Origin: Methylococcus mesophilus
GTDB lineage: Bacteria > Pseudomonadota > Gammaproteobacteria > Methylococcales > Methylococcaceae
Reading direction: 5' to 3'
Assembly (NCBI RefSeq): GCF_026247885.1
Contig: NZ_CP110921.1
Location: 3,169,501-3,233,500 of the forward strand
Length of the DNA stretch: 64,000 bases
The notes under the pieces are model-generated. The model was not told the origin of the DNA, made no database searches, and was given only the letters and a program-made list of their open reading frames with translations. Made by a program: the position numbers and the translations under genes. Shown one piece after another: positions 1 to 64,000 of the stretch (positions within the stretch are counted from its first letter, which is position 1; every line of letters begins with the position of its first letter).

Positions 1-2552
1 AGGGTCTTACCGGTGTCGCGCCGCGACAGCTCGCGGGCCAGCTTGACGCGCTGGGCTTCGCCGCCGGACAGGGTGACGGCGTTCTGGCCCAGGGTGACGT
101 AGGAGAGGCCGACTTCCATCAGCATCTGGAGCTTGCGCGCCACCGCCGGGATGGCCGAGAAGAACGCCGCGGCTTCCTCCACCGTCATCGCCAGCACTTC
201 GTGGATGGTCTTGCCCTTGAAGCGGATTTCCAGGGTTTCGCGGTTGTAGCGCTGGCCCTTGCAGACGTCGCAATGCACGAATACGTCGGGCAGGAAGTGC
301 ATTTCCACCTTGATGACGCCGTCGCCGGCGCAGGCTTCGCAGCGTCCGCCCTTGACGTTGAAGCTGAAACGGCCGGGCGTGTAGCCGCGCGAACGCGCTT
401 CCGGTGTCGCCGCGAACAGCTCGCGGATCGGCGTGAACAATCCGGTGTAGGTGGCCGGATTGGAGCGGGGCGTCCGCCCGATCGGGCTCTGGTCGATGTC
501 CACCACTTTGTCGAAGTGCTCCAGCCCTTCGATTCCGTTACAGGCCGCCGGGGTCAGCGAGGCGCCGTTGAGTTCGCGGGCGGCGGCGGGGTAGAGGGTG
601 TCGTTGACCAGGGTGGACTTGCCCGAGCCGGATACGCCGGTCACGCAGACCAGCAGCCCGACCGGGATCGACACGTCGAGCGATTTGAGGTTGTTGGCGC
701 CGGCGCCGCGCACCGCCAGCCGGCGCTCGGGATCGGGCGGATTGCGTTCGGCCGGTACGGCGATGCGGCGCTGGCCGGAGAGGTACTGGCCGGTAATCGA
801 TTCCGGCGCGGCCATCACATCTTCCGGCGTGCCCTGGGCGATGACCCGACCGCCGTGCACGCCGGCGCCGGGGCCGATGTCGACCACGTGGTCGGCCAGC
901 CGGATTGCGTCCTCGTCGTGCTCGACCACGATCACGGTGTTGCCGATGTCGCGCAGCCGGATCAGGGTGTCGAGCAGCCGCTGGTTGTCGCGCTGGTGCA
1001 GGCCGATGGACGGCTCGTCCAGCACGTACATGACGCCGACCAGGCCGGCGCCGACCTGGCTGGCCAGGCGGATGCGCTGGGCCTCGCCGCCGGAGAGTGT
1101 ATCGGCGCTGCGGTCCAGGCTGAGGTAGTCCAGCCCGACGTTGATGAGGAACTGCAGCCGGGCGCGGATTTCCTTGACGATCTTGGCCGCCACCTCGCCG
1201 CGCCGCCCGCTCATTTCGAGCCCGTCGAAGAACTCCAGCACGCGCCGGACCGGAAGATGGGTGAGTCCCGGCAGGTTGGTGTCGCCCACGAAAACGTGGC
1301 GGGCGCCGCGGTTGAGGCGGGTGCCTTCGCAGGCGGGGCAGGGCTTGCTCGACAGGTACTTGGCCAGCTCCTCTCGGACCAGGGTGGAATCGGTCTCGCG
1401 GTAGCGCCGCTCCATGACCGGGATCACGCCTTCGAAGGTGTAGCGCTGGACGAGGGCGGTGCCCTTCGGCGACATCAGTTTGAACGGAATCACTTCGCTG
1501 CCGCTGCCGTGTAGGATCACCTCCCGCACATGTAAGGGCAGGCTGGAAAACGGCTCCTCCGGATCGAAGCCGTAGTGCTCGGCCAGCGACTGGATCATGC
1601 CGTAGTAATAGGCATTGCGGCGGTCCCAGCCGCGCACCGCACCGCCGGCCAGGCTCAGTTCCGGATTGTGGACGATCAGGCCGGGATCGAAATACTGCTT
1701 GACCCCGAGGCCGTCGCATTCGGGACAGGCGCCGCGCGGGTTGTTGAACGAGAAGATCCGCGGCTCGAGTTCGCTCAGCGAGTAGCCGCAATGCGGGCAG
1801 GCGTACTTGTCCGAATAGACGATCTCTTGAGCCTCGTCGTCCATGGAGGCGGCGATGGCGATGCCTTCGGCCAGCTTGAGCGCGGTTTCGAACGACTCGG
1901 CCATGCGCAGGGCCAGGTCGGAGCGCACCTTGAAGCGGTCGACGATCACCTCGATGCTGTGCTTCTTGCGCAGGTCGAGCTTGGGAGGCTCGTCCAGCTC
2001 GTACACCGCGCCGTCGATACGGGCACGGATGAAGCCGCGTCCCCGCAGCTCTTCCAGCACCTGCACGTGCTCGCCCTTGCGCTCGCTTACCACCGGCGCC
2101 AGCAGCATCCAGCGCGAGCCCTCCGGCTGGGCCAGGATGTGGTCCACCATCTGGCTGATGGTCTGCGCCTCCAGCGATACCCCGTGCTCCGGGCAGCGCG
2201 GAATCCCGGCGCGGGCGAACAGCAGGCGCAGGTAGTCGTAGATTTCGGTGATGGTGCCGACGGTGGAGCGCGGATTGTGCGAGGTCGATTTCTGCTCGAT
2301 GGAGATCGCCGGCGACAGCCCCTCGATGTGGTCGACGTCCGGTTTTTCCATCATGGACAGGAACTGGCGGGCGTAAGCCGACAGCGATTCGACGTAGCGC
2401 CGCTGGCCTTCCGCGTAGATCGTGTCGAAGGCGAGCGAGGACTTGCCCGAGCCCGACAGCCCGGTGATCACGATCAGCTTGTCGCGCGGAAGATCGAGGT
2501 CGATGTTCTTGAGATTGTGGGTTCTGGCGCCCCGGATGCTGATGAGGTCCAT
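1..2552 (-). CDS. uvrA: UvrA, excinuclease ABC subunit A (3' end cut by window edge)
   Basis: UvrA is the ATP-dependent damage-sensing subunit of the cytoplasmic UvrABC nucleotide-excision repair complex. Read leftward from the ATG at 2552-2550, the protein opens with the classic [16 protein letters not shown] start and a first Walker [10 protein letters not shown]. It has zinc-finger Cys pairs (CPHCG and a CPECDG partner), an ABC signature [11 protein letters not shown] and Walker [15 protein letters not shown] second Walker [11 protein letters not shown], is followed by a CEACAGDG zinc motif and a second [12 protein letters not shown]. About 850 residues are present of roughly 940 usual, so only the C-terminal end is missing. 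It diverges from the P-type ATPase gene. I saw no clear LexA box in the 167-bp gap. Identity is very secure. Confidence 0.97.
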
Positions 2553-2719
2553 GCGCTCGCTGCGTGGTTAAACGCCCGAATATAAGGGTTTTGGTGGCGC
2601 TTTGGCAAAGCGGTGCAGCGACGGTTCGAAACCGGCTGGAACTGCCGGACGGAGGTGCTGCGCCTGGTGTAACATCAAGACTCGATCCGGCGCTTCTCGC
2701 CCCATCCTGGAGGGACGTC

Positions 2720-5437
2720 ATGCACGAACCGAATCTGCACCCCTGGCATCATGTTCCGGCCGGCTCCGTTCCGGAGCTTCTCGGCGTCGACGCAGCACGA
2801 GGGCTCGGTGAAAGCGAAGTCGAGCGGCGGCGCGAGCGCCACGGTCCCAACCGACTTACGCCCAAGCGGGGCAAAAGCGCCATCGCCCTGTTCCTGTCCC
2901 AATTCCACCACCCGCTCATCTACATTCTCCTGGTTTCCGCCGGCGTAACGGGCTTCCTCAAGAGCTGGGTGGATTCCGCCGTCATCTTCGGCGTTGTTTT
3001 CGTCAATGCGGTAATCGGCTTCATCCAGGAGATCAACGCGCTGCGGTCCATCGATGCATTGGCGCGGGCACTCAGTCAGAGCGCGGCAGTCCTGCGGGAG
3101 GGGAGCCGGCGGGTAGTACCGGCCGAGGATCTGGTGCCCGGCGACCTCGTGTTTCTGCAGTCCGGCGACAAGGTGCCGGCGGATCTGCGCCTGCTGCGTC
3201 ACAAGGAACTGCAGATCGATGAATCGACCCTGACCGGTGAATCGGTGCCGGTCGAGAAGGGATCCGCCGCTTTGCCGGTCGATACCCTCCTGGCCGACCG
3301 CAATAACATGGCCTATTCCTCCACCCTGGTGAGCTATGGGACCGGCGTCGGAATCGTCGTCGCCACCGGCGATGCCACGGAAATCGGGCGTATCAATCGG
3401 ATGATCCGGGAGGCCGGCGAACTGGAAACGCCCTTGATCCGCAAGATCGGCCATTTCAGCCGGGTGCTGATGTGGTTCATCGTCGCGCTCGCGGCGCTCA
3501 CCTTCCTGGCCGGCTATTGGCGCGGTGAAGACCTGGTAGGGACGTACATCGCCTCGGTGGCGCTGGCGGTTGCCGCGATTCCGGAAGGATTACCGGTGGC
3601 CGTGACCATCACCCTGGCCATCGGCGTGCGGCGCATGGCCGGCCGCCACGCCATCATCCGCAAGCTGCCGGCAGTGGAGACCCTTGGCGGCACCACCATC
3701 ATCTGTTCGGACAAGACCGGAACCCTCACCCAGAACCAGATGACCGTCAAAGCCGTCCGTGCAGGCGGAGACCGGTTCGAGGTGGGCGGTTCCGGCTATG
3801 CCCCCGAGGGTGAGTTCCGCTGCGATGGCAGCGAGATCGATCCCGCCGGCTATCCGGTCCTGCTGGAAACCCTCAAAGCCGGTTTGCTTTGCAACGACGC
3901 CCGGCTGGTGCGGGAGGACGGGCTCTGGCGAATCGAAGGGGATCCCACCGAAGCGGCGCTGCTGGTCTGCGCCCACAAGGTGGGCCTGCATCAGGGGGCC
4001 ACGACCGAGTCGCACCCCCGCTTGGATGCCATTCCCTTCGAATCTGCGCATCAGTTCATGGCGACCCTTCACCATAACCGGGCCGAAAATGCCCGCCACG
4101 TGTATCTGAAGGGTTCCGTGGAAAGCATTCTGAGCCGCTGCGGTTCGGCCTTCGGCAGGGGCATGGTGCCGGAACCGCTCGATCCGGACGCCATCCATCG
4201 CGAAGTGGACGCCATGGCGGCTCAAGGCCTGCGAGTTCTGGCATTCGCCCGCGGCGAGCGGTTGTCCGACGATCCCACGGTGGAGCATGTGCATGTGAGC
4301 GCCGGCCTGAGCTTTCTCGGCCTGCAAGGCATGATCGATCCGCCCCGGCCCGAGGCGGTCCGGGCCGTCGCTTCTTGCCGTGCCGCGGGCATCGGGGTGA
4401 AGATGATCACCGGCGACCACATCGGCACCGCCGTCGCGATCGCGGCGCAGATCGGCCTGAACGGCGAGGGTACGAAGGTGAATGCCATCGACGGCAGAGC
4501 CTTGGCCGCGATTCCTGACCCGGCGCTGCCCGAGGTCGCCGAGCGGACGGCGGTGTTCGCCCGAGTCGCGCCGGAGCAGAAGCTGCGCCTCGTCCAGGCG
4601 CTGCAGGAGCGCGGCCATATCGTCGCCATGACCGGGGACGGGGTGAACGATGCTCCCGCGCTGCGCCAGGCCAACATCGGCGTGGCCATGGGCATCACCG
4701 GCACCGAGGTGTCCAAGGAGGCCGCCGCCATGGTCCTCACCGACGATAACTTCGCTTCGATCGCTGCCGCCGTGGAGGAGGGGCGGGGCGTCTACGACAA
4801 CCTGGTGAAATTCATTACCTGGACCCTCCCCACCAACATCGGCCAGGGCTTGGTGATTCTGATCGCGGTGTTCGCGGGTATCGCCCTGCCCATCCTTCCT
4901 GGGCAAATCCTCTGGATCAACATGACCACCGCCGTGCTTCTCGGCCTGCCCTTGGCCTTCGAGGCCAAGGAGCCGGACATCATGCGGCGGCCGCCGCGCC
5001 ATCCCGAGCAGCCTATCCTCACCCGCGGACTGGTGTTCCGCACCTTCTGGGTGGGGCTGCTGCTGTGCGCGGGTTCGTTCGGCTTGTTCGAATGGGAGCT
5101 GAGCCACGAGGACAGCGTCGACAAGGCGCGTACCGCAGCGGTCAACTTCTTTTGCGTCGGCCAGGCCTTCTATCTGCTCAACTGCCGCTCCCTCAGCCAT
5201 TCGATGCTGAAGTTGGGCGTGTTTTCCAACCCTTGGATCTGGGGCGGGATCGGCGCGATGCTGCTGGCGCAGGCCGGCTTCGTCTACGCGCCAGTCATGC
5301 ACTGGCTGTTTCATTCCGAGCCCATCGGACCGGACGAATGGCTGCTGACCCTGGCGGGAGGCGCCGTGATCTTCTGGGCGGTAGGTCTGGAGAAACTCGC
5401 TTCCCGGTTCCTTTTCCGAGTCAGGAGACAGTCATGA
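2720..5437 (+). CDS. Cation-translocating P-type ATPase (P2-like)
   Basis: An inner-membrane ATP-driven cation pump of 905 residues. Visible in order: a cation-ATPase N-terminal domain, the actuator motif TLTGESVPVEK, membrane motif IPEGLPVAVT, phosphorylation site SDKTGTLTQNQMT, hinge motif TGDGVNDAPAL, and a C-terminal group of membrane helices. The PEGL-type membrane motif and overall layout fit P2 (Ca/Na/Mg-type) pumps; no heavy-metal CPx motif or metal-binding Cys domain is seen. The ATG at 2720 was chosen over an upstream in-frame start at 2564 because a TGGAGG ribosome site lies just before it and the upstream extension overlaps the uvrA start. The stop overlaps the next gene by ATGA, so the two are translationally coupled. 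Exact ion is unknown. Confidence 0.93.
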   Translation: MHEPNLHPWHHVPAGSVPELLGVDAARGLGESEVERRRERHGPNRLTPKRGKSAIALFLSQFHHPLIYILLVSAGVTGFLKSWVDSAVIFGVVFVNAVIGFIQEINALRSIDALARALSQSAAVLREGSRRVVPAEDLVPGDLVFLQSGDKVPADLRLLRHKELQIDESTLTGESVPVEKGSAALPVDTLLADRNNMAYSSTLVSYGTGVGIVVATGDATEIGRINRMIREAGELETPLIRKIGHFSRVLMWFIVALAALTFLAGYWRGEDLVGTYIASVALAVAAIPEGLPVAVTITLAIGVRRMAGRHAIIRKLPAVETLGGTTIICSDKTGTLTQNQMTVKAVRAGGDRFEVGGSGYAPEGEFRCDGSEIDPAGYPVLLETLKAGLLCNDARLVREDGLWRIEGDPTEAALLVCAHKVGLHQGATTESHPRLDAIPFESAHQFMATLHHNRAENARHVYLKGSVESILSRCGSAFGRGMVPEPLDPDAIHREVDAMAAQGLRVLAFARGERLSDDPTVEHVHVSAGLSFLGLQGMIDPPRPEAVRAVASCRAAGIGVKMITGDHIGTAVAIAAQIGLNGEGTKVNAIDGRALAAIPDPALPEVAERTAVFARVAPEQKLRLVQALQERGHIVAMTGDGVNDAPALRQANIGVAMGITGTEVSKEAAAMVLTDDNFASIAAAVEEGRGVYDNLVKFITWTLPTNIGQGLVILIAVFAGIALPILPGQILWINMTTAVLLGLPLAFEAKEPDIMRRPPRHPEQPILTRGLVFRTFWVGLLLCAGSFGLFEWELSHEDSVDKARTAAVNFFCVGQAFYLLNCRSLSHSMLKLGVFSNPWIWGGIGAMLLAQAGFVYAPVMHWLFHSEPIGPDEWLLTLAGGAVIFWAVGLEKLASRFLFRVRRQS

Positions 5438-6381
5438 TCGTCCGAAGCGGCACTACCCTATGGCGGGCCTTGCGTAGCGACTGGCCCGCCTTGCTCTATT
5501 TCCTGGCGCTGGCGCTGCTGGCTGAGTTCATCTACGAGTACACCCGCCTGGAACACACCGCGCTCCCGTTGCTGCCGGTGAGCGTCCTGATCACCGCCAT
5601 GTCGATCTTCCTCGGATTCCAGGTCAACCAGTGCTATGAGCGCTGGTGGGAAGCGCGGCGCCTGTGGGGGCAGCTGGTCAACGTGAGCCGGTCGTTCGGG
5701 CGCCAGGTCACGACCTTGCTGACATCAAAGCGCATCGCGGCAATCGCGGACGAGGCTCAGGCTGAGGCGTTGCAGCGGGAACTGCTCCACCGGCAGATCG
5801 CCTACGTCAATGCATTGCGCATCGGTCTGCGCTCCGGCGGCGGCCTGGCGGAGGAAGACTGGCGAATTTTCGGCGGCTGGCTCGGGGCGAGCGAACTGGA
5901 GCGGTTGCGGCATGCGCGCAATGTGCCGACACAGCTGATCCAGCGCCAGGCCGAAAGGCTGGCCGAAATCGTCGGCACCGCCTGGGCAGAGCAGCAGATT
6001 TTGTTGCAGATCGACGATTCCCTCAATCTGCTCTATGACATCCAGGGAGGCTGCGAACGCATCAAACGCACCGCGTTTCCCGACCGTTTCCGGTTTCACA
6101 CCCATGCCTTCGTCTGGCTGGTCGCCAGCCTGATCCCGTTCAGTCTGATCCAGACCGACCAGCGCTTCGACGCGGTGGCCATCGTCATGGAGACGTTGCT
6201 GGCTTTCGTGTTCGTCACCATCGAGCGGCTCGGCTCGGAACTGCGCGACCCGTTCGAGAACCACGTCAACGACACGCCCATGTCGGCACTATGCCGCACC
6301 GTTGAAATCGATCTCAGGCAGCAGCTCGGCGAAACCGAAATCCCGCCGCCGCTGGATCCTGTGAAAGGCGTCCTGATGTAG
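5434..6381 (+). CDS. Bestrophin-like (UPF0187) membrane channel protein
   Basis: A 315-residue bacterial bestrophin-family protein; the family forms pentameric anion or cation channels in the inner membrane. The N-terminal region has hydrophobic segments (FLALALLAEFIYEY, LLPVSVLITAMSIFLGF) followed by the conserved stretch VNQCYERWWEARRLWGQLVN, and a second membrane pair lies near residues 220-260. The ATG overlaps the stop of the P-type ATPase as ATGA. The open frame extends far upstream, but that part is antisense-like frame shadow of the ATPase. The tight coupling suggests the channel and the pump act together, for instance in charge or counter-ion balance; this is inference. Confidence 0.88.
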   Translation: MIVRSGTTLWRALRSDWPALLYFLALALLAEFIYEYTRLEHTALPLLPVSVLITAMSIFLGFQVNQCYERWWEARRLWGQLVNVSRSFGRQVTTLLTSKRIAAIADEAQAEALQRELLHRQIAYVNALRIGLRSGGGLAEEDWRIFGGWLGASELERLRHARNVPTQLIQRQAERLAEIVGTAWAEQQILLQIDDSLNLLYDIQGGCERIKRTAFPDRFRFHTHAFVWLVASLIPFSLIQTDQRFDAVAIVMETLLAFVFVTIERLGSELRDPFENHVNDTPMSALCRTVEIDLRQQLGETEIPPPLDPVKGVLM

Positions 6382-6475
6382 ACGCCAGTCCTGCCGGCGG
6401 GTTGCCGGACGCCCCAGGGTGCGGTGAAGCTGGTACCATTAGAAGTTTGGAAGCGCCCCTCAAGGAGACGCACTC

Positions 6476-7870
6476 GTGCGCCACACTATCGATATCGACA
6501 GCCCGATGACCCGCACCGAAATCCGGGCTGCCATTTCGCTCGCGGCGATCTATATGTTCCGCATGCTGGGCTTGTTCATGATCCTGCCCGTTTTCTCGAT
6601 CTATGCGCGAGACCTGCCCGACGCGACGCCGGCCTTGATCGGCTTGGCCATCAGCGCCTACGGCCTGACCCAGGCCGTGTTCCAGATTCCCTTCGGCATC
6701 TGGTCGGACCGCTTCGGGCGCAAGCCGCTCATCGTCATCGGCCTCCTGATGTTCGCCGCCGGCAGCGTCATGGCGGCGGTGGCCGATTCGATCTACGGCA
6801 TCGTCGCGGGCCGCGCGCTGCAGGGGGCGGGCGCCGTCGCCGGGGTGGTCATGGCGCTGGCCGCCGACCTCACCCAGGAGGAGCACCGCACCAAGGCGAT
6901 GGCACTGATCGGTATCAGCATCGGCATCTCCTTCGCGTTTTCCATGGTAGCCGGCCCGGTACTGTCCGGCTGGATCGGCGTCAAGGGCATCTTCTGGACC
7001 GTCGCCGGCTTGGCGCTGCTGGGCATCGCCGTGCTCTACACCGCAGTGCCCACGCCGCGCTTGCTCCGCTTCCACCGCGACACCGAGGCGCAGCCTGCGC
7101 GCTTTGCCAGCGTGCTGGCCAATCCGGAACTGGTGCGTCTGGATTTCGGCATCTTCGCCCTCCACGCCATCCTGACCGCTACCTTCGTCGCTCTGCCGCT
7201 GATTCTGCGCGACGAGTTGCATATGGACACGCCGGACCACTGGAAGATCTATCTGCCGGTGTTCGTGCTGTCGCTGGTCAGCATGGTGCCGTTCGTGATC
7301 GTGGCCGAGAAGAAGCGGCAAATGAAGCCGGTTTTTCTGTTCTTCATTCTACTGACCGCCGCCGTCGACGCGGGCCTCGCCGGCCTCACGCCGACCACGC
7401 TGGGTATCGGAATACTGCTGTACCTGTTCTTCACCGGCTTCAACCTGCTGGAAGCCACCCTCCCTTCGATGATTTCCAAGGTGGCCCCGCCCGACCTCAA
7501 AGGCACGGCCATGGGCGTGTATTCCACGACCCAGTTCCTCGGGGCGTTCGTGGGCGGTGCCGGGGCGGGCTGGATTCAGGGGCATTACGGCATTCCGGCC
7601 GTGTTCCTGTTCTGTGCCGCCATCGCCCTGGCGTGGCTGGCGGTCGCCTTTGGCATGCAGAAGCCGCGGCACCTGAGCAGCCTCATGGTCAATCTCGGCG
7701 AAATCAGCGCCGCCGCGGCGGCCGATCTGTCGGCGCGCCTGCGCGGCGTCCCCGGCATCGCCGATGCCGTGGTCGTCCCCGACGACGGGGTGGCCTATCT
7801 CAAAATCGAACGCGAGCGGCTGGACCGGAGCCGGCTCGAAGCATTGCTCAACGAAACGGCGAGCGCCTAG
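6476..7870 (+). CDS. MFS transporter, YajR-like
   Basis: A 464-residue major facilitator superfamily transporter with about twelve hydrophobic segments. MFS signature loops are visible, including [12 protein letters not shown] between helices 2 and 3. After the last helix there is a soluble tail of about 65 residues ending in an alternating strand-helix pattern, as in the C-terminal YAM domain of E. coli YajR. The GTG start at 6476 is supported by an AAGGAG ribosome site about nine bases upstream. Location next to ssb and close to uvrA is a common gammaproteobacterial order; here the ATPase/bestrophin pair lies in between. Substrate is unknown. Confidence 0.9.
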
Positions 7871-7905
7871 CCGGCCCGCTTAAGGCTTACAACGGAGAAT
7901 CAAAC

Positions 7906-8430
7906 ATGGCCAGTCGAGGCGTCAACAAAGTCATACTCATCGGCAATCTGGGCGCGGACCCGGAAGTGCGTTACATGCCGAACGGCGGCGCGGTCGCCAA
8001 TCTGCGCATCGCCACCAGCGAATCCTGGAAAGACCAGCAGACCGGCCAGACTCAGGAACGCACCGAATGGCACAGCGTGGTCATGTACCGCCGCTTGGCC
8101 GAAATCGCCGGGGAATACCTGAAAAAAGGCAGCAAGGTCTACATCGAAGGGAGCCTTCGGACCCGAAAATGGCAGGACAAGAACACCGGCCAGGATCGCT
8201 ACACCACAGAAATCATCGGCAATGAAATGCAGATGCTCGACCGCGCCGGCGGGGGCATGGGCGGCGGCGGAGGAATGGGGGCGGGCGAACCGGATTGGGA
8301 CGCCCCTCCGGCCGGCGGTGGCGCCAAGCCACGCAGTTCGGGTGGCGGATATGGCGGTGGCAGTACCGGGGGGAGCGGTGCCGGAAGCAGCCAGTTCGAC
8401 GAAGGATTCGACGACGACGTGCCGTTTTGA
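7906..8430 (+). CDS. ssb: Single-stranded DNA-binding protein
   Basis: SSB coats single-stranded DNA during replication, repair and recombination and recruits partner enzymes through its C-terminal tip. The 174-residue product starts [20 protein letters not shown], has the OB-fold motifs ([32 protein letters not shown]) over residues 1-110, then a Gly-rich disordered linker, and ends in the conserved acidic tip DDDVPF. It lies 35 bp downstream of the MFS gene with a GGAGA ribosome site. The glycosyltransferase gene downstream is convergent. Confidence 0.97.
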
Positions 8431-8460
8431 AGCGTCTGTTCTCGGCTGTGCTTCGATGGG

Positions 8461-9756
8461 TTATTCCGCCGGGTTTGACGGCCGGGTTACCCTGATTTCG
8501 TTGGGAGATACCACATCGTAAACGATGCCGCGCCAAGTGATGCGCCGGGTCATGCAGGAAGCGACGATATTGTACAAATAGACGAGGGTTACGAGGGGAG
8601 CGGTGGACACGAAGGCCAGGCGTGTCCGGATCAGGCTGGCACTGTAAACCTCGGGCAGGCAATATGTCGCCAGAGTGAGTCTTGACCAGAGGTGGCAGGC
8701 CGACAGCGCCATGATCGCCGCCAACAGGATTATCAGACGGCCATCAAAGGTTGCCGAAGTCATTTCGGAAACGGCAACCGCCAATCCTCCCCAGAATACC
8801 CCCGTGTACAAGGAGTGCGCCGCCACGACTTGCCACCACATGTCGCGCAAATAGAGCCGGGTCATACTGATCTGGCGGGTCGTGAACTCCAGAACCTGCC
8901 TCATATCCAGATCGGCATGCGTTGCGACCAGACACTGGGGGACGAACGTGATCCTGAGTCCGCTGCCGCGAATGGCTTTCGACAGGGACAGGTCGTCGCT
9001 CAGCGAGGTCTGCCATATCCGTTCGATCCCAAGCCGCCTGAAATCCTCGGTCCGCACCGCCATGGAGCCGCCCCATGCAAAGAGGGATCGTTCATGCAGC
9101 ATGACCAGCCCTTGCGCATTCCAGCTTGCCAGAAGAACCGACCAGAAGTTGCTTGCGATGGGGATATGCCAACGGTAGCCCGTAGTCGCGCCGACCGCCG
9201 GATCTAGCAGCGGGGCGCACAGGTCGGCCAGCCAACTCGATCGCGGATGTGCGTCCGAATCCGCAAACACCAGAATGTCCGCGTCTTGCTCCACGGCATG
9301 AACTGCCGCGCAAAGATTATGTGCCTTCTGGCCGCATTCCTTCGCCAGTCCCCCCACAATCAGCCGCGCCGGCCGGGAACTCTGCGAGATGATGCGTTCT
9401 GTGATGGCGTATGCCGCGTCGTTCGAGCTCTCCGTTACAAATACCAACGAATAGTCCAAATATTCCTGATTCAGGAAGGCGCGAATATTGTCTTCGAGGC
9501 CGGGTTCGCTCCCTTTACAGGGAACGATGACCGCGGCTTTGGGTTGAAAATGTTCCCTGTCCTGCCCCCGATTTCGAGTGATCCGATAAGATGTGAGCAG
9601 CGCCGGAACAACGATTCTTACGAATTGGAGTATTACGAATGCGGTGGCGAAGGCCGTGATCAGAGAGTTCATAGCTGAGTCGCTTCGGGAAGGTGTGAGT
9701 ATGGATGGATGGATGGAGTTATTCTTATGTCTGCTATCAATAGATAATGTCATCAT
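8461..9756 (-). CDS. Membrane glycosyltransferase (GT2/GT21-like, HpnI-like)
   Basis: A glycosyltransferase of up to 431 residues resembling ceramide-glucosyltransferase-like and HpnI-type enzymes. It has one N-terminal membrane helix, a GT-A domain starting AAVIVPCKGSEPGLEDN, a metal-binding FADSDAHP motif, a later LSDDLSLSKA acceptor motif, and two to three C-terminal helices. Start choice is uncertain. The double ATG at 9756/9753 follows an AGAGGAA ribosome site. An internal ATG at 9672 gives a protein starting MNSLITAF right before the membrane helix but has no evident ribosome site. The segment between the two starts contains four copies of ATGG (9701-9716). The acceptor lipid or sugar cannot be told from sequence. 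Confidence 0.82.
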   Translation of the reverse strand: MMTLSIDSRHKNNSIHPSILTPSRSDSAMNSLITAFATAFVILQFVRIVVPALLTSYRITRNRGQDREHFQPKAAVIVPCKGSEPGLEDNIRAFLNQEYLDYSLVFVTESSNDAAYAITERIISQSSRPARLIVGGLAKECGQKAHNLCAAVHAVEQDADILVFADSDAHPRSSWLADLCAPLLDPAVGATTGYRWHIPIASNFWSVLLASWNAQGLVMLHERSLFAWGGSMAVRTEDFRRLGIERIWQTSLSDDLSLSKAIRGSGLRITFVPQCLVATHADLDMRQVLEFTTRQISMTRLYLRDMWWQVVAAHSLYTGVFWGGLAVAVSEMTSATFDGRLIILLAAIMALSACHLWSRLTLATYCLPEVYSASLIRTRLAFVSTAPLVTLVYLYNIVASCMTRRITWRGIVYDVVSPNEIRVTRPSNPAE

Positions 9757-9761
9757 GCGGT

Positions 9762-9779
9762 TCCTCTCATCTGAGAGGA
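9762..9779 (-). promoter_or_regulatory. Inverted repeat covering the glycosyltransferase ribosome site
   Basis: TCCTCTCA and TGAGAGGA form a perfect 8-bp inverted repeat with a 2-base spacer. On the minus strand the second arm contains the AGAGGA ribosome site of the glycosyltransferase, four bases before the first ATG. In RNA a two-base loop would be strained, so pairing of fewer base pairs, or a protein-binding operator, are both possible. Confidence 0.4.
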
Positions 9780-9942
9780 GGCGAAGTGACGGATTACATT
9801 TCTCTTGCTGGCTATGGATCGGTCTTGCGCGATCATACTACACTGCGTTTGGTAAAGTCCGCAATTATAAAAAATTCTGATTTGTCGCTGCGCGGGTCGG
9901 TTGTCAAAGTATTCTTGATACTGACTGAGATCGACGCCTTGT
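9780..9942. other. AT-rich intergenic region
   Basis: This is less GC-rich than its surroundings, with runs such as TAAAAAATTC, and lies upstream of the glycosyltransferase and downstream of the DUF2490 gene. It probably holds the glycosyltransferase promoter. No convincing gene is seen. Confidence 0.4.
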
Positions 9943-10659
9943 TCAGAAGCCAACGAACAAAGACCCCATAATGAGGTTGTGCATGGTCTGATGCTGGTGG
10001 TCAGAGCTGTCTATATACTGGTTCATATAGCCGAGCTCAACCCGGAAACCGGGATCGAACGTCCATCCGCCGCCGATGAATCCGCGATTCTGATTGAACC
10101 CAGCCTGGCCGCCCCAATAGGTGCTGTTTATGTTCACAAATACTTCATCCCAGGCGATCATGCTCAATCGAGGCTCAAAATCGAAAGGACGCATATAGCG
10201 GAGCATCTGCCGAGGCCGGTAGCGCGGTTGATCCCCTCGCAGGAAGTTTGTCTCGAACATCGTCCGAAAAGTCACGGTTCCGAAATCGGTTGGCAATACA
10301 TATCGGAATGCCGGCCACACATCCTGCTGTGCTACATAAGGCTGGCCCACGTTCTGAGTGGGCAGATAGGTATAGCCGAGCCATAGCGTGGCCCTGTCGC
10401 TGAGAGAATAACCCAATGCAGCGCGCGCCATACCCTGGTACCAATGTTGCCAGTCGTTATCCCAACGCATTTGACCCTCAAGCCATAAGCGTCCCTTTTC
10501 AAGACTGGGATCGATGAAGCCGAGACCGCCCTCTGCTACAACTTGTCCCCAACTGCCCCAGTCGTTCGCGGTTATTTCGGCGTTGGCTCCGTTACAAGGG
10601 AGCAGAGCAAGAAATACGGCTGAGCAGCTTGCTCGAAAGTTCTGTTTATCTATCGACAT
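9943..10659 (-). CDS. DUF2490-like outer-membrane beta-barrel protein
   Basis: A 238-residue exported protein. It begins with a signal peptide (hydrophobic SCSAVFLALLPC, cleavage likely near ANA-EI), then shows the alternating aromatic-strand pattern of a beta-barrel (GSWGQVVAEGGLGF, RLWLEGQMRWDNDW, ATLWLGYTYLP) and ends with a C-terminal Phe, typical for outer-membrane insertion. The pattern fits the DUF2490 family, whose role is not established. A GAGGT ribosome site precedes the ATG at 10659. Downstream of the lipoprotein gene on the same strand, so the two may share a transcript. Confidence 0.75.
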   Translation of the reverse strand: MSIDKQNFRASCSAVFLALLPCNGANAEITANDWGSWGQVVAEGGLGFIDPSLEKGRLWLEGQMRWDNDWQHWYQGMARAALGYSLSDRATLWLGYTYLPTQNVGQPYVAQQDVWPAFRYVLPTDFGTVTFRTMFETNFLRGDQPRYRPRQMLRYMRPFDFEPRLSMIAWDEVFVNINSTYWGGQAGFNQNRGFIGGGWTFDPGFRVELGYMNQYIDSSDHQHQTMHNLIMGSLFVGF

Positions 10660-10689
10660 GACGTGACCTCGATTTTGAGAGATTGGCGG

Positions 10690-11022
10690 CTATTTTATAG
10701 TTATGTAGCAAACGCTTCGGTCGCGGCATTCGACGGTATATGAAATCTGCTTCCCACAGCCAGTGACCTGGACATCATACTCGCTGTAAAGCTCGCCTAG
10801 AGGAATTCCTGGTACTTCTTTTGGTTTTATGACTTTGGTCTGGGTGTGAGTACATTCCAAATCTGTTGCCGCGCGCCGCTCCGCAGTCTGGGTGGCAGTT
10901 TTCATGTTCTCTTTCAATAATTCGGCGTCGCTTATGCACCCGGCTGACATTCCGGATAATATGGTTGCCAGGAGCGGAGCAGCGTTCCATTTCAATGCCG
11001 GTTTCGAAATATATGTCGGCAT
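10690..11022 (-). CDS. Small predicted lipoprotein, function unknown
   Basis: A 110-residue product with an N-terminal basic and hydrophobic stretch followed by a lipobox-like LSGMSAGC, so it is probably lipidated at Cys and anchored in the outer membrane. The mature part has four further Cys residues (near LECTH, TGCGK, VECRD and SVCYI), which could form two disulfides in the periplasm. An alternative GTG/ATG-region start at 11049 would add nine residues; neither start has a strong ribosome site. Family not recognised. It lies 30 bp upstream of the DUF2490 gene. Confidence 0.55.
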   Translation of the reverse strand: MPTYISKPALKWNAAPLLATILSGMSAGCISDAELLKENMKTATQTAERRAATDLECTHTQTKVIKPKEVPGIPLGELYSEYDVQVTGCGKQISYTVECRDRSVCYITIK

Positions 11023-11049
11023 AGGTAGTCGAGATTCAATTATTCGCAT

Positions 11050-11814
11050 GGTTGTCCCGGTTCAGGATTTCATCCCGCTAATACGCGGGACCTCGATGGA
11101 GGTCGGCAAAGCAGCGGAAGCGCGCGAGCCCCTGGTTTAGCGCGTAAGGTGACGGCGTCATGGCCTCCGTTCTTCTAGATAAGCAGAGCCAATGCCAAGG
11201 TGCTTCGTATGGAATCACCGATGCACAGCCGGGCCGTAGTCGATTTCCCGGGCATGGATTGTGATCCCAGACATATGATTCAAAAGAGATGACGTTGTTC
11301 GTCGCGTCGGCTTCAAGGGACCGGGAGATTCTGGAGCGATCTGGCCGGTGGGGCGTAAGAACCTGATGCCATCGGAGACTGCAACCAGTATGGTGCTTCC
11401 GCCGACATGTGCCCGAGGTGAAACCGTTACTAAGGTTTTCTGGCGTACCCTCACACGTGCTGCAACGCCTTCGTGGGGCAGCCTGGGTCAGGATGAGAAT
11501 ATGCGATGTTGATTGATTCTGCCTCGGTGAGCACTGTATTCGAGCCGTGGTTCGTCATGCGTCTCTTCCAGGCAGTATTTGTCTGTAGCGAAACGGCCGG
11601 CCATGAAGGGAGCGTCCCGGAATAGGGGGCCGCGGTCTGGGCTCGTTGCAAACAATCCGTCGCTGAGACCGATGTCATCGATTCGATTGGACGTGCGGGA
11701 TTTGGGCGAATAGCATTCGAAGTTGAAAGGAACCCGGTTTTCCGGGGAGGTCATCGGATGTCACCCAGCGAGACCGGCTGATGATCGGTCTCTCAATAAC
11801 AAGAGGATCAAGCG
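11050..11814. other. Intergenic region upstream of zwf, no gene assigned
   Basis: About 765 bp between the lipoprotein gene and zwf. Three short leftward open frames (around 11215-11454, 11451-11678, 11488-11754) overlap one another, lack family resemblance and lack good ribosome sites, so I do not call them. Just before zwf there is an inverted repeat, GAGACCG at 11770-11776 and CGGTCTC at 11786-11792, followed by an AGAGGA ribosome site. It could be a small hairpin or operator in the zwf leader. Confidence 0.4.
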
Positions 11815-13296
11815 ATGAGTCAGCTCCAACTTCCCAAGTCATTCAACCTGGTGTTTTTTGGCGGTACCGGCGATTTGGTCACCCGCAAGCTTCTACCGGG
11901 CATGTATCAGTGCGACAGGAATGGTCAGTTGGTACCGGATGGGCGTATCTACTGCCTCGGCAGGCAGGACCTGACGCAGGAGATGTATGTGGCGAAAATC
12001 GAGGAAAAAGCCCGTGAGTTCATTCCGACGGTGGACTGGAACGATGAGATGTGGTCAGCATTCCTCTCCCGCTTGCAATATGTCCGGGTGGATGCCGGCG
12101 AACCGGCCGGGTATGCCGTTTTGAAGGAGGCTTTGGAGCGAAGTCCGGCAGAGGTGAATGTGTTTTTCCTGTCCGTAGCGCCATCGCTGTTCGCCACCGT
12201 CTGCGACAATCTGGCTCGGCAGGGGCTCAACCGGGCGGACTGCCGGGTAGTACTGGAGAAGCCACTGGGACACGATCTCGCCTCCAGTAACGCGATTACA
12301 GCGGCGGTGGGTAAGCATTATCGGGAAAACCAGATATACCGGATAGACCATTACCTGGGCAAGGAATCGGTACAGAACCTGATGGCGCTGCGATTTGGCA
12401 ACGCACTATTCGAGCCCTTGTGGCGGCGGGAATGGATCAGCAATGTGCAGATTACCATAGCCGAAGAGGTCGGGATCGGCAGTCGCGGCGGGTTTTACGA
12501 AGGCACGGGGGCGCTGCGCGATATGGTGCAAAACCATCTGCTGCAACTACTTTGCTTTATTGCTATGGAGCCCCCCGTTAGCCTGGATTCCAACGCGATC
12601 CGCGATGAAAAACTCAAGGTGTTGGAGTCGCTGATACCATTTAAGGAAGAAGACGTATTCAAGAAGACCGTGCGCGGACAGTATCGCGCCGGCAAGTTGC
12701 AGGGAAAACCGGCAGTGGCGTATACCGCAGAAGCCGGCATACCGCCGGACAGCAAGACCGAAACCTTCGTGGCGATCAAGGCCGAGATCGCAAACTGGCG
12801 CTGGGCAGGGGTGCCGTTTTACCTCTTCACCGGCAAGCGCCTGCCTACGCGGTTGGCGGAAATCGTGATCAATTTCCGAGATGTTCCCCACCAGATATTT
12901 CCTGTGGCGCCAAGCGCTGCTGGGGCGCCAGCAAAGCTGGTGATCCGTCTGCAGCCTGATGAATACATACGTCTTTATTTGTACGCTAAGCAACCGGGCG
13001 ATACGATGGAACTTCAGCCGGTGTATCTCGACCTGAATTTTGCCGGTGCGTTCAAGAACAAAACACGGCGGGCGGAAGGGTACGAACGTTTGCTGATGGA
13101 CATTATCCGAGGCAATCAATCGCTGTTCGTGCGGCAGGACGAATTGGAGCAGGCTTGGCGCTGGGTGGAGCCGATCCTGAATGCTTGGGCTTCGGATCCT
13201 GCCGGGCCCGCGCTGTACGCGGCCGGTACCTGGGGACCTGCCGCCTCAGCGGAGTTGTTGTCGCGAGACGGGTTCTGTTGGCACGACGAAGAATGA
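11815..13296 (+). CDS. zwf: Glucose-6-phosphate 1-dehydrogenase
   Basis: This enzyme oxidises glucose 6-phosphate to 6-phosphogluconolactone with NADP, the entry step of the oxidative pentose phosphate and Entner-Doudoroff routes, in the cytoplasm. The 493-residue product has the N-terminal nucleotide-binding motif FFGGTGDLVTRKLLP, the active-site motif RIDHYLGKE near residue 175 with the catalytic His-Asp pair region, and a full-length C-terminal beta-sheet domain. Length equals the family norm. An AAGAGGA ribosome site precedes the ATG. It stands alone, followed by a strong hairpin terminator; no pgl, edd or eda gene is next to it. Confidence 0.96.
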   Translation: MSQLQLPKSFNLVFFGGTGDLVTRKLLPGMYQCDRNGQLVPDGRIYCLGRQDLTQEMYVAKIEEKAREFIPTVDWNDEMWSAFLSRLQYVRVDAGEPAGYAVLKEALERSPAEVNVFFLSVAPSLFATVCDNLARQGLNRADCRVVLEKPLGHDLASSNAITAAVGKHYRENQIYRIDHYLGKESVQNLMALRFGNALFEPLWRREWISNVQITIAEEVGIGSRGGFYEGTGALRDMVQNHLLQLLCFIAMEPPVSLDSNAIRDEKLKVLESLIPFKEEDVFKKTVRGQYRAGKLQGKPAVAYTAEAGIPPDSKTETFVAIKAEIANWRWAGVPFYLFTGKRLPTRLAEIVINFRDVPHQIFPVAPSAAGAPAKLVIRLQPDEYIRLYLYAKQPGDTMELQPVYLDLNFAGAFKNKTRRAEGYERLLMDIIRGNQSLFVRQDELEQAWRWVEPILNAWASDPAGPALYAAGTWGPAASAELLSRDGFCWHDEE

Positions 13297-13382
13297 CGCC
13301 ACGCAATAAATAATCCGCTCTTTCAGTGGGAGGCTTGGTGGTATGGCTACAACCGAGCTGCGCCGTCGACGCGTTGGATTGC

Positions 13383-13413
13383 AAATATCCCCCGGCATAG
13401 CCGGGGGATATTT
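13383..13413. terminator. Bidirectional hairpin terminator
   Basis: A perfect 14-bp stem (AAATATCCCCCGGC and its complement) with a 3-base loop, between the convergent ends of zwf and the thaumatin-like gene. The A and T tracts at the ends let it serve both strands. Confidence 0.85.
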
Positions 13414-13428
13414 GATAATACGATGCGC

Positions 13429-14526
13429 TTAAAATATAGATACTGTGTATGCGGAAACCGTTGGCTGGGTATATAGGCAAGGCGGCTGCGCATTGACATG
13501 GCCTTCTTGTGGATATGCGCTGCCCGGGCAGCCAGACCCGGTAGGTGGGTTTTGCGGGCCGGTGCAGATATCACAGCCTGCCGGGAATACGCCGGGGTTA
13601 TTTTGATTATTGAATTCCGATGTAACTGTTATCGCGTTTCCGGAGGAAGGGGTGATCGTCATGCTATAGTTAAATCCGTTAACCAGGCTGATGTCATACC
13701 AGTCACTTCCTGCAGTATTCAAATTCAACTCGGCCATCGTCAATCCAGTACCTCCACCGCATGTTGACCAAGGGACGATATCGGCAGAGATCGCTACATT
13801 GAGGTTTCCTTTCGTCAATGCGAACGATTGTGAATTATTGGGGCTGGTTGCGCCGAGCTGGAATTGGCAGATATAAGGATTCGGATTCGTCCAGTTGCAT
13901 ACAGGGAAATCGGCGCGAGTATATGCTCCCATCGTGCCATTGTTGAAGCCAATATAAACGGTTATGGTTTTACCTGAATTATTTTCGATGGTTAGATTTT
14001 GATTGGTCGCCGATGCTGTTTCAAGCAAATTATCTGAGCAGCTGAATGTCATGCTGCTATCGTCAACTGTGGTGGAGGGGGTTTTTTTATTGGATTTATT
14101 GGCGAGAAAAGTTACAGTGTGCTCGCCTTGGCTTAAATTTTGAAATATGCAGGTATCGGCGACTGATTTTGTGTTCTTGGTCCCATCAGCCAGATCAAAA
14201 TTCAGGCTCCGAACACAAGAGCCTGAAACCGGCGGGGCTTGATTGTCAATCGTGAGTGCGAAGTTATAGCTGCTGGGTCCGAGGTTATAGCGCCTATTTT
14301 TTCCTCCGATCGGTGGATAAACGTCAGCGCTTCCAGTGACCACACAGTTCGTTGAACCGGAATTCACGGTAAATTTTTGCTTGTTGATCTCTGTCCAGGT
14401 ATCGGTATCGGTAATCTGAATGTTGGTAGAATTCTGTGAGCCGCCAACTCCATTCGCGAGCGCCATTGGAGTGAATAGAGCGATGAAGGTTATTGCAAAA
14501 AAATGCCCAAGGTTTCTTTTTTTCAT
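13429..14526 (-). CDS. Secreted protein with C-terminal thaumatin-like domain
   Basis: A 365-residue exported protein. The start MKKRNLGHFF at 14526 gives a clean signal peptide (FAITFIALFTPMALA) and has a TAGGAA ribosome site; an upstream in-frame start at 14559 would spoil the signal. The first ~170 mature residues are Ser/Thr/Asn-rich beta-type sequence. The C-terminal half carries thaumatin-family hallmarks: MAELNLN, then DWYDISLVNGFNYSMTI, then Cys-rich segments including GSGCPGSAYPQ and a final strand YTVSIF. Thaumatin-like proteins of bacteria are extracellular and often have glucan-binding or unknown roles. Lower GC and many Asn/Thr codons set it apart from its neighbours, suggesting acquisition. 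Confidence 0.78.
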   Translation of the reverse strand: MKKRNLGHFFAITFIALFTPMALANGVGGSQNSTNIQITDTDTWTEINKQKFTVNSGSTNCVVTGSADVYPPIGGKNRRYNLGPSSYNFALTIDNQAPPVSGSCVRSLNFDLADGTKNTKSVADTCIFQNLSQGEHTVTFLANKSNKKTPSTTVDDSSMTFSCSDNLLETASATNQNLTIENNSGKTITVYIGFNNGTMGAYTRADFPVCNWTNPNPYICQFQLGATSPNNSQSFALTKGNLNVAISADIVPWSTCGGGTGLTMAELNLNTAGSDWYDISLVNGFNYSMTITPSSGNAITVTSEFNNQNNPGVFPAGCDICTGPQNPPTGSGCPGSAYPQEGHVNAQPPCLYTQPTVSAYTVSIF

Positions 14527-14605
14527 GATCTTGGTTCCTAGGTCAGAATTTGGTGACACCGAATGGAGTCAGCCGCCTTTTCATGGGGGTCCCATCATGT
14601 GTGTG

Positions 14606-14693
14606 GGTTCCCCTCCCAAGGGAAACCCCCCGTGTTACAGGCGGAACATCGGGGGGCGAGCCGGCTCCTCCTGGCGAGTTTAGTCCCGCCGGC
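14606..14693 (-). promoter_or_regulatory. Structured leader: consecutive hairpins upstream of thaumatin-like gene
   Basis: Three foldable elements follow one another. 14606-14627 has an 8-bp stem, with one G-U pair in minus-strand RNA. 14626-14656 has a 7-bp G/C stem extended by TGTT/AACA, with one bulge. 14660-14693 has GCCGGC arms. The first and second share two bases, so they are mutually exclusive, as in attenuators and riboswitches. The region lies between two leftward genes, so it may instead end the upstream transcript. It matched no riboswitch consensus I could recall. Confidence 0.4.
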
Positions 14694-14760
14694 CTCAGAA
14701 CGTCTATACATCAATTATGCGTAAAAATGCCATAGCCAGCCCGCCAAACAATCATCGCGA

Positions 14761-15726
14761 TTAGCAACCGCCAGACGGCGGAGAAATGGAAAACGGGCCG
14801 TTCGGCAGTGTCACCCAGGAGGTACTGCCGCAAAAGGAAGCTTGCATTGAAAATCCTGATGGCAAATTGGTGCTCCCCGTGACCGGCCCTGAAGCCGGCA
14901 GGGTCACCCTGACTTGGATGGCGCCCTGGAACAAGCCCGTCGGATTAAAGCTTTGTCCATCAATACCGGTCGTCCCGATGAAGAGGTAGTTGCCCTCCGT
15001 GAATTCGGTCATCAGCGACCCCTGGGACAGGGTGACATTATCGAAGGACAAACCGAAAGTTCCGCCATTCGAGGTCCAGGAGATGGCGAGGGGAACCGTA
15101 CCACCTGTGGCGTCGATATACAGCGAGGCGCGCCCGAAGCGCGTTGGGACGCTGCCGTCCGCACGCGCTGCCAGGGTAGCGAGCGATGCGCGGGAAGTCT
15201 GCGTCAATGGATGCACCTCGTAGCTGACGGTGTCGGACCTTCCGCGGAACTGCGGTGCTGCCAGTTCGAGCAGGATGACATTGCGGCTGGCCGGTGCGTC
15301 CGTGATCTCCAGTGCGGCGGTCGCTTTCGCCTCCCCGAAGATATCTTTCCAGCCGGAGACGAACGATACCAGCTCCCGAGAGTTGACGACCTGCTCGGGT
15401 GAGTTGCCAAAACCGGACAGCCTGGGAGCGGAACCACGCAGCGTCAGTAGCCACCGTTCGCCGTGGCGTTGCAGCAAACCGCGCTCGGCTTGATGCACAT
15501 AGAGCGACGGCTTGGACGGTCCGGAGGCAAATTGGCCGGGCGGGCCGAGGGAAAAATCGGCCGCTTCGACAACAGCAGCGCCGCTGCCGAGACCGGCAAC
15601 AGGCACAAGTGCGGCGGCGAGAAGTGTCCCTCTCCGCAGGGCAGAGAGGACCTGCGGTGGGAAGCGAACGACGGTGTGAAATTGTGTCAGGGTGAGACGC
15701 CACATCAGGAAGGAGCTGCCGTGCAT
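14761..15726 (-). CDS. Secreted protein of unknown function
   Basis: A 321-residue exported protein. A basic N-region is followed by a hydrophobic segment (GTLLAAALVPVAGLGSGAAV) and a likely cleavage after VEA-AD. The mature protein is beta-rich, with repeated strand-like stretches such as RWLLTLRGSAPRLSGF and VSYEVHPLTQTSRA, and ends with a Cys-containing tail (ASFCGSTSW, final GGC), which could form one disulfide. A GAGGT ribosome site precedes the ATG at 15726. I do not recognise the family. It lies directly upstream of the thaumatin-like gene on the same strand; both are exported, so a shared surface or extracellular role is possible. Confidence 0.62.
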   Translation of the reverse strand: MHGSSFLMWRLTLTQFHTVVRFPPQVLSALRRGTLLAAALVPVAGLGSGAAVVEAADFSLGPPGQFASGPSKPSLYVHQAERGLLQRHGERWLLTLRGSAPRLSGFGNSPEQVVNSRELVSFVSGWKDIFGEAKATAALEITDAPASRNVILLELAAPQFRGRSDTVSYEVHPLTQTSRASLATLAARADGSVPTRFGRASLYIDATGGTVPLAISWTSNGGTFGLSFDNVTLSQGSLMTEFTEGNYLFIGTTGIDGQSFNPTGLFQGAIQVRVTLPASGPVTGSTNLPSGFSMQASFCGSTSWVTLPNGPFSISPPSGGC

Positions 15727-15786
15727 TTTTCGTGTACCTCGGTCTGTAGTCGTAAGATTCTGCTGATTTCAATTTGAGAGGGAATT

Positions 15787-16116
15787 ATCCGTCTTTTGCG
15801 GAGGCCCCTTTATCATCCGTCTTCGAATTGGAAGCAGATGCGCCATTGGTCGTTGATGCGGATGCGGCATTGGCTGTTCCGATCACCTCGCAGGGCTTCG
15901 AGGCAGTTGCCGGGTGGAACTCTCAAGCTCTCGATCTGTTGAGACTTGGCGCAGCCATGCCAGTTTCCGCCGTGCTACCAAGATGAACGGCTACCACTGT
16001 TCTTGCTGACAGTGTTCGGTAAGAACGAGCAGGCCAACCTTACGAAAGCGGGCCGAAGCAGTCTCGCGAAGCTGGTAGACGTGCTGGACTCACTGGCATT
16101 GGAGAAGAAACGATAA
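15787..16116 (+). pseudogene. Decayed HigB/RelE-type toxin gene
   Basis: The clear part is the 3' end: QDERLPLFLLTVFGKNEQ followed by ANLTKAGRSSLAKL and a stop at 16114-16116. This matches the C-terminal strand and helix of HigB-type mRNA-interferase toxins (LLTVFxKNE). Upstream, fragments resembling the family (FAEAP-type N-terminus, PGGTLKL) lie in different frames with an in-frame TGA between them, so the gene cannot give a full toxin. The antitoxin remnant follows directly. Confidence 0.45.
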
Positions 16117-16119
16117 GCA

Positions 16120-16394
16120 ATGCATTTGAAAGTATGGCGTAGGGGCTTAAGGAGGCTATTGCGCTGACTGAGGGGCAACCTGTTCCGCCGAAGACGCATC
16201 GCCTGGATGAGGTGAACGTGGCGGAGCTGCACCATAGCCTGGGTCTGACACCGATGGAGTTTGCGGCGAAGCTGCGGATCAGCGTCGGAAAACTTCGCCA
16301 TTGGGAGCGGGGAGACCGTAAGCCGCACGGCCCAGCTTTGACTTTGCTACATGTAGGGGCGAAGGAACCAGGGGCGGTGTCGCGGGCTTTGGGT
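16120..16394 (+). pseudogene. Decayed HigA-type antitoxin with in-frame stop
   Basis: The translated frame gives the usual antitoxin layout: a short N-terminal helix, TAG at 16140-16142, then GLKEAIALTEG and an HTH segment (LGLTPMEFAAKLRISVGKL, then RHWERG) ending in the family-like KEPGAVSRALG. The HTH part is well preserved, so the amber stop is probably recent. A restart at ATG 16212 would give an HTH-only product, but the natural stop is lost and the frame runs on to 16511 into the repeat element. Confidence 0.55.
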
Positions 16395-16460
16395 TGGATC
16401 ATAAAACTACACAATAAAAAAGCGGCTTTTGTAAGTGGCTGTTTTTACTGGGGGGTTGGT

Positions 16461-16578
16461 AGATCGGTGGAACACGGAACCGAACCCGCGTCCGCTTTCA
16501 GGAGCAGATAGTAACGCCTTGGCCTTGAGAGCGTGGATTCGATGATTTGGCCGAGTCGCTGATCAATGGAGCGGATCA
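16461..16578. repeat. 118-bp repeat, copy A
   Basis: This is nearly identical to 47297-47414, in the same orientation, with about a dozen substitutions in 118 bp. It begins AGATCGGTGGAACACGG and ends GCGGATCA. It abuts a truncated prlF fragment here and the 3' end of the DUF3883 gene at the other copy. On the minus strand both copies keep an open frame containing PSRPRRYYLLLKADAGSVP-like sequence with mostly conservative changes, so it may be a remnant of a coding sequence. It could also be the end of a mobile element. Confidence 0.75.
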
Positions 16579-16648
16579 ACAGTTGCAGTCGCTGGTCGGC
16601 GACGTCGAAGTCGATCTCGACGCCGCCTTGTCCGCAGACGATGAATGA
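16579..16648 (+). pseudogene. prlF: prlF antitoxin, C-terminal fragment
   Basis: The reading frame ending at TGA 16646-16648 codes LQSLVGDVEVDLDAALSADDE, matching the C-terminal tail of PrlF/SohA antitoxins (VEVDLDxxLxxDDE). It overlaps the yhaV start as ATGA, the normal arrangement of a prlF-yhaV pair. The whole AbrB-like DNA-binding N-terminus is missing, replaced by the 118-bp repeat. Confidence 0.65.
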
Positions 16649-17178
16649 GCAGCGGTGAGTCCGATCCGCTGATTGTCAACGGCTGGGCAGTTTTTGCCCA
16701 TCCGTTGTTCCTGGATCAGCTTGAAACGCTGATCCGACAGGTCGAGGGGTTCAAGAGTAAAGACCCGAATGGTGTTACCCAGAAGAACGCCACCATGCGC
16801 CTGGCGGCCATCGCCAAGCTGACATTCGAAGTGATTCCGCAGGAGCCGGCCCGACCCGAATATCGACAAGGTGCTAGCCTCGGCGAAGACCGCAAACACT
16901 GGTTTCGTGCGAAGTTCTTCCGGCAATATCGGCTGTTTTTTCGATACCACGCGCCAAGCAAGGTGATCGTGTTCGCGTGGGTCAACGATGACGACACCAA
17001 GCACGCCTACGGGAGCAGCGACGATGCCTACCGAGTCTTCCGCAAAATGTTGGAGAGCGGCCATCCCCCTGACGATTGGGATCGGCTACTGGATGAGGCA
17101 CGTGTAGAAGCGAACCGCCTTCAACAAGTGGCTTGCGCAGGCTGCAACGGCAACGTCCTGAATTTATACGACAATTGA
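16645..17178 (+). CDS. yhaV: YhaV family type II toxin
   Basis: YhaV is a ribosome-dependent mRNA interferase normally held inactive by PrlF. The 177-residue product carries the family features: an N-terminal NGWAVFAHPLFLDQLETL, the central segment RKHWFRAKFFRQYRLFFRY, and the VIVFAWVNDDDTKHAYGSS motif with a downstream YRVFRKML helix. It is slightly longer than the usual ~155 residues because of a Cys-containing tail (ACAGCNGN). The ATG overlaps the stop of the truncated prlF. The toxin looks full length while its antitoxin is not, so expression must be silenced, the toxin must carry a hidden defect, or an antitoxin acts in trans. Confidence 0.85.
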   Translation: MSSGESDPLIVNGWAVFAHPLFLDQLETLIRQVEGFKSKDPNGVTQKNATMRLAAIAKLTFEVIPQEPARPEYRQGASLGEDRKHWFRAKFFRQYRLFFRYHAPSKVIVFAWVNDDDTKHAYGSSDDAYRVFRKMLESGHPPDDWDRLLDEARVEANRLQQVACAGCNGNVLNLYDN

Positions 17179-17374
17179 GCAGTTGAAACTTTATTCCAAC
17201 CCCATTCTTATGGCGACCTGAGGGGCCGTGGGGTACGGAATAAAGTCGGAGCTGGGGTGCAGCCAAACCCGGCTCCGGCTTGATATTCGTCCGGATCGGG
17301 CTTTACGGGTCAGCCAGTACCATTACCGGCCAGAACAATGCCTGATAGGCGGGAAGAGTTTCAATGCTGTTTTG

Positions 17375-17761
17375 TTACCAGAGCCGGCGGATGCCGTAAC
17401 TATCGAACAGGATTTCGTTGCTGATCAGGGGCAGGTTCTCGGCTTGAGCCTGAGCAATCAACATGCGGTCGAAAGGGTCTCGGTGCGGCCCCGGCAGGCC
17501 GCCGGCGCGCAAAGCGTGGTCGGTCGAGATGGCGAGCGAGGTGAATCCCTGCTCAGCCAAGCATTCGCGAAAACTGGCCGCGACTTCTACCGCGCCTGGC
17601 AGCTTGCCGATCCGGACCTTGGTGGCGATTTCCCAGGCCGATGCGGCGCTGACTAAGACGATGTGATCCGGCACGCTGATCCATTCTCTCGCGGGGACCG
17701 ACAAGCGTTCGTTGCCATCCAGCCACCACAGCAGCGCATGAGTATCCAGCAAGGCTTTCAT
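17375..17761 (-). CDS. vapC: VapC-like PIN-domain ribonuclease toxin
   Basis: A 128-residue PIN-domain protein. The acidic active-site residues are visible: Asp in LLDTHALLWW, Glu in SAASAWEIA, Asp in RDPFDRMLIAQA, and a late Asp in FDSYGI. This fits VapC toxins that cut tRNA or rRNA. The start overlaps the stop of the antitoxin gene by four bases (ATGA), so the pair is coupled. Both genes appear intact. Confidence 0.88.
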   Translation of the reverse strand: MKALLDTHALLWWLDGNERLSVPAREWISVPDHIVLVSAASAWEIATKVRIGKLPGAVEVAASFRECLAEQGFTSLAISTDHALRAGGLPGPHRDPFDRMLIAQAQAENLPLISNEILFDSYGIRRLW

Positions 17762-17994
17762 TCAGACTCCCAAGCGCGTAGTTCCTCGTCCGGCAACGGT
17801 TCAAAAAATTCGGCCCCCACAACCGCGTGGCCACGCATGGCGCCGAAACGACGCGCTTGGCCCGCTCCACGCAGCGGAACGAGTTTGACTAGCGGCTGCT
17901 TGCCGCGAGCGATGATGACTTCCTCACCCGCGCAAGCTTCGTCGATGAGGCTGGAGAGGTGAGTCTTAGCGTTGTAAACGGTGTACGTACTCAT
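17758..17994 (-). CDS. vapB: VapB/Phd-type antitoxin
   Basis: A 78-residue antitoxin starting MSTYTVYNAKTHLSSLIDEA, the usual Phd/YefM-type DNA-binding fold, followed by GEEVIIARGKQPLVKLVP and an acidic C-terminal tail that would wrap the toxin. The start at 17994 was chosen because it aligns with the family; the open frame upstream to 18069 has no ribosome site. The short upstream region to 18079 contains TTGACCAACATAATTGGTCAA, a perfect palindrome around 18002-18022 that is a probable autoregulatory operator. Confidence 0.85.
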   Translation of the reverse strand: MSTYTVYNAKTHLSSLIDEACAGEEVIIARGKQPLVKLVPLRGAGQARRFGAMRGHAVVGAEFFEPLPDEELRAWESE

Positions 17995-18001
17995 GGATTT
18001 T

Positions 18002-18022
18002 GCTTGACCAACATAATTGGTC
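18002..18022. promoter_or_regulatory. Palindromic operator upstream of vapBC
   Basis: TTGACCAA and TTGGTCAA form an inverted repeat separated by five bases (CATAA), eight bases upstream of the vapB ATG. Position and symmetry fit autoregulation by the VapB-VapC complex. Confidence 0.6.
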
Positions 18023-18139
18023 AAGAAGTATAGTGACAAAATCGGGAGGACGGTAGCATCGTGAGGCATGCGGAGGGGGTGACCTGCTCCCCGAGATTAG
18101 TCCGGTCGTGATGTAGAGTCTGCCTCGATAGGAGGCGGC

Positions 18140-18403
18140 ATGAAGAAGCGTTTCACCGAAGAACAGATCATTGGCATCCTGAAGGAAGCCGAAGCCGGCC
18201 TAAAAGTAGCGGAGCTGTGCCGCAAGCACGGGCTCAGCGAGGCGACGTACTACAACTGGAAAGCGAAATACGGCGGCCTGACAGTGTCGGATGCGCAGCG
18301 GCTCAAGGCACTGGAGACCGAGAATGCCCGGCTCAAGCGCCTGCTGGCGGAGGCGATGCTGGACAATGCTGCGTTGAAAGAGGTTGTAGGCCGAAAGTGG
18401 TAA
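18140..18403 (+). CDS. IS3-family transposase OrfA (copy 1)
   Basis: An 87-residue HTH protein (RFTEEQIIGILKEAEAG, KVAELCRKHGLSEATYYNWK) followed by a leucine-zipper-like helix with Leu every seven residues (AQRLKALETENARLKRLLAE). It binds the IS ends and, after -1 frameshifting, forms the N-terminus of the OrfAB transposase. A TAGGAGG ribosome site precedes the ATG. Confidence 0.95.
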   Translation: MKKRFTEEQIIGILKEAEAGLKVAELCRKHGLSEATYYNWKAKYGGLTVSDAQRLKALETENARLKRLLAEAMLDNAALKEVVGRKW

Positions 18404-19245
18404 GCCCACAAGCCAAGAGGGCGGCGGTCTCCCATCTGATGACAAAGCACCAGATGGGCGTCACGCGGGCTTGTGGGCTGATCGGTATTTCTCGGTCGCT
18501 GTATCGCTACGAAGCTAAGCGGCCAGCAGACCAGGAGCTCAAGGAACGACTGTGCGAATTGGCAGCGCAGAAGCGGCGCTATGGGTATCGCCGGCTGCAC
18601 GTGCTACTTTGCCGAGAGGGTTGGGAAATCAACCGAAAGCGCACCTATCGCGTGTATCACGAGGCCGGCCTGATGGTCCGCAAACGAAAGCGGAAGCGCA
18701 TTGCCGGCGTGGAGCGCCAAATCAAGGTCGCGCCATCGGCGCCTAACGAGAGTTGGTCTATGGACTATGTTTCGGACGGTTTGGCCGATGGTCGGCGGCT
18801 GCGGTGCCTGAATATCGTCGATGACTTCACGAAGCAGTGCTTGGCCATCGAAGTCGATACTTCGCTGCCTGGCAGACGTGTAGTCGGTGTGCTGCAACGG
18901 CTGGCAGAGATCCGCGGATTGCCCAAATCAGTCACCGTCGACAACGGCCCCGAGTTTGCCGGCAAGGCTTTGGATGAATGGGCCGATAGCCAAGGACTGT
19001 GCTTGAGCTTCATCCAGCCAGGTAAGCCACAGCAGAACGCCTACATCGAAAGCTTCAACGGCAAATTCCGGGATGAATGCCTGAACGAGCATTGGTTCGT
19101 CTCGATGCGCCATGCTCGCCAAGTCATTGAGGAGTGGCGTCGGGAATACAATGAGCAACGCCCCCACAGTTCGTTGGCTTACCTGACGCCAGATCAGTTT
19201 GCAGACACATTTTTAACCGCAGACTCTATGTCCGTTTCGGACTAA
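18397..19245 (+). CDS. IS3-family transposase OrfB (copy 1)
   Basis: A 282-residue rve-type integrase domain with the DDE triad: Asp in SWSMDYVSDGL, Asp in TVDNGPEFAGK, and Glu in NAYIESFNGKFRDECLN, the last two 35 residues apart. It begins in the -1 frame at GTG 18397, overlapping the end of orfA, and is presumably made as an OrfAB fusion by programmed frameshifting in the GTTGAAAGAGG region. Confidence 0.95.
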   Translation: MVSPQAKRAAVSHLMTKHQMGVTRACGLIGISRSLYRYEAKRPADQELKERLCELAAQKRRYGYRRLHVLLCREGWEINRKRTYRVYHEAGLMVRKRKRKRIAGVERQIKVAPSAPNESWSMDYVSDGLADGRRLRCLNIVDDFTKQCLAIEVDTSLPGRRVVGVLQRLAEIRGLPKSVTVDNGPEFAGKALDEWADSQGLCLSFIQPGKPQQNAYIESFNGKFRDECLNEHWFVSMRHARQVIEEWRREYNEQRPHSSLAYLTPDQFADTFLTADSMSVSD

Positions 19246-22176
19246 ATCGGGGAGCAGGTCAGTCTCACGCCAGCGTTTTTGCTCGGGCTCCTGACTGGCG
19301 AGTCGATCAACAAGTCGCCGCAGGGCCAGGAACCGCGCCTCTGCAAACGCGCGATCCTCCGTCCACGCATGGCTCAGTGCCTGTTGGATCTCCTGCTTGA
19401 ATTCCTTGACGTCGACAAGCTGCCGGTCACTGGCGTCGATGTGGAGATAGGTGCGTTGATTGGTGCTCTGATTGAAGGGCACCTGGCCAAGACTGTCGTT
19501 GACCAGATCCATCCGTTCCAGGATCGCTTTACGCGCATCGTTCAGGTAGGTTGAGAGTGCTGCCAGATTCTGGTGGCTTTGGTTCTGCAGCAGTTCGAAG
19601 AATCGCTGCTCATAGGCGGGCAGACCATCCGTCTCCAGCCGAACCAGTTTGGCGAAGAAGTCTGGCGCGCTGGCAAGGCTCGTGTCCATGTCGCCCGCAT
19701 CCATCGGCCATTGCCGTTTGAAATCGGCAAAGCGCGCTTCTATTTCCTTCTCGCAGGTACCGATCCCACGATTGACCTCTTCGATCTCCGCATTGAGTGC
19801 GCGTTCTACAGAAGTTGCCACCTTGTCGAGGTTGTCGAGCCGGACTGCATCTGACTGCTTGACGAAGCGCTCGTCGAGACCCGAAACCTGATGGGGCGTC
19901 AATGGAACGATAGACGCGTCCCGCAGGAGGACATCCAGTTTCTGGGTGCTGGTCTTGATCTGGTCAAGAATCGAGTCGTGCGCGCGTGTTGCCTGGCGAA
20001 GGTCCTTATCAGCATCCTCGACGAGCTTCTTTTGATCACCGATCTGCTCGCTGATTTGCAGCAGGGTGGTATTGCCCTCGCGCGCTTCGCGGATCTGCCG
20101 CTCAATGGTGGAAATGCGATCCAGCAATGGGAACACATCTACTTCCTGCCACTGGAGATTCACCAGAGTCTGGCACTGCATCGCTCGGGCCGCACGATTC
20201 TTGTCCTGGTCGGCGAGAGCATCGATCTCCCCTCCGAGCCGCGTAATCGTGGCAGCCAGTTCCTGCGCCTGGGTTTGGAAGAGCGCAAGCTTCTCGCGGT
20301 TGTCGAACCCGAGCACCCAGTTTCGCCGGTCGCCGACACTTCTACGGTCGTCTTTCTCGTGCCGGGTTTTGCTGTGCTTGACCTGGCCCTCACGGGTTAT
20401 CGCGCGATCTGCGCTCCTGAACGACTGAATAGAGTCGACGCACGCGTAATCGAAGCGTTGCCGCAGTTCGGCCTGGAGCCAATCGGCGTACGTCCCTTCC
20501 TTGACGTTCAGCTTGAGGACGAGCGAATTTGCACCAATGGGCTTGGCCTGCCACGTCTCCGGGCGGCCAGTCCGGTAATACACCAGGCGCTGCCCAAGGT
20601 GGGTGTTGTTGATGTGATTGGCTAGCGCTGAATACTGGCGTTCGTCCACCAAGAGTGAGAGCGCAAATCCGTGCAGTACGCGCTCGATAGCACCTTGCCA
20701 CTCAACCTCATCAGGTTTCACCTCGATGAGTTCGCCAACGAACGGCAGCGCGGACTCCGAGATCCCGATGGCGGCGGCGATGTCTCGCCGCATTTCCAGC
20801 ATGTCGGCTGGAATGTTCGATGGCTGGCGCTGGAGTGCCTGCACCTCTTTCAGCGCTTGCGAAAACGCGGTTTCGGCATCCTTCTTTTCTCTGTCCAGGC
20901 GGAACTGCTCGGCGCGGCTATCGTTGCTGCGCTGCTCCCAGTTTTCGACTTCCTGACGCGCGCTGCCCAACAGTTCCGCGAAGGCTTGAGGCGAATCCGG
21001 GAGACTCCAGCCCAGCTTCTTGCACGCATCTTCGGCCTGACTGCGTTTGCGCAGGCGTTCTGTGCGCTGGCTCTCTAGCCCCGATTTTTCGGCCTCCCAT
21101 TGTTCGATCTGATCACCACCTGCTTCACGGTGCTGTCGCTCCAAGTCGCGCAAGGTCGTGGAGTGGTTATCCAGGTTGCCTTGACGTCGAATCACTTCGC
21201 CTTCTGTGCCAGTGGCTTGAACCTCCAGGGATGCCACGTGCTCCTTGAGGAGTTCTATACGGCGAGTCTCACGGTAGCCATCAACTCCCAGCCGAAGCTC
21301 ATCCAAGCCATTGCGCTGCAGCATCAACGAGTCCCTGCGCTGGTGCTGATCCCGCGCTGGAGCGAGCGTTTGAACCTGCTCGCGGGCCGTGACGACCGCC
21401 TGGTGGGCAGCATTGAGTTCACCAAATTCACTGACCAAGCGATCCGCTACCTCGAAGGTCTCGGGCTTGTCGAGCATGAAGTCGCGCAGGAAGGTATTGA
21501 GGTCGCCGAGGTTCTTGGCCGACTGGGTTTTGTGCAGCAAACGCAGCGCCATTTCGCTCTCGATTCCGAGCAGACGGCAGAACCGTTCGCAATAAGGGCG
21601 AAATTCGTCACGGGCGAATGCCTCCGGGAAGGACTGCTTGAGCTTCCGGATGTCGAGGTTGGATTGACCAAAGTCCTCCAGCTCGCGCAGGTCAAAAGCC
21701 CGCTCCATGACAAGGTAGTGGCGTTTGACGTCGGTGCTGCCGTTCGCATTGCCCCGCAGCCAGAACACCTGAACCAGCACCACAGACTGACCCAAGGCAT
21801 TCTGGTAGGTCAGCGCCAAGGCTGACCAGGTCGTCCCCGCGCGCAGGTAGCGGGTTGCGATCTCTCCCGACTCCCCATCCTTCTGTTCAGCCCACGCACC
21901 ACGTATGTAGGTGACGAGGTTCCGGTCACGACCACTGCGGTCCGCCTCGCGCGCAGCCGCGTTGAAATCGATCCATCGAGGTGGCGTCAGCAACGCCGAA
22001 AATGCATCGAGCAGCGTCGACTTCCCAGCGCCGGATCGACCCACAAACAGAAAGCCTCGCTCGCTGATCGGCACGTCGTGCAGGCCGGAGAAAGTGCCCC
22101 AGTTGTAAACCTGCAGGCGGGTCATCCGAAACTGCTCGCGGGCAAACAAGGAGGCGGTTTGGGGTTCCGAGATCAT
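19213..22176 (-). pseudogene. jetC: JetC, Wadjet SMC-like ATPase, truncated by IS
   Basis: JetC is the MukB-like SMC ATPase of Wadjet, which with JetA and JetB extrudes plasmid DNA loops for cleavage by JetD. The N-terminal ATPase half is intact, with Walker A GRSGAGKSTLLDAFSALL near residue 50, followed by long coiled-coil arms (Glu/Arg/Gln-rich, residues ~300-470 and ~640-860) around a hinge-like domain. Native sequence stops at residue ~971, where IS copy 1 begins; the last ~16 residues come from the IS. The C-terminal head with the ABC signature and Walker B is missing, so the protein cannot hydrolyse ATP in the normal way. It overlaps jetB by ATGA. Confidence 0.88.
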
Positions 22177-22880
22177 TGGTCGGCCTCCTCGTCAGAGTCA
22201 ATCTGAACCAGTTGCGCTAGCGTCTCTCCGGCCGCCATGCGCTGATACAGGTGCGTCAGCGCTTGTATTTCCTCTGCCGAGAAGAGGAGCTTCAGCGTCG
22301 GCGAAATCTCGAAGCGATCCTCGCTCGAGCGAATTTTCTGCAGGATGCTGTGCTTCTTGATCTTCTCGATGGAGGCGTGAACCCGTTTCACGAACCCTGC
22401 ACGGTCGGTATTGGCGGCGCGCTCATAGAGGGAGAGAAACTCCGTGATCTCGTCTGTCGACACCACGGCACGGTCGCCCTGCGAGTCCGCCTGGGTCAAT
22501 CGCTGGCGAAGGTGGAGCAGCAGAATGGAGTCAATGAACGTCAGCTGGGCGCGACGCAACAGGAGAGGCACCTCAAGGTCGCCGGTATCTGCCTGACGCG
22601 TGAAAGCCACTTGTACGTCTCGGTCGATGACCAGTTGGAGAAACAGTTCGGCAAGGCGCCGACGGATCACCGCTTCGTCTCGTACCAAGATCGGCCAGAG
22701 TTTTGGATGCCGACGTCCATCGAGCGACGGCCCTGCCAGCAGTTGCACCAGGGCGCGCCGGGTATCCAGTGCCAACTCGCCGCTGTCGCCCATGAACAGG
22801 GTGTTGGCAGGTACCTGAGCAGCATCTGGTGCTTGTGCTTCGGCTGGAATTGCCGATTCGTCGTTCTCAGACCAGTTCAT
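22173..22880 (-). CDS. jetB: JetB, DUF4194 Wadjet subunit (kite-like)
   Basis: A 235-residue DUF4194 protein, the winged-helix KITE subunit of the Wadjet SMC complex. Visible features are the ALVQLLAGPSLDGRRHPKLW opening and the FLQLVIDRDVQVAFTRQ strand region. These are followed by a helical segment RAQLTFIDSILLLHLRQRL and the C-terminal winged helix (FVKRVHASIEKIKKHSIL, SSEDRFEISPTLKLLFS). It overlaps jetA by 14 bp upstream and jetC by four bases downstream, so the three are one operon. The gene looks intact. Confidence 0.88.
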   Translation of the reverse strand: MNWSENDESAIPAEAQAPDAAQVPANTLFMGDSGELALDTRRALVQLLAGPSLDGRRHPKLWPILVRDEAVIRRRLAELFLQLVIDRDVQVAFTRQADTGDLEVPLLLRRAQLTFIDSILLLHLRQRLTQADSQGDRAVVSTDEITEFLSLYERAANTDRAGFVKRVHASIEKIKKHSILQKIRSSEDRFEISPTLKLLFSAEEIQALTHLYQRMAAGETLAQLVQIDSDEEADQ

Positions 22881-24327
22881 TTGCCCGCTCCCTCAAAAAG
22901 AAGATCTTTGGAATTCGGGCGCTACGATGCTTGTCGTCGCCTCCAACCCAGCCTACGGTTTCACTGTGGTCGGCCTTGAACCCATGCCGACTACCCAACG
23001 CAAGCAGGCCAACGATGCTGCCCAGCCCCTGTGCAGCAGGGAACTGCTCCAGCACGTCGGCAATCGATGCCTGGGAGCGTTGCTCCAGGACTGCCAGCAC
23101 GTTGGCCTTCAGTGTTCGGAAGTCGATCTCGGACTGTGCGACCAGTTCGCTCACAGACTCCAGGTCGATTGGCGGCGCGTCCCCTTCTGCCATCTGTCCG
23201 GGTAATGCTTGCAGGGATGGGTCGTGCAGCACCCATTGAGACAAGGAGCGCAACCGACTGCTCGTGAGCTCAAGCGTGTACTGGAGGGTGTCAGTGGCCC
23301 TGACTTCATCCTTCAGGCTCAGTGCTGTGCGCTGAGCGTCTTTCAGCAGGTGATTGAGTCGGCGTTGCTCGAGGTATTCACGACTCTGGACGAAGTGTTT
23401 CAGGCTGCGTGCGAAGGTCTGGAGCACCTCGTGAACCATGCCGCCCTGCTCGAGAAGAGTTCGCGTCAGCCGCAGGAGGAATCGTCGCTCCTTGGCTTCG
23501 AGCTGCCCCACGAACTCACGTGACATCACGCTATCAAGCGCCTGATCCAGCGTGGCAGCCTGCTCCGGGTCCGTAAGTAATCGCCAGAAAGCAGAGAAAG
23601 TCCTTCCGGCGTCGCTCTCTGAAATCAGGTCGATTCCGGCGAACAGCGAATCCAGCACATCCCCACGATTGCCATCGTTGTCCATGATGCGTTCACGAAG
23701 ATTGCGATTGAGCTGGTCGAACTGATCTCGGACACGACGGAAATCACCGGCCAGATCGTCGGCCAGCGTGATGATCTCCCGCGTGCGCTCGAGCGCCGTT
23801 GTGTGAGGCAGCACGCGCATCTGCCCCTTCTGGATGGCGTCAATCTCCTTGTCGATGCGGGCTTGCTCAGCCATGAGCCGGTCGATGCGGCGGAACTTGT
23901 CGGTGTCAGTGTCGTCTGCAAGTCTGGCCAAGGCCTCGATGACCAGCGTCAGGCGGCTTTCGGTGGCGGCGGAGTGCGGCTGTGCCAGGCCAGAGACAAA
24001 CCGAATGGCTTCGACGGCCGCCGTGGAGAGTTCATATTCCTCCTCTGAAGCTCCAGCCGGGAAACGTCGCTCCAGGTAACCATCGGCGAGCCAGCTGGCG
24101 ACATACGCTTGTGCCGTTTGAGGGAAGTCTTCGCCTTGGGCGCGCAGCTCTTCCAGATCTCTTGCGATTCGTTCGTGAAAAATGGAAGCAGGAAGGCTTC
24201 GCTCGCTCTCGTAGAGATGGGCTTGAAGCAGGCCAATGGCGGTCGGCCCGTTATCCGAGGCCAGCAGGCGCCACAGCGGCTGCGTCCGCATGCGCCGGTA
24301 GGTCGCGATGGCTTTGTCTGCTTTCAC
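22867..24327 (-). CDS. jetA: JetA, DUF3375 Wadjet subunit (kleisin-like)
   Basis: A 486-residue DUF3375 protein, the kleisin-like subunit of Wadjet that bridges the SMC heads. The N-terminus (RRMRTQPLWRLLASDNGP, ILE-like helices, FPQTAQAYVASWLADGYLERR) is typical of the family, followed by long helices with many Arg/Glu/Gln residues. The GTG at 24327 is preceded by a purine-rich stretch; an ATG at 24291 is an alternative. First gene of the operon jetA-jetB-jetC. The fourth gene expected downstream, jetD (DUF3322/DUF2220 nuclease), is absent. Confidence 0.88.
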   Translation of the reverse strand: MKADKAIATYRRMRTQPLWRLLASDNGPTAIGLLQAHLYESERSLPASIFHERIARDLEELRAQGEDFPQTAQAYVASWLADGYLERRFPAGASEEEYELSTAAVEAIRFVSGLAQPHSAATESRLTLVIEALARLADDTDTDKFRRIDRLMAEQARIDKEIDAIQKGQMRVLPHTTALERTREIITLADDLAGDFRRVRDQFDQLNRNLRERIMDNDGNRGDVLDSLFAGIDLISESDAGRTFSAFWRLLTDPEQAATLDQALDSVMSREFVGQLEAKERRFLLRLTRTLLEQGGMVHEVLQTFARSLKHFVQSREYLEQRRLNHLLKDAQRTALSLKDEVRATDTLQYTLELTSSRLRSLSQWVLHDPSLQALPGQMAEGDAPPIDLESVSELVAQSEIDFRTLKANVLAVLEQRSQASIADVLEQFPAAQGLGSIVGLLALGSRHGFKADHSETVGWVGGDDKHRSARIPKIFFLRERANELV

Positions 24328-24466
24328 TCCCGTGCTCCGAAGTGCAGGCGTTGCCTGTCATATGATAATCACAATACAACAATCGCACGCCTGGCGGATC
24401 CCGCCGAGCGTCCACTGATCGAGGGGCGCGACGCTGCCCAAGACCCAAGCACTGAGGACCATCGAC

Positions 24467-24970
24467 ATGAATACACTCTCCCTGACCGACACCCAGCGCC
24501 GGATCCTCGAGCATGCGATCGAGCACACGGCGGGACGTATCGACTGGTTCCCGGACAACATCAAAGGGGGCGCCCGCCGGAAAGTCCTCGAGGGACTTTC
24601 GAAACGCGGTTTGATCGTCCTACAAGGCGAAGGAGCATGCGTGACCGCCGAAGGCTATGCCGCCGTGGGGCAAACACCTCCCGCTTCGGTATCCCCAAGC
24701 GCAGAAACCGAACGCGAGGCGGTAGTCGGCACTGCCGAATTCCCCAGCGAGGGAGAATCCCCGAACGGAGCACCACGCACCCGCGACAACAGCAAACAAG
24801 CCAACGTGCTACGGATGTTGAAGAGGCCCGAAGGGACGACGATCCCGCAGATCTGCGCGGATACAGGGTGGCAAGCCCACACCGTGCGGGGCTTGTTTGC
24901 CGGCGCCTTCAAGAAGAAGCTCGGGCTCACCCTGGTGTCGGAGAAGCCGGAAGGGGGCGATCGCATCTAG
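24467..24970 (+). CDS. DUF3489-family protein
   Basis: A 167-residue protein with two winged-helix-like halves. Residues 1-70 (LSLTDTQRRILEHAIEHTAG, GARRKVLEGLSKRGLIV) form the first. A Pro/Ser/Glu-rich linker follows, then residues 105-165 match DUF3489 (KQANVLRMLKRPEGTTIPQI, TGWQAHTVRGLFAGAFKKKL). DUF3489 genes often accompany DUF2924 and serine recombinase genes in mobile islands, and both are found here at 30.8-32.5 kb. It may therefore mark the left part of that element; a DNA-binding role is inferred. Confidence 0.8.
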   Translation: MNTLSLTDTQRRILEHAIEHTAGRIDWFPDNIKGGARRKVLEGLSKRGLIVLQGEGACVTAEGYAAVGQTPPASVSPSAETEREAVVGTAEFPSEGESPNGAPRTRDNSKQANVLRMLKRPEGTTIPQICADTGWQAHTVRGLFAGAFKKKLGLTLVSEKPEGGDRI

Positions 24971-25097
24971 AAGATCGGTTGATCGAGCGGGCGTGGGAGT
25001 GCCTGTGCACTTCCTCCTCGATCCTCGGCATCGGCAGGAAATAGGTTCGGCTGAATCGCCTGGGGTGTCATGTCGAACACGAGGACTTCCGTCCCCG

Positions 25098-26213
25098 TCA
25101 ATCGCACAGGGCGTAGGAGGTACTGCGTCCGCCGGCTTCGGTTTTGCGCAGCATCCCGAGTGCAATCAGCTCATTGATGTCGCGTAGCGCCGTATCGGGT
25201 GAACACTTGGCGATGGTCGCCCACTTGCGGTTGGTCAGCTCGCCTTCGAAGCCGTCGAGCAGACGGTTGAGCAGTTTGATCTGGCGCGGATTCAAAGGCG
25301 TGGCGGCCCGGCGTTGCCAGAACTGTGCTTTTGCCAGTACGGCGCCGAGGGTATGCTGGGCCTCGTCCACCGCCCGATGCAGGGCGCCGAGAAACCAGCC
25401 CAGCCAGGCGCTGACCTCAAGCGTGCCTTTCTGCGTCCGCTCCAGTATGTCGTAATAATCGCCGCGTTCGCGCTGGATCTGCGCCGAAAGGCTGTAGAAT
25501 CGCTGCGGGCTGGCGTCGGCGCGGGCCAGCAGCAAATCTCCCAGGGCTCGGGCCATGCGACCGTTGCCATCGTCGAACGGATGCAGCGTCACGAACCACA
25601 GATGGGCAAGTCCCGCCTTGAGCACCGGCGGCTCTCCGCTATCGGCATTGATCCAGTCGAGCAAGCGCGCCATTTCGGCATCGAGCCGCGCCGCGGGGAG
25701 CGCCTCGAAATGGACGCGCTGCCGGCCGATGGGACCGGACACCACCTGCATCGGACCGTCGGTATCATCGCGCCAGGCTCCGACTCGAATCCGCGCCATC
25801 CCGCTGTAACCGGTGGGATACAGCGCCGCGTGCCAGCCGAACAGCCGCTCGGTCGTCACCGGCGCCTCACAGCGCGTGGTGGCATCGAGTACCATCTCCA
25901 CCACTCCTTCGACATGGCGGTCGACCGGCGCCAGCGCCCCGATGTCCACGCCGAGACGGCGGGCGATGGAGGAGCGCACCGACTCGGCATCGAGCCGTTC
26001 GCCCTCGATCTCGGACGTCTTGAGTACATCCTCGGTCAGCGTGGCCAGGCTCGCCTGATCACGCAGCGCCAGGCCGACGTCGGCCAGCCGGCCCAGCAAC
26101 AGCCCCTGGGCCCGGCATACCTCGGCCAGCGGACTGGCCAGGCGCGTTAAGTCGTATTGCCAGACCGGCCAGTCGGGCGTCTGCCAGATGTATTTACAAT
26201 CGCCGCTTTCCAT
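25098..26213 (-). CDS. Fic-family protein with DUF4172 N-terminus
   Basis: A 371-residue Fic enzyme, which usually transfers AMP to protein hydroxyls. The N-terminus (IWQTPDWPVWQYDLTRL) fits DUF4172. An inhibitory helix motif TSEIEGE near residue 70 marks a class II, self-inhibited Fic protein. The catalytic loop HPFDDGNGRMAR is intact, followed by a C-terminal winged helix. The start at 26213 (MESGDCKYIW) was chosen because the extension upstream to 26333 shows no family match. It is a stand-alone gene in the recombinase island; targets are unknown. Confidence 0.9.
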   Translation of the reverse strand: MESGDCKYIWQTPDWPVWQYDLTRLASPLAEVCRAQGLLLGRLADVGLALRDQASLATLTEDVLKTSEIEGERLDAESVRSSIARRLGVDIGALAPVDRHVEGVVEMVLDATTRCEAPVTTERLFGWHAALYPTGYSGMARIRVGAWRDDTDGPMQVVSGPIGRQRVHFEALPAARLDAEMARLLDWINADSGEPPVLKAGLAHLWFVTLHPFDDGNGRMARALGDLLLARADASPQRFYSLSAQIQRERGDYYDILERTQKGTLEVSAWLGWFLGALHRAVDEAQHTLGAVLAKAQFWQRRAATPLNPRQIKLLNRLLDGFEGELTNRKWATIAKCSPDTALRDINELIALGMLRKTEAGGRSTSYALCD

Positions 26214-26360
26214 GCGGTGATAGTGGCGCGGAATCGCCGCGATGACAAGCGGTCCACTGCAGCAAGAGCTCGCCATCGGATTCGCGAGCCGTAGTCCTCC
26301 CAGTCCAATCCTGCCAGCGCCGCATGATCGCATCGCAGTATTCGGGAGCGAGAGCCATCA

Positions 26361-26386
26361 AAAAAGGCATCCGAAGATGCCTTTTT
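26361..26386. terminator. Rho-independent terminator after cupin gene
   Basis: An 11-bp perfect stem, AAAAAGGCATC with GATGCCTTTTT, around a CGAA tetraloop. It lies 20 bp beyond the stop of the leftward cupin gene and can act on both strands because of its A and T tracts. Confidence 0.9.
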
Positions 26387-26405
26387 GCGGATTCAGAGCG
26401 GCGGA

Positions 26406-26696
26406 TCAGACCCCGTTTGGATAGTCGTAGCTATAGTGCTTGCGCAACGGCTTGACGACTTCCCATTCGCTATCCAGCCCGGCATGGAACGAGACCAGGT
26501 CGCCCGGGACGATCCGTACCGGTTCTCCGTCGGCAGGCGTCACGAGAATCTCGCCTTCTAACACATAGGCGGTTTCGGTTTCGTCGAAATCGATCGGGAA
26601 CGTGGAGATTTCCTTTTCCCAGATCGGCCACCCGGAAACGCCGAGTTCCTTCAGACGGTCTTCACTGGGATTGTGTTCAATCGTGATTTTGCTCAT
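26406..26696 (-). CDS. Small cupin-domain protein
   Basis: A 96-residue single-domain cupin. Visible strands and turns include WEKEISTFPIDFDETETAYV, LEGEILVTPADGEPVRI and PGDLVSFHAGLDSEWEV, the two-motif layout of DUF861-like cupins. The metal-binding His residues of classic cupins are mostly replaced (ETETAYVLEGE), so enzymatic function is uncertain. It is followed by a strong terminator, so it is a monocistronic unit. Confidence 0.8.
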   Translation of the reverse strand: MSKITIEHNPSEDRLKELGVSGWPIWEKEISTFPIDFDETETAYVLEGEILVTPADGEPVRIVPGDLVSFHAGLDSEWEVVKPLRKHYSYDYPNGV

Positions 26697-26773
26697 GTTT
26701 GGTTTGGCTTCTCAATTCATAAGCGGGAAATCTTATCACCGCTGCTTTCAGGGGAGCCACATGAAAGTGCCGT

Positions 26774-26995
26774 TTATGGAGACATCGGGTCCAGGTTATC
26801 GAATGCGATGCCATCGGCAATACGCGTGGCAGTTTTGCCGCTGTACCCTTGCCATCTTCGCACGATGACATCGACGTATTTCGGGTCCAGCTCGATCAAG
26901 CGCGCCACCCGTCCCGACTTCTCCGCGGCGATCAGCGTCGTGCCCGAACCACCGAAGGGGTCGAGCACGCGGTCGCCGGGCCGGCTGGAGTTGCG
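26774..26995 (-). pseudogene. DNA methyltransferase, C-terminal fragment
   Basis: The frame read leftward from about 26995 codes RNSSRPGDRVLDPFGGSGTT and then AAEKSGRVARLIELDPKYVD, ending at 26774. This is the SAM-binding motif I (DPFGGSGT) and following helix of ParB-linked or phage-type DNA (N4/N6) methylases. The catalytic part with the DPPY-type motif is absent, so it cannot methylate DNA. It is joined to an unrelated open frame upstream in another reading frame, marking a recombination junction near 26990. Confidence 0.75.
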
Positions 26996-27584
26996 GAGGG
27001 ATGAATTCGGCCAGTGGAGGACTCGACGTCAGGACCAGCCCCTGGTCGGGGAGGGGCATCGCATGGAAATATCGAAAGATGTCTGCAAGCCTTCGGGTCA
27101 GTCCGCGGGCGAACCAGACGTCGGTGTGCGACGACCCGATCCGGGCGCTGCCGAGACACCAAAGTGCGCCTTCGATGGCCGGTCGGTGGATAGCGCCCTG
27201 GAGCGCCCGTGGAATGTCGAGCAGATCGGCGATCGTGCTCAGGAATCTTGCCGGTATGACTTCGTAGATCGCCACCTGGCTGGCAGGGACCGATTTCATC
27301 CGGAACGTCTCCGGGCAACGGTAGCGATACCACTTCGGGTCGTCGTCCTCTTCGAGTTCGACGGGCAGGAATTCTTCGCCGCGCTTGGCTGGATAATGGC
27401 CTGCAAAGCCGATGCGCTGGATCCACTGTGTCTGTGCCTCTCTGGAGAGCGCGGCGTCCGCCCGGAGCCACCATGCGGGGACGCCGTGCAGTGGCCGGCC
27501 TTCGCTGTCGAGGATGGGGTGGCTGGCGCGTTCGAACAGTTCGATCAGCTCAAGCAGCGACGGCGTGGAGAGGCTTGTGGTCAT
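26796..27584 (-). CDS. Uncharacterised protein, C-terminus disrupted at a junction
   Basis: The product begins MTTSLSTPSLLELIELFERA and continues with a well-formed globular sequence of about 195 residues (WWLRADAALSREAQTQWIQR, EEDDDPKWYRYRCPETFRMK), ending natively near SSPPLAEFIPPQ. After about 26995 the frame runs through the methylase remnant in the wrong frame, giving Arg/Pro-rich tail residues with no meaning. So the gene has probably lost its natural 3' end. I do not recognise the family. It overlaps the end of the next gene upstream, indicating a former operon. Confidence 0.45.
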   Translation of the reverse strand: MTTSLSTPSLLELIELFERASHPILDSEGRPLHGVPAWWLRADAALSREAQTQWIQRIGFAGHYPAKRGEEFLPVELEEDDDPKWYRYRCPETFRMKSVPASQVAIYEVIPARFLSTIADLLDIPRALQGAIHRPAIEGALWCLGSARIGSSHTDVWFARGLTRRLADIFRYFHAMPLPDQGLVLTSSPPLAEFIPPQLQPARRPRARPLRWFGHDADRRGEVGTGGALDRAGPEIRRCHRAKMARVQRQNCHAYCRWHRIR

Positions 27585-28856
27585 CGCCACCGAGCTCTTT
27601 CACGAGTTTCCACTGGGCGAGCAGACGATCGCGCAGGGCGCCGTCTTTCCCCCGTTTGGTCTTGATGTTGCACTTGTTGGCGTCGCGTAAGACGATGGAG
27701 ATCGTGCGAGCGCGCTCCCGGCCTACCTTCTTCAGCCGGAGGGGGAAAGTTTGGCGTAGTTGAGGTGGTAGTGGCGGAAGTCGAAGGCCGGGCCGATCAG
27801 CGATTGCGCGGCGGTGTAGATATCGTCGATGTCCTTGCTCCAGATTCTGACCAACAGGGAGCGATGGTTCGAAGCCGTATAGCCGAGTTCCACGGCCTTG
27901 AAGGAGGCCACGATCTCCTCGCCGGACAAATCGAAGGTGCGTGGCGCGGCCAAGCTTTGGTAGTCGTATTGCTTGATGGGGATCCGCTCGCCGGTGATCG
28001 GCGATTGGAGCAGCGACTGAGCCGCAATCAGGGACAGTGCTTCCCGGTCGCTGCCGTGCTTCGACAGGACTTCCAGGTGCCCGTTGGCAGGTTCGTAGGT
28101 GATTTGGGAAGGCTCAGACCGGACGATGTGCTGGGCGATGAGTTCGCTCGATTGGACGCAGTCGATGGTTTCAGGCGGCCTATTGCAATGGATGCTGATC
28201 TGATAGAGATCGACCTCCTCCCCGGATTCGGTATCCGGACGCAGCCGAAGGAATATCTGGATGGCGACCTCTGTGGGCAAACAGCTCAGGTGCTCTGCCG
28301 CCGCCCCAAGGAAGGCTTGCCGGCTCTCAGCGTCGGTTGCCACTGCAAGATTGGCCGGCGCCATGAAGCCGGAATAGCACGCCGTACTCTGGCGGAACAC
28401 GTCCGCCTGACGGGCGTCCAATGCTTCCTTGAAGACGGTCGGAGCGTGCCTATAGAGCCATAGGGCACGTTCGTACTGATCCTTCAGGGCGTCGAAAGCT
28501 TTGCGGTCCGTCTCGTCGAAGATTCCTTCGCGGAAGCCTTCGACGACATCCTGTCCAGGGCCGTCCGTAAGTAGAACGATCTTCTCGGCGATCTCCTCGA
28601 TCTTCTGGCGGGTGGGTACGGGGAGAGTGGCCAACGCGTTTGCCATTCGTTCGCGCTGTTTTCGCTTGCGTTCCTGATCTTCCGGAGGCGGTAGATCGAT
28701 TTCGAACTCGTCCTTGATGAATACGCGGAACAGGTCAGGGTGGAGATGGTTTAGGAGCTTGGCCAGATTTTCGGCGTCGTTCCTGCGTTCGAACTCTCCA
28801 TGGGGATGAAAGGTGCGGCTTGCGCAGTGATAACCGGTGTCAGAGCCGAGACTCAC
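27550..28856 (-). pseudogene. Uncharacterised gene with a C-run frameshift near its 3' end
   Basis: The uninterrupted part codes 374 residues (28856 to 27732), with a charged helical middle (EDQERKRKQRERMANALATL) and a beta-rich C-terminal half ending NYAKLSPSG at a stop. One additional C in the CCCCC run near 27743 would instead give KLSPLRLKKVGRERARTIS and a further ~55 residues, stopping at 27550 inside the start of the next gene. That extension is basic and protein-like, so a one-base deletion (real or a read error) is likely. GTG start overlaps the PIN gene stop. Family not recognised. Confidence 0.5.
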
Positions 28857-29338
28857 ACTAAGCGTGTCAAGCGCTTGTGGATCTCGGCGTGTGGTAGATG
28901 CGTTCGTGGCGCATCCAGCATGCCGCGGAGTACCGCGCCTAGCCGAGAGCCGTTTACGACGGCGTATTCGGCCAGCGCGTCGATCACCCAGAGTACGCCA
29001 TGAACCTCGACCCGTTCTTCCTCGGCCAGAGCCCGCATGCGCTTGTCCCCTGTCAGCAGCGGCCAGCCGTGGGTGACCGCCAGCGTCACGGCGAAGCAGT
29101 CATGGATGGTCAGTTTGGGTTTGGCTGAGCGGTAGGCCAACGCCTGCGCCATTCCGGCCGGGTCCAGGACTTCTACGCGTAGGCCAAGCCTCTTGAGCCG
29201 TTCGCGATGGACCGCACTGAGGTCCAGCAGTTCGTCTTCGTACAAGGCGTCAGGGACAGCAAACTCCAAGGGCAACTGGAAGATGTCTTCCAGCAGGGAC
29301 CAGTTCGCAAGCTCAATCAGAATCGGCGCATCGCGCAC
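28853..29338 (-). CDS. PIN-like ribonuclease-domain protein
   Basis: A 161-residue protein with PIN-domain features: an early Asp in RDAPILIELANW, a Glu pair in LYEDELLDL, Asp in KLTIHDCFAVTLA, and Asp in LLTGDKRMRALAEE. This matches PIN toxins that are paired with ImmA/IrrE-type regulators. It lies 18 bp downstream of the Xre-ImmA/IrrE gene in the same frame, with a GTG start, and its stop overlaps the next gene. A toxin role, with the Xre-ImmA protein as antitoxin or regulator, is inferred. Confidence 0.65.
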   Translation of the reverse strand: MRDAPILIELANWSLLEDIFQLPLEFAVPDALYEDELLDLSAVHRERLKRLGLRVEVLDPAGMAQALAYRSAKPKLTIHDCFAVTLAVTHGWPLLTGDKRMRALAEEERVEVHGVLWVIDALAEYAVVNGSRLGAVLRGMLDAPRTHLPHAEIHKRLTRLV

Positions 29339-29356
29339 CAGGACCCGCCCGCTCGA

Positions 29357-30409
29357 TCACTCCAGCGGGCCTGACATGGTTCGGCTTACTTCGGCAGTAC
29401 TCTTGCCCAGCAACTCCGCAGCTTTCGGCAGTGAGATGACGTCTTCTGCCAGGGCGCGGAGCACCAGCCGTTGGAACCGTTTGGGCGTTTCATCCTCCGT
29501 CAGCGGTTCGGGTTCGCGCTTGCGCCAAGTGCGGCCGATGCCCCGAAACAGGGTTTGCACCGTACCATCGCCGATGATCCCGAGATCCCGCAGTCGCACG
29601 ACCAGCGCGGCGGTACTGACGCCGTACATGCGTTTGATCTGGACGATCTCGGTGTAGCCGAAAGCGTGGCGGCGCTGGCCGACCTCGAACGAAAGGTCCT
29701 GCTTCGGAATCAACAGGGCGCTGGCGAAACGCTGGCAGGCCTTCTCTTCATCGATTTCGCCAACGATTGCCATGACCATGTGGCCAAGTTCGTGCGCCAG
29801 AGTAGAGCGGCGCCGCTCCACCGATTTCCCCATCGCGCCAACGATGACCGGGACTTTTTTCTAACCCGGCCGGGCGACCAAGCAGGTCAAGCCGTCGACC
29901 GATAAAGGAAAGTCGAGCTTGAGCACCTTGATGCCGTGCTCTTCGAGCAGTTCGGTCATATGCGGGATGGCATCTCCACCGAGATTCCAGGCCGTCCGGA
30001 TCTGATCAGCAGCGTCCTCGGCCTCCTCTAGGGTGGATACAGGGATCGGTGCTCCCGTCGGTTTGTCCCATTCGTGGCTGCCGATCTCGAGCAGGTCCTC
30101 GATCAGCAGGTAACGGTCGACGTGGTCGAGGACGGCAGCTTCCACCATGGCGCGCTCTCGCGCCCGGGTTGCCGTCGTTTTACGGAACTCTACCCCCTCG
30201 AGGCGGATCTCCGAGGGGCTGAACAGGTAACTCAGCGTGACCCCCAGAGCCTGGGCGAGCTTCAGTGCCACGCTCGATCCGGGCAGCATCTCGCCACGTT
30301 CGTAACGGCCGATGGCCTGAGCGCTGACCGCATGATCGACGGCTTCGGCCAGTCCCCGCAGGGACAAGCCGGCACGCTTGCGGGCCAGTTTCAATCGCTC
30401 ACCGAACAT
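29357..30409 (-). pseudogene. Xre-ImmA/IrrE regulator-protease, split by in-frame amber stop
   Basis: One continuous frame of 351 codons. Residues 1-70 are an Xre-type HTH (RLKLARKRAGLSLRGLAEAV, then SAQAIGRYERGEML). Residues ~110-185 lead into the peptidase domain. TAG at 29863-29861 interrupts it after GLTCLVARPG. Beyond it the same frame continues KKVPVIVG and then the zinc-protease motif LAHELGHMVM. No frameshift is needed to join the halves, so this is a single nonsense change. The HTH half (182 residues) could still repress; the protease half could restart at GTG/ATG around 29833. A strong GGAGGAA ribosome site precedes the ATG at 30409. Confidence 0.75.
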
Positions 30410-30422
30410 GGGGTTCCTCCAT

Positions 30423-30458
30423 GTTTACAATGTACTTATTGATGCTTTATATGTAAAC
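30423..30458. promoter_or_regulatory. Inverted repeat in the promoter of the Xre-ImmA gene
   Basis: GTTTACA at 30423-30429 and TGTAAAC at 30452-30458 face each other across 22 bases of AT-rich DNA that suits a promoter. It is directly upstream of the Xre gene and is a plausible autoregulatory operator. Confidence 0.5.
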
Positions 30459-30600
30459 CTAGCGAGCGCTGGGCGAATGTCCGATTCTCGTCTCTCGCAT
30501 CAGCCCTCAGGACACCGCAGTTGCCCTCACCTTCCTCATGGCGCGGGGAGGGGACGCATCAGAGAATGGTTCGCGGAATTATTTGCACCTCAGGAACGGT

Positions 30601-30789
30601 ATGCTTGCCACTTACCTTCCGTCGGAACGCCTGTCCCCCGCCCAACGGGCCCACGAGATCACTACAATCCTGGCCGCCGCGATTGTCCGCACGCTCCAGA
30701 AAGAATTCGAGAAAAAGGCTGGGTTGGACCTTGGCTCAACGCCCGGGAAGCGCGTCCATACCACTCCCTCTCAACCGGAGTGTGTGTGA
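30601..30789 (+). CDS. Small protein of recombinase module
   Basis: A 62-residue product (LSPAQRAHEITTILAAAIVR and TLQKEFEKKAG core) that precedes DUF2924 with a TGATG overlap. Short ORFs with an ILAxxIVRxL helix commonly occupy this place in DUF2924-recombinase modules. The ATG at 30601 has an AGGAA ribosome site; an upstream start at 30538 is possible. Role unknown. Confidence 0.55.
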   Translation: MLATYLPSERLSPAQRAHEITTILAAAIVRTLQKEFEKKAGLDLGSTPGKRVHTTPSQPECV

Positions 30790-31241
30790 TGAACGACTTG
30801 AAACTCTCGGTGGCGGCCCAAGTGGCCTCGCTCCCGACCCTGCCGATCAAAGACCTCTGGGCACTGTGGGATAATTATTTCCCGCGCCGTCCGGCCCAAC
30901 CCAACCGCCACTACCTGGAATCCCGGATCGCCTACAAGATCCAGGAAGCCGCCTACGGCGGCCTCGCGCCCGAGACCCGCTGGCGCCTCGAGCTGATCGG
31001 CCAGCGCCATTCCAGGATCAAGTTCCGGCGGGTGTCGCCGGCGATTCACCTACCGCCCGGCACCGTGCTGGTACGGGAATGGGGCGAGCAGGACCACAAG
31101 GTAACCGTCACCGCCGAAGGGCGGTTCGACTACGCCGGGCAATCGTTCAAGAGCCTGACCGCGGTGGCGCGCCACATCACCGGCACCGCCTGGTCCGGCC
31201 CGCTCTTCTTCGGGTTGCGCCAAGCCGGGGAGGGGGCATGA
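30789..31241 (+). CDS. DUF2924-family protein
   Basis: A 150-residue DUF2924 protein. The conserved segments are ASLPTLPIKDLWALWDNYF, HYLESRIAYKIQEAAYGGL, and the C-terminal GTVLVREWGEQDHKVTV with FDYAGQSFKSLTAVARHITG. DUF2924 genes sit directly before large serine recombinases in phage-like islands, as here, where the stop overlaps the recombinase ATG (ATGA). It is presumed to assist or control integration and excision; the mechanism is not established. Confidence 0.9.
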   Translation: MNDLKLSVAAQVASLPTLPIKDLWALWDNYFPRRPAQPNRHYLESRIAYKIQEAAYGGLAPETRWRLELIGQRHSRIKFRRVSPAIHLPPGTVLVREWGEQDHKVTVTAEGRFDYAGQSFKSLTAVARHITGTAWSGPLFFGLRQAGEGA

Positions 31242-32482
31242 GGGCATCGAACCGTATGGAAGTGCAAACCGGCGCCCCGTCCAAGCCCCGCCAACGCTGT
31301 GCAGTCTACTGCCGGGTGTCCTCCGACGAACGGCTGGACCAGGAGTTCAACTCCATCGACGCCCAGAAAGAGGCCGGCCACGCCTACATCCCCAGCCGGC
31401 GGATCGAAGGCTGGACCCCGGTGGCCGACGACTACGACGATCCCGGCTACTCCGGCGGCAACACCAAGCGGCCGGCGCTGCGGCGCTTGCTGGCCGACAT
31501 CGAGGCCGGCCGGATCGACATCGTGGTGGTGTACAAGATCGACCGGCTGACCCGGAGCCTGGCGGATTTCTCCCGCATGGTCGAAGTGTTCGAGCGCCAG
31601 GGCGTCTCTTTCGTCTCGGTCACCCAGCAGTTCAACACCACCACCTCGATGGGACGGCTGATGCTGAACGTGCTGTTGTCCTTCGCCCAGTTCGAACGCG
31701 AAGTTACCGGCGAGCGCATCCGCGACAAGATCGCCGCGGCGCTGAATGTCGAAGGCATCACCACCAAGGCCTGGATCACCCAGGACGGCAGACAGCGCCC
31801 CGGCGCCCGGATCGACAAGAAACACCTGCACCACCTGCTGCGCAACCGGATCTACCTCGGCGAAATCTCTCACAAGGGCAGTTGGCATCCCGGCGCCCAC
31901 CCGCCGACCATCGAACTGGCATTGTGGGAGGCTGTCCACGCTGTCCTGGCCCGGGATGCCCGCAGCCGCGCCATTGAAACCCGGCTGCGGGAGCGAACCG
32001 ACGCGCTCCTGCGCGGCCTGCTCTACGACGCCGAGGGGGAGAAGATGTACCCGACCTACGTGAAGAAAAACGGTCGCCAATACCGCTATTACTTCTCCAA
32101 GGCCGAGGCGCGTTTCGGCGCCGGCCACAAGACCAGCGTCCGGCTCCCGGCCGAAGAAATCGAGGCGGCGACTGTCGTCCAGATCCGGACCGTCCTGACC
32201 AGTCCCGAAGCCATTGCGGCCATATGGCAGGCGGTGCAGGCGCAAACGGCCGACCTCGACGAAGCCCAGGTCGTGGTTGCCCTGGGACAGCTCGGTGCTG
32301 TCTGGGAGCAACTGTTCCCGGCCGAGCGGCACCGCATCGTTCAGCTCATGATCGAGCGGGTCGAACTCGCCGACGGCGGTCTCAGGATCCGATGGCGGGC
32401 TTTGGGTTGGAAAGAACTGCTCAGCGAATTCGCGCCCAGGACGATAGGGGCCGAGTTGGTAGAGATGGAGACGGCAGCATGA
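31238..32482 (+). CDS. Large serine recombinase
   Basis: A 414-residue site-specific recombinase. The N-terminal resolvase domain has the catalytic Ser in CAVYCRVSSDERLDQ and the conserved DDYDDPGYSGGNTKRPAL and IDRLTRSLADFSRM segments. The recombinase domain and a zinc-ribbon-like region follow (LLRNRIYLGEISHKG, GLLYDAEGEKMYP), though the usual Cys residues are missing from it. It is shorter than phage integrases of 450-600 residues and lacks a long coiled coil. It overlaps its neighbours on both sides, so the DUF2924-recombinase-HTH genes form one operon likely mobilising the 24-33 kb segment. Confidence 0.93.
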   Translation: MRASNRMEVQTGAPSKPRQRCAVYCRVSSDERLDQEFNSIDAQKEAGHAYIPSRRIEGWTPVADDYDDPGYSGGNTKRPALRRLLADIEAGRIDIVVVYKIDRLTRSLADFSRMVEVFERQGVSFVSVTQQFNTTTSMGRLMLNVLLSFAQFEREVTGERIRDKIAAALNVEGITTKAWITQDGRQRPGARIDKKHLHHLLRNRIYLGEISHKGSWHPGAHPPTIELALWEAVHAVLARDARSRAIETRLRERTDALLRGLLYDAEGEKMYPTYVKKNGRQYRYYFSKAEARFGAGHKTSVRLPAEEIEAATVVQIRTVLTSPEAIAAIWQAVQAQTADLDEAQVVVALGQLGAVWEQLFPAERHRIVQLMIERVELADGGLRIRWRALGWKELLSEFAPRTIGAELVEMETAA

Positions 32483-32844
32483 AAACCGACGCCTGGGAAT
32501 CCTTCGTGCCGCTGACCTTCCGACGACGTGGAGTGCAACGGCTGGTAGCGACGGCCGCCCCGGCGCATGATCTCCCGTTCCTGGTCGGCCTGGGCCGGGC
32601 GTTGTACTGGCAGCATCTCCTCGACACCGGTGTCGTCCACAGCGGGTCCGACATCGCCCGCCAGGAAGACTTGCACCCCTCCACGGTGAACGAACTGCTG
32701 CGCCTCACCCTGTTGGCGCCCGACCTCATCGAACGGCTGATGGCCGGACGACAACCCCGGCCCCTGACCTTGATGTGGTTCCAGCGGCATCCACTGCCGG
32801 TCGATTGGGCAGAGCAGCGGGATCTCATGGTGAGTTTCGAGTAG
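32479..32844 (+). CDS. Recombinase-associated HTH-like protein A
   Basis: A 121-residue protein coupled to the recombinase by ATGA overlap. The middle resembles a helix-turn-helix (LGRALYWQHLLDTGVVHSGS, DIARQEDLHPSTVNELLRLT) followed by LLAPDLIERLMAG. The same pattern, ALYWQ-LLD-G-SDIA, recurs in the next gene, so the two are related. It probably binds DNA, perhaps the attachment site. No trusted family name. Confidence 0.65.
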   Translation: MKTDAWESFVPLTFRRRGVQRLVATAAPAHDLPFLVGLGRALYWQHLLDTGVVHSGSDIARQEDLHPSTVNELLRLTLLAPDLIERLMAGRQPRPLTLMWFQRHPLPVDWAEQRDLMVSFE

Positions 32845-32852
32845 AGGCGACG

Positions 32853-33317
32853 ATGGCGAAGAAAGACCGCGGGATCATCATTGGCAAACCCCGCACCGTA
32901 TCCCTTCCCCAGCCGGCAGGCGGGGTTCAGTTGGAAACCTTTCTGCCCTGGACGCTGGTGAAGCGAGGGCTGAAACGGGAGATCCTGACGCCCTTGGGAA
33001 CTCCGGCGGCGTTTCAGGAAGAAGCCAAGCGGGAAGTGGAAAAGCGTAGAGGCGAGCAGGACACGCCGCTCATCCGAGCACTCGGCCTCGCGCATTACTG
33101 GCAGCGGTTATTGGATGAGGGGAAGTTCGAATCGTTGTCAGAACTCGCGGCGGCGGAGGGCATCGATATAGCGCAGGTCAGCCGGATTGCGCGGCTGGTG
33201 CGCTTGGCGCCGGGAATCGTGGAGGCTTGCGTAGCCGAGATGGCTCCGGTTCTGACGCTGGAAGACTTGAATCGGCGGGCGAAATCTGTCCACTGGGATG
33301 TGCGGCAGCGTGTTTAG
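32853..33317 (+). CDS. Recombinase-associated HTH-like protein B
   Basis: A 154-residue protein. Residues ~85-140 carry a helix-turn-helix (LGLAHYWQRLLDEGKFESLS, ELAAAEGIDIAQVSRIARLV) then RLAPGIVEACVAE, matching protein A in layout. The N-terminus is basic (MAKKDRGIIIGKP). The ATG at 32853 is chosen over an upstream frame start at 32775 because the latter overlaps protein A. Its end runs into the truncated parE, so the module boundary lies near 33317. Confidence 0.65.
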   Translation: MAKKDRGIIIGKPRTVSLPQPAGGVQLETFLPWTLVKRGLKREILTPLGTPAAFQEEAKREVEKRRGEQDTPLIRALGLAHYWQRLLDEGKFESLSELAAAEGIDIAQVSRIARLVRLAPGIVEACVAEMAPVLTLEDLNRRAKSVHWDVRQRV

Positions 33318-33427
33318 ATGGCTTGACAAGGAGCGACAGTTACGGCGGCGAGCGGGTTGTCCTGGCTGATGTAGTCGATGATGTCGGCGCGGTCTTGCTC
33401 TGCAGCAGCGGCCCAGAAGACCCTCAT
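33314..33427 (-). pseudogene. parE: parE toxin, truncated N-terminal fragment
   Basis: Read leftward from ATG 33427, overlapping the parD stop by ATGA, the frame gives MRVFWAAAAEQDRADIIDYI and SQDNPLAA, the standard ParE N-terminus. It then runs into unrelated residues and stops at 33314 after 37 residues instead of about 95. The break coincides with the end of the recombinase module. Confidence 0.7.
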
Positions 33428-33717
33428 TCGCCAGCACGCCCTGCCTTGGCCAGCAACTGCGCACGTCGTGCAGCGAACCGGGCCTCCACATCGTCAGCGC
33501 TGGCGCACTCTCCGGCACGGATCTGTTCCCGAGCATCGGCAACCTTACCGCGCAGAAACTCGTCGTACTCCCGCGCCTCACGCTGGTGCTGCACGAACTC
33601 GCGCATCAATTCACGCAGGATCTGTGAGGCGGGTCGATGGCTGGCCTTTGCCTCGGCCATGAACTCGGCACGTAGTTCTGGCTTCAGCTTCATGGTGAAA
33701 ACAGATTCTTTGGACAT
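33424..33717 (-). CDS. parD: ParD-like ribbon-helix-helix antitoxin
   Basis: A 97-residue antitoxin with an N-terminal ribbon-helix-helix (VFTMKLKPELRAEFMAEAKA, RPASQILRELMREFVQ) and a charged C-terminal toxin-binding tail. It is coupled to the truncated parE. A GGAGG ribosome site precedes the ATG at 33717. Without a toxin it may persist as a repressor of its own promoter or as an anti-addiction gene. Confidence 0.8.
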   Translation of the reverse strand: MSKESVFTMKLKPELRAEFMAEAKASHRPASQILRELMREFVQHQREAREYDEFLRGKVADAREQIRAGECASADDVEARFAARRAQLLAKAGRAGE

Positions 33718-33749
33718 GGCGGAACCTCCGGCACTTGACGCAGTGATTG

Positions 33750-33772
33750 AGCATATACGTTGTCAGTATGCT
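33750..33772. promoter_or_regulatory. Inverted repeat upstream of parD
   Basis: AGCATA and TATGCT flank an 11-base spacer, 33 bases upstream of the parD ATG and inside a likely promoter. It fits a ParD operator. Confidence 0.45.
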
Positions 33773-33874
33773 TGTCTCTGAAGTGACCCATCGCCACACA
33801 TCACTCCCTGCCGATGGATTATTGTGCCCGCCACTTGGCTAGCAGCCGGGCCTCTAGCGTTTTGCGACCAGCTT

Positions 33875-34138
33875 CTACGGGCTACGGCGGGTGGCGATAC
33901 GTTCCGCCATCTCACGTTGGCGGCGCGGATCGAACCAGTGTTTTCCATCCTTGGCCATATCCCAAGTGCTCGATACGGCTTGGCGATGCACCGGCAACGG
34001 ATCGCCGTCTGGACCGAGGGACGCCAGTTGATCGCGTTCGCGCGAGCGCCAGCGCTTGTGCCACAAGCGTTTGTCATCGGCTTCCGAGCGGGCGGTGGTA
34101 TGGCCGAAAATCGGTGTCTTGCGGCGGCTGCGACTCAT
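33875..34138 (-). CDS. Conserved small basic protein, function unknown
   Basis: An 87-residue basic protein beginning MSRSRRKTPIFGHTTARSEA, with a W-rich middle and a conserved end STWDMAKDGKHWFDP. Short proteins with this start and WDFAKDGK-type end are widespread in proteobacteria, without known role. It is coupled to yggL by ATGA overlap, so the two are co-translated; a ribosome-related role is possible but only by association. Confidence 0.65.
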   Translation of the reverse strand: MSRSRRKTPIFGHTTARSEADDKRLWHKRWRSRERDQLASLGPDGDPLPVHRQAVSSTWDMAKDGKHWFDPRRQREMAERIATRRSP

Positions 34139-34515
34139 GGCGCATCGTCCCAGCCGTACCAGCCATCCATGAAATCACCGGCTTCTGCGCTGGCCACACA
34201 GGGGTGGCGCCGCAGCCAATCGAGCAGGGCCTGCCGGTCCTCTTCGGTGGGCGAACCACGCCCCCAAGCGGACACGATGCCATCCGTTTCCATCAAGGGA
34301 AGTTGGCCGCCCAGCCCACCAACGGCGAGGTGGCGCGACTCGATCAGCGCAATGAACCCATCCAGAAAATCATCGTGGGCGGCATCATCCATGGGTTTGT
34401 GGAATCGCATTCGGACCTCAAACACCCGTTCCTGGAACTCGCCAACGCGCAGCTTTTTGCGTTGTCGGCGATTCATGCGCAGAAGTTTTTCGGCAGAAGG
34501 CAAGCGGTTCAACAT
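34135..34515 (-). CDS. yggL: YggL-like (DUF469) ribosome-associated protein
   Basis: A 126-residue protein of the YggL family, whose E. coli member binds the 50S ribosomal subunit. Recognisable segments: NRRQRKKLRVGEFQERVFEV, DDFLDGFIALIESRHLAVGG, a GIVSAWGRGSPTEEDRQALL region, and a DGWYGWDD end. The N-terminal RxRKKLxxxEFQ motif is the family signature. A strong GGAGGAG ribosome site precedes ATG 34515; an internal ATG 14 codons on is an alternative start. Confidence 0.82.
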   Translation of the reverse strand: MLNRLPSAEKLLRMNRRQRKKLRVGEFQERVFEVRMRFHKPMDDAAHDDFLDGFIALIESRHLAVGGLGGQLPLMETDGIVSAWGRGSPTEEDRQALLDWLRRHPCVASAEAGDFMDGWYGWDDAP

Positions 34516-34532
34516 TCGGGTCTCCTCCGGGC

Positions 34533-35124
34533 TTACGGCTGCAGTACGGTGTCCAGCAGCAACCGGTCCAAGATCGAAAAGTTGGTGGCTTGCGCCGTCA
34601 CGTCGTAATCAATCGCCGTGGCGTAGATGTTGGTGATCTTCTGATAAAACTTGCGCTCCGAGAGGCGAATCTCGCGGATGCGCTGCAACTGCTCTTCAAA
34701 ATACTGCTCAGTGAGCACGGAACCACCGGCCTTGATGCGCTCGTCATCCATCACGTAGGCTTTGATGGTGAACTGCTCGATGATGCCAGTGGCCCATTTG
34801 CGGAACTGCACTGCGCGCTCGGAATTGACCTTGTAGCCCACTGCGATGATGGCGGGCAGTTATCCGGAATTTCCGGATAACTGAATCTTCCTGCAGTTCG
34901 CTCTCGGCAAAGATTTTTTTCAGGTGCCCATTCACTGTGCGCACGTTCACATCGTAGAGCATGCCCATCATCTTCTGGGTCAGCCAGATGCTTTCATCGG
35001 CATACACCGCTTCCGCTCCCCCTTGGCCGCTGGCGGCGACGAAGGTCAGGTACTCGGTCGCTGAGGAACGGGCAAGGGAGGCCTCGGATCTCTTGGACGG
35101 CTGCGGTAGTTTGACTGACTTCAT
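34533..35124 (-). pseudogene. RhuM-family gene, frameshifted and truncated
   Basis: Two overlapping leftward frames carry successive parts of a RhuM/virulence-type protein. The first (35124 to about 34860) has IWLTQKMMGMLYDVNVRTVN and KKIFAESELQEDSVIRKFR. The second has AVGYKVNSERAVQFRKWATG and YVMDDERIKAGG. The linking segment (usually about 15 residues with a HYNLD motif) is deleted with a frame change. The C-terminal third is also missing. RhuM genes often sit in type I restriction loci; no hsd gene remains here. Confidence 0.72.
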
Positions 35125-35285
35125 GCTCTGCCTCGATAGGTTGCTGCACTTGCAAACAGGTCATCAAGCTGTGGATTGCTGGTGATCAGTAACAGCCTCT
35201 TAATCGTGGCGGCCAGATTGATCTCCAGTCGCGCGAAATGCTCACCACCGGCGGATGACCTGGCTAGACTATCCCGGACACACAA
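35121..35285 (-). pseudogene. Short open frame preceding rhuM remnant
   Basis: A ~54-codon frame ends in ATGA overlap with the rhuM remnant. Its helical sequence (FARLEINLAATIKRLLLITS, NPQLDDLFASAATYRGRA) looks like the C-terminal end of a larger protein. It has no ATG and no recognised family. The coupling suggests the end of the gene that once preceded rhuM. Confidence 0.25.
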
Positions 35286-35326
35286 CCTGAAGTGAGATCA
35301 TAGAAGAATCGAGGTTTTGTGTTGAG

Positions 35327-35671
35327 ATGGTTTACCGCCAGTACGCTCACGATCCCCCCTATTTCGGCGCCGAGGACGAAGCCCGGACCGCCCGGCGCGG
35401 GCTGTGGTCACAACCGAACCCGGTCCCGCCCTGGGAATTCCGCCACAAGACCCGTGGCCCGTCGTTCTGGGATGATTTCTTCGCAACCCGTAAACCCGCG
35501 CCGACCCCCCGTCCCTCGCCCAGCGCCGCTGTGCCCTCCTGCGGCTCGAAGCGCACCCGCAAGGACATGACCACTTGCAAAGAAGCGCGGTTTTACCTCA
35601 CCCGCTGCGGCGTCAAAAGCCTGGATCGGGACGGGGATGGGGTGCCGTGTGAGGCGCTGTGCGGACCTTAA
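35327..35671 (+). pseudogene. Staphylococcal-nuclease-like protein fragment with excalibur domain
   Basis: The 114-residue frame opens with MVYRQYAHDPPYFGAEDEAR and RGLWSQPNPVPPWEFRH, the C-terminal end of bacterial SNase-like thermonucleases. A Pro-rich linker follows, then an excalibur-type calcium-binding domain with Cys residues and the DRDGDGVPCE motif. The catalytic beta-barrel and signal peptide of about 100 residues are missing, so this is a 5'-truncated remnant. The end overlaps an attC site. Confidence 0.7.
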
Positions 35672-35731
35672 CGTGAAGTTGAGGCGCCTGCGCGGTTTTT
35701 CCCGCGGGTCCTGTGGAATGATGGGTTGGGC
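35666..35731 (-). repeat. attC site 1 of cassette array
   Basis: This element has a foldable core (GGCGCCTGCGCGG and CCCGCGGGTCC arms around TTTTT) and ends at GTTGGGC, a GTTRRRY core site, eight bases after the stop of the 35739 gene. It is more diverged than sites 3-5. Confidence 0.6.
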
Positions 35732-35738
35732 GTGATTG

Positions 35739-36227
35739 TCATTGGCGGCCCTGCAAGTTGTAAAACATGCCTCCCGAGGGCGCAGTATTGTCGATGACGC
35801 CCTCTCGAAAGGCAAACCGGATCGTTTGAGTTCCGACAGTCTGAGTTTGCGTATTGACCTGAGCGGACTTTGCGCTCAGATATTCGACGGCTAGCGAATC
35901 GGGTGATGGCCACTTAAGATTTACGCCATATGCGTTTTGATTGCGGATCGCGCCATATAGCGAAACAGCCGGAGAACCCGCAGGTTGGGCGCCGCGCTCC
36001 ACGACGTAGACCTCGTATCCGAATGACGTGGTGGCGCCACCGTTGGTCTCAAGAAGTACGGCTTCGATGTTTCCAGACGGCGATACGACGCGAGCAACTT
36101 CGTCCTTGCTCGGCTCGTCCACCAGCCCGGAGACAATCGATGCCGTCAGCAATACGGCGACAGCGGCTAAGGTCAGCAGTGTTCCGACAGTCCAGAGTAT
36201 CCACTTCAACGGTCGTGACATTGGCAT
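35739..36227 (-). CDS. Cassette gene: membrane-anchored protein, unknown function
   Basis: A 162-residue protein starting MPMSRPLKWILWTVGTLLTL, with one N-terminal membrane helix (LLTLAAVAVLLTASIVSGLV) and a beta-rich domain outside the membrane (EAVLLETNGGATTSFGYEVY, SPDSLAVEYLSAKSAQ). The extension upstream to 36281 overlaps attC-like DNA and was not used. Family not recognised. It is one of a row of leftward cassette genes, each followed by an attC site. Confidence 0.6.
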   Translation of the reverse strand: MPMSRPLKWILWTVGTLLTLAAVAVLLTASIVSGLVDEPSKDEVARVVSPSGNIEAVLLETNGGATTSFGYEVYVVERGAQPAGSPAVSLYGAIRNQNAYGVNLKWPSPDSLAVEYLSAKSAQVNTQTQTVGTQTIRFAFREGVIDNTAPSGGMFYNLQGRQ

Positions 36228-36269
36228 GGCTTCAAGACTCCAAACGCGCGAACTCAACGCGATAAGGTG

Positions 36270-36448
36270 CGCGTAACCCACCTAGGCTGTGCCAACCAAC
36301 GTGGGGCGCAATGATCGCGAGCGATGCGCTTCCTTACGTTGGCGGCATCCTATCAACGCATCTTTTCGCGTTGGACGGATGATGGACTACTCCGGGAAGC
36401 GGGCCAAGTGCCATGCCGGTGCGAGTCGGCTCCAGCGAAGGGTTAGGC
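36270..36448 (-). repeat. attC site 2, long form (approximate limits)
   Basis: The right end is a clear GTTAGGC core at 36442-36448 overlapping the stop of the protease gene. The rest is about 170 bases with inverted segments (for example CAACGCATC/ and CGCGTTGG). It is longer than the other sites and its left core is degenerate, so the limit is a guess. It spuriously encodes NPSLEPTRTGMALGPL-like residues, a known feature of long attC-like DNA. Confidence 0.45.
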
Positions 36449-37285
36449 GTCACCGCGCGCCTTGATGAAGGCTTCGATTGTCTCGACCACGGTGCGCGCC
36501 TTGAAGACGATGCCAAGATCAAGCATCTCTCTCTGCTGCGCCATCGGTTGATTCTGTGTTGGTACAGGTACAGCAACGATCTGATTGAGTTCGGTTCGAA
36601 AGAAGACAGCAGCCACGACCCCAACGAAGATCAGACGAGAACCAACGACAGTATTCCCGCGCTTGTCCGAGTACATACCTTGGTTCAAGATGAACACTGG
36701 ACTGCCACTGGAGCCTCCGAAGACAGATGCATCGATGATGAAGCGCGGCGTGCCTTCAAAGTCGACTACGATCGGCGATGCAGTTGTGCCTCGCCGAGCG
36801 ACTGGAATCAGATTCGAACGATCCCAGATTCCGTCCGGATAGCCGATAAAGGTCACAGACTCAATGGCGTCAAGTTGCTCCAGCTGCGTCGCACTTGGGA
36901 GCATGTTGGAGTCAACACATCGATAGAACAGTTCCACGCCAGCCTGTTGCTTGATGTGTGTCTCAAGCGGGATGAAGGGAACCACGGCGATGTCTATGTC
37001 CGGCGATGGATGGCCGAACCAAGCCTGAGGCCAATCGTTGATGTCTAGCCGGAACCCGGTTCCGAGATTCGGTTTGTCGTCCTTCTTCTGATGAAATGTC
37101 AGAGAGCCTGCTTGCACGCCCTGCACCACATGCTTGTTCGTCACGACGAAGATCGCGTGCTGAGACTCCGAGAGTCGGTGCGTGTATAGGAATCCGGTAC
37201 CGGAACCGAGCGCGCCATTCGCTGCACGCGTGTCGATCCTCACGGTGGTGAAGAAGAGGTTTTCTGCGAGCGACTCGACGAGCAT
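36443..37285 (-). CDS. Cassette gene: trypsin-like serine protease
   Basis: A 280-residue S1-type peptidase fold without a signal peptide, hence cytoplasmic. The catalytic triad is visible: His in FVVTNKHVVQG, Asp in SPDIDIAVVPF, and Ser in FGGSSGSPVFILN. Cytoplasmic trypsin-like proteases of this kind occur as effectors in defence loci, which makes it an interesting cassette, but no partner is adjacent. Start and stop lie tight against flanking attC sites. Confidence 0.82.
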   Translation of the reverse strand: MLVESLAENLFFTTVRIDTRAANGALGSGTGFLYTHRLSESQHAIFVVTNKHVVQGVQAGSLTFHQKKDDKPNLGTGFRLDINDWPQAWFGHPSPDIDIAVVPFIPLETHIKQQAGVELFYRCVDSNMLPSATQLEQLDAIESVTFIGYPDGIWDRSNLIPVARRGTTASPIVVDFEGTPRFIIDASVFGGSSGSPVFILNQGMYSDKRGNTVVGSRLIFVGVVAAVFFRTELNQIVAVPVPTQNQPMAQQREMLDLGIVFKARTVVETIEAFIKARGDA

Positions 37286-37294
37286 GGTTGTGAC

Positions 37295-37363
37295 GCCTAA
37301 CGTCTGAATTCACCGGCCTGCGCGGCTTTTCGCGCAAGGTCCGTGTTGACCGCAAGGTTAGGC
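37295..37363 (-). repeat. attC site 3, interrupted at its core by IS copy 2
   Basis: This 69-base site has terminal cores GCCTAAC (37295-37301) and GTTAGGC (37357-37363). Inside are complementary arms CACCGGCCTGCGCG and CGCGCAAGGTCCG. Its first 19 bases (TAACGTCTGAATTCACCGG) are shared with sites 4 and 5. IS copy 2 is inserted in GTT^AGGC, duplicating AGGC. Confidence 0.8.
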
Positions 37364-37379
37364 TGACCTGCTCCCCGAT

Positions 37380-38228
37380 TTAGTCCGAAACGGACATAGA
37401 GTCTGCGGTTAAAAATGTGTCTGCAAACTGATCTGGCGTCAGGTAAGCCAACGAACTGTGGGGGCGTTGCTCATTGTATTCCCGACGCCACTCCTCAATG
37501 ACTTGGCGAGCATGGCGCATCGAGACGAACCAATGCTCGTTCAGGCATTCATCCCGGAATTTGCCGTTGAAGCTTTCGATGCAGGCGTTCTGCTGTGGCT
37601 TACCTGGCTGGATGAAGCTCAAGCACAGTCCTTGGCTATCGGCCCATTCATCCAAAGCCTTGCCGGCAAACTCGGGGCCGTTGTCGACGGTGACTGATTT
37701 GGGCAATCCGCGGATCTCTGCCAGCCGTTGCAGCACACCGACTACACGTCTGCCAGGCAGCGAAGTATCGACTTCGATGGCCAAGCACTGCTTCGTGAAG
37801 TCATCGACGATATTCAGGCACCGCAGCCGCCGACCATCGGCCAAACCGTCCGAAACATAGTCCATAGACCAACTCTCGTTAGGCGCCGATGGCGCGACCT
37901 TGATTTGGCGCTCCACGCCGGCAATGCGCTTCCGCTTTCGTTTGCGGACCATCAGGCCGGCCTCGTGATACACGCGATAGGTGCGCTTTCGGTTGATTTC
38001 CCAACCCTCTCGGCAAAGTAGCACGTGCAGCCGGCGATACCCATAGCGCCGCTTCTGCGCTGCCAATTCGCACAGTCGTTCCTTGAGCTCCTGGTCTGCT
38101 GGCCGCTTAGCTTCGTAGCGATACAGCGACCGAGAAATACCGATCAGCCCACAAGCCCGCGTGACGCCCATCTGGTGCTTTGTCATCAGATGGGAGACCG
38201 CCACCCTCTTGGCTTGTGGGCTTACCAC
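37380..38228 (-). CDS. IS3-family transposase OrfB (copy 2), Tyr to Cys near DDE Glu
   Basis: An 282-residue integrase domain in the -1 frame relative to orfA. The DDE residues are present. The residue two before the catalytic Glu is Cys (NACIESF) where the other three copies have Tyr, and Val replaces Ala in QAKRVAV. The Cys change may lower activity. Confidence 0.93.
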   Translation of the reverse strand: MVSPQAKRVAVSHLMTKHQMGVTRACGLIGISRSLYRYEAKRPADQELKERLCELAAQKRRYGYRRLHVLLCREGWEINRKRTYRVYHEAGLMVRKRKRKRIAGVERQIKVAPSAPNESWSMDYVSDGLADGRRLRCLNIVDDFTKQCLAIEVDTSLPGRRVVGVLQRLAEIRGLPKSVTVDNGPEFAGKALDEWADSQGLCLSFIQPGKPQQNACIESFNGKFRDECLNEHWFVSMRHARQVIEEWRREYNEQRPHSSLAYLTPDQFADTFLTADSMSVSD

Positions 38229-38485
38229 TTTCGGCCTACAACCTCTTTCAACGCAGCATTGTCCAGCATCGCCTCCGCCAGCAGGCGCTTGAGCCGGGCA
38301 TTCTCGGTCTCCAGTGCCTTGAGCCGCTGCGCATCCGACACTGTCAGGCCGCCGTATTTCGCTTTCCAGTTGTAGTACGTCGCCTCGCTGAGCCCGTGCT
38401 TGCGGCACAGCTCCGCTACTTTTAGGCCGGCTTCGGCTTCCTTCAGGATGCCAATGATCTGTTCTTCGGTGAAACGCTTCTTCAT
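38222..38485 (-). CDS. IS3-family transposase OrfA (copy 2)
   Basis: An 87-residue HTH and leucine-zipper protein, identical in sequence to the copy 1 OrfA. It lies 60 bp inside the IS end. Confidence 0.95.
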   Translation of the reverse strand: MKKRFTEEQIIGILKEAEAGLKVAELCRKHGLSEATYYNWKAKYGGLTVSDAQRLKALETENARLKRLLAEAMLDNAALKEVVGRKW

Positions 38486-38564
38486 GCTGCCTCCTATCGA
38501 GGCAGACTCTACATCACGACCGGACTAATCTCGGGGAGCAGGTCAAGGCCACGACATCACAGGT

Positions 38565-39515
38565 TCAATTGAATGAGTAGTGGCGAACGCGCAAGCGGGT
38601 TGAACCTGCAAGAGGTTCAAACGCAAGCACCAGTCGCTTAAGAGAGCTGCGAGAGTCGGAAAACCAATTCATTAGACGAAGCACTTTGGCGTCAATGCCG
38701 TTCGGAATAGGCAAGGTGACTCCGGGTGCTGGTGGTATGCCAAGACGGTGATATGTATTCAGCGTCTCGCATATAGCGCCGGCTGCGAGATCAGCGATTG
38801 CAACAAAATCCTCTACATCTCGCTTCCCCGTATCGGATGCTGTAGTGGCTATACGAAGGTGGCCAAGAGTGTGAGGTAAGTAATGACTGCTGATGCGCCC
38901 AAAGGTCGACACCAATTCACCGTGTCGTTCGACGTTGGCAGCAATATCGTCTTGATCGGTTATCCAGAGAACGTCTTGGTACTCGCGGGACAAGCCAGAA
39001 AGGAAGAAGGATGCGAAGTGGCAAACCCGGAGTAGTTTCTCGACAACATGCGGAGCCCAATGGGCAATGGACTGGATTTCAGGATCAGACGATTCAATTC
39101 TTCCGGATGACTTGAACAGGGATTCAATGCTCTTGTCCACCAGGATAACTACCAAGAGACCAGACAATAGATTGGTGGCCTCAAGAAAGCGGGGAAGCGC
39201 AGCATTCCGCTGCCGGTCGTTTAGTGCTTTGTAAGAGAGGCGGCGACCGTCAGGCAAGAACTGCTTCCGTAACGATTTCTGTGCTCTTAACCACGACCGG
39301 CTCCGATCAGCGTCCACGAACAAAAAGCAGAGAGCCTCGAACTGCGAAGTGGCATGCTGTCCGCTGTAGTCAGACCCGACAAGAATGGTCGATGCATTAC
39401 GGAGATTGGGGATGGCATCAGGATCCGAGAAGTCTAGGGTGCGGATCAGAGAGTTGGCGACATTCATTGCGCCAAGTTCCGGCCGGTCTCCAAGTTTCCA
39501 GTTGTTGGACAGCAT
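38565..39515 (-). CDS. Cassette gene: uncharacterised 316-residue protein
   Basis: The protein opens with MLSNNWKLGDRPELGAMNVA and soon shows STILVGSDYSGQHATSQFEA, an acidic-strand segment loosely recalling DUF3800-type nuclease-fold proteins, followed by RSRSWLRAQKSLRKQFLPDG and long helices. A conserved-looking WITDQDDIAAN segment carries several Asp residues near residue 190. I cannot place it with confidence. It is flanked by attC sites 3 and 4, so it is a mobile cassette; its own attC is the one broken by IS copy 2. Confidence 0.6.
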   Translation of the reverse strand: MLSNNWKLGDRPELGAMNVANSLIRTLDFSDPDAIPNLRNASTILVGSDYSGQHATSQFEALCFLFVDADRSRSWLRAQKSLRKQFLPDGRRLSYKALNDRQRNAALPRFLEATNLLSGLLVVILVDKSIESLFKSSGRIESSDPEIQSIAHWAPHVVEKLLRVCHFASFFLSGLSREYQDVLWITDQDDIAANVERHGELVSTFGRISSHYLPHTLGHLRIATTASDTGKRDVEDFVAIADLAAGAICETLNTYHRLGIPPAPGVTLPIPNGIDAKVLRLMNWFSDSRSSLKRLVLAFEPLAGSTRLRVRHYSFN

Positions 39516-39525
39516 GGCACTCGTG

Positions 39526-39592
39526 GCCTAACGTCTGAATTCACCGGCCTGCGCGGCTTTTCGCGCAGGTCCGGTGGAATGATGGGTTAGCC
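39526..39592 (-). repeat. attC site 4
   Basis: Terminal cores GCCTAAC (39526-39532) and GTTAGCC (39586-39592). The internal arms CACCGGCCTGCGCG and CGCGCAGGTCCGGTG fold into a near-perfect stem with a single unpaired base, the hallmark of attC. The HNH gene stop lies inside the right core. Confidence 0.85.
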
Positions 39593-40447
39593 ACGCTCTT
39601 GGTTAAGGATGCCATATGCGTCTGCTGCGAGTTGCCGATAAGACATTCTGGTCATTCCCCCGTCGCGTAACACGACTACATGTCCAAGGTCATGCTCTCT
39701 CTCAACAGGGAAGGATTCGGTCACAGCAGGAACGTTCAGCGTGCCGATCCACTTACCCAAAACTCCGACGACAAATACGACATTCTGTGGGCCAAGCCCA
39801 GCGATCACACACGAACCGTTGATTAGCTGACAAAAAAAACTGTCCAACTCCTTCTGCTGCGCATCAGCTTCCTCAATTGGAGAAAATTCGTCATATCCGC
39901 GCAGGCCGAAGCCAGCAAAGCTGTCTCTTGTAGTTGATGCGCTGAAGTTCATCAACGCCCGCAATTCATTATGTCTGACGTGACTACGAAACAGATCACC
40001 ATAGATGAAGTATCCAGCGGATAGAGCGACTTTCGCTAGGAAGCGTTTACGAACATGGATGTCGATCTTGAATTGTGAAGAGATTTTGTTACCAGAGACT
40101 TCGTCAGGATCGAGATAGCGTTTGTCCATGGCATCCCAAACAAGCGGTTCTTCTTTTCCACGCAGCGTTACCTGAATAGGCCTTTGTTCGTCTCCAAGCG
40201 TCGATTTGCGCAACAAGACCGTAGGCGGGGTGTTGCTGTGCCCTCTGGCGTCGAACTCTCGGCGGCGCATTGAAGTAAGAAAATCATTTGCCAAGACACC
40301 ATCAATGCTTGAGCCAACTCTTGCATTGAAGTCTTTGTCGACGCCAAGGCAAAAGGCGTTCGACCCTCCAAGCGCCAGCGGAATGATGTGCTCGGAGTTC
40401 ATTGCCTCCTCGGGCAAATCTAAGTCTGTGTATGGGCACCAGGGCAT
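39587..40447 (-). CDS. Cassette gene: HNH-type nuclease-like protein
   Basis: A 286-residue protein. The start MPWCPYTDLDLPEEAMNSEH, followed by IIPLALGGSNAFCLGVDKDF and FNARVGSSID, fits an HNH endonuclease core with His in SEHIIPLALGG and Asn in the following helix. One Cys at residue 4 and another near residue 33 may complete a partial zinc site. The remaining ~220 residues are unique. It stands between attC sites 4 and 5. A DNA- or RNA-cleaving role is inferred. Confidence 0.68.
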   Translation of the reverse strand: MPWCPYTDLDLPEEAMNSEHIIPLALGGSNAFCLGVDKDFNARVGSSIDGVLANDFLTSMRRREFDARGHSNTPPTVLLRKSTLGDEQRPIQVTLRGKEEPLVWDAMDKRYLDPDEVSGNKISSQFKIDIHVRKRFLAKVALSAGYFIYGDLFRSHVRHNELRALMNFSASTTRDSFAGFGLRGYDEFSPIEEADAQQKELDSFFCQLINGSCVIAGLGPQNVVFVVGVLGKWIGTLNVPAVTESFPVEREHDLGHVVVLRDGGMTRMSYRQLAADAYGILNQERG

Positions 40448-40451
40448 AAGT

Positions 40452-40520
40452 GGCTAACGTCTGAATTCACCGGTCTTGCGCGGCCTTATGCGCAAGGTCC
40501 GGTGGAATGAATGGTTGGGC
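40452..40520 (-). repeat. attC site 5
   Basis: Terminal cores GGCTAAC (40452-40458) and GTTGGGC (40514-40520). Arms CACCGGTCTTGCGCG and CGCAAGGTCCGGTG form a long imperfect hairpin. It shares the TAACGTCTGAATTCACCGG block with sites 3 and 4. Confidence 0.85.
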
Positions 40521-40525
40521 ACCGG

Positions 40526-42166
40526 CTACTCCGAGGTCTGAATATGGTTCTCAGCAAACTCTGAAAGACGCCGGCAATACTCGAGCATTGGCTCCAAGAT
40601 CAACTGGCGATAGACCTCTCGCGGAGACTCATCCTCCAGCCCTCGGTCAGTAAGCAATGCAGTCAATGCGCTGCTCTTACGGTGAGCAGCCGATTTCGAT
40701 CTTAGGTCTTGCAACAGGCGAAGCGAGGCTATCAAGTCCTCCGGAGGGTTGATTCCTCCATTTTGGCGGAGCCATGCCTGTAACTTATCAATCCCCCGAA
40801 CCGGCTTGTCAGGATCGTTTGCCTTCATCGCTGCAATTTCTGTAGCTGCCAATTTAGCGAGCTGCGATTCGTTCAGGTAGTCAATAAAGACCTTGGTTGC
40901 GGCGATAGTACAGCGATCAAATTCGGTCCATTCATCTGAAATAGGCACCCGCAAATCTGCGAGCACACCCGTATCATCTTTGTGAAAGTCAACGTAAAGC
41001 CCAAACCCGAAAGCTTCATGCCATTTTTCCAGAAGCTTGCGACGCTCAAACTTTATAGCGAGATCGGGATTCGTAGGGTCGGCAAACTGGGCTAAAAAGG
41101 AACGCTTGAAACAAGTTTCGCTTAGTCCGCCATCAGGTCGAACATTGAACGAGCGCCAGTACTGCTGTTCCGACTCTGGGAGGTCACGCCCAAGATCACC
41201 CAGAAATACCACCACCTTATCTTCATGGTCGTTATCCATACGCAAGCCCCACATACTCCCACAACGTAGATATCCATCTTCGACTGAATAGAGACTGGGC
41301 TTTTCAAGGTACTTTTTCAGTACATCCTTGCGGAAATGAACCGGGGTGAGATAGTGAGGGTTATCAGCATTTTTACCGAAATAATCTGCGAGTTCATCTG
41401 GGTTGGACGTAAAAACTGCATCTGATCCATCATTGTGGATTCCGATGATGAAGGATTCATAAGTGCTTTCATCCTCGTATGGCCAGACACCACACTTTTC
41501 AATTGGCAGCGCCTCTATCAGTCGCTTGCCGAGAAACCGACCAAACGCGGGCTTTCCAGAAATCGAATCGTTGGTTACGTGCCGACTCGCGCAAAGCGCC
41601 GAATCGGTTATTTCTTCTGAGCTTTCTTCTTGAGGCTCATCAAAAAATTGCACCGAATCAACTTGTAGAAGAATTTTCAATCCCCGTACTGCGCAAAACT
41701 TTCGAATCGCCGCCGTATCCACCAGCATTGCGCCAGATGAATCGCAGAATACCACCTTCTGCTTAGTTCCGTCTGCTAGAACCTTGAAATAGTTATCTGT
41801 TTTTCGGTCGTGCCACAAGTTGTGGAATAAGCGGAACTCCTCCAGAAGATCGAATTGATCTTGTTCCAAGCCATGAAATTCGCGATGAATAACAAGGGGC
41901 CAAGATTCGCCCGATGCTGGATCGTAAGAATATTCCGTACGCTCTTCTCCGTCTTCCCACCACATTGAGAATCCGGTTAGCCCATCGCCCTTACTGACAG
42001 TCCAACTAGCGTCATTAAGGCAGTTGTCAGCCGTGTCTCCTCGAACAAGGCCAATGTAAACGCCCCCATTTCCGCTTCCGCTAATGTGCCAGCTCCAGTC
42101 AGCTATCAACCACTGCCTTCGCTCTCCGTCGCGCAGTAATTTCAGGGCCTCATCCATTGTCAGCAT
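40526..42166 (-). CDS. Cassette gene: uncharacterised large protein
   Basis: A 546-residue soluble acidic protein. Trp-rich N-terminal part (WLIADWSWHISGSGNGGVYI, FSMWWEDGEERTEYSYD), a middle with many aromatic residues (HFRKDVLKKYLEKPSLYSVE), and a helical C-terminus (LRLLQDLRSKSAAHRKSSAL, LEPMLEYCRRLSEFAENH). No membrane segment or signal peptide. The RSKSAAHRK pattern near the end resembles helical segments of HEPN-like proteins, but the evidence is thin. ATG 42166 is preferred (AGAGGA ten bases upstream) over GTG 42175. It is the first gene of the cassette array as transcribed. Confidence 0.6.
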   Translation of the reverse strand: MLTMDEALKLLRDGERRQWLIADWSWHISGSGNGGVYIGLVRGDTADNCLNDASWTVSKGDGLTGFSMWWEDGEERTEYSYDPASGESWPLVIHREFHGLEQDQFDLLEEFRLFHNLWHDRKTDNYFKVLADGTKQKVVFCDSSGAMLVDTAAIRKFCAVRGLKILLQVDSVQFFDEPQEESSEEITDSALCASRHVTNDSISGKPAFGRFLGKRLIEALPIEKCGVWPYEDESTYESFIIGIHNDGSDAVFTSNPDELADYFGKNADNPHYLTPVHFRKDVLKKYLEKPSLYSVEDGYLRCGSMWGLRMDNDHEDKVVVFLGDLGRDLPESEQQYWRSFNVRPDGGLSETCFKRSFLAQFADPTNPDLAIKFERRKLLEKWHEAFGFGLYVDFHKDDTGVLADLRVPISDEWTEFDRCTIAATKVFIDYLNESQLAKLAATEIAAMKANDPDKPVRGIDKLQAWLRQNGGINPPEDLIASLRLLQDLRSKSAAHRKSSALTALLTDRGLEDESPREVYRQLILEPMLEYCRRLSEFAENHIQTSE

Positions 42167-42373
42167 CTTGATCACGTCCTCTTAAAGGAAAAAGGATGGC
42201 AAAAAGGTTTCTTGAGGTGCCCAACTACAAATGGACGCCCTAAAAGGCGCAAGAAAGTACACCAAGCAGGTGCATAAGAGGAGCCTCTTGTCCGTATTCC
42301 TATGAATTCAAATTGTTTTCCCTATCTCATGTACCCGAATAAGGCAATCGATTACACCCCGTCGCCTCAACCT
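42167..42373. other. 5' edge of the cassette array; lone core site GCCCAAC at 42219-42225
   Basis: On the minus strand GTTGGGC stands 53 bases before the first cassette gene, consistent with the upstream boundary of the array (an attI-like or attC half site). No integrase gene is present between here and 42374 or in the next 2 kb. The rest holds no gene. Confidence 0.5.
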
Positions 42374-42889
42374 CTACAACCACCGAAACCGATTCTCCTT
42401 CCATTCCCGCCCGTCGATCAAGCCCTGTTCGTAGTACCCGCCCCAGTCGAAGAAGAACGGGGTAAAGCGGTTGTCCGGGCGGTGCCAGACGATGAGGGCG
42501 CAGATCGCCAGCACCACGCCCGAAATCATGTACTCCTCTGCGCTGCCGGTCTTGAGCCGGCCGCCGAACAGGTAGAACTTGCGGTCGGACCACCAGCCGA
42601 GCGGGATGCCGGAAATGGTCATGGCGTCGGTGAGGAGGTGGAACAGGCCGCCGAGGCTGAACGCCTGCCCGAGGTGGTGGAAGTCCCAGATCAGGAAGAA
42701 GAACAGGACGGCGGCTAGCCACAGGACCAGGTAATGGGTCACGGTGCGGTGGCGGACTTTGCGCACGGGGGTGATGAGCCATTCCAGCCAGTCCGGAGCG
42801 ATGGCGCCGAGCATGGCGCCGGGGGCGAGCACCGGGTCAATCGTCGCGGTGATCACGCCGGCAATGACGATGTGGTTTTGCCACTTCAC
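42374..42889 (-). CDS. YdjM-like metal-dependent hydrolase (DUF457)
   Basis: A 171-residue membrane protein. The N-terminus MKWQNHIVIAGVITATIDPV has the conserved His, followed by a DWLEW segment and the RHRTVTHYLVLW motif (His residues of the metal site). Then come FHLLTDAMTISGIPLGWWSD and three to four hydrophobic segments. This matches YdjM/LexA-regulated inner-membrane hydrolases. GTG start at 42889. It lies outside the cassette array and reads as host chromosome. Confidence 0.85.
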   Translation of the reverse strand: MKWQNHIVIAGVITATIDPVLAPGAMLGAIAPDWLEWLITPVRKVRHRTVTHYLVLWLAAVLFFFLIWDFHHLGQAFSLGGLFHLLTDAMTISGIPLGWWSDRKFYLFGGRLKTGSAEEYMISGVVLAICALIVWHRPDNRFTPFFFDWGGYYEQGLIDGREWKENRFRWL

Positions 42890-42921
42890 AGGCCGGCTTC
42901 GTCGTGTTGCCAGCAGGGCGT

Positions 42922-43680
42922 CTATTGAATGGTTTTCGAACGCTCTACAGCATCGTCCAAGGGGTGGTATCCCAGTTCGGCTGTCGCTTCCACGATCGAC
43001 CAGAAACGATCCTTGTTATCCGAAACCCCGTAATAGATGCCAAATTCAACATCGGCGGAAAGGCAGCGTTCGACCAGCTGAATCAGATCACGGTGGCTCA
43101 GCCACGTCTGCAGGTGCCTGGGTTCATGGGTAGGGTCGTCATCGCGCAGGACCGAACCGATTCGCAGGCATATGGATGAGATGCCGAATCGATCGCAATA
43201 GAATCGGGCAAGCGCTTCCCCAAATGCCTTGCTGACCCCGTAATCGCTGTCCGGTCGAATTGGGTCCCGGACGGTAATTCGGGGTGGCGGGGCCAACGCT
43301 TCGCCTGCAGACTCGCCCGCCGGTTGCTCGTAGCCACCCGTGACATGATTGGAGCTCGCGAACACCACCCGCTTTACGGACGTCCTTCGGGCAGCCTCGT
43401 AAACGTTGCGGGTCCCGACTATGTTCGCGCTCAGGCAGTGCTCCCAATCGGCGTAAACCTTCGAGTCGCCTGCTAAGTGAATCACCGCATCGAGAGGGGC
43501 GAACCGCCGAAAGGTATCGCACAGCCGCTCGGCATCCGCGATGTCCACCGAGGCGATTCGGTCGGAGAAGGGACCTTCCCGGTCCAGACCAAAAAGGATG
43601 TAGGTGTCTGAAAGCTCCCGATGCAGTATGCCGCCTATCAAGCCGTTGATTCCCGTGATCAACACTCGACTTGGCAACAT
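42922..43680 (-). CDS. NAD-dependent epimerase/dehydratase (extended SDR)
   Basis: A 252-residue extended short-chain dehydrogenase. The Rossmann motif RVLITGINGLIGGIL (GxxGxxG) opens the protein; DIADAE and HLAGDSKV are typical, and the catalytic pair is seen as YGVSKAFGE (YxxxK) with a Ser in VVFASSNHV. It resembles uronate dehydrogenases and nucleotide-sugar epimerases; the substrate is unknown. It is 32 bp upstream of the YdjM-like gene on the same strand. Confidence 0.87.
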   Translation of the reverse strand: MLPSRVLITGINGLIGGILHRELSDTYILFGLDREGPFSDRIASVDIADAERLCDTFRRFAPLDAVIHLAGDSKVYADWEHCLSANIVGTRNVYEAARRTSVKRVVFASSNHVTGGYEQPAGESAGEALAPPPRITVRDPIRPDSDYGVSKAFGEALARFYCDRFGISSICLRIGSVLRDDDPTHEPRHLQTWLSHRDLIQLVERCLSADVEFGIYYGVSDNKDRFWSIVEATAELGYHPLDDAVERSKTIQ

Positions 43681-43773
43681 GATGACCTCCGGCGTCGGTT
43701 CTACCTCGTCGCCAGGGTAACCTGCCAGCGTGTCATTGGTAAGACAGGCTCTTAGGCTGGGTCCGCGCCTCTC

Positions 43774-44277
43774 TCACTTACGACAACCCTTGACCTCGTG
43801 CTTCTCGAAAAGATCGGGGAGCAGGACGGGCGTGCGCTGTTCGCCATAGAGAATTCCGCTCGTGGCATCGTAGCCGTCGCCGAGGGTCCCACCGATCGCT
43901 CCGGTCCAACCGCAATCATCGATCGATCGAGGGTCCAGTCCGAACACTTTCCTCACGTATTTTGCGGCATCCTTTTCACACCGGATGCCCTGATCCGAAC
44001 ACCAATCGACGATAGCCCACCAGGCACCGAGAAGCCAGGCGGTGCGTTCCGGGCTCCGAGGAGGCGCGCCAACCGTGGCGTCCGGCCAAGCCCTGCGCCA
44101 TTCCGAGCGGAATTCGTCGAGCCGGTGGGGCGGAAAGTCGATTACCTCTGGAATGTGCGGACTGGGGCTTGGTGCTACCTTCGTGATCGGAGCGGCATGG
44201 GAGATTTCGGAAAGAGTCAAAACCGTCACTGCGGCCACCAGCGCGGACAAGAATCCGCCAAGTATGGATGAACGCAT
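43774..44277 (-). CDS. Secreted protein of unknown function
   Basis: A 167-residue exported protein starting MRSSILGGFLSALVAAVTVL, signal peptide ending near SHA-AP. The mature part contains four Cys residues (WCSDQGIRCEK, DDCGWTGAIG, final GCRK), probably two disulfides, and a conserved-looking WLLGAWWAIVDWC segment. Start 44277 is chosen for the signal peptide; the open frame continues upstream to 44529 without a plausible start. Family not recognised. Confidence 0.6.
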   Translation of the reverse strand: MRSSILGGFLSALVAAVTVLTLSEISHAAPITKVAPSPSPHIPEVIDFPPHRLDEFRSEWRRAWPDATVGAPPRSPERTAWLLGAWWAIVDWCSDQGIRCEKDAAKYVRKVFGLDPRSIDDCGWTGAIGGTLGDGYDATSGILYGEQRTPVLLPDLFEKHEVKGCRK

Positions 44278-44602
44278 CGGTAGGATCCGGGTTAAGTGAA
44301 GTCCGGCGATTTTACCAAGCTGAGAGTGGAGTGCTTCCGAACTGCCAGACATGGGGTAATCGCCAATTCGGTCAGCACTTGTAGTTCGCGCATCCAGCCG
44401 GGATGTCGGAAATGGCGTTGGCGTGGGTTGCGATGATTCCACGTTTGCAATCCCTATCGCCCGCCAATGTCCAGTTCCAACCCGACCCGCTGGAGCCCTT
44501 GATTTTCCTGGGCTCGGCCTCTTGAGCACTCAAGAGCTCGACAGAGAACAGAGAGAGAAATTCGGCCAAATTGAGCTCGAAACAGGTGTTTTCAAGACCG
44601 GC
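44278..44602. other. Intergenic segment before IS copy 3
   Basis: It holds a leftward open frame of up to 65 codons (44569-44372) with a TTG start and three Cys residues near its end (DRDCKRG, PAGCANYKC). It has no clear ribosome site and could be a small exported peptide or a remnant. Otherwise I see nothing here. Confidence 0.3.
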
Positions 44603-44662
44603 TGACCTGCTCCCCGAGATTAGTCCGGTCGTGATGTAGAGTCTGCCTCGATAGGAGGCGGC

Positions 44663-44926
44663 ATGAAGAAGCGTTTCACCGAAGAACAGATCATTGGCAT
44701 CCTGAAGGAAGCCGAAGCCGGCCTAAAAGTAGCGGAGCTGTGCCGCAAGCACGGGCTCAGCGAGGCGACGTACTACAACTGGAAAGCGAAATACGGCGGC
44801 CTGACAGTGTCGGATGCGCAGCGGCTCAAGGCACTGGAGACCGAGAATGCCCGGCTCAAGCGCCTGCTGGCGGAGGCGATGCTGGACAATGCTGCGTTGA
44901 AAGAGGTTGTAGGCCGAAAGTGGTAA
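44663..44926 (+). CDS. IS3-family transposase OrfA (copy 3)
   Basis: 87 residues, same protein as the other copies, with the HTH and leucine-zipper region intact. Confidence 0.95.
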   Translation: MKKRFTEEQIIGILKEAEAGLKVAELCRKHGLSEATYYNWKAKYGGLTVSDAQRLKALETENARLKRLLAEAMLDNAALKEVVGRKW

Positions 44927-45768
44927 GCCCACAAGCCAAGAGGGCGGCGGTCTCCCATCTGATGACAAAGCACCAGATGGGCGTCACGCGGGCTTGTGGG
45001 CTGATCGGTATTTCTCGGTCGCTGTATCGCTACGAAGCTAAGCGGCCAGCAGACCAGGAGCTCAAGGAACGACTGTGCGAATTGGCAGCGCAGAAGCGGC
45101 GCTATGGGTATCGCCGGCTGCACGTGCTACTTTGCCGAGAGGGTTGGGAAATCAACCGAAAGCGCACCTATCGCGTGTATCACGAGGCCGGCCTGATGGT
45201 CCGCAAACGAAAGCGGAAGCGCATTGCCGGCGTGGAGCGCCAAATCAAGGTCGCGCCATCGGCGCCTAACGAGAGTTGGTCTATGGACTATGTTTCGGAC
45301 GGTTTGGCCGATGGTCGGCGGCTGCGGTGCCTGAATATCGTCGATGACTTCACGAAGCAGTGCTTGGCCATCGAAGTCGATACTTCGCTGCCTGGCAGAC
45401 GTGTAGTCGGTGTGCTGCAACGGCTGGCAGAGATCCGCGGATTGCCCAAATCAGTCACCGTCGACAACGGCCCCGAGTTTGCCGGCAAGGCTTTGGATGA
45501 ATGGGCCGATAGCCAAGGACTGTGCTTGAGCTTCATCCAGCCAGGTAAGCCACAGCAGAACGCCTACATCGAAAGCTTCAACGGCAAATTCCGGGATGAA
45601 TGCCTGAACGAGCATTGGTTCGTCTCGATGCGCCATGCTCGCCAAGTCATTGAGGAGTGGCGTCGGGAATACAATGAGCAACGCCCCCACAGTTCGTTGG
45701 CTTACCTGACGCCAGATCAGTTTGCAGACACATTTTTAACCGCAGACTCTATGTCCGTTTCGGACTAA
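44920..45768 (+). CDS. IS3-family transposase OrfB (copy 3)
   Basis: 282 residues with an intact DDE triad, in the -1 frame relative to orfA. Same protein as copy 1. Confidence 0.95.
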   Translation: MVSPQAKRAAVSHLMTKHQMGVTRACGLIGISRSLYRYEAKRPADQELKERLCELAAQKRRYGYRRLHVLLCREGWEINRKRTYRVYHEAGLMVRKRKRKRIAGVERQIKVAPSAPNESWSMDYVSDGLADGRRLRCLNIVDDFTKQCLAIEVDTSLPGRRVVGVLQRLAEIRGLPKSVTVDNGPEFAGKALDEWADSQGLCLSFIQPGKPQQNAYIESFNGKFRDECLNEHWFVSMRHARQVIEEWRREYNEQRPHSSLAYLTPDQFADTFLTADSMSVSD

Positions 45769-45842
45769 ATCGGGGAGCAGGTCACGGCCAGTCAAGAGAC
45801 CAAATGCGCACACCGCGCCAGCCGTGGCCTACAGACGGGCAC

Positions 45843-45868
45843 AAAAAAGCCAGAGAATATTCTCTGGC
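45843..45868 (-). terminator. Hairpin terminator, leftward
   Basis: A perfect 20-base palindrome (GCCAGAGAAT and its complement) at 45849-45868, followed on the minus strand by six T residues. It would end transcripts from the leftward fic gene at 46047. Confidence 0.75.
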
Positions 45869-46046
45869 TTGGTGTCTGGTGGTGTATTCTGGACCTCGGT
45901 TCAAACCCACTCTTATGGCGCATGAGGAACCGTGAGGGAGTTTGTCCGGGGATTGGGAGGATTGACCAACATTTGGGATTCATGAAGGAGAGGACCGCTG
46001 GTATCTCCACTAACCGTGGGTGCCTGTTCCCGAGGGTGCACGGTCA

Positions 46047-47192
46047 TCAGCGTGTCAGCAATTCGATGTAGGGCTGGTAGCTATAGCTGCGGTTGGTTTT
46101 CTGTCCGGTCATTTCGGTTACGATCCCAAGGTCTTCCAGTACCTTCACGGCGGCATTCGCCGTAGGGAAACTCGTGCTCAGTTTCTGCCGCACTCGCTCA
46201 ATGGTGAAGCGGGGCATCATCGGTAGCGTTTCGAACAGGCGGTAGGCGACGGGTCCTGCCTTGGGCGATTCGAGCAGGCGGCGACGATCTGCCGCGACCA
46301 GACTGGCAATGGCAACGATGCCGCGCTCGGCCTCGTTGGCGGCTGTGGCGACACCTTCGAGGAAAAACGCCACCCAGCCTTCCCAATCGCCTCCGGTGCG
46401 GATGTTGGACAGGCGCCGGTAGTACTCGGCCTGATGCTGTTTCAGATAGCCGCTCAGATACATCAGCGGCTCGGACAGCAGGCCCCAGTGTTCCAGCAAA
46501 GCGGCAATCAGCAAGCGCCCGATTCGGCCGTTGCCATCCAGGAAAGGGTGGATGGTTTCGAACTGTGCGTGAACCAGAGCGATTTTCACCAGCGGCGGTA
46601 GTGTGGGCGCCGCCTCGTGGATGAATCGCTCCATGTCGCCAAGGAGCTCTGCCACCTGCTCGGCGGGTGGAGGCACGAAGACCGCATTGCCGGGCCTTGT
46701 ACCGCCGATCCAGTTTTGCGAGTGGCGCAGCTCGCCCGGCTGTTTGCCGGAACCCCGCGCTCCCTCCAGCAGCAGCCCGTGGGCTCCGCATAGCAGGCGC
46801 ACGCTGATGGGAAGGCCACAGGGGCTACGAAGGTTGTCCTGAACCATGCGGAAGGCGCGCAAATAATTGGTGACCTCCTGCACGTCATCGGTGTTGTCGA
46901 CGGCAAAGCCGGCTTCCTCGTCGAATAGATCGGTCAACGTGGCTTGGGTGCCCTCGATTTGCGAAGTGAGCAGGGCTTCCTTGCGGATAGCGCCGTACAG
47001 CAGCCAGTCCACCGAAGGCACCAGTCCCGCTATCCCCGACAGGCGCGCCAGCGCCAGCTCCGCCATGTGGTTGACGGCAACGAATGATTCCGGAGCCAGG
47101 TCTGGATCGCCGGGCGGCAGCGGGTGAGGCACGAAGGCGCGTACGGATTCGCCCAAAGTAGAAGAGATGACGTAAGTCCCGGCTGTGCGCAT
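46047..47192 (-). CDS. Fic-family protein, class II
   Basis: A 381-residue Fic enzyme. N-terminal Fic_N-type region (RTAGTYVISSTLGESVRAFV, ALARLSGIAGLVPSVDWLL) and inhibitory motif TSQIEGTQ near residue 80, with the Glu that blocks ATP. The catalytic motif is HPFLDGNGRIGRLL, and a winged-helix C-terminus follows (RFTIERVRQKLSTSFPTA, AVKVLEDLGIVTEMTG). Start 47192 (MRTAGTYVI) is chosen as the family-like start; an upstream start at 47291 adds 33 residues. It is distinct from the DUF4172 Fic gene at 25 kb. Confidence 0.9.
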   Translation of the reverse strand: MRTAGTYVISSTLGESVRAFVPHPLPPGDPDLAPESFVAVNHMAELALARLSGIAGLVPSVDWLLYGAIRKEALLTSQIEGTQATLTDLFDEEAGFAVDNTDDVQEVTNYLRAFRMVQDNLRSPCGLPISVRLLCGAHGLLLEGARGSGKQPGELRHSQNWIGGTRPGNAVFVPPPAEQVAELLGDMERFIHEAAPTLPPLVKIALVHAQFETIHPFLDGNGRIGRLLIAALLEHWGLLSEPLMYLSGYLKQHQAEYYRRLSNIRTGGDWEGWVAFFLEGVATAANEAERGIVAIASLVAADRRRLLESPKAGPVAYRLFETLPMMPRFTIERVRQKLSTSFPTANAAVKVLEDLGIVTEMTGQKTNRSYSYQPYIELLTR

Positions 47193-47296
47193 TGGGTTAA
47201 AGACTTCTTGTATAGCGACGCCGGATATTAAAGCGCTCTTTAATGGCTCGCGCCACCATGAAAGAAGGCTTTCATCGAACCCGCGCGCCATTTGCC

Positions 47297-47414
47297 AGAT
47301 CAGTGGAACACGGAACCGAACCCGCGTCCGCTTTCAGGAGCAGATAGTAACGCCTTGGCCTTGAGGGCATGGATTCGATGACTTGGCCCAGTCGCTGATC
47401 AACGGGGCGGATCA
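47297..47414. repeat. 118-bp repeat, copy B
   Basis: The partner of 16461-16578 in the same orientation. Here it fills the gap between the fic upstream region and the DUF3883 gene, whose stop lies inside the repeat. The two copies are 30.8 kb apart, at positions that bracket most of the accessory DNA. Confidence 0.75.
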
Positions 47415-50400
47415 GTTCGAGCTATCTCGCTCCACCCACGGTCGAACGTGAACGTCCGGGACTGGCCGACGGGGTTCTGAATTCTCAGCACGCGGGCTTG
47501 TGCGGGATCGGTCGCGTGTTCGACCACGTACAACCAATACGCATCGCCTTTTTCGCAGGCGCAGTCGAATTGTGTGTGCGATAGTCCCACGGGGCGATCT
47601 TCCCAACTGCCCGTCATCGACTTCACTTCCACCCATCGAATCTGCCTGCCACTGCTGTCGGCCTCGTATAGGTCAAAACCGGGGTTGCCATCCGGCGTGC
47701 GTTGCAGCGTGGGTTCGAGCGAAATGATCAGGGTTATGGCCTGATCCTCGATCTTCATCCGTGTTGCCTGATCGAGGCCATCAGGATCGGGCCCTTCGTC
47801 ATCAGGATGAGTGCCGAGGTAGGAAATGAACGGTCTTCCGCCAGCCGAGCCAGGAGTCCGTTTCTCCTGCCCCCCGCTGCTGGCACCGCCACTCTTACTG
47901 CCGCTACCGGTATGGCTACCAGAGCCACCGTGTACCCCGCCGTTGCCCTGACCGCCGCCGCGTGGCGCCCCTGTGCCTGCTCCACCCTGACCGCCGCGTC
48001 CTGCGCCACTCGTTGCGCCGTCGCTGTCCGGGTCGGGCGTTTTTGGCGGAATGTCCGGCATATCGTCGCCGTACAGGTCTTTCGCGTCGTCGTAGACATC
48101 CTCGCCAGGTCGATTGGTGTCGTCCGCCTCTTCTTCGGTCGGAATCTCGTCGGACGGCGCATCACCGGATGAAGCTTCGTCCTCTGGCGGTGCGTCAGTG
48201 ATCCCAAGCCGTGAGGTCAGATCTGCCACGCTGGTAATGCCGAGCTTTCGCAGCAAGTCGAGGGCGGCAGGATCGATACCAACCTCTTTGGCCAGTTGGT
48301 CGATGATTGGTGGCTTGAAGGCGATCTTGCTCAGCAGAAAGGGGTTGGGTTTCCAACCGAGAGTGTCGAACACCACGAGGCCAGGGGGCACCAGTTCGCC
48401 GTTGGCATCGGGCACCCAAGCTCCTTTGTTGAGATAGCGCAGGAAGGCAGCCGGGAAAGGCGGTGTCTTGCGTTCGCCGTAGTGCGACCAGGTGTAGGAG
48501 CCATCGAAGATACCGCGCCCGCGACGCTCTTCGAGATCGCCCAGACTCTCCCAGATCAGTCGGGCGCGCTCGACGCGTTGCTCCGGGGTGAGTTTTGGCA
48601 GAAGCGCAATGAGGTCGTCGAAACCTTGAAGCAGCCAGTCGACGATCCGGTCATTGATGCCCGAGGTTCCCTCGTGGCCCGTTTGCCGACGCAGTTCCAA
48701 CTTTTCATCCCGCGTTAGTGCGTGCGGAGCCTCGACCGGGCGCGGATACCGCAGCGCACCGCACGCTTCCAGCAGTTCGCGCATGCTCTCGCCGCGTAGG
48801 CAGTCGTACTTGTCATCGACGATGAAGACATCGGCCACTCCCGTGAAGAGCTGCTTCAAGCGGTCGGTGGCGACGTAAATGTCGCCGGGCTTGGCGACGT
48901 AGACTTTACCGTCGCCGGCATCGACCACCATCACGAAGGAAGTTTCGCGCAAGGCGGAACGCAGCTTTTCCCTTTGTGCTGTCGAGTCGGTGCTAAACGC
49001 CGAGCGGATGCGTTCGATGTCTGCGGCGTAGGCATCGCCGTCCACATCGACTTCTTCCTCTTGGTACTTCGGCAGGACGTTCCAGATCACGTCATCTACC
49101 GGGTCCGGTTCTGTGATGCCCAGCGAACTCAAGAAATCTCGTGCCTCGGGTGTTGCACACACCGCCCGACGCATCGTCGGGAAGCTGGTGGCGATGTCAC
49201 TGGGCAGGAACGCTCTGGCGTTACCGTTCTCTCGGACGACGACGTGAGTACCGTCTTCGAGGCGGATGAGAGGAACAATGTCGAGGTGGCGGCGCAAGGC
49301 TTTCTCCTGGCCGCTCAGGAATTCGTATAGCCGCAACACCCACTCGTCCGATTGCGCCTCAAGAAACGCCTTGGTCAGGCTCGGCACCAGCTTTGTCGGG
49401 GTGATCTCGTCGATGTCGAGTTCGCGCATCAGGTACTGGCGAATCTCGGGTGCCTTGTCCTGGGTGATGTCGCCTGATAGCCAAGCGGCGACCTTCGAAC
49501 CGAATAGCGCCGCAACCTGTTCCGGGCTGAACAGCTCGCGCAACTCTTGCGTGCGCGCCAGCTTGGCCTGATGGGCGGTGACATGCCTGCTGTCGAAGGT
49601 CGGAAGCAGCGCCTCTTCCTGAAATGCCTGCCGGACGGCATCAAATATTGGCGCAAACCGCGAACCCTTTGGGAACTTCTCGCGGTCAAGCGGCAAGCAG
49701 CGCAACGCTGCAACATCCAGCATTGCCTTGTCGCGCATCCAACGCATCGCCTCCACCAGCAGGCTGGAGGTCTCCTTGACCAGATGCTGGTTCCACGGCT
49801 CGCCGGGCGGAATGTTGTCGCGGCTTGGCGTGGTGCGGTACGGCCCCTGCACGAGAAAGCCAAGGTGGCTCTCAACCACTGTCGGGAAGAAAACTACCAG
49901 CGGCGACTTGGCCAGCGGCTGCACCACCCAGCGACCAGGGTCATCCTTTACCGCCACCAACGAGAAAGCAATTTCCACCCTTCCGACTTTCTGTCCCTCG
50001 GCAGAAAACACGTCGCGGTGGAACACCATCCAGTTCTGATCGACCTCCTGCCGATCATCCTCTGTGCCTATCACCGTGATGAGCTGGACATTGGGGCCAA
50101 GCGATTCGGGGATATTGCGCAAATAGAACCCGGACGCCCCGCCCTCGACGCTCCAGTTGATTTCGTCAATGTGACGCAGGAACAGCAGTGCGCCTGGGCC
50201 CAAGTGGCGGAACCCCGTCGTGATCTCCTGCGCTGCGCTCGCGTCTTCCGGTTTCAGGGGCAGGATGATCTGTGTCTCATCAGCATCGCGCGCCGACGGC
50301 TCCAACCGTTTGGGAAAGACGTAATCCTCAATGGCGAAGTCCTCGTCGCCAGAGTGGATCTCCGGAAGATCGGTGACCGTGTAGACGGACTTGAAGCCGA

Positions 50401-50719
50401 GGCCGAAGCGGCCAATGGAGGACTCGTTCTTGGTGCTCTCGGCGATGTCGCAGACGCTTCGGACGTCGGCCTCGTCGAACGGCTTGCCGAAATGCGAGAG
50501 CGTCAGGCGGGTCGGGTTCAGGGTGAACTCGACCTTTCGTGATTTGTGCCACTCGCCTCGCCGACCGAGCGCGTCCTCGGCGTTTTGCAGCAGTTCGAAG
50601 ATGAAGTGCGTGCGGTCGTCGTACAGACCAGCTGCAAGCCTCCCGGACTTCTGAGCACCTTTGGTGCCGTAGCTCTCCCGGTTCTCCTCGCAAATTGCCT
50701 CGTAGTTGGATGCCACCAC
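47399..50719 (-). CDS. Sacsin-like GHKL ATPase with C-terminal DUF3883 domain
   Basis: About 1106 residues. The N-terminus has an Hsp90/sacsin-type GHKL ATPase: the Asn-bearing box FIFELLQNAEDALG, then ESSIGRFGLGFKSVYTVTDL with the Gly-rich loops. A long middle region follows. Residues ~930-1010 form an acidic then Gly-rich disordered linker. The end matches DUF3883, a nuclease-like fold with GFDLYEADSSGRQIRWVEVK (E-x-K). Start GTG 50719 follows a GAGGGAG site; the open frame up to 51091 was rejected because it overlaps the divergent HTH and helicase genes. It is divergent from the helicase-methylase operon and is probably its partner, acting as a switch or effector. Confidence 0.8.
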   Translation of the reverse strand: MVASNYEAICEENRESYGTKGAQKSGRLAAGLYDDRTHFIFELLQNAEDALGRRGEWHKSRKVEFTLNPTRLTLSHFGKPFDEADVRSVCDIAESTKNESSIGRFGLGFKSVYTVTDLPEIHSGDEDFAIEDYVFPKRLEPSARDADETQIILPLKPEDASAAQEITTGFRHLGPGALLFLRHIDEINWSVEGGASGFYLRNIPESLGPNVQLITVIGTEDDRQEVDQNWMVFHRDVFSAEGQKVGRVEIAFSLVAVKDDPGRWVVQPLAKSPLVVFFPTVVESHLGFLVQGPYRTTPSRDNIPPGEPWNQHLVKETSSLLVEAMRWMRDKAMLDVAALRCLPLDREKFPKGSRFAPIFDAVRQAFQEEALLPTFDSRHVTAHQAKLARTQELRELFSPEQVAALFGSKVAAWLSGDITQDKAPEIRQYLMRELDIDEITPTKLVPSLTKAFLEAQSDEWVLRLYEFLSGQEKALRRHLDIVPLIRLEDGTHVVVRENGNARAFLPSDIATSFPTMRRAVCATPEARDFLSSLGITEPDPVDDVIWNVLPKYQEEEVDVDGDAYAADIERIRSAFSTDSTAQREKLRSALRETSFVMVVDAGDGKVYVAKPGDIYVATDRLKQLFTGVADVFIVDDKYDCLRGESMRELLEACGALRYPRPVEAPHALTRDEKLELRRQTGHEGTSGINDRIVDWLLQGFDDLIALLPKLTPEQRVERARLIWESLGDLEERRGRGIFDGSYTWSHYGERKTPPFPAAFLRYLNKGAWVPDANGELVPPGLVVFDTLGWKPNPFLLSKIAFKPPIIDQLAKEVGIDPAALDLLRKLGITSVADLTSRLGITDAPPEDEASSGDAPSDEIPTEEEADDTNRPGEDVYDDAKDLYGDDMPDIPPKTPDPDSDGATSGAGRGGQGGAGTGAPRGGGQGNGGVHGGSGSHTGSGSKSGGASSGGQEKRTPGSAGGRPFISYLGTHPDDEGPDPDGLDQATRMKIEDQAITLIISLEPTLQRTPDGNPGFDLYEADSSGRQIRWVEVKSMTGSWEDRPVGLSHTQFDCACEKGDAYWLYVVEHATDPAQARVLRIQNPVGQSRTFTFDRGWSEIARTDPPR

Positions 50720-50770
50720 TGCTCCCTCTCGGTCAGGCACCTGCTCGATGCCAAGTTTGCCCAAGTCTGC

Positions 50771-50785
50771 ATATTCTTGGAATAT
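50771..50785. promoter_or_regulatory. Palindrome in the divergent promoter of the defence cluster
   Basis: ATATTC and GAATAT are separated by TTG, in the 108-bp space between the DUF3883 gene and the HTH gene. A small HTH protein is encoded right beside it, so this may be its operator and could control both directions. Confidence 0.5.
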
Positions 50786-50827
50786 TATGACAAGATGTGG
50801 CAGTAAACCAAACACCGCGCAAATGAC

Positions 50828-51052
50828 ATGGGAAAGCCGATGAGCGACCAGCCGAACGAAATCCTCACCCTTGACGAGGTTGCCACCTACCTTAAGGCAG
50901 GCAAGCGTACGGTCTATCGCCTCGCGGCGAGCGGCAAGCTCCCGGCGTTCAAGCTGGGCGGGACGTGGCGCTTCCGACGCGGCGATCTGGACGAGTGGAT
51001 TGCAAGCCGTATCGGCAAGGCGACGGTTGATGACGACGAGGTGGCGGAATGA
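50828..51052 (+). CDS. Small HTH regulator, excisionase/MerR-like (HTH_17)
   Basis: A 74-residue protein (70 if started at ATG 50840). It is a single helix-turn-helix of the excisionase type: EILTLDEVATYLKAGKRTVY, then RLAASGKLPAFKLGGTWRFR and RGDLDEWIA. Its stop overlaps the helicase ATG (ATGA), so it is the first gene of the operon and likely regulates it. Confidence 0.88.
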   Translation: MGKPMSDQPNEILTLDEVATYLKAGKRTVYRLAASGKLPAFKLGGTWRFRRGDLDEWIASRIGKATVDDDEVAE

Positions 51053-53961
51053 CCTCCAGCGCCACCTCACTCCAGTCCAAGGCCAATCCACAGCAGCTTG
51101 AAGCCATTCTGGCCACCGATGGCCCGGTGCTCATCATCGCCGGGCCAGGATCGGGGAAAACCTTCACCCTTGTTGAGCGGATCGTCTATCTCATCACCCA
51201 CAAGGGTGTCGCACCCGAGTCTCTGCTGGTTGTCACCTTCACCGACAAGGCCGCGCGCGAGCTCACTACCCGCATCTCCAACCGGCTGGCCGCGCTGGGC
51301 ATCCAGTTCAACCTGAACGAGATGTACCTCGGCACATTTCACTCCATCTGCCTTCGTCTGCTGGAGGATTACCGCGAGTTCACACGGCTCAAGCGCAGCT
51401 TCACGCTGTTCGACCAGTTCGACCAGCAGTACTTCCTCTACCAGCACATTAAGGACTTCCGCGAAATACCAGACGCCGAGCTTGTCATGGGCGATGACCA
51501 GACGGGCCGCTGGGCGCAGTCGGAGAACCTGTTGAAGTGGCTCAACAAGGTCGGAGAGGAGGCGCTTGATGGCACCTCGCTGGCGGCGGCCCCTGATCCA
51601 GAAATCCGCGCCCTGGCCAATTGCTTTGCCAAGTACCAGGCTCTGTTGCACGAGCACAACTCGCTGGACTTTTCAGGCATCCAGTACGAGGCCCTGCAAC
51701 TGCTGGAAAAGCGCCCCGAGGTGCTGGGGCAACTGCGCGACAAGCTCACCCACCTGATGGTGGACGAGTACCAGGACACCAACACCATTCAGGAACGCAT
51801 CCTTCTGCTGCTGGCGGGCGAGCGCCGCAATCTGTGCGTGGTGGGCGACGACGATCAGGGCTTGTACCGCTTTCGCGGGGCCACCATCCGCAACATTCTG
51901 GAGTTCCCGGCACTGTTCGACGACGGCCAGTGCAAGCAAGTCAAGCTGACCGTCAACTACCGCTCGCACCCGGACATCATCCGCTTCTACAACGAGTGGA
52001 TGCGTGAACAGACCTGGGACGACGGCATGCGCGTGTTTCGCTTCGCCAAACAGATCGTTCCGCGCGAAGATGACTTTCCCGATTTGCCCACGGCGCTGCG
52101 GCTGACCGCCAGTGACGACAAGGACGACACCACCAACTGGCACGCTGAGGTTCTGGCCTTTCTCAACGGGTTGAAGTCCTCCGGCCAGCTTGCGGACTGG
52201 AATCAGGTCGCCTTCCTGTTTCGCTCGGTCAAGAACGACAAGGTGGTGGCGCTGGCGCGCTTCCTCGAAGCGCAGGGAGTGCCCGTGTTTTCTCCCCGCT
52301 CGAACATGTTCTTCGAGCGCGAGGAGATCCGCCTGATGATCGGCGCACTGATCTTCCTGTTCCCTCAGTTTCCCAAGGTGCGGGCGTGGGCCGAAGGCGT
52401 CACGCTGCCCATCTGGGACTACTATGACCACCAGTGCTTCAAGCCATTCATCGACGAGCTACGCAAGCCGGAAAACAAGCCGCTGCTGGACTGGGCACGC
52501 CCGCTTGCCAAGCGCCACGCCGTGCTGACGCAGAACACTGACTACGCCTTTTCCGGCCTGTTCTATCAGCTGCTGCAGTTCCCACTGTTTTCGCGCTTCC
52601 TCACTGATGAGGCCGTGCAAGGTGTGGACAAGGGGCGCGCCGCGCGCAACCTTGGTACCTTCTCCAAGCTGCTCACCAAGTTCGAGTACCTGCACTTTGT
52701 CAGCGTGCTCAACCCCGAGTGGCTGGAAAAGAATCTGCGTGACCTGTTCAATCAGTTCCTGCGCTTCCTGCAGGATGGCGGCATCGGCGAATACGAGGAC
52801 GAGGCCGAGTACGCACCCAAGGGCTGCGTCTCGTTCCTGACTATCCACCAGTCCAAGGGGCTGGAGTTTCCGGTGGTGGTGTGCGGTTCGCTGGAAGCGG
52901 TGCCGCGCAAGCAGTACGGAACACTTGATGTGCTTCTGGAAGATGGCGGCTACCTTTCCAAGGAACGCTTTGAGCCGCTCGACCACATCAAGAACTTCGA
53001 CTTCTGGCGGCTGTTCTACACCGCCTTCTCGCGTGCCCAGAACTTGCTGGTGCTGGCGGCGCAGGAAAAACAGGGGCGCGGCAAATCGCCGTCCAAATAC
53101 TTCGAGCGGCTGTTCTACGAGCTGCCCCGTTGGCGTGACGTTGATCTGTCGGCGCTGACCTTCGAGGCCATCAAGCAGATCAACCTCAAGCGCGAGTATT
53201 CGTTCACCTCGCACATCACGGTGTTCGAGAACTGCGCCGAGCAATACCGCTTCTTCAAGGAGCTGGAGTTCGCGCCCATCCGCGAAAGCCCGATGCTGTT
53301 CGGTACGCTGGTGCATCAGACCATCGAGGACATCCACAAGACCGTGCTGCGCGGCGAAGAAGCCAGCATTACCTTCGATGCCATCAAGGGCTGGTTCTCG
53401 GCCAACTACGCCATGCTCTCGAAGAAGGAGCGCGTCTACCTCGCACCCTCCTCGCAGCAGGCGGCGCTGCTGCACGTGCTGCGCTACTACGAGCGCGAGA
53501 ACGGCAACTGGGATCGCATCAAGGAGGCCGAGGTCGAGATCTCCCTCATCAAGGATCAGTACATCCTCAAGGGCAGCGTTGACTTGATCCGGGGCGAGCA
53601 CGACACGGTCGAGATCATCGACTTCAAGTCGGAGAAGAAGCCCGACATGGAGAAGGATCGGGATCGCCTGCGCCAGTACCAGCATCAGTTGGAGGTGTAC
53701 GCCCATCTGGTCGAGGAGCGCACCGGCCAGAAGGTGAGCCGGATGCACCTGTACTACACCGGAGAGGACGGCGGCAATCCTTACGTCTCCTTCACCAAAG
53801 ACGACCGCGCCATCGGCAAGACCATCGCACGCTTCGACGACATCGTCGCCCGCATCGAGCGACAGGACTACCAGATCGCCGCACGCCCGGCCAAGCTGTG
53901 CCAGAACTGCGATATGCGCGCTTATTGCGACAACAAGAATTGGGCTTTCAGGACTGCCTAG
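51049..53961 (+). CDS. UvrD-family helicase with C-terminal Cas4/AddB-like nuclease domain
   Basis: A 970-residue SF1A helicase. Visible motifs are Walker A IIAGPGSGKTFTLVERI, motif Ia TFTDKAARELTTRI, Walker B LMVDEYQDTNTIQ, motif III VVGDDDQGLYRFRG, and motif V/VI FLTIHQSKGLEFPVVV with YTAFSRAQNLLVLA. The last ~250 residues hold a PD-(D/E)xK nuclease: LKGSVDLIRG, then VEIIDFKSEKK. Its Cys set (VFENCAEQY, then CQNCDMRAYC near the end) is the four-Cys Fe-S pattern of AddB and Cas4 nucleases. It would unwind and degrade DNA. The next gene starts two bases after the stop, so it is one operon with the methylase. Confidence 0.92.
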   Translation: MTSSATSLQSKANPQQLEAILATDGPVLIIAGPGSGKTFTLVERIVYLITHKGVAPESLLVVTFTDKAARELTTRISNRLAALGIQFNLNEMYLGTFHSICLRLLEDYREFTRLKRSFTLFDQFDQQYFLYQHIKDFREIPDAELVMGDDQTGRWAQSENLLKWLNKVGEEALDGTSLAAAPDPEIRALANCFAKYQALLHEHNSLDFSGIQYEALQLLEKRPEVLGQLRDKLTHLMVDEYQDTNTIQERILLLLAGERRNLCVVGDDDQGLYRFRGATIRNILEFPALFDDGQCKQVKLTVNYRSHPDIIRFYNEWMREQTWDDGMRVFRFAKQIVPREDDFPDLPTALRLTASDDKDDTTNWHAEVLAFLNGLKSSGQLADWNQVAFLFRSVKNDKVVALARFLEAQGVPVFSPRSNMFFEREEIRLMIGALIFLFPQFPKVRAWAEGVTLPIWDYYDHQCFKPFIDELRKPENKPLLDWARPLAKRHAVLTQNTDYAFSGLFYQLLQFPLFSRFLTDEAVQGVDKGRAARNLGTFSKLLTKFEYLHFVSVLNPEWLEKNLRDLFNQFLRFLQDGGIGEYEDEAEYAPKGCVSFLTIHQSKGLEFPVVVCGSLEAVPRKQYGTLDVLLEDGGYLSKERFEPLDHIKNFDFWRLFYTAFSRAQNLLVLAAQEKQGRGKSPSKYFERLFYELPRWRDVDLSALTFEAIKQINLKREYSFTSHITVFENCAEQYRFFKELEFAPIRESPMLFGTLVHQTIEDIHKTVLRGEEASITFDAIKGWFSANYAMLSKKERVYLAPSSQQAALLHVLRYYERENGNWDRIKEAEVEISLIKDQYILKGSVDLIRGEHDTVEIIDFKSEKKPDMEKDRDRLRQYQHQLEVYAHLVEERTGQKVSRMHLYYTGEDGGNPYVSFTKDDRAIGKTIARFDDIVARIERQDYQIAARPAKLCQNCDMRAYCDNKNWAFRTA

Positions 53962-53963
53962 AC

Positions 53964-54422
53964 ATGAAGAACGAAATACCCGTGCAGGATGCCCTGCAGC
54001 TCACGACGCCGGCTATTAGCAGCACGGTGACAGTGGAGAAGTATGAATTCGAGCCCATCAAGGGCTATCCGATGCTGAACTGGCGCGGCAAGCGACCTTT
54101 TACGTCAACCCAGTACTACCCGGCGCAGCTGAAGGAAATCCACGGCGACGAAGTGGACGGATGGCGCAACAAGATCTTTTGGGGCGACAACCTTCAGGTG
54201 ATGAGCCATCTACTCAAGCAGTTCAGAGGAAGGATTGACCTGATCTACATCGACCCTCCATTCGACTCAAAGGCCGACTACAGAAAGTCAGTCACTCTCC
54301 GGGGAAACAAGGCGAAAGGAGATCAAGCGGCGTTCGAGGAGAAGCAGTATGGGGACATTTGGACGAACGACGAATACCTTCAATTCCTGTACGAGCGCTT
54401 ACTTCTGCTGAAAGAACTCCTC
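53964..54422 (+). pseudogene. DNA methyltransferase (type III Mod-like), 5' part, cut by IS copy 4
   Basis: The first 153 codons of an adenine-type beta-class DNA methylase: MLNWRGKRPFTSTQYYPAQL, then KIFWGDNLQVMSHLLKQF and the catalytic motif DLIYIDPPFDSKADY. IS copy 4 interrupts it after a KELL sequence. The frame resumes exactly at 55609 when the IS and one CCTC copy are removed. In the present form translation ends in the IS after one further codon, so the protein is inactive without IS excision. Confidence 0.88.
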
Positions 54423-54438
54423 TGACCTGCTCCCCGAT

Positions 54439-55287
54439 TTAGTCCGAAACGGACATAGAGTCTGCGGTTAAAAATGTGTCTGCAAACTGATCTGGCGTCA
54501 GGTAAGCCAACGAACTGTGGGGGCGTTGCTCATTGTATTCCCGACGCCACTCCTCAATGACTTGGCGAGCATGGCGCATCGAGACGAACCAATGCTCGTT
54601 CAGGCATTCATCCCGGAATTTGCCGTTGAAGCTTTCGATGTAGGCGTTCTGCTGTGGCTTACCTGGCTGGATGAAGCTCAAGCACAGTCCTTGGCTATCG
54701 GCCCATTCATCCAAAGCCTTGCCGGCAAACTCGGGGCCGTTGTCGACGGTGACTGATTTGGGCAATCCGCGGATCTCTGCCAGCCGTTGCAGCACACCGA
54801 CTACACGTCTGCCAGGCAGCGAAGTATCGACTTCGATGGCCAAGCACTGCTTCGTGAAGTCATCGACGATATTCAGGCACCGCAGCCGCCGACCATCGGC
54901 CAAACCGTCCGAAACATAGTCCATAGACCAACTCTCGTTAGGCGCCGATGGCGCGACCTTGATTTGGCGCTCCACGCCGGCAATGCGCTTCCGCTTTCGT
55001 TTGCGGACCATCAGGCCGGCCTCGTGATACACGCGATAGGTGCGCTTTCGGTTGATTTCCCAACCCTCTCGGCAAAGTAGCACGTGCAGCCGGCGATACC
55101 CATAGCGCCGCTTCTGCGCTGCCAATTCGCACAGTCGTTCCTTGAGCTCCTGGTCTACTGGCCGCTTAGCTTCGTAGCGATACAGCGACCGAGAAATACC
55201 GATCAGCCCACAAGCCCGCGTGACGCCCATCTGGTGCTTTGTCATCAGATGGGAGACCGCCACCCTCTTGGCTTGTGGGCTTACCAC
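54439..55287 (-). CDS. IS3-family transposase OrfB (copy 4)
   Basis: 282 residues, DDE triad intact (Tyr kept before the catalytic Glu), in the -1 frame relative to orfA. Ala to Val substitutions in QAKRVAV and KRPVDQE. Confidence 0.95.
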   Translation of the reverse strand: MVSPQAKRVAVSHLMTKHQMGVTRACGLIGISRSLYRYEAKRPVDQELKERLCELAAQKRRYGYRRLHVLLCREGWEINRKRTYRVYHEAGLMVRKRKRKRIAGVERQIKVAPSAPNESWSMDYVSDGLADGRRLRCLNIVDDFTKQCLAIEVDTSLPGRRVVGVLQRLAEIRGLPKSVTVDNGPEFAGKALDEWADSQGLCLSFIQPGKPQQNAYIESFNGKFRDECLNEHWFVSMRHARQVIEEWRREYNEQRPHSSLAYLTPDQFADTFLTADSMSVSD

Positions 55288-55544
55288 TTTCGGCCTACAA
55301 CCTCTTTCAACGCAGCATTGTCCAGCATCGCCTCCGCCAGCAGGCGCTTGAGCCGGGCATTCTCGGTCTCCAGTGCCTTGAGCCGCTGCGCATCCGACAC
55401 TGTCAGGCCGCCGTATTTCGCTTTCCAGTTGTAGTACGTCGCCTCGCTGAGCCCGTGCTTGCGGCACAGCTCCGCTACTTTTAGGCCGGCTTCGGCTTCC
55501 TTCAGGATGCCAATGATCTGTTCTTCGGTGAAACGCTTCTTCAT
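55281..55544 (-). CDS. IS3-family transposase OrfA (copy 4)
   Basis: 87 residues, same protein as in the other copies. Confidence 0.95.
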   Translation of the reverse strand: MKKRFTEEQIIGILKEAEAGLKVAELCRKHGLSEATYYNWKAKYGGLTVSDAQRLKALETENARLKRLLAEAMLDNAALKEVVGRKW

Positions 55545-55604
55545 GCTGCCTCCTATCGAGGCAGACTCTACATCACGACCGGACTAATCTCGGGGAGCAG
55601 GTCA

Positions 55605-57081
55605 CCTCAGCCCAAGCGGCGCGATCTTTCTTCACTGCGACTGGCACAAGAGCCACCACATTCGATGCATCCTGGATGAAGTCTTCGGGCAAGGCAACTT
55701 CTGCAACGAGATCGCACGGATTAAATGCAATCCGAAAAATTCGGACTTGAATGCCTTCGGGAATATTCACGACACAGTCTTCTTCTATCGGAAGGGCGGT
55801 GAGGGTTACGCCTGGACCAAGCTCCGTGAGGAGAAGGATTCGGAGGACCTGGCACGGATTTACGAGAAGGTCGACAGTGCTGGCCGCAGGTACACGACTG
55901 TAGCGCTACACGCTCCTGGCGAGCGTGCCGGCGAGACAGGACAGCCGTGGCGCGGAATGCCGCCACCGAGAGGACGTCATTGGGCATACGTCCACGCACA
56001 GCTCGACGAGTTCGATACCTTAGGAAAGATCGAATGGTCATCGTCGGGCAATCCAAGGCTAATCCGGTACGCGGACGAAGATGATGGAAACCGCGTTCAG
56101 GACGTGTGGACAATGAAAGATCCACAGTACGTTGACTATCCGACCGAGAAGGCAGAGGAACTGCTGGAGAGAATCATCTTGGCTTGTTCGAGGCCAGGAG
56201 AGCTGGTACTTGACTGTTTCATGGGGTCAGGAACAACGCAGGCTGCCGCCATGAGGCTCGGTCGGCGCTTTATTGGGGCAGATATTAATCTTGGCGCAAT
56301 TCAGACGACGACCAAACGGTTGATCGAACTTGGAAGTCAGCTACGGCAACAGTCGCTCGATTCGAAGGAAACGCATTTCACCGGATTCGAGGTTCACAAC
56401 GTCAATCATTACGATATCTTCCGCAACCCCGTTCAGGCCAAAGACCTGTTGATCGAGGCGTTGGAGGTACAGAAGCTGGAGTTCAGCACTGTGTTCGACG
56501 GCGAGAGGGACGGGCGCATGGTCAAGATCATGCCCGTCAACCGGATCGCCACACGCGCCGACCTGAACGAATTGATCCACAACTTTGACCAGAAGGCGTG
56601 GCAGCACCGTCACAACGGGCATCCGACCCGCCCGGTCGAGAAGATCACCCTCGTCTGCATGGGCCACGAGCCAGACTTGGCAGCGCAACTGGAACTGGCC
56701 GCCAAGCCGTTCAAGATCGACGTGGAAGTAGTGGACATCCTGCGCGACAAGACCGATCTGGAGTTCAAGCGCGACTCGCAGGCCAAGGTGGTGGTAAAGG
56801 GTAGCGAGCTGGTCATTGAGAGGTTCTACCCGATGAATCTGCTGCAAAAGCTCTCGCTGCAGAAGGAATCGGTCGAGGACTGGAAGGAACTGGTCGAATC
56901 GGTCCTTATCGACTGGAACTACGACGGCGCGGTGCTGCAACCGGCGGTGGTGGACATCCCAGTCAAGAGCGAGCAGGTCAAGGGCGCGTACAAGGTGCCA
57001 GACGACGCAGGCACGATCCGCGTGAAGATCACCGACTTGCTCTCGGAGTCGTGGGAAGGGAGCATCAGCAATGGCGGCTAA
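55605..57081 (+). pseudogene. DNA methyltransferase (type III Mod-like), 3' part
   Basis: Continues the gene cut at 54422. It has SPSGAIFLHCDWHKSHHI and a HDTVFFYRK segment, typical of type III Mod proteins, then the SAM-binding motif LVLDCFMGSGTTQAAAMRLG followed by FIGADINLGAIQTTTKRL. The order (DPPF before the SAM motif) is the beta class. A further ~240 residues C-terminal to the methylase form a unique domain (possibly target recognition or Res contact). The total would be about 645 residues. Its stop overlaps the Res-like ATG by 11 bases. An ATG at 55747 could start a fragment lacking the catalytic motif. Confidence 0.88.
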
Positions 57082-59788
57082 GCGTGCAACCGCGAAGGCC
57101 GGCGGCAAGGCAGCCAGCGCGTCCGGCGCGTCGCTGGATTTCGCCTTCTTCCGCTTTCTGTGGCAGTTCTACAAGGACAACCGAGGGGCGATCCGGCAGA
57201 ACTACAAGGAGCTTACCCGCAAGTTCCTCGACTTCAATAACCCGCAGAAGAACCCCAAGGCCTTCCTACGCCAGCCGCAGTTCGAGGCGCTGGAAACCTA
57301 CGTCCTCCTCAAAGAGTTCCTTGGCAATGCCAAGGTCGAGGAGGTATTCAGGGCTTGGTACGAGCGCAGCGGCAAGTTCGAGGGCCGCAAGTTCGGCTCC
57401 TTCCTCGGCACCGCCGGCCAGGAGATGTTCTCGTTTGGGGAGTCCGACGAGCTGGAACTGGGCTCGTACAAGCTACTGTTCGAGAAGATGCGCAAGAACT
57501 CTCGCGCCTACCCGAACTACATCTTCGCCCTGACGATGGGCACGGGCAAGACCATCCTGATGGCCACCTGCATCTTCTACGAGTTCCTGCTGGGCAACAA
57601 GTTCGAGAAGGACGCGCGCTACTGCCACAACGCGCTGGTGTTCGCCCCGGACAAAACTGTGCTGCAATCGTTGAAGGAGATCGAGGCGTTCGACCTGACC
57701 CGCGTCGTGCCGCCGGAGTACGTCAACTTCCTGACCACGCACCTGCGCTTCCACTACCTCGAAGAAGCAGGCACCTCGCTGGACACGCTGGATCGCTCGC
57801 GCTTCAACATCATTGTCTCCAACACGCAGAAGATCATCCTGAAGCGCCAGCACAAGGAAAAAACCTCCGTCGACAAGCTGTTCGGCGCGACCGGCGAAAT
57901 CCTGGCCGCCAACGGCGTCTATGCCGATGCCGCCGATCTCTACAACTTCGACCAGCCCGAGGAAGAAGGCGAGCTCACCACCAACCAGCGCTTCGAGAAA
58001 CTTCGCCGCCTGGAGCAGCTCGGCATCTACGTGGACGAGGCCCACCACGCCTTCGGCAAGGCGCTGGCCAAGGACATGGGCGTCGGGGCCAAAGAAACCG
58101 ACACCAGCCTGCGCACCACCATCGACATCCTTGCCGCCAGCCTCAATGCGGCAGGCACGCGTGTGGTCGCCTGCTACAACTACACCGGCACGCCCTATGT
58201 GGGCCGCGAGGTGCTGCCTGAGGTGGTTTATGCCTATGGCCTGAAGGAGGCCATCGACAAGGGGTTCCTCAAGAAGGTGACGCTGCACGGCTATGCCAAC
58301 ACCCGCACCGACGAGTTTGTCGATATCGCCATCGAGAACTTCTTGAAGGAATCCGGCGAAGTGCGCCCAGAAGGGCTGCTGCCCAAGCTGGCGTTCTTCG
58401 CCGCCACCATCGACGAGCTGACCGGAGAACTGCGACCTGCGGTGGAACGCGCGCTGCTTAAGCACGGCATCCCGACCTCGCGCATCCTGGTCAACGTGGG
58501 CGACGACAAGCTCACCACCAACGACGACATCCGCGAGTTCAACCGACTGGATACCGAAGGCTCGGACAAGCAGTTCATCCTGTTGGTCAACAAGGGCCGC
58601 GAAGGCTGGAACTGCCGCTCGCTGTTCGGCGTAGGGCTATTCCGCGAGCCCAAATCCAAGGTGTTCGTCCTACAGGCCACGATGCGCTGCCTGCGCGCCA
58701 TCGGGGAGGCCCAGCACACCGGCCACGTCTTCCTTTCGGACGACAACCTCAACACGCTGAACGACGAGCTGCAGCAGAACTTCCGCATCAGCGCCGACGA
58801 GCTGCAAAAGACCGGGAAAGACAAGGAGCCGGTGCAAATCCGCGTGGTGGAGCCGCCGGTCAAGATCAAGCTGGTGCGTGTGCGCAAGCAGTACCAGATA
58901 CGCGAGAAAGCGCTTGTGCCCGGCCAGACGCTGGGCCTCGACCGCGCCGACAAGGAAAGCTGGAACACGTTGGTCGAGAAGTACCGGCTGATTGAAACTC
59001 AGCAGGACGGCTTGACCGCCGCCGATGCGGCGCGCGCCTCTGGCAGTCGCACCTTTGACCTGACCTCGCGCCGGGAAAAGCGAGCCTTCTCACGGCTATC
59101 GCTGGTGGCCGAGGTGTCCCGCTATTTGAACCGAAGCCCGCTGGAGATCGAGGAGCTGCTCGACGCGACGAAGGAAGGTGCCGACGAACTGGTGGCCATC
59201 ACCAACGAGTTCAATGAGCTTCTCTACGACGAGATCATCCCGCGCTTGTTCCGCCAGCTCTACGACCTTGACGAGTCGCAGCAAACCGAAGAGCACGAGG
59301 TCGATCTGATCAAGATGCCCCCGAACGGCTACTACGAGGTATCGGCGGCGAAGGACAAGATCGTCCGGATGAACGACGCGCAGATCAAGGACGAAGAGCG
59401 CGCCAAGAGCTTCCACCTCGACACCTACTGCTTTGACTCCGGCTCGGAGAACTGGCTGTTCTGGGATCTGCTGCGCGAGCAACGGGTGAAGAAGATCTAC
59501 TTCACCGGGATGCTGACCCACGGCCAGTCCGATTTCTTCATCCAGTACATCGACCCGGATTCTCGCACCGTGCGCAGCTACTACCCGGACTTCATCTTCC
59601 AGCGGGAAGAACCGGACGGCAGCCTGAAGTACGTGATCGTCGAGGTCAAGAACGATTCGCAGATTGAGGATGCGGTAGTGCAGGCCAAGAAGGACTTCGC
59701 CCAGCAGATCGCGGTGGCCAGTGGCATGGAGTACCGGATCATTAGGTCGAGTGATGCCGACAAGCGAGCCTATCGCGTGCTCTTGTAA
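57071..59788 (+). CDS. Res-like DEAH helicase with C-terminal PD-(D/E)xK nuclease
   Basis: A 905-residue SF2 protein like type III restriction Res subunits. Walker A is FALTMGTGKTILMATCIFY near residue 160, Walker B IYVDEAHHAFGK near 320. Motif III/VI regions include CYNYTGTPYVGRE and LLVNKGREGWNCRSLFGVGL, then QATMRCLRAIGEAQHTG. The C-terminus carries the nuclease motifs SYYPDFIFQREEPDGSLKYV and IVEVKNDSQ. It starts inside the methylase stop, showing translational coupling. With the methylase broken, an active Res would lack its modification partner, which makes its current state of interest. Confidence 0.92.
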   Translation: MAAKRATAKAGGKAASASGASLDFAFFRFLWQFYKDNRGAIRQNYKELTRKFLDFNNPQKNPKAFLRQPQFEALETYVLLKEFLGNAKVEEVFRAWYERSGKFEGRKFGSFLGTAGQEMFSFGESDELELGSYKLLFEKMRKNSRAYPNYIFALTMGTGKTILMATCIFYEFLLGNKFEKDARYCHNALVFAPDKTVLQSLKEIEAFDLTRVVPPEYVNFLTTHLRFHYLEEAGTSLDTLDRSRFNIIVSNTQKIILKRQHKEKTSVDKLFGATGEILAANGVYADAADLYNFDQPEEEGELTTNQRFEKLRRLEQLGIYVDEAHHAFGKALAKDMGVGAKETDTSLRTTIDILAASLNAAGTRVVACYNYTGTPYVGREVLPEVVYAYGLKEAIDKGFLKKVTLHGYANTRTDEFVDIAIENFLKESGEVRPEGLLPKLAFFAATIDELTGELRPAVERALLKHGIPTSRILVNVGDDKLTTNDDIREFNRLDTEGSDKQFILLVNKGREGWNCRSLFGVGLFREPKSKVFVLQATMRCLRAIGEAQHTGHVFLSDDNLNTLNDELQQNFRISADELQKTGKDKEPVQIRVVEPPVKIKLVRVRKQYQIREKALVPGQTLGLDRADKESWNTLVEKYRLIETQQDGLTAADAARASGSRTFDLTSRREKRAFSRLSLVAEVSRYLNRSPLEIEELLDATKEGADELVAITNEFNELLYDEIIPRLFRQLYDLDESQQTEEHEVDLIKMPPNGYYEVSAAKDKIVRMNDAQIKDEERAKSFHLDTYCFDSGSENWLFWDLLREQRVKKIYFTGMLTHGQSDFFIQYIDPDSRTVRSYYPDFIFQREEPDGSLKYVIVEVKNDSQIEDAVVQAKKDFAQQIAVASGMEYRIIRSSDADKRAYRVLL

Positions 59789-59834
59789 GTCGGACAACGG
59801 CAGATCGGCCAAATCTATGGGATGGGCGACCAAT

Positions 59835-62800
59835 ATGGCAAGAAAGAGAATCTCCAAAAGCACACTCTCGATGTTCCTTCGCACGAAGTGCGACCGCGAG
59901 CTTTATCTGTCGCTACACGAGGACTCGGAGCTGGACGCTAATGGCATGCCGGTTCCTCTACAGGCACGGCCTGGCATTGGAGTTCTGCAAACCGCAGGCC
60001 GCGATTTTGAGGATGAGCGGAATGACCAATTGATCCAGTCTTTCGGCAACCTGGTCATGTATCAGCCCGACAAAGGAGGGGCGAACAAGCCGGTCAAGGC
60101 ACCGCTTGCCTCATTGCTCGGCAAGGTCACGGCTTTGCCTTCGATCATCTTGCAAGGCAAGTTTGAGCCATCGGCGTTCCAAAATGCCGTCATGGCGAAC
60201 ATTGGTCTCCAACCAGCCCAAGTTGCCCAGGTTCCAAGGATCGCAGGACTTATCCCTGACATCATTGTGGTGCGCCAGGCGACAGTCGACGACGAAGAGG
60301 TCGGCGCAGATGGATGCCGGAGACCAATCGATCCAACGACCGAAACTCGTCGTGCGCTGAGCATTATTGATGTCAAGCACACCAGCGAAGCCAATCCCAG
60401 CTACTCTGCTGAGGTTGCGCTTTACGCGATTTTTCTCGCCAATTGGATCGTCGACCAAGGCCTACAGAACAGCTACTTTGTGACCATCCGCAGCTACTTG
60501 TGGACCCGATTCAAGCAAGGCCAATCTGCGCTAGGCGCTTTGATGTCGGGCTCCTCTCCGGCAACGCCCGACCAATATCTCGACGTGCTGATCGCCGACA
60601 GCGAGGATGCCAACCTTCGTTTCTACCTACCTACCGTGCTGCATTTCTTCAGGGAAGACTTGCTCCGGGTCATCACCATTGGTGACGCTTCAGCCAATGG
60701 CTGGGAGAATCTCGAATGGCACGTCGATGGTCGCTGTAGCGCTTGTGACTGGCTCGGGCACGAGAAGTGGGCAAATTCGAAGGACAAGGCGCGAATCGCG
60801 GCACAGCCAGCCCATTACTGCTATCCGGCGGCGAAGCTGACTGGGCACTTGAGTCAGATTGCTGGCATGACTCGGGGGGCAAGGAAAACGCTCCAGATCA
60901 ATGCCATTCAGAACACAGCAGGCGCAGCGAGTGCTCCTTCGGCGCATCCTGCGTTTCAGCAGCACAGCCATCTCAAGAAGGAACGAAGCCGTATCCCCGT
61001 TCGTGCCCAAGCTCTGATCTCATCGACGACCAGTGTGGACAGTTCAGCGGTGCTGGCAAGCCTGGCTCCCTGGCCGCAATTGCATGTCGCCATAACAGTT
61101 AACTTCGATCCCAGCGCTGGACTGCTAACAGGCTTATCGATATTTGGCAGGGCAACAGCTTACGTAAGCGGACAGACTCCGCGACAGTTCGCCACCAAGT
61201 GTTTTGTCGTCGACCAGAAAAGCCTCAGCGATGAGTGGGTCGCCCTTGAAGGACTGCTATCGACCCTGTCCGACATGGTTGACCAGTCTGAAGCGTTTGT
61301 CCGCGCAGCGGGCAAGACACCTCTCACCGCGCAAATCGCGTTCTGGGAAAAGCGCCAGTTCGAGGAGCTGTGTGCGGCAATGGGGCGGCACCTACCCAAG
61401 GTGTTGAGTCTTACCAACCGCAAGACCAAGGCTCTGGCATGGCTATTCCCTGCCGATGAACTCATTGAGAAGCCTGACGGTGCGGTAAGCCCGTGTGTCG
61501 TCTTCGTAGACGAGATTGTCCAGCGCGTCGTCTTCGCACCGACACCTCACGTCATCACGCTATTTGACACCGCCGAAGCCTACTATTCCGGATCTGGGCC
61601 GATTCGGCAGGGAGACGCGTTCTATCGAGAGTTTCTGACCAACGGTATTCCACGAGAGCGCATCTACGAGATCTGGAGCAATGTGACCACGATTAAGCGT
61701 GGCTCGGTTACAGTCCCTCGAAACACTGTTATTCAGGAATTTGGTAATGCGCTGGAAAAGCAGTGTCGCGCGTTGAGCAGTGTCGTTGAGAAGTTGCGCA
61801 CGGACTTCAGAGGGCAACTCAAGGCAAACGCTCCCAAGCTAACCCTCTCGATTCCGCAGGGTGCCCGGGATGTTGCTTTCGACAGCAAGCTTTGGATCTG
61901 GTGGGAGGAGCTGCAGTACCACACCAGAAAGCTAGAGTCGCACCAGCGCTTGGCGCTCGATGCCGAAGCATTGGAAGCCAGCTATGAGGCAGTTCGACTC
62001 ACCAACGGCCAACCGACCGGAATTCCGACCGAATACAATTTCGACGTGTTGGCGGGGTCAACAGAAGCGAAGCTTGATGATAACGAAGGGTACCTTGCTC
62101 TGGGAAAAGAAGCTCATCCCGGACTTCCTCTCCTGCGCGCAAAGGACATTGTCGCCGCCGGTTCGCCTCCATATTCGGGATCGGATCAGACGATCACTAC
62201 GCCATTGTGGTCGTCGCTGTCGGTGACCCTCGTGTCGTTCGATCGCAGCACGCGTAAGGCCGTATTGAATCTGTCTAACTGGCGTGAAGCCGCATTTTTC
62301 CCGTACCTGCGGGACAATTCGACCATCGACCTCCTGAACGATATCTTCATCACTAAAGGTCAAGGATCATTCAAATGGTACGAGACGGCCAAGAATATTC
62401 TGACTACTGTCGGCAACCCTTCGCTCGCGGTCGCTGATAGCAATGCGGCCACTGCGATGGGGGCGAGGCCGCCGCGACCCGGCACAGACCCAGTTACCCC
62501 TCTTGCCCGAGTGCTCTGGGAGGCCGACATTCTTCACGCAACGTCCGTCGTGGCTGCAACGCCAGCTGCATCGGTTGCTGCCTACGCCAAGGCCAAGCAC
62601 AACCTGAACAGTAGTCAGACCGATGCTGTCGCCCACGCGACGGAAAAGCAGCTGACGATCATCTGGGGTCCTCCAGGCACTGGAAAGACCCAGACCCTTG
62701 CCGGATGCATTCATGGTCTTGTCCATGATGCCGCGCCGAACCGGCAGCCATTGAAGCTACTGGTCGCCGGGCCAACGTACAAAGCTGTTGAAGAGATTAT

Positions 62801-64000
62801 TGGTCGCGTTGTTGATGCGCTGGATAACGACGCAACATGCCCTGCCGAGGTATATGTTGGATATTCCTCGTCGCAAGCTCCAAAGGCATTTCCAGCGGGT
62901 AGCTCGCATCTACGCGTCGAGTCATTCAAGCTCGACCGGACCAATCAGGAAACACAGGACTGTCTTGCCAGTCTGGCAAAGGCCGATGCTGTCACGATTG
63001 TCGGCACTGCGATGATGCAGGCCTACAAGCTCGCGGAGTGGACGTGTGGTAGCAGTGTCGGGCCGATTTTCGACGTTGTCATCATCGACGAAAGCTCTCA
63101 GGTTCAGGTAACCGCAGCAATCTCAGCATTGGCCACTCTGAAAGAGGACGCACGATTGATCATTGCCGGCGACCACCTTCAGATGCCGCCAATCATGGCG
63201 CTTGAGCCACCCAACGGTGCCGAATACTTGGTGGGCAGCATCCAGAAATACCTGCTCGACCGTCCGTTTGGCAGCCAAATCGTTTCATGTCCGCTCGAAG
63301 AGAATTACCGTTCGGCGGAGGACATAGTGGCCTATGCTCGTACGATCGGCTACCGAGCGACGTTGAAGGCGTCAAACGCCGCGACGGCACTTCATCTCTT
63401 GGCGGCAGTACCTACTTCCGCATCCGGCTTTCCAGGCGGCATGCCTTGGTCGACTTTGTGGCCGCAAATTCTGGACCCCAAGAAGAAGGTGCTGACGTTG
63501 CTCCATGACGATGACCTGTCGTCGCAAAGCAATTCCTTTGAAGCAAAGATCGTCGCCGCCTTGACCTGGTGCCTTAGGCAGACAGTGAGCGCGGAACTTG
63601 ATGGGCGAGGTGCCGTGACGCATGCGGCGCCAACGCCCGATCAGTTCTGGGGGCAGTGTATTGGAATCGTGACGCCACATCGCGCCCAACGCGCGTTGGT
63701 GGTTCGCGAACTGAGGTCGATATTTCCGTCTGATCCGCCGGATTTGATCGACTCGGCGGTTGATACCGTGGAAAAGTTCCAGGGTGGTCAGCGGCACACA
63801 ATCATCGTGACTTTTGGTGTCGGGGATGCGGACGTGATCATGGGGGAGGAAGCGTTCCTCATGCAGTTAGAGAGGACAAACGTGGCCATCTCTCGCGCGA
63901 TGGCTAAGTGCCTGGTGATTATGCCGATGACGCTTGCCGGGCACGTCCCTCACGACAAGAAGGCTCTTGAGACAGCTCATGCGATCAAAGATTATGTCGA
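59835..64000 (+). CDS. Dna2-like protein: Cas4/RecB-type nuclease fused to SF1 helicase (3' end cut)
   Basis: At least 1388 residues, open at the right edge. The N-terminus has the first Cys of a Cas4-type Fe-S cluster (FLRTKCDRELYLSLHED), then nuclease motifs GLIPDIIVVRQ and LSIIDVKHTSE. The remaining Cys residues lie in DGRCSACDWLG and AHYCYPAAKL. After a ~500-residue middle region comes an SF1B (UPF1/Dna2-like) helicase: NLNSSQTDAVAHA, Walker A IIWGPPGTGKTQTLAG, Walker B DVVIIDESSQVQV, LEENYRSAEDI, FQGGQRHTIIVTFG, and motif VI RTNVAISRAMAKCLV. ATG 59835 lies 46 bp after the Res stop. It likely processes DNA ends made by the system. Confidence 0.9.
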   Translation, partial: MARKRISKSTLSMFLRTKCDRELYLSLHEDSELDANGMPVPLQARPGIGVLQTAGRDFEDERNDQLIQSFGNLVMYQPDKGGANKPVKAPLASLLGKVTALPSIILQGKFEPSAFQNAVMANIGLQPAQVAQVPRIAGLIPDIIVVRQATVDDEEVGADGCRRPIDPTTETRRALSIIDVKHTSEANPSYSAEVALYAIFLANWIVDQGLQNSYFVTIRSYLWTRFKQGQSALGALMSGSSPATPDQYLDVLIADSEDANLRFYLPTVLHFFREDLLRVITIGDASANGWENLEWHVDGRCSACDWLGHEKWANSKDKARIAAQPAHYCYPAAKLTGHLSQIAGMTRGARKTLQINAIQNTAGAASAPSAHPAFQQHSHLKKERSRIPVRAQALISSTTSVDSSAVLASLAPWPQLHVAITVNFDPSAGLLTGLSIFGRATAYVSGQTPRQFATKCFVVDQKSLSDEWVALEGLLSTLSDMVDQSEAFVRAAGKTPLTAQIAFWEKRQFEELCAAMGRHLPKVLSLTNRKTKALAWLFPADELIEKPDGAVSPCVVFVDEIVQRVVFAPTPHVITLFDTAEAYYSGSGPIRQGDAFYREFLTNGIPRERIYEIWSNVTTIKRGSVTVPRNTVIQEFGNALEKQCRALSSVVEKLRTDFRGQLKANAPKLTLSIPQGARDVAFDSKLWIWWEELQYHTRKLESHQRLALDAEALEASYEAVRLTNGQPTGIPTEYNFDVLAGSTEAKLDDNEGYLALGKEAHPGLPLLRAKDIVAAGSPPYSGSDQTITTPLWSSLSVTLVSFDRSTRKAVLNLSNWREAAFFPYLRDNSTIDLLNDIFITKGQGSFKWYETAKNILTTVGNPSLAVADSNAATAMGARPPRPGTDPVTPLARVLWEADILHATSVVAATPAASVAAYAKAKHNLNSSQTDAVAHATEKQLTIIWGPPGTGKTQTLAGCIHGLVHDAAPNRQPLKLLVAGPTYKAVEEIIGRVVDALDNDATCPAEVYVGYSSSQAPKAFPAGSSHLRVESFKLDRTNQETQDCLASLAKADAVTIVGTAMMQAYKLAEWTCGSSVGPIFDVVIIDESSQVQVTAAISALATLKEDARLIIAGDHLQMPPIMALEPPNGAEYLVGSIQKYLLDRPFGSQIVSCPLEENYRSAEDIVAYARTIGYRATLKASNAATALHLLAAVPTSASGFPGGMPWSTLWPQILDPKKKVLTLLHDDDLSSQSNSFEAKIVAALTWCLRQTVSAELDGRGAVTHAAPTPDQFWGQCIGIVTPHRAQRALVVRELRSIFPSDPPDLIDSAVDTVEKFQGGQRHTIIVTFGVGDADVIMGEEAFLMQLERTNVAISRAMAKCLVIMPMTLAGHVPHDKKALETAHAIKDYV

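Follow-up and report, generated by a model that had tools for sequence, protein, structure and literature searches.

The last part of the window (the whole stretch of DNA analysed, 64,000 nucleotides) carries two systems, A and B, whose genes were identified by ORF and profile searches. System A has three core genes: one for a helicase-nuclease of UvrD–Cas4-like type, one for a Mod resembling those of type III, and one for a Res-like helicase that bears a TnsA-like nuclease. As a whole it is best explained as a type III restriction-modification variant whose core has a third subunit, a reading we consider quite probable; that it acts in defence is suggested by its sequence. System B is a separate restriction-type module, formed by a Dna2-like gene and a methyltransferase gene. 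The GHKL-DUF3883, HTH, UvrD, methylase, Res-like and Dna2-like genes all lie where a preliminary description of this DNA had placed them:

47399..50716, minus strand: GHKL/sacsin-like ATPase with a C-terminal NOV_C (DUF3883) PD-(D/E)xK-like nuclease domain, resembling TmtA (Tiamat); accessory of System A in one clade (profiles)
50717..50827, no strand: intergenic region between the divergent sacsin-like and HTH genes, presumed shared regulatory region (gene coordinates)
50828..51052, plus strand: HTH_17/excisionase-type regulator (Pfam HTH_17, 70.1 bits; NCBIfam MAD1, 80.6 for a cut-off of 80)
51049..53961, plus strand: UvrD-like helicase fused to a Cas4-like/RecB-family nuclease, core gene 1 (Pfam profiles, conserved residues)
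53964..54422, plus strand: 5' piece of the interrupted Mod (core gene 2), carrying the DPPF motif (PADLOC MTase_III, 9.6e-22; alignment with intact homologues)
54423..55604, minus strand: IS3-family insertion element in mod, 1,182 bp (4-bp target duplication)
55605..57081, plus strand: 3' piece of Mod with the FMGSGTT motif and the conserved C-terminal part (N6_N4_Mtase, 84.9 bits; alignment)
57071..59788, plus strand: Res-like SF2 helicase (DEAH) with a C-terminal TnsA-like PD-(D/E)xK endonuclease, core gene 3 (profiles, conserved residues)
59835..64082, past the window end, plus strand: Dna2-like protein, N-terminal RecB-type nuclease with a Cys cluster and C-terminal SF1 helicase (AAA_11/AAA_12; alignment of seven)
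64095-65246 in window numbering (L002:4095-5246), outside the window: second DNA methyltransferase, convergent with the Dna2-like gene

The tight spacing of the operon genes is borne out: HTH and UvrD overlap by 4 nt, UvrD and Mod are separated by 2 nt, and Mod and Res overlap by 11 nt. The start of the sacsin-like gene (about 50716) was inferred from the onset of conservation; the listed GTG at 51091 crosses the HTH gene. A scan of the divergent region 50717..50827 found neither a sigma-70 consensus nor a terminator. The type III-like methylase of the preliminary description is present but split by the IS3-family element, of which there are four copies within the window and 25 matches across its own genome. 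Because this element interrupts mod, System A is probably silenced in this window.

The core of System A recurs in other genomes. Mod is found in 81 of the 82 loci with enough upstream sequence, the sole exception being a Mod fused to Res, and UvrD in 70/74 loci with enough sequence; these values come from 89 retrieved loci, retrieval having kept the best 80 of at least 248, with a bias to relatives of the query, and the percentages are not population frequencies. Loci short of upstream or downstream sequence were excluded from the counts concerned. UvrD is absent from L037, where the frame looks disrupted, and from L046, L077 and L080. The order is also conserved: Mod lies immediately 5' of Res in 64 of the 66 measured loci and UvrD immediately 5' of Mod in 57. 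The retrieved cores span Proteobacteria, Bacillota, Cyanobacteriota, Chloroflexota, Bacteroidota, Poribacteria and others, and the trio also occurs on plasmids (25 plasmid records have a Res match, of which ten were inspected) and in one phage. Intact cores are present in cultured environmental bacteria such as Pseudomonas sp. PIC25 (L021) and Paraburkholderia sp. DHOC27 (L031). A megablast of the Enterobacter hormaechei version against Escherichia coli genomes gave no match. The single open frame containing both Mod and Res in L019 was given little weight: it comes from one MAG, and a single indel could produce the fusion. The Ideonella locus L018, with a Res of 28% identity and another gene set, was excluded before counting. 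The claim of a restriction-type cluster distinct from standard two-gene type III systems is supported.

The Res-like protein matches the Pfam profiles ResIII (25.2 bits) and Tn7_TnsA-like_N (37.7 bits), both above cut-off, and its Walker A, DEAHH, D840, E858 and K860 are invariant in 45 sequences. By domains, residues and fold search it has the layout of a type III Res, i.e. an SF2 motor followed by a C-terminal PD-(D/E)xK endonuclease. In the fold search RadD comes first and 4zcf_C second (in the EcoP15I entry, a chain that we take to be Res), with LlaBIII and HsdR within the top six. The TM-scores with 4zcf_C are modest (0.30/0.41, for a model of pLDDT 74.5), RadD is ahead of it, and the motors of chromatin remodellers match about equally well; what the predicted fold reveals is therefore an SF2 motor rather than a type III Res in particular. 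The sequence profile of Res retrieved no PDB chain at E ≤ 0.1, and PADLOC REase_III gives a weak match for one Bacillota homologue and none listed for the Res of the window.

In the nine intact plasmid rows of Mod the DPPY/F motif precedes FxGxG, which is the type III order; a middle part that varies over 67 loci agrees with the target-recognition region that type III Mods have between these motifs, and the PDB chains nearest to the Mod profile are the type III Mods 6k0w_B and EcoP15I 4zcf_A. We compared identities over 2,211 pairs from 67 loci, each against that of Res. The correlation is very high for UvrD (rho 0.95), high for the C part of Mod (0.84), intermediate for its N part (0.54) and null for its central region (rho −0.04). 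Among the 176 pairs with Res more than 85% identical, 142 have Mod central regions below 35%; conversely, L030 and L094 have Mod central regions 80% identical with Res only 55% identical. L010 and L045 are another pair with similar central regions (89% identity). The central region of Mod thus varies independently of Res, as expected if Mod alone reads the site; this is the evidence on mechanism that is new here. The ends of Mod are strongly conserved, so that the contrast with the centre partly reflects slow evolution there.

The sacsin-like protein matches Pfam SACS (55.1 bits), NOV_C (35.9 bits) and PADLOC TmtA (9.4e-70), and residues E46/N50/D53, G107/G110/G112 and D1020/E1035/K1037 are invariant in 20 sequences. 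Its gene is found in 23/89 retrieved loci plus the window, and no other non-core neighbour is as frequent as this family (25 loci, including the window and one distant homologue), tyrosine integrases coming next with 10. Among scored loci it occurs in a single Res clade, in 24 of 37 against 0/25 outside. It is divergent in 23/24 loci and lies at most 600 nt from uvrD in 21/24. The HTH gene accompanies it, being present in 14 of the 20 sacsin-positive loci examined (out of 24 carriers) vs 1/38 sacsin-negative loci. In support of the preliminary description, which had grouped them with the helicase-methylase-Res operon, the GHKL-DUF3883 and HTH genes recur as its partners at a fixed position, within one clade. 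The sacsin-like gene is not essential, since 38/62 of the scored core loci lack it, the 9 plasmid loci among them without exception. An archaeal plasmid stretch with an Hsp90-like gene (L111) was left uncounted: no Res turned up in it, and the fit of its helicase and its methylase to the core profiles is weak.

Tiamat is a single-gene system. The resemblance of the sacsin-like protein to its TmtA (GHKL/Hsp90-like N-terminus and C-terminal DUF3883 region, i.e. the same architecture) raises the possibility of an independent Tiamat-like defence, merely sharing an island and a promoter region with the restriction operon. Nine TmtA models match the protein, between them at both its ends, the best stretches being N-terminal for some and 942-1228 for one, and two homologues behave likewise. 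The many core loci devoid of the gene agree with this explanation, as do relatives of 26-41% identity in five genomes of the class that lack a Res match. But close relatives (49-93% identity among 23) were seen beside the core only, in a wider genome scan that was Res-seeded and to which such relatives elsewhere would have stayed invisible. The searches of plasmids (13 records, none above 45% identity, none covering 80%) and of 274 genomes of the class (nothing else above 41% identity), which are limited samples, found no stand-alone close relative. In contrast to Tiamat, the gene is tied to a restriction operon and an HTH gene: its position is fixed in 21/24 loci and its identity follows that of Res (Mantel rho 0.79, reached by 0/5000 permutations, for 23 of the 24 carriers, the fragment in L054 being excluded), a test that cannot tell functional coupling apart from mere linkage. 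Independent defence appears to us unlikely, while keeping a sizeable share of the probability; the sacsin-like gene is better regarded as an accessory of System A.

The UvrD protein scores above cut-off with UvrD-helicase (248.1 bits), PDDEXK_1 (PF12705, 80 bits) and Cas_Cas4 (26.3 bits). In 10 sequences D845, D858, K860 and Q880 are invariant, as are four cysteines (C729/C951/C954/C960). It could be a general repair helper recruited beside Mod and Res, with no part in restriction itself. This is improbable: the gene is kept in 70/74 loci across phyla, and its rank correlation of 0.95 with Res makes it look like a dedicated subunit, as the three-subunit reading has it.

There remains the view that the six genes together make up a single, integrated defence system with several helicases, which is largely refuted and has very little chance of being right: an intact Dna2-like pair does lie 3' of Res, as in the window, in four loci that all have the sacsin-like gene (L029, L037, L041 and L054), but of the 67 loci retrieved with over 4.5 kb beyond Res the other 63 lack it, the slot is elsewhere filled by a DUF488 pair (4 loci) or a DUF4357 protein (5), and the convergent pair occurs with neither core nor sacsin-like gene in fetched plasmid stretches of Bradyrhizobium and Rhizobium (L109, L110). 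We reject the six-gene unit because the pair is separable and stands alone on these two plasmids. Of the co-occurrence implied by the preliminary description, the UvrD/Mod/Res core holds, and the sacsin/HTH genes in one clade; the Dna2-like gene, its sixth member, belongs to a different two-gene module. In related loci three genes form the core, the sacsin/HTH module is optional, and the Dna2-like/methyltransferase pair can be separated from the rest.

System A resembles type III systems such as EcoP15I by the layout of Mod and its nearest structures, and by a Res with an SF2 motor and a C-terminal PD-(D/E)xK nuclease; it differs from them by the third core gene, UvrD-Cas4, and by the TnsA-like nuclease. 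Type III systems need mod and res alone; their biochemical traits are cleavage that depends on ATP and on two inverted sites lacking methylation, and methylation of one strand. The proteins were also compared with defence-system profiles, and no PADLOC-DB 2023 or NCBIfam match listed names the set, the PADLOC matches listed being the best 25 of 67 for UvrD and the best 25 of 62 for the 3' piece of Mod. BREX, DISARM, Druantia and Wadjet are marked by PglZ/BrxC, DrmA/DrmB, DruE and JetABCD respectively, and none of these is among the same PADLOC matches listed. The HTH protein lies 0.6 bits above the cut-off of NCBIfam MAD1; an assignment to MADS was rejected, as among the matches listed this protein alone fits a MAD model and no mad2-mad8 appears. 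Like the set, ARMADA type II, for which phage protection has been demonstrated, combines several helicases, one of them a GajB-like UvrD helicase, with a methyltransferase (PMC12458937). In contrast, the BrxHII-like and YprA-like helicases and the PglX-like methyltransferase named there are not among the window matches listed.

The preliminary description had recognised no catalogued system in this set, which is only partly right. The section of Hudaiberdiev et al. 2017 (PMC5704561) on these loci describes, in silico, with no name and no experiment, a fusion of a UvrD-like helicase to a Cas4-like nuclease (pfam12705) that neighbours Mod and Res of type III and, in some cases, HTH/WYL genes. 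The window has the same kind of core, as judged from PF12705 (80 bits), Cas_Cas4 and gene order. The UvrD-Cas4/Mod/Res trio is thus already known; the sacsin/GHKL-DUF3883 partner, the variation of the Mod recognition region and the Dna2-like pair are not mentioned in that section. A literature search, which left most subscription papers and preprints outside, found no named or tested trio and no wet-lab restriction, methylation or complex formation.

The following mechanism would account for these observations. Mod would methylate DNA, probably on adenine, at a short site picked by its central target-recognition region, and would carry the specificity for the whole complex. On unmarked incoming DNA the Mod-bound SF2 motor of Res would be engaged and would move or slide, and the TnsA-like nuclease would cut. 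UvrD-Cas4 could then unwind and degrade the DNA from the cut, a role like that of RecBCD/AddAB after ordinary restriction, and phage resistance would be the expected outcome. One proteobacterial clade appears to add the HTH regulator and the divergent sacsin/Hsp90-like ATPase-DUF3883 nuclease, the latter being most probably a second effector, under regulation, that acts once restriction is blocked. By analogy with PrrC, which guards EcoprrI, this clade might have two-tier immunity, in which the Hsp90-like ATPase-DUF3883 nuclease guards the restriction trio and fires when an anti-restriction protein of a phage blocks Mod-Res-UvrD; we offer this as a speculative proposal, with the odds against it.

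Setting the Dna2-like module apart corrects the six-gene reading. The trio is spread over many phyla, on plasmids and in a phage, yet nameless among the PADLOC-DB and NCBIfam matches listed. The independent variation of the Mod central region leads to a direct prediction, that Mod alone would set the specificity for two other enzymes, and natural isolates should show this in their methylomes. Through the sacsin-like partner, a bacterial restriction operon is linked to an ATPase fold of Hsp90/sacsin type; if the guard proposal is true, a restriction enzyme would here be coupled to a chaperone-type GHKL switch in a prokaryote.

The window lies at bases 3169501-3233500 of one 4.34-Mb contig. ORF listing and profile scans recover all six protein types named in the preliminary description:

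GHKL/sacsin protein with a C-terminal NOV_C (DUF3883) domain, minus strand
HTH_17 protein
UvrD helicase fused to a PDDEXK_1/Cas4-like nuclease
Methylase (Mod)
Res-like helicase with a TnsA-like nuclease
AAA_11/AAA_12 Dna2-like protein

The listed start of the sacsin-like ORF lies past the HTH gene; homologues show conservation from about 50716, where there is a GTG. Between an IS copy and the sacsin-like gene, positions 46047-47291 (minus strand) encode a protein that we take to be Fic-like, with the motif HPFLDGNGRIGR in its sequence. In the retrieved loci (L numbers) ORF calls are mechanical.

UvrD, Mod and Res constitute the core, referred to as System A. Searching 84,980 species genomes with a Res alignment gave at least 248 related places, the best 80 of which were retrieved, a sampling biased toward close relatives of the query. 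By tblastn, 25 plasmid records match Res; ten were inspected, and in nine of these ten loci the gene order on a single strand is UvrD, Mod, Res: Nitrosomonas (two), Blastomonas, Phaeobacter, Yoonia, Vibrio, Spirosoma (where two ORFs separate UvrD from Mod), Tunicatimonas and Enterococcus. For the best 80 of the at least 248 places plus the nine plasmid loci, Mod is found in 81/82 and UvrD in 70/74 loci with enough upstream sequence; Mod is immediately 5' of Res in 64 of the 66 measured loci, and UvrD immediately 5' of Mod in 57 of 66. A complete core also lies near one end of a gut phage genome (PV036426.1). Of the 274 genomes sampled in the window's class, 5 match Res, own genome included; two of the other four do so at 64% and 74% identity, the third is a 48% fragment and the fourth a distant match (28%). 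The tenth plasmid inspected, from Ideonella, was rejected as a core locus, its Res-Mod set being a different one (28% identity to Res); AAA ATPase, DUF4276 and Mrr-like genes accompany that set. In a Dechloromonas MAG (L019:8054-12718) Mod and Res share one 1,554-aa open frame, which may be a genuine fusion or the product of a sequencing indel.

The core is not new, because UvrD-Cas4 with Mod and Res is already described: passages of Hudaiberdiev et al. 2017 (PMC5704561) state that UvrD-Cas4 fusions most often adjoin type III Mod and Res, report HTH or WYL regulators in several of these loci, and term the loci components of defence systems. The experimentally tested ARMADA likewise combines several helicases with a methyltransferase, but its proteins, in the passages describing them (PMC12458937), are of other families. 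In the open-access literature searched, we found no name or test for the UvrD-Mod-Res trio.

Both ends of Mod are conserved, and its middle (about residues 200-345, numbering of locus L021) varies. Identities were compared for all 2,211 pairs of 67 loci, these pairs being non-independent observations. The correlation with Res identity is 0.95 for UvrD, 0.84 for the C part of Mod, 0.54 for its N part and −0.04 for its middle. Res is more than 85% identical in 176 pairs, 142 of which have a Mod middle below 35%. A middle above 60% is shared by 39 of the 2,211 pairs, some between distant systems; Oxalobacter (L030) and Desulfamplus (L094) have 80% in the middle and 55% in Res. The simplest reading of these comparisons is that the middle would be the recognition region, exchanged between systems, and the sole sequence reader among the three proteins. 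With Mod as the only reader, Res and UvrD would take their specificity from it.

Invariant residues, which we take to be active-site positions, are Walker A, DEAHH and the nuclease residues D840, E858 and K860 in Res (alignment of 45); Walker A, DEYQD, D845/D858/K860/Q880 and four cysteines in UvrD-Cas4 (10 sequences); and E46/N50/D53, G107/G110/G112, D1020, E1035 and K1037 in the sacsin-like family (20 sequences). For the predicted structure of Res (mean pLDDT 74.5), RadD ranks as the best match, followed by 4zcf_C (an EcoP15I entry), a chromatin remodeller, LlaBIII and HsdR. This supports, without proving, an SF2 motor of the restriction kind, given modest TM-scores and similar values for other SF2 motors. 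No PDB chain matched the Res sequence at E 0.1; among solved structures, Mod comes closest to type III Mod proteins.

The sacsin-like family is the commonest non-core neighbour, one cluster being present in 25 loci (the window and one distant homologue included) and the next family in 10. On a quick Res tree of 90 rows, without bootstrap, one clade (46 rows) has the gene in 24 of its 37 scored loci, against 0/25 outside; the gene's presence implies at least nine changes, therefore repeated loss or gain. It is divergent in 23 of 24 carriers and less than 600 nt from uvrD in 21 of 24, the window included in both cases. Its identity matrix follows that of Res (rho 0.79 for 23 sequences, reached by 0/5000 permutations). 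The HTH gene occurs in 14 of 20 examined carriers, 1 of 38 non-carriers and 0 of 11 unscored loci. All nine plasmid-borne cores lack the sacsin-like gene. A plasmid search for its relatives gave 13 records, none covering 80% or exceeding 45% identity, and five other genomes of the class hold relatives away from the core (26-41% identity); the relatives seen outside the core are distant only, the Res-seeded species-genome scan being blind to close relatives elsewhere. Because it is clade-limited, positionally fixed and absent from many cores, the sacsin-like gene is an accessory that recurs in one lineage and that the core can do without. PADLOC TmtA models match both ends of the protein, and its predicted model (pLDDT 67) resembles Hsp90/TRAP1 and sacsin SR1. 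Our first choice is that it may act as a second effector or guard; we rank an independent Tiamat-like system below this.

The preliminary description had placed the sacsin-like, HTH, UvrD, methylase, Res and Dna2-like genes in one defence system. This is not supported, the Dna2-like gene belonging to a separable pair. It ends at 64082, beyond the window, and faces a 383-aa methyltransferase whose motif order is FxG-type, then TSPPYY. The convergent pair lies downstream of the core in L029, L037, L041 and L054 (L056 has two partial Dna2-like ORFs only); the stretches fetched from a Bradyrhizobium and a Rhizobium plasmid contain it with no core, its two genes overlapping there by 4 nt. In other loci the downstream slot is occupied by other modules. 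Since the pair occurs without the core and the slot holds other modules elsewhere, it is a separate restriction-type module.

Just 3' of Res, L019, L020, L023 and L065 carry in the same slot a gene for a protein of some 280-290 aa (the L020 copy scanned matches no Pfam family) together with a minus-strand DUF488 gene. Downstream of Res in L042, L043, L062, L063 and L098 a DUF4357 protein recurs near the core, with a sub-threshold GIY-YIG match in the L043 copy scanned. In the stretch continuing past the window (L002:5768-19500), beyond the second methyltransferase, are ORFs that we take to resemble phage tail genes, a 1007-aa ORF being presumably tape-measure-like.

As far as literature searches show, three things are new: the clade-specific sacsin/HTH module, the specificity evidence, and the assignment of the Dna2-like pair to a module of its own.

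In the window, a 1,182-bp IS3-family element interrupts mod; it is flanked by a 4-bp target duplication and is one of four near-identical copies:

18080-19261, IS3-family copy
37364-38545, IS3-family copy
44603-45784, IS3-family copy
54423-55604, IS3-family copy

Three of these, when compared, have 2-3 mismatches over about 1,170 bases, and the genome holds 25 matches, 23 of them full-length. The insertion into mod is probably recent, since the window copies are near-identical and genomic matches many. The element has undergone a probably recent burst in this genome, the copy at 54423-55604 having disrupted mod. The DPPF motif is in the Mod piece upstream of the element and FMGSGTT in the downstream piece; because the two are thus separated, the interrupted Mod is most likely inactive. 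System A, a putative defence system, would then be silent in the window if Res, like that of type III systems, relies on Mod for recognition.
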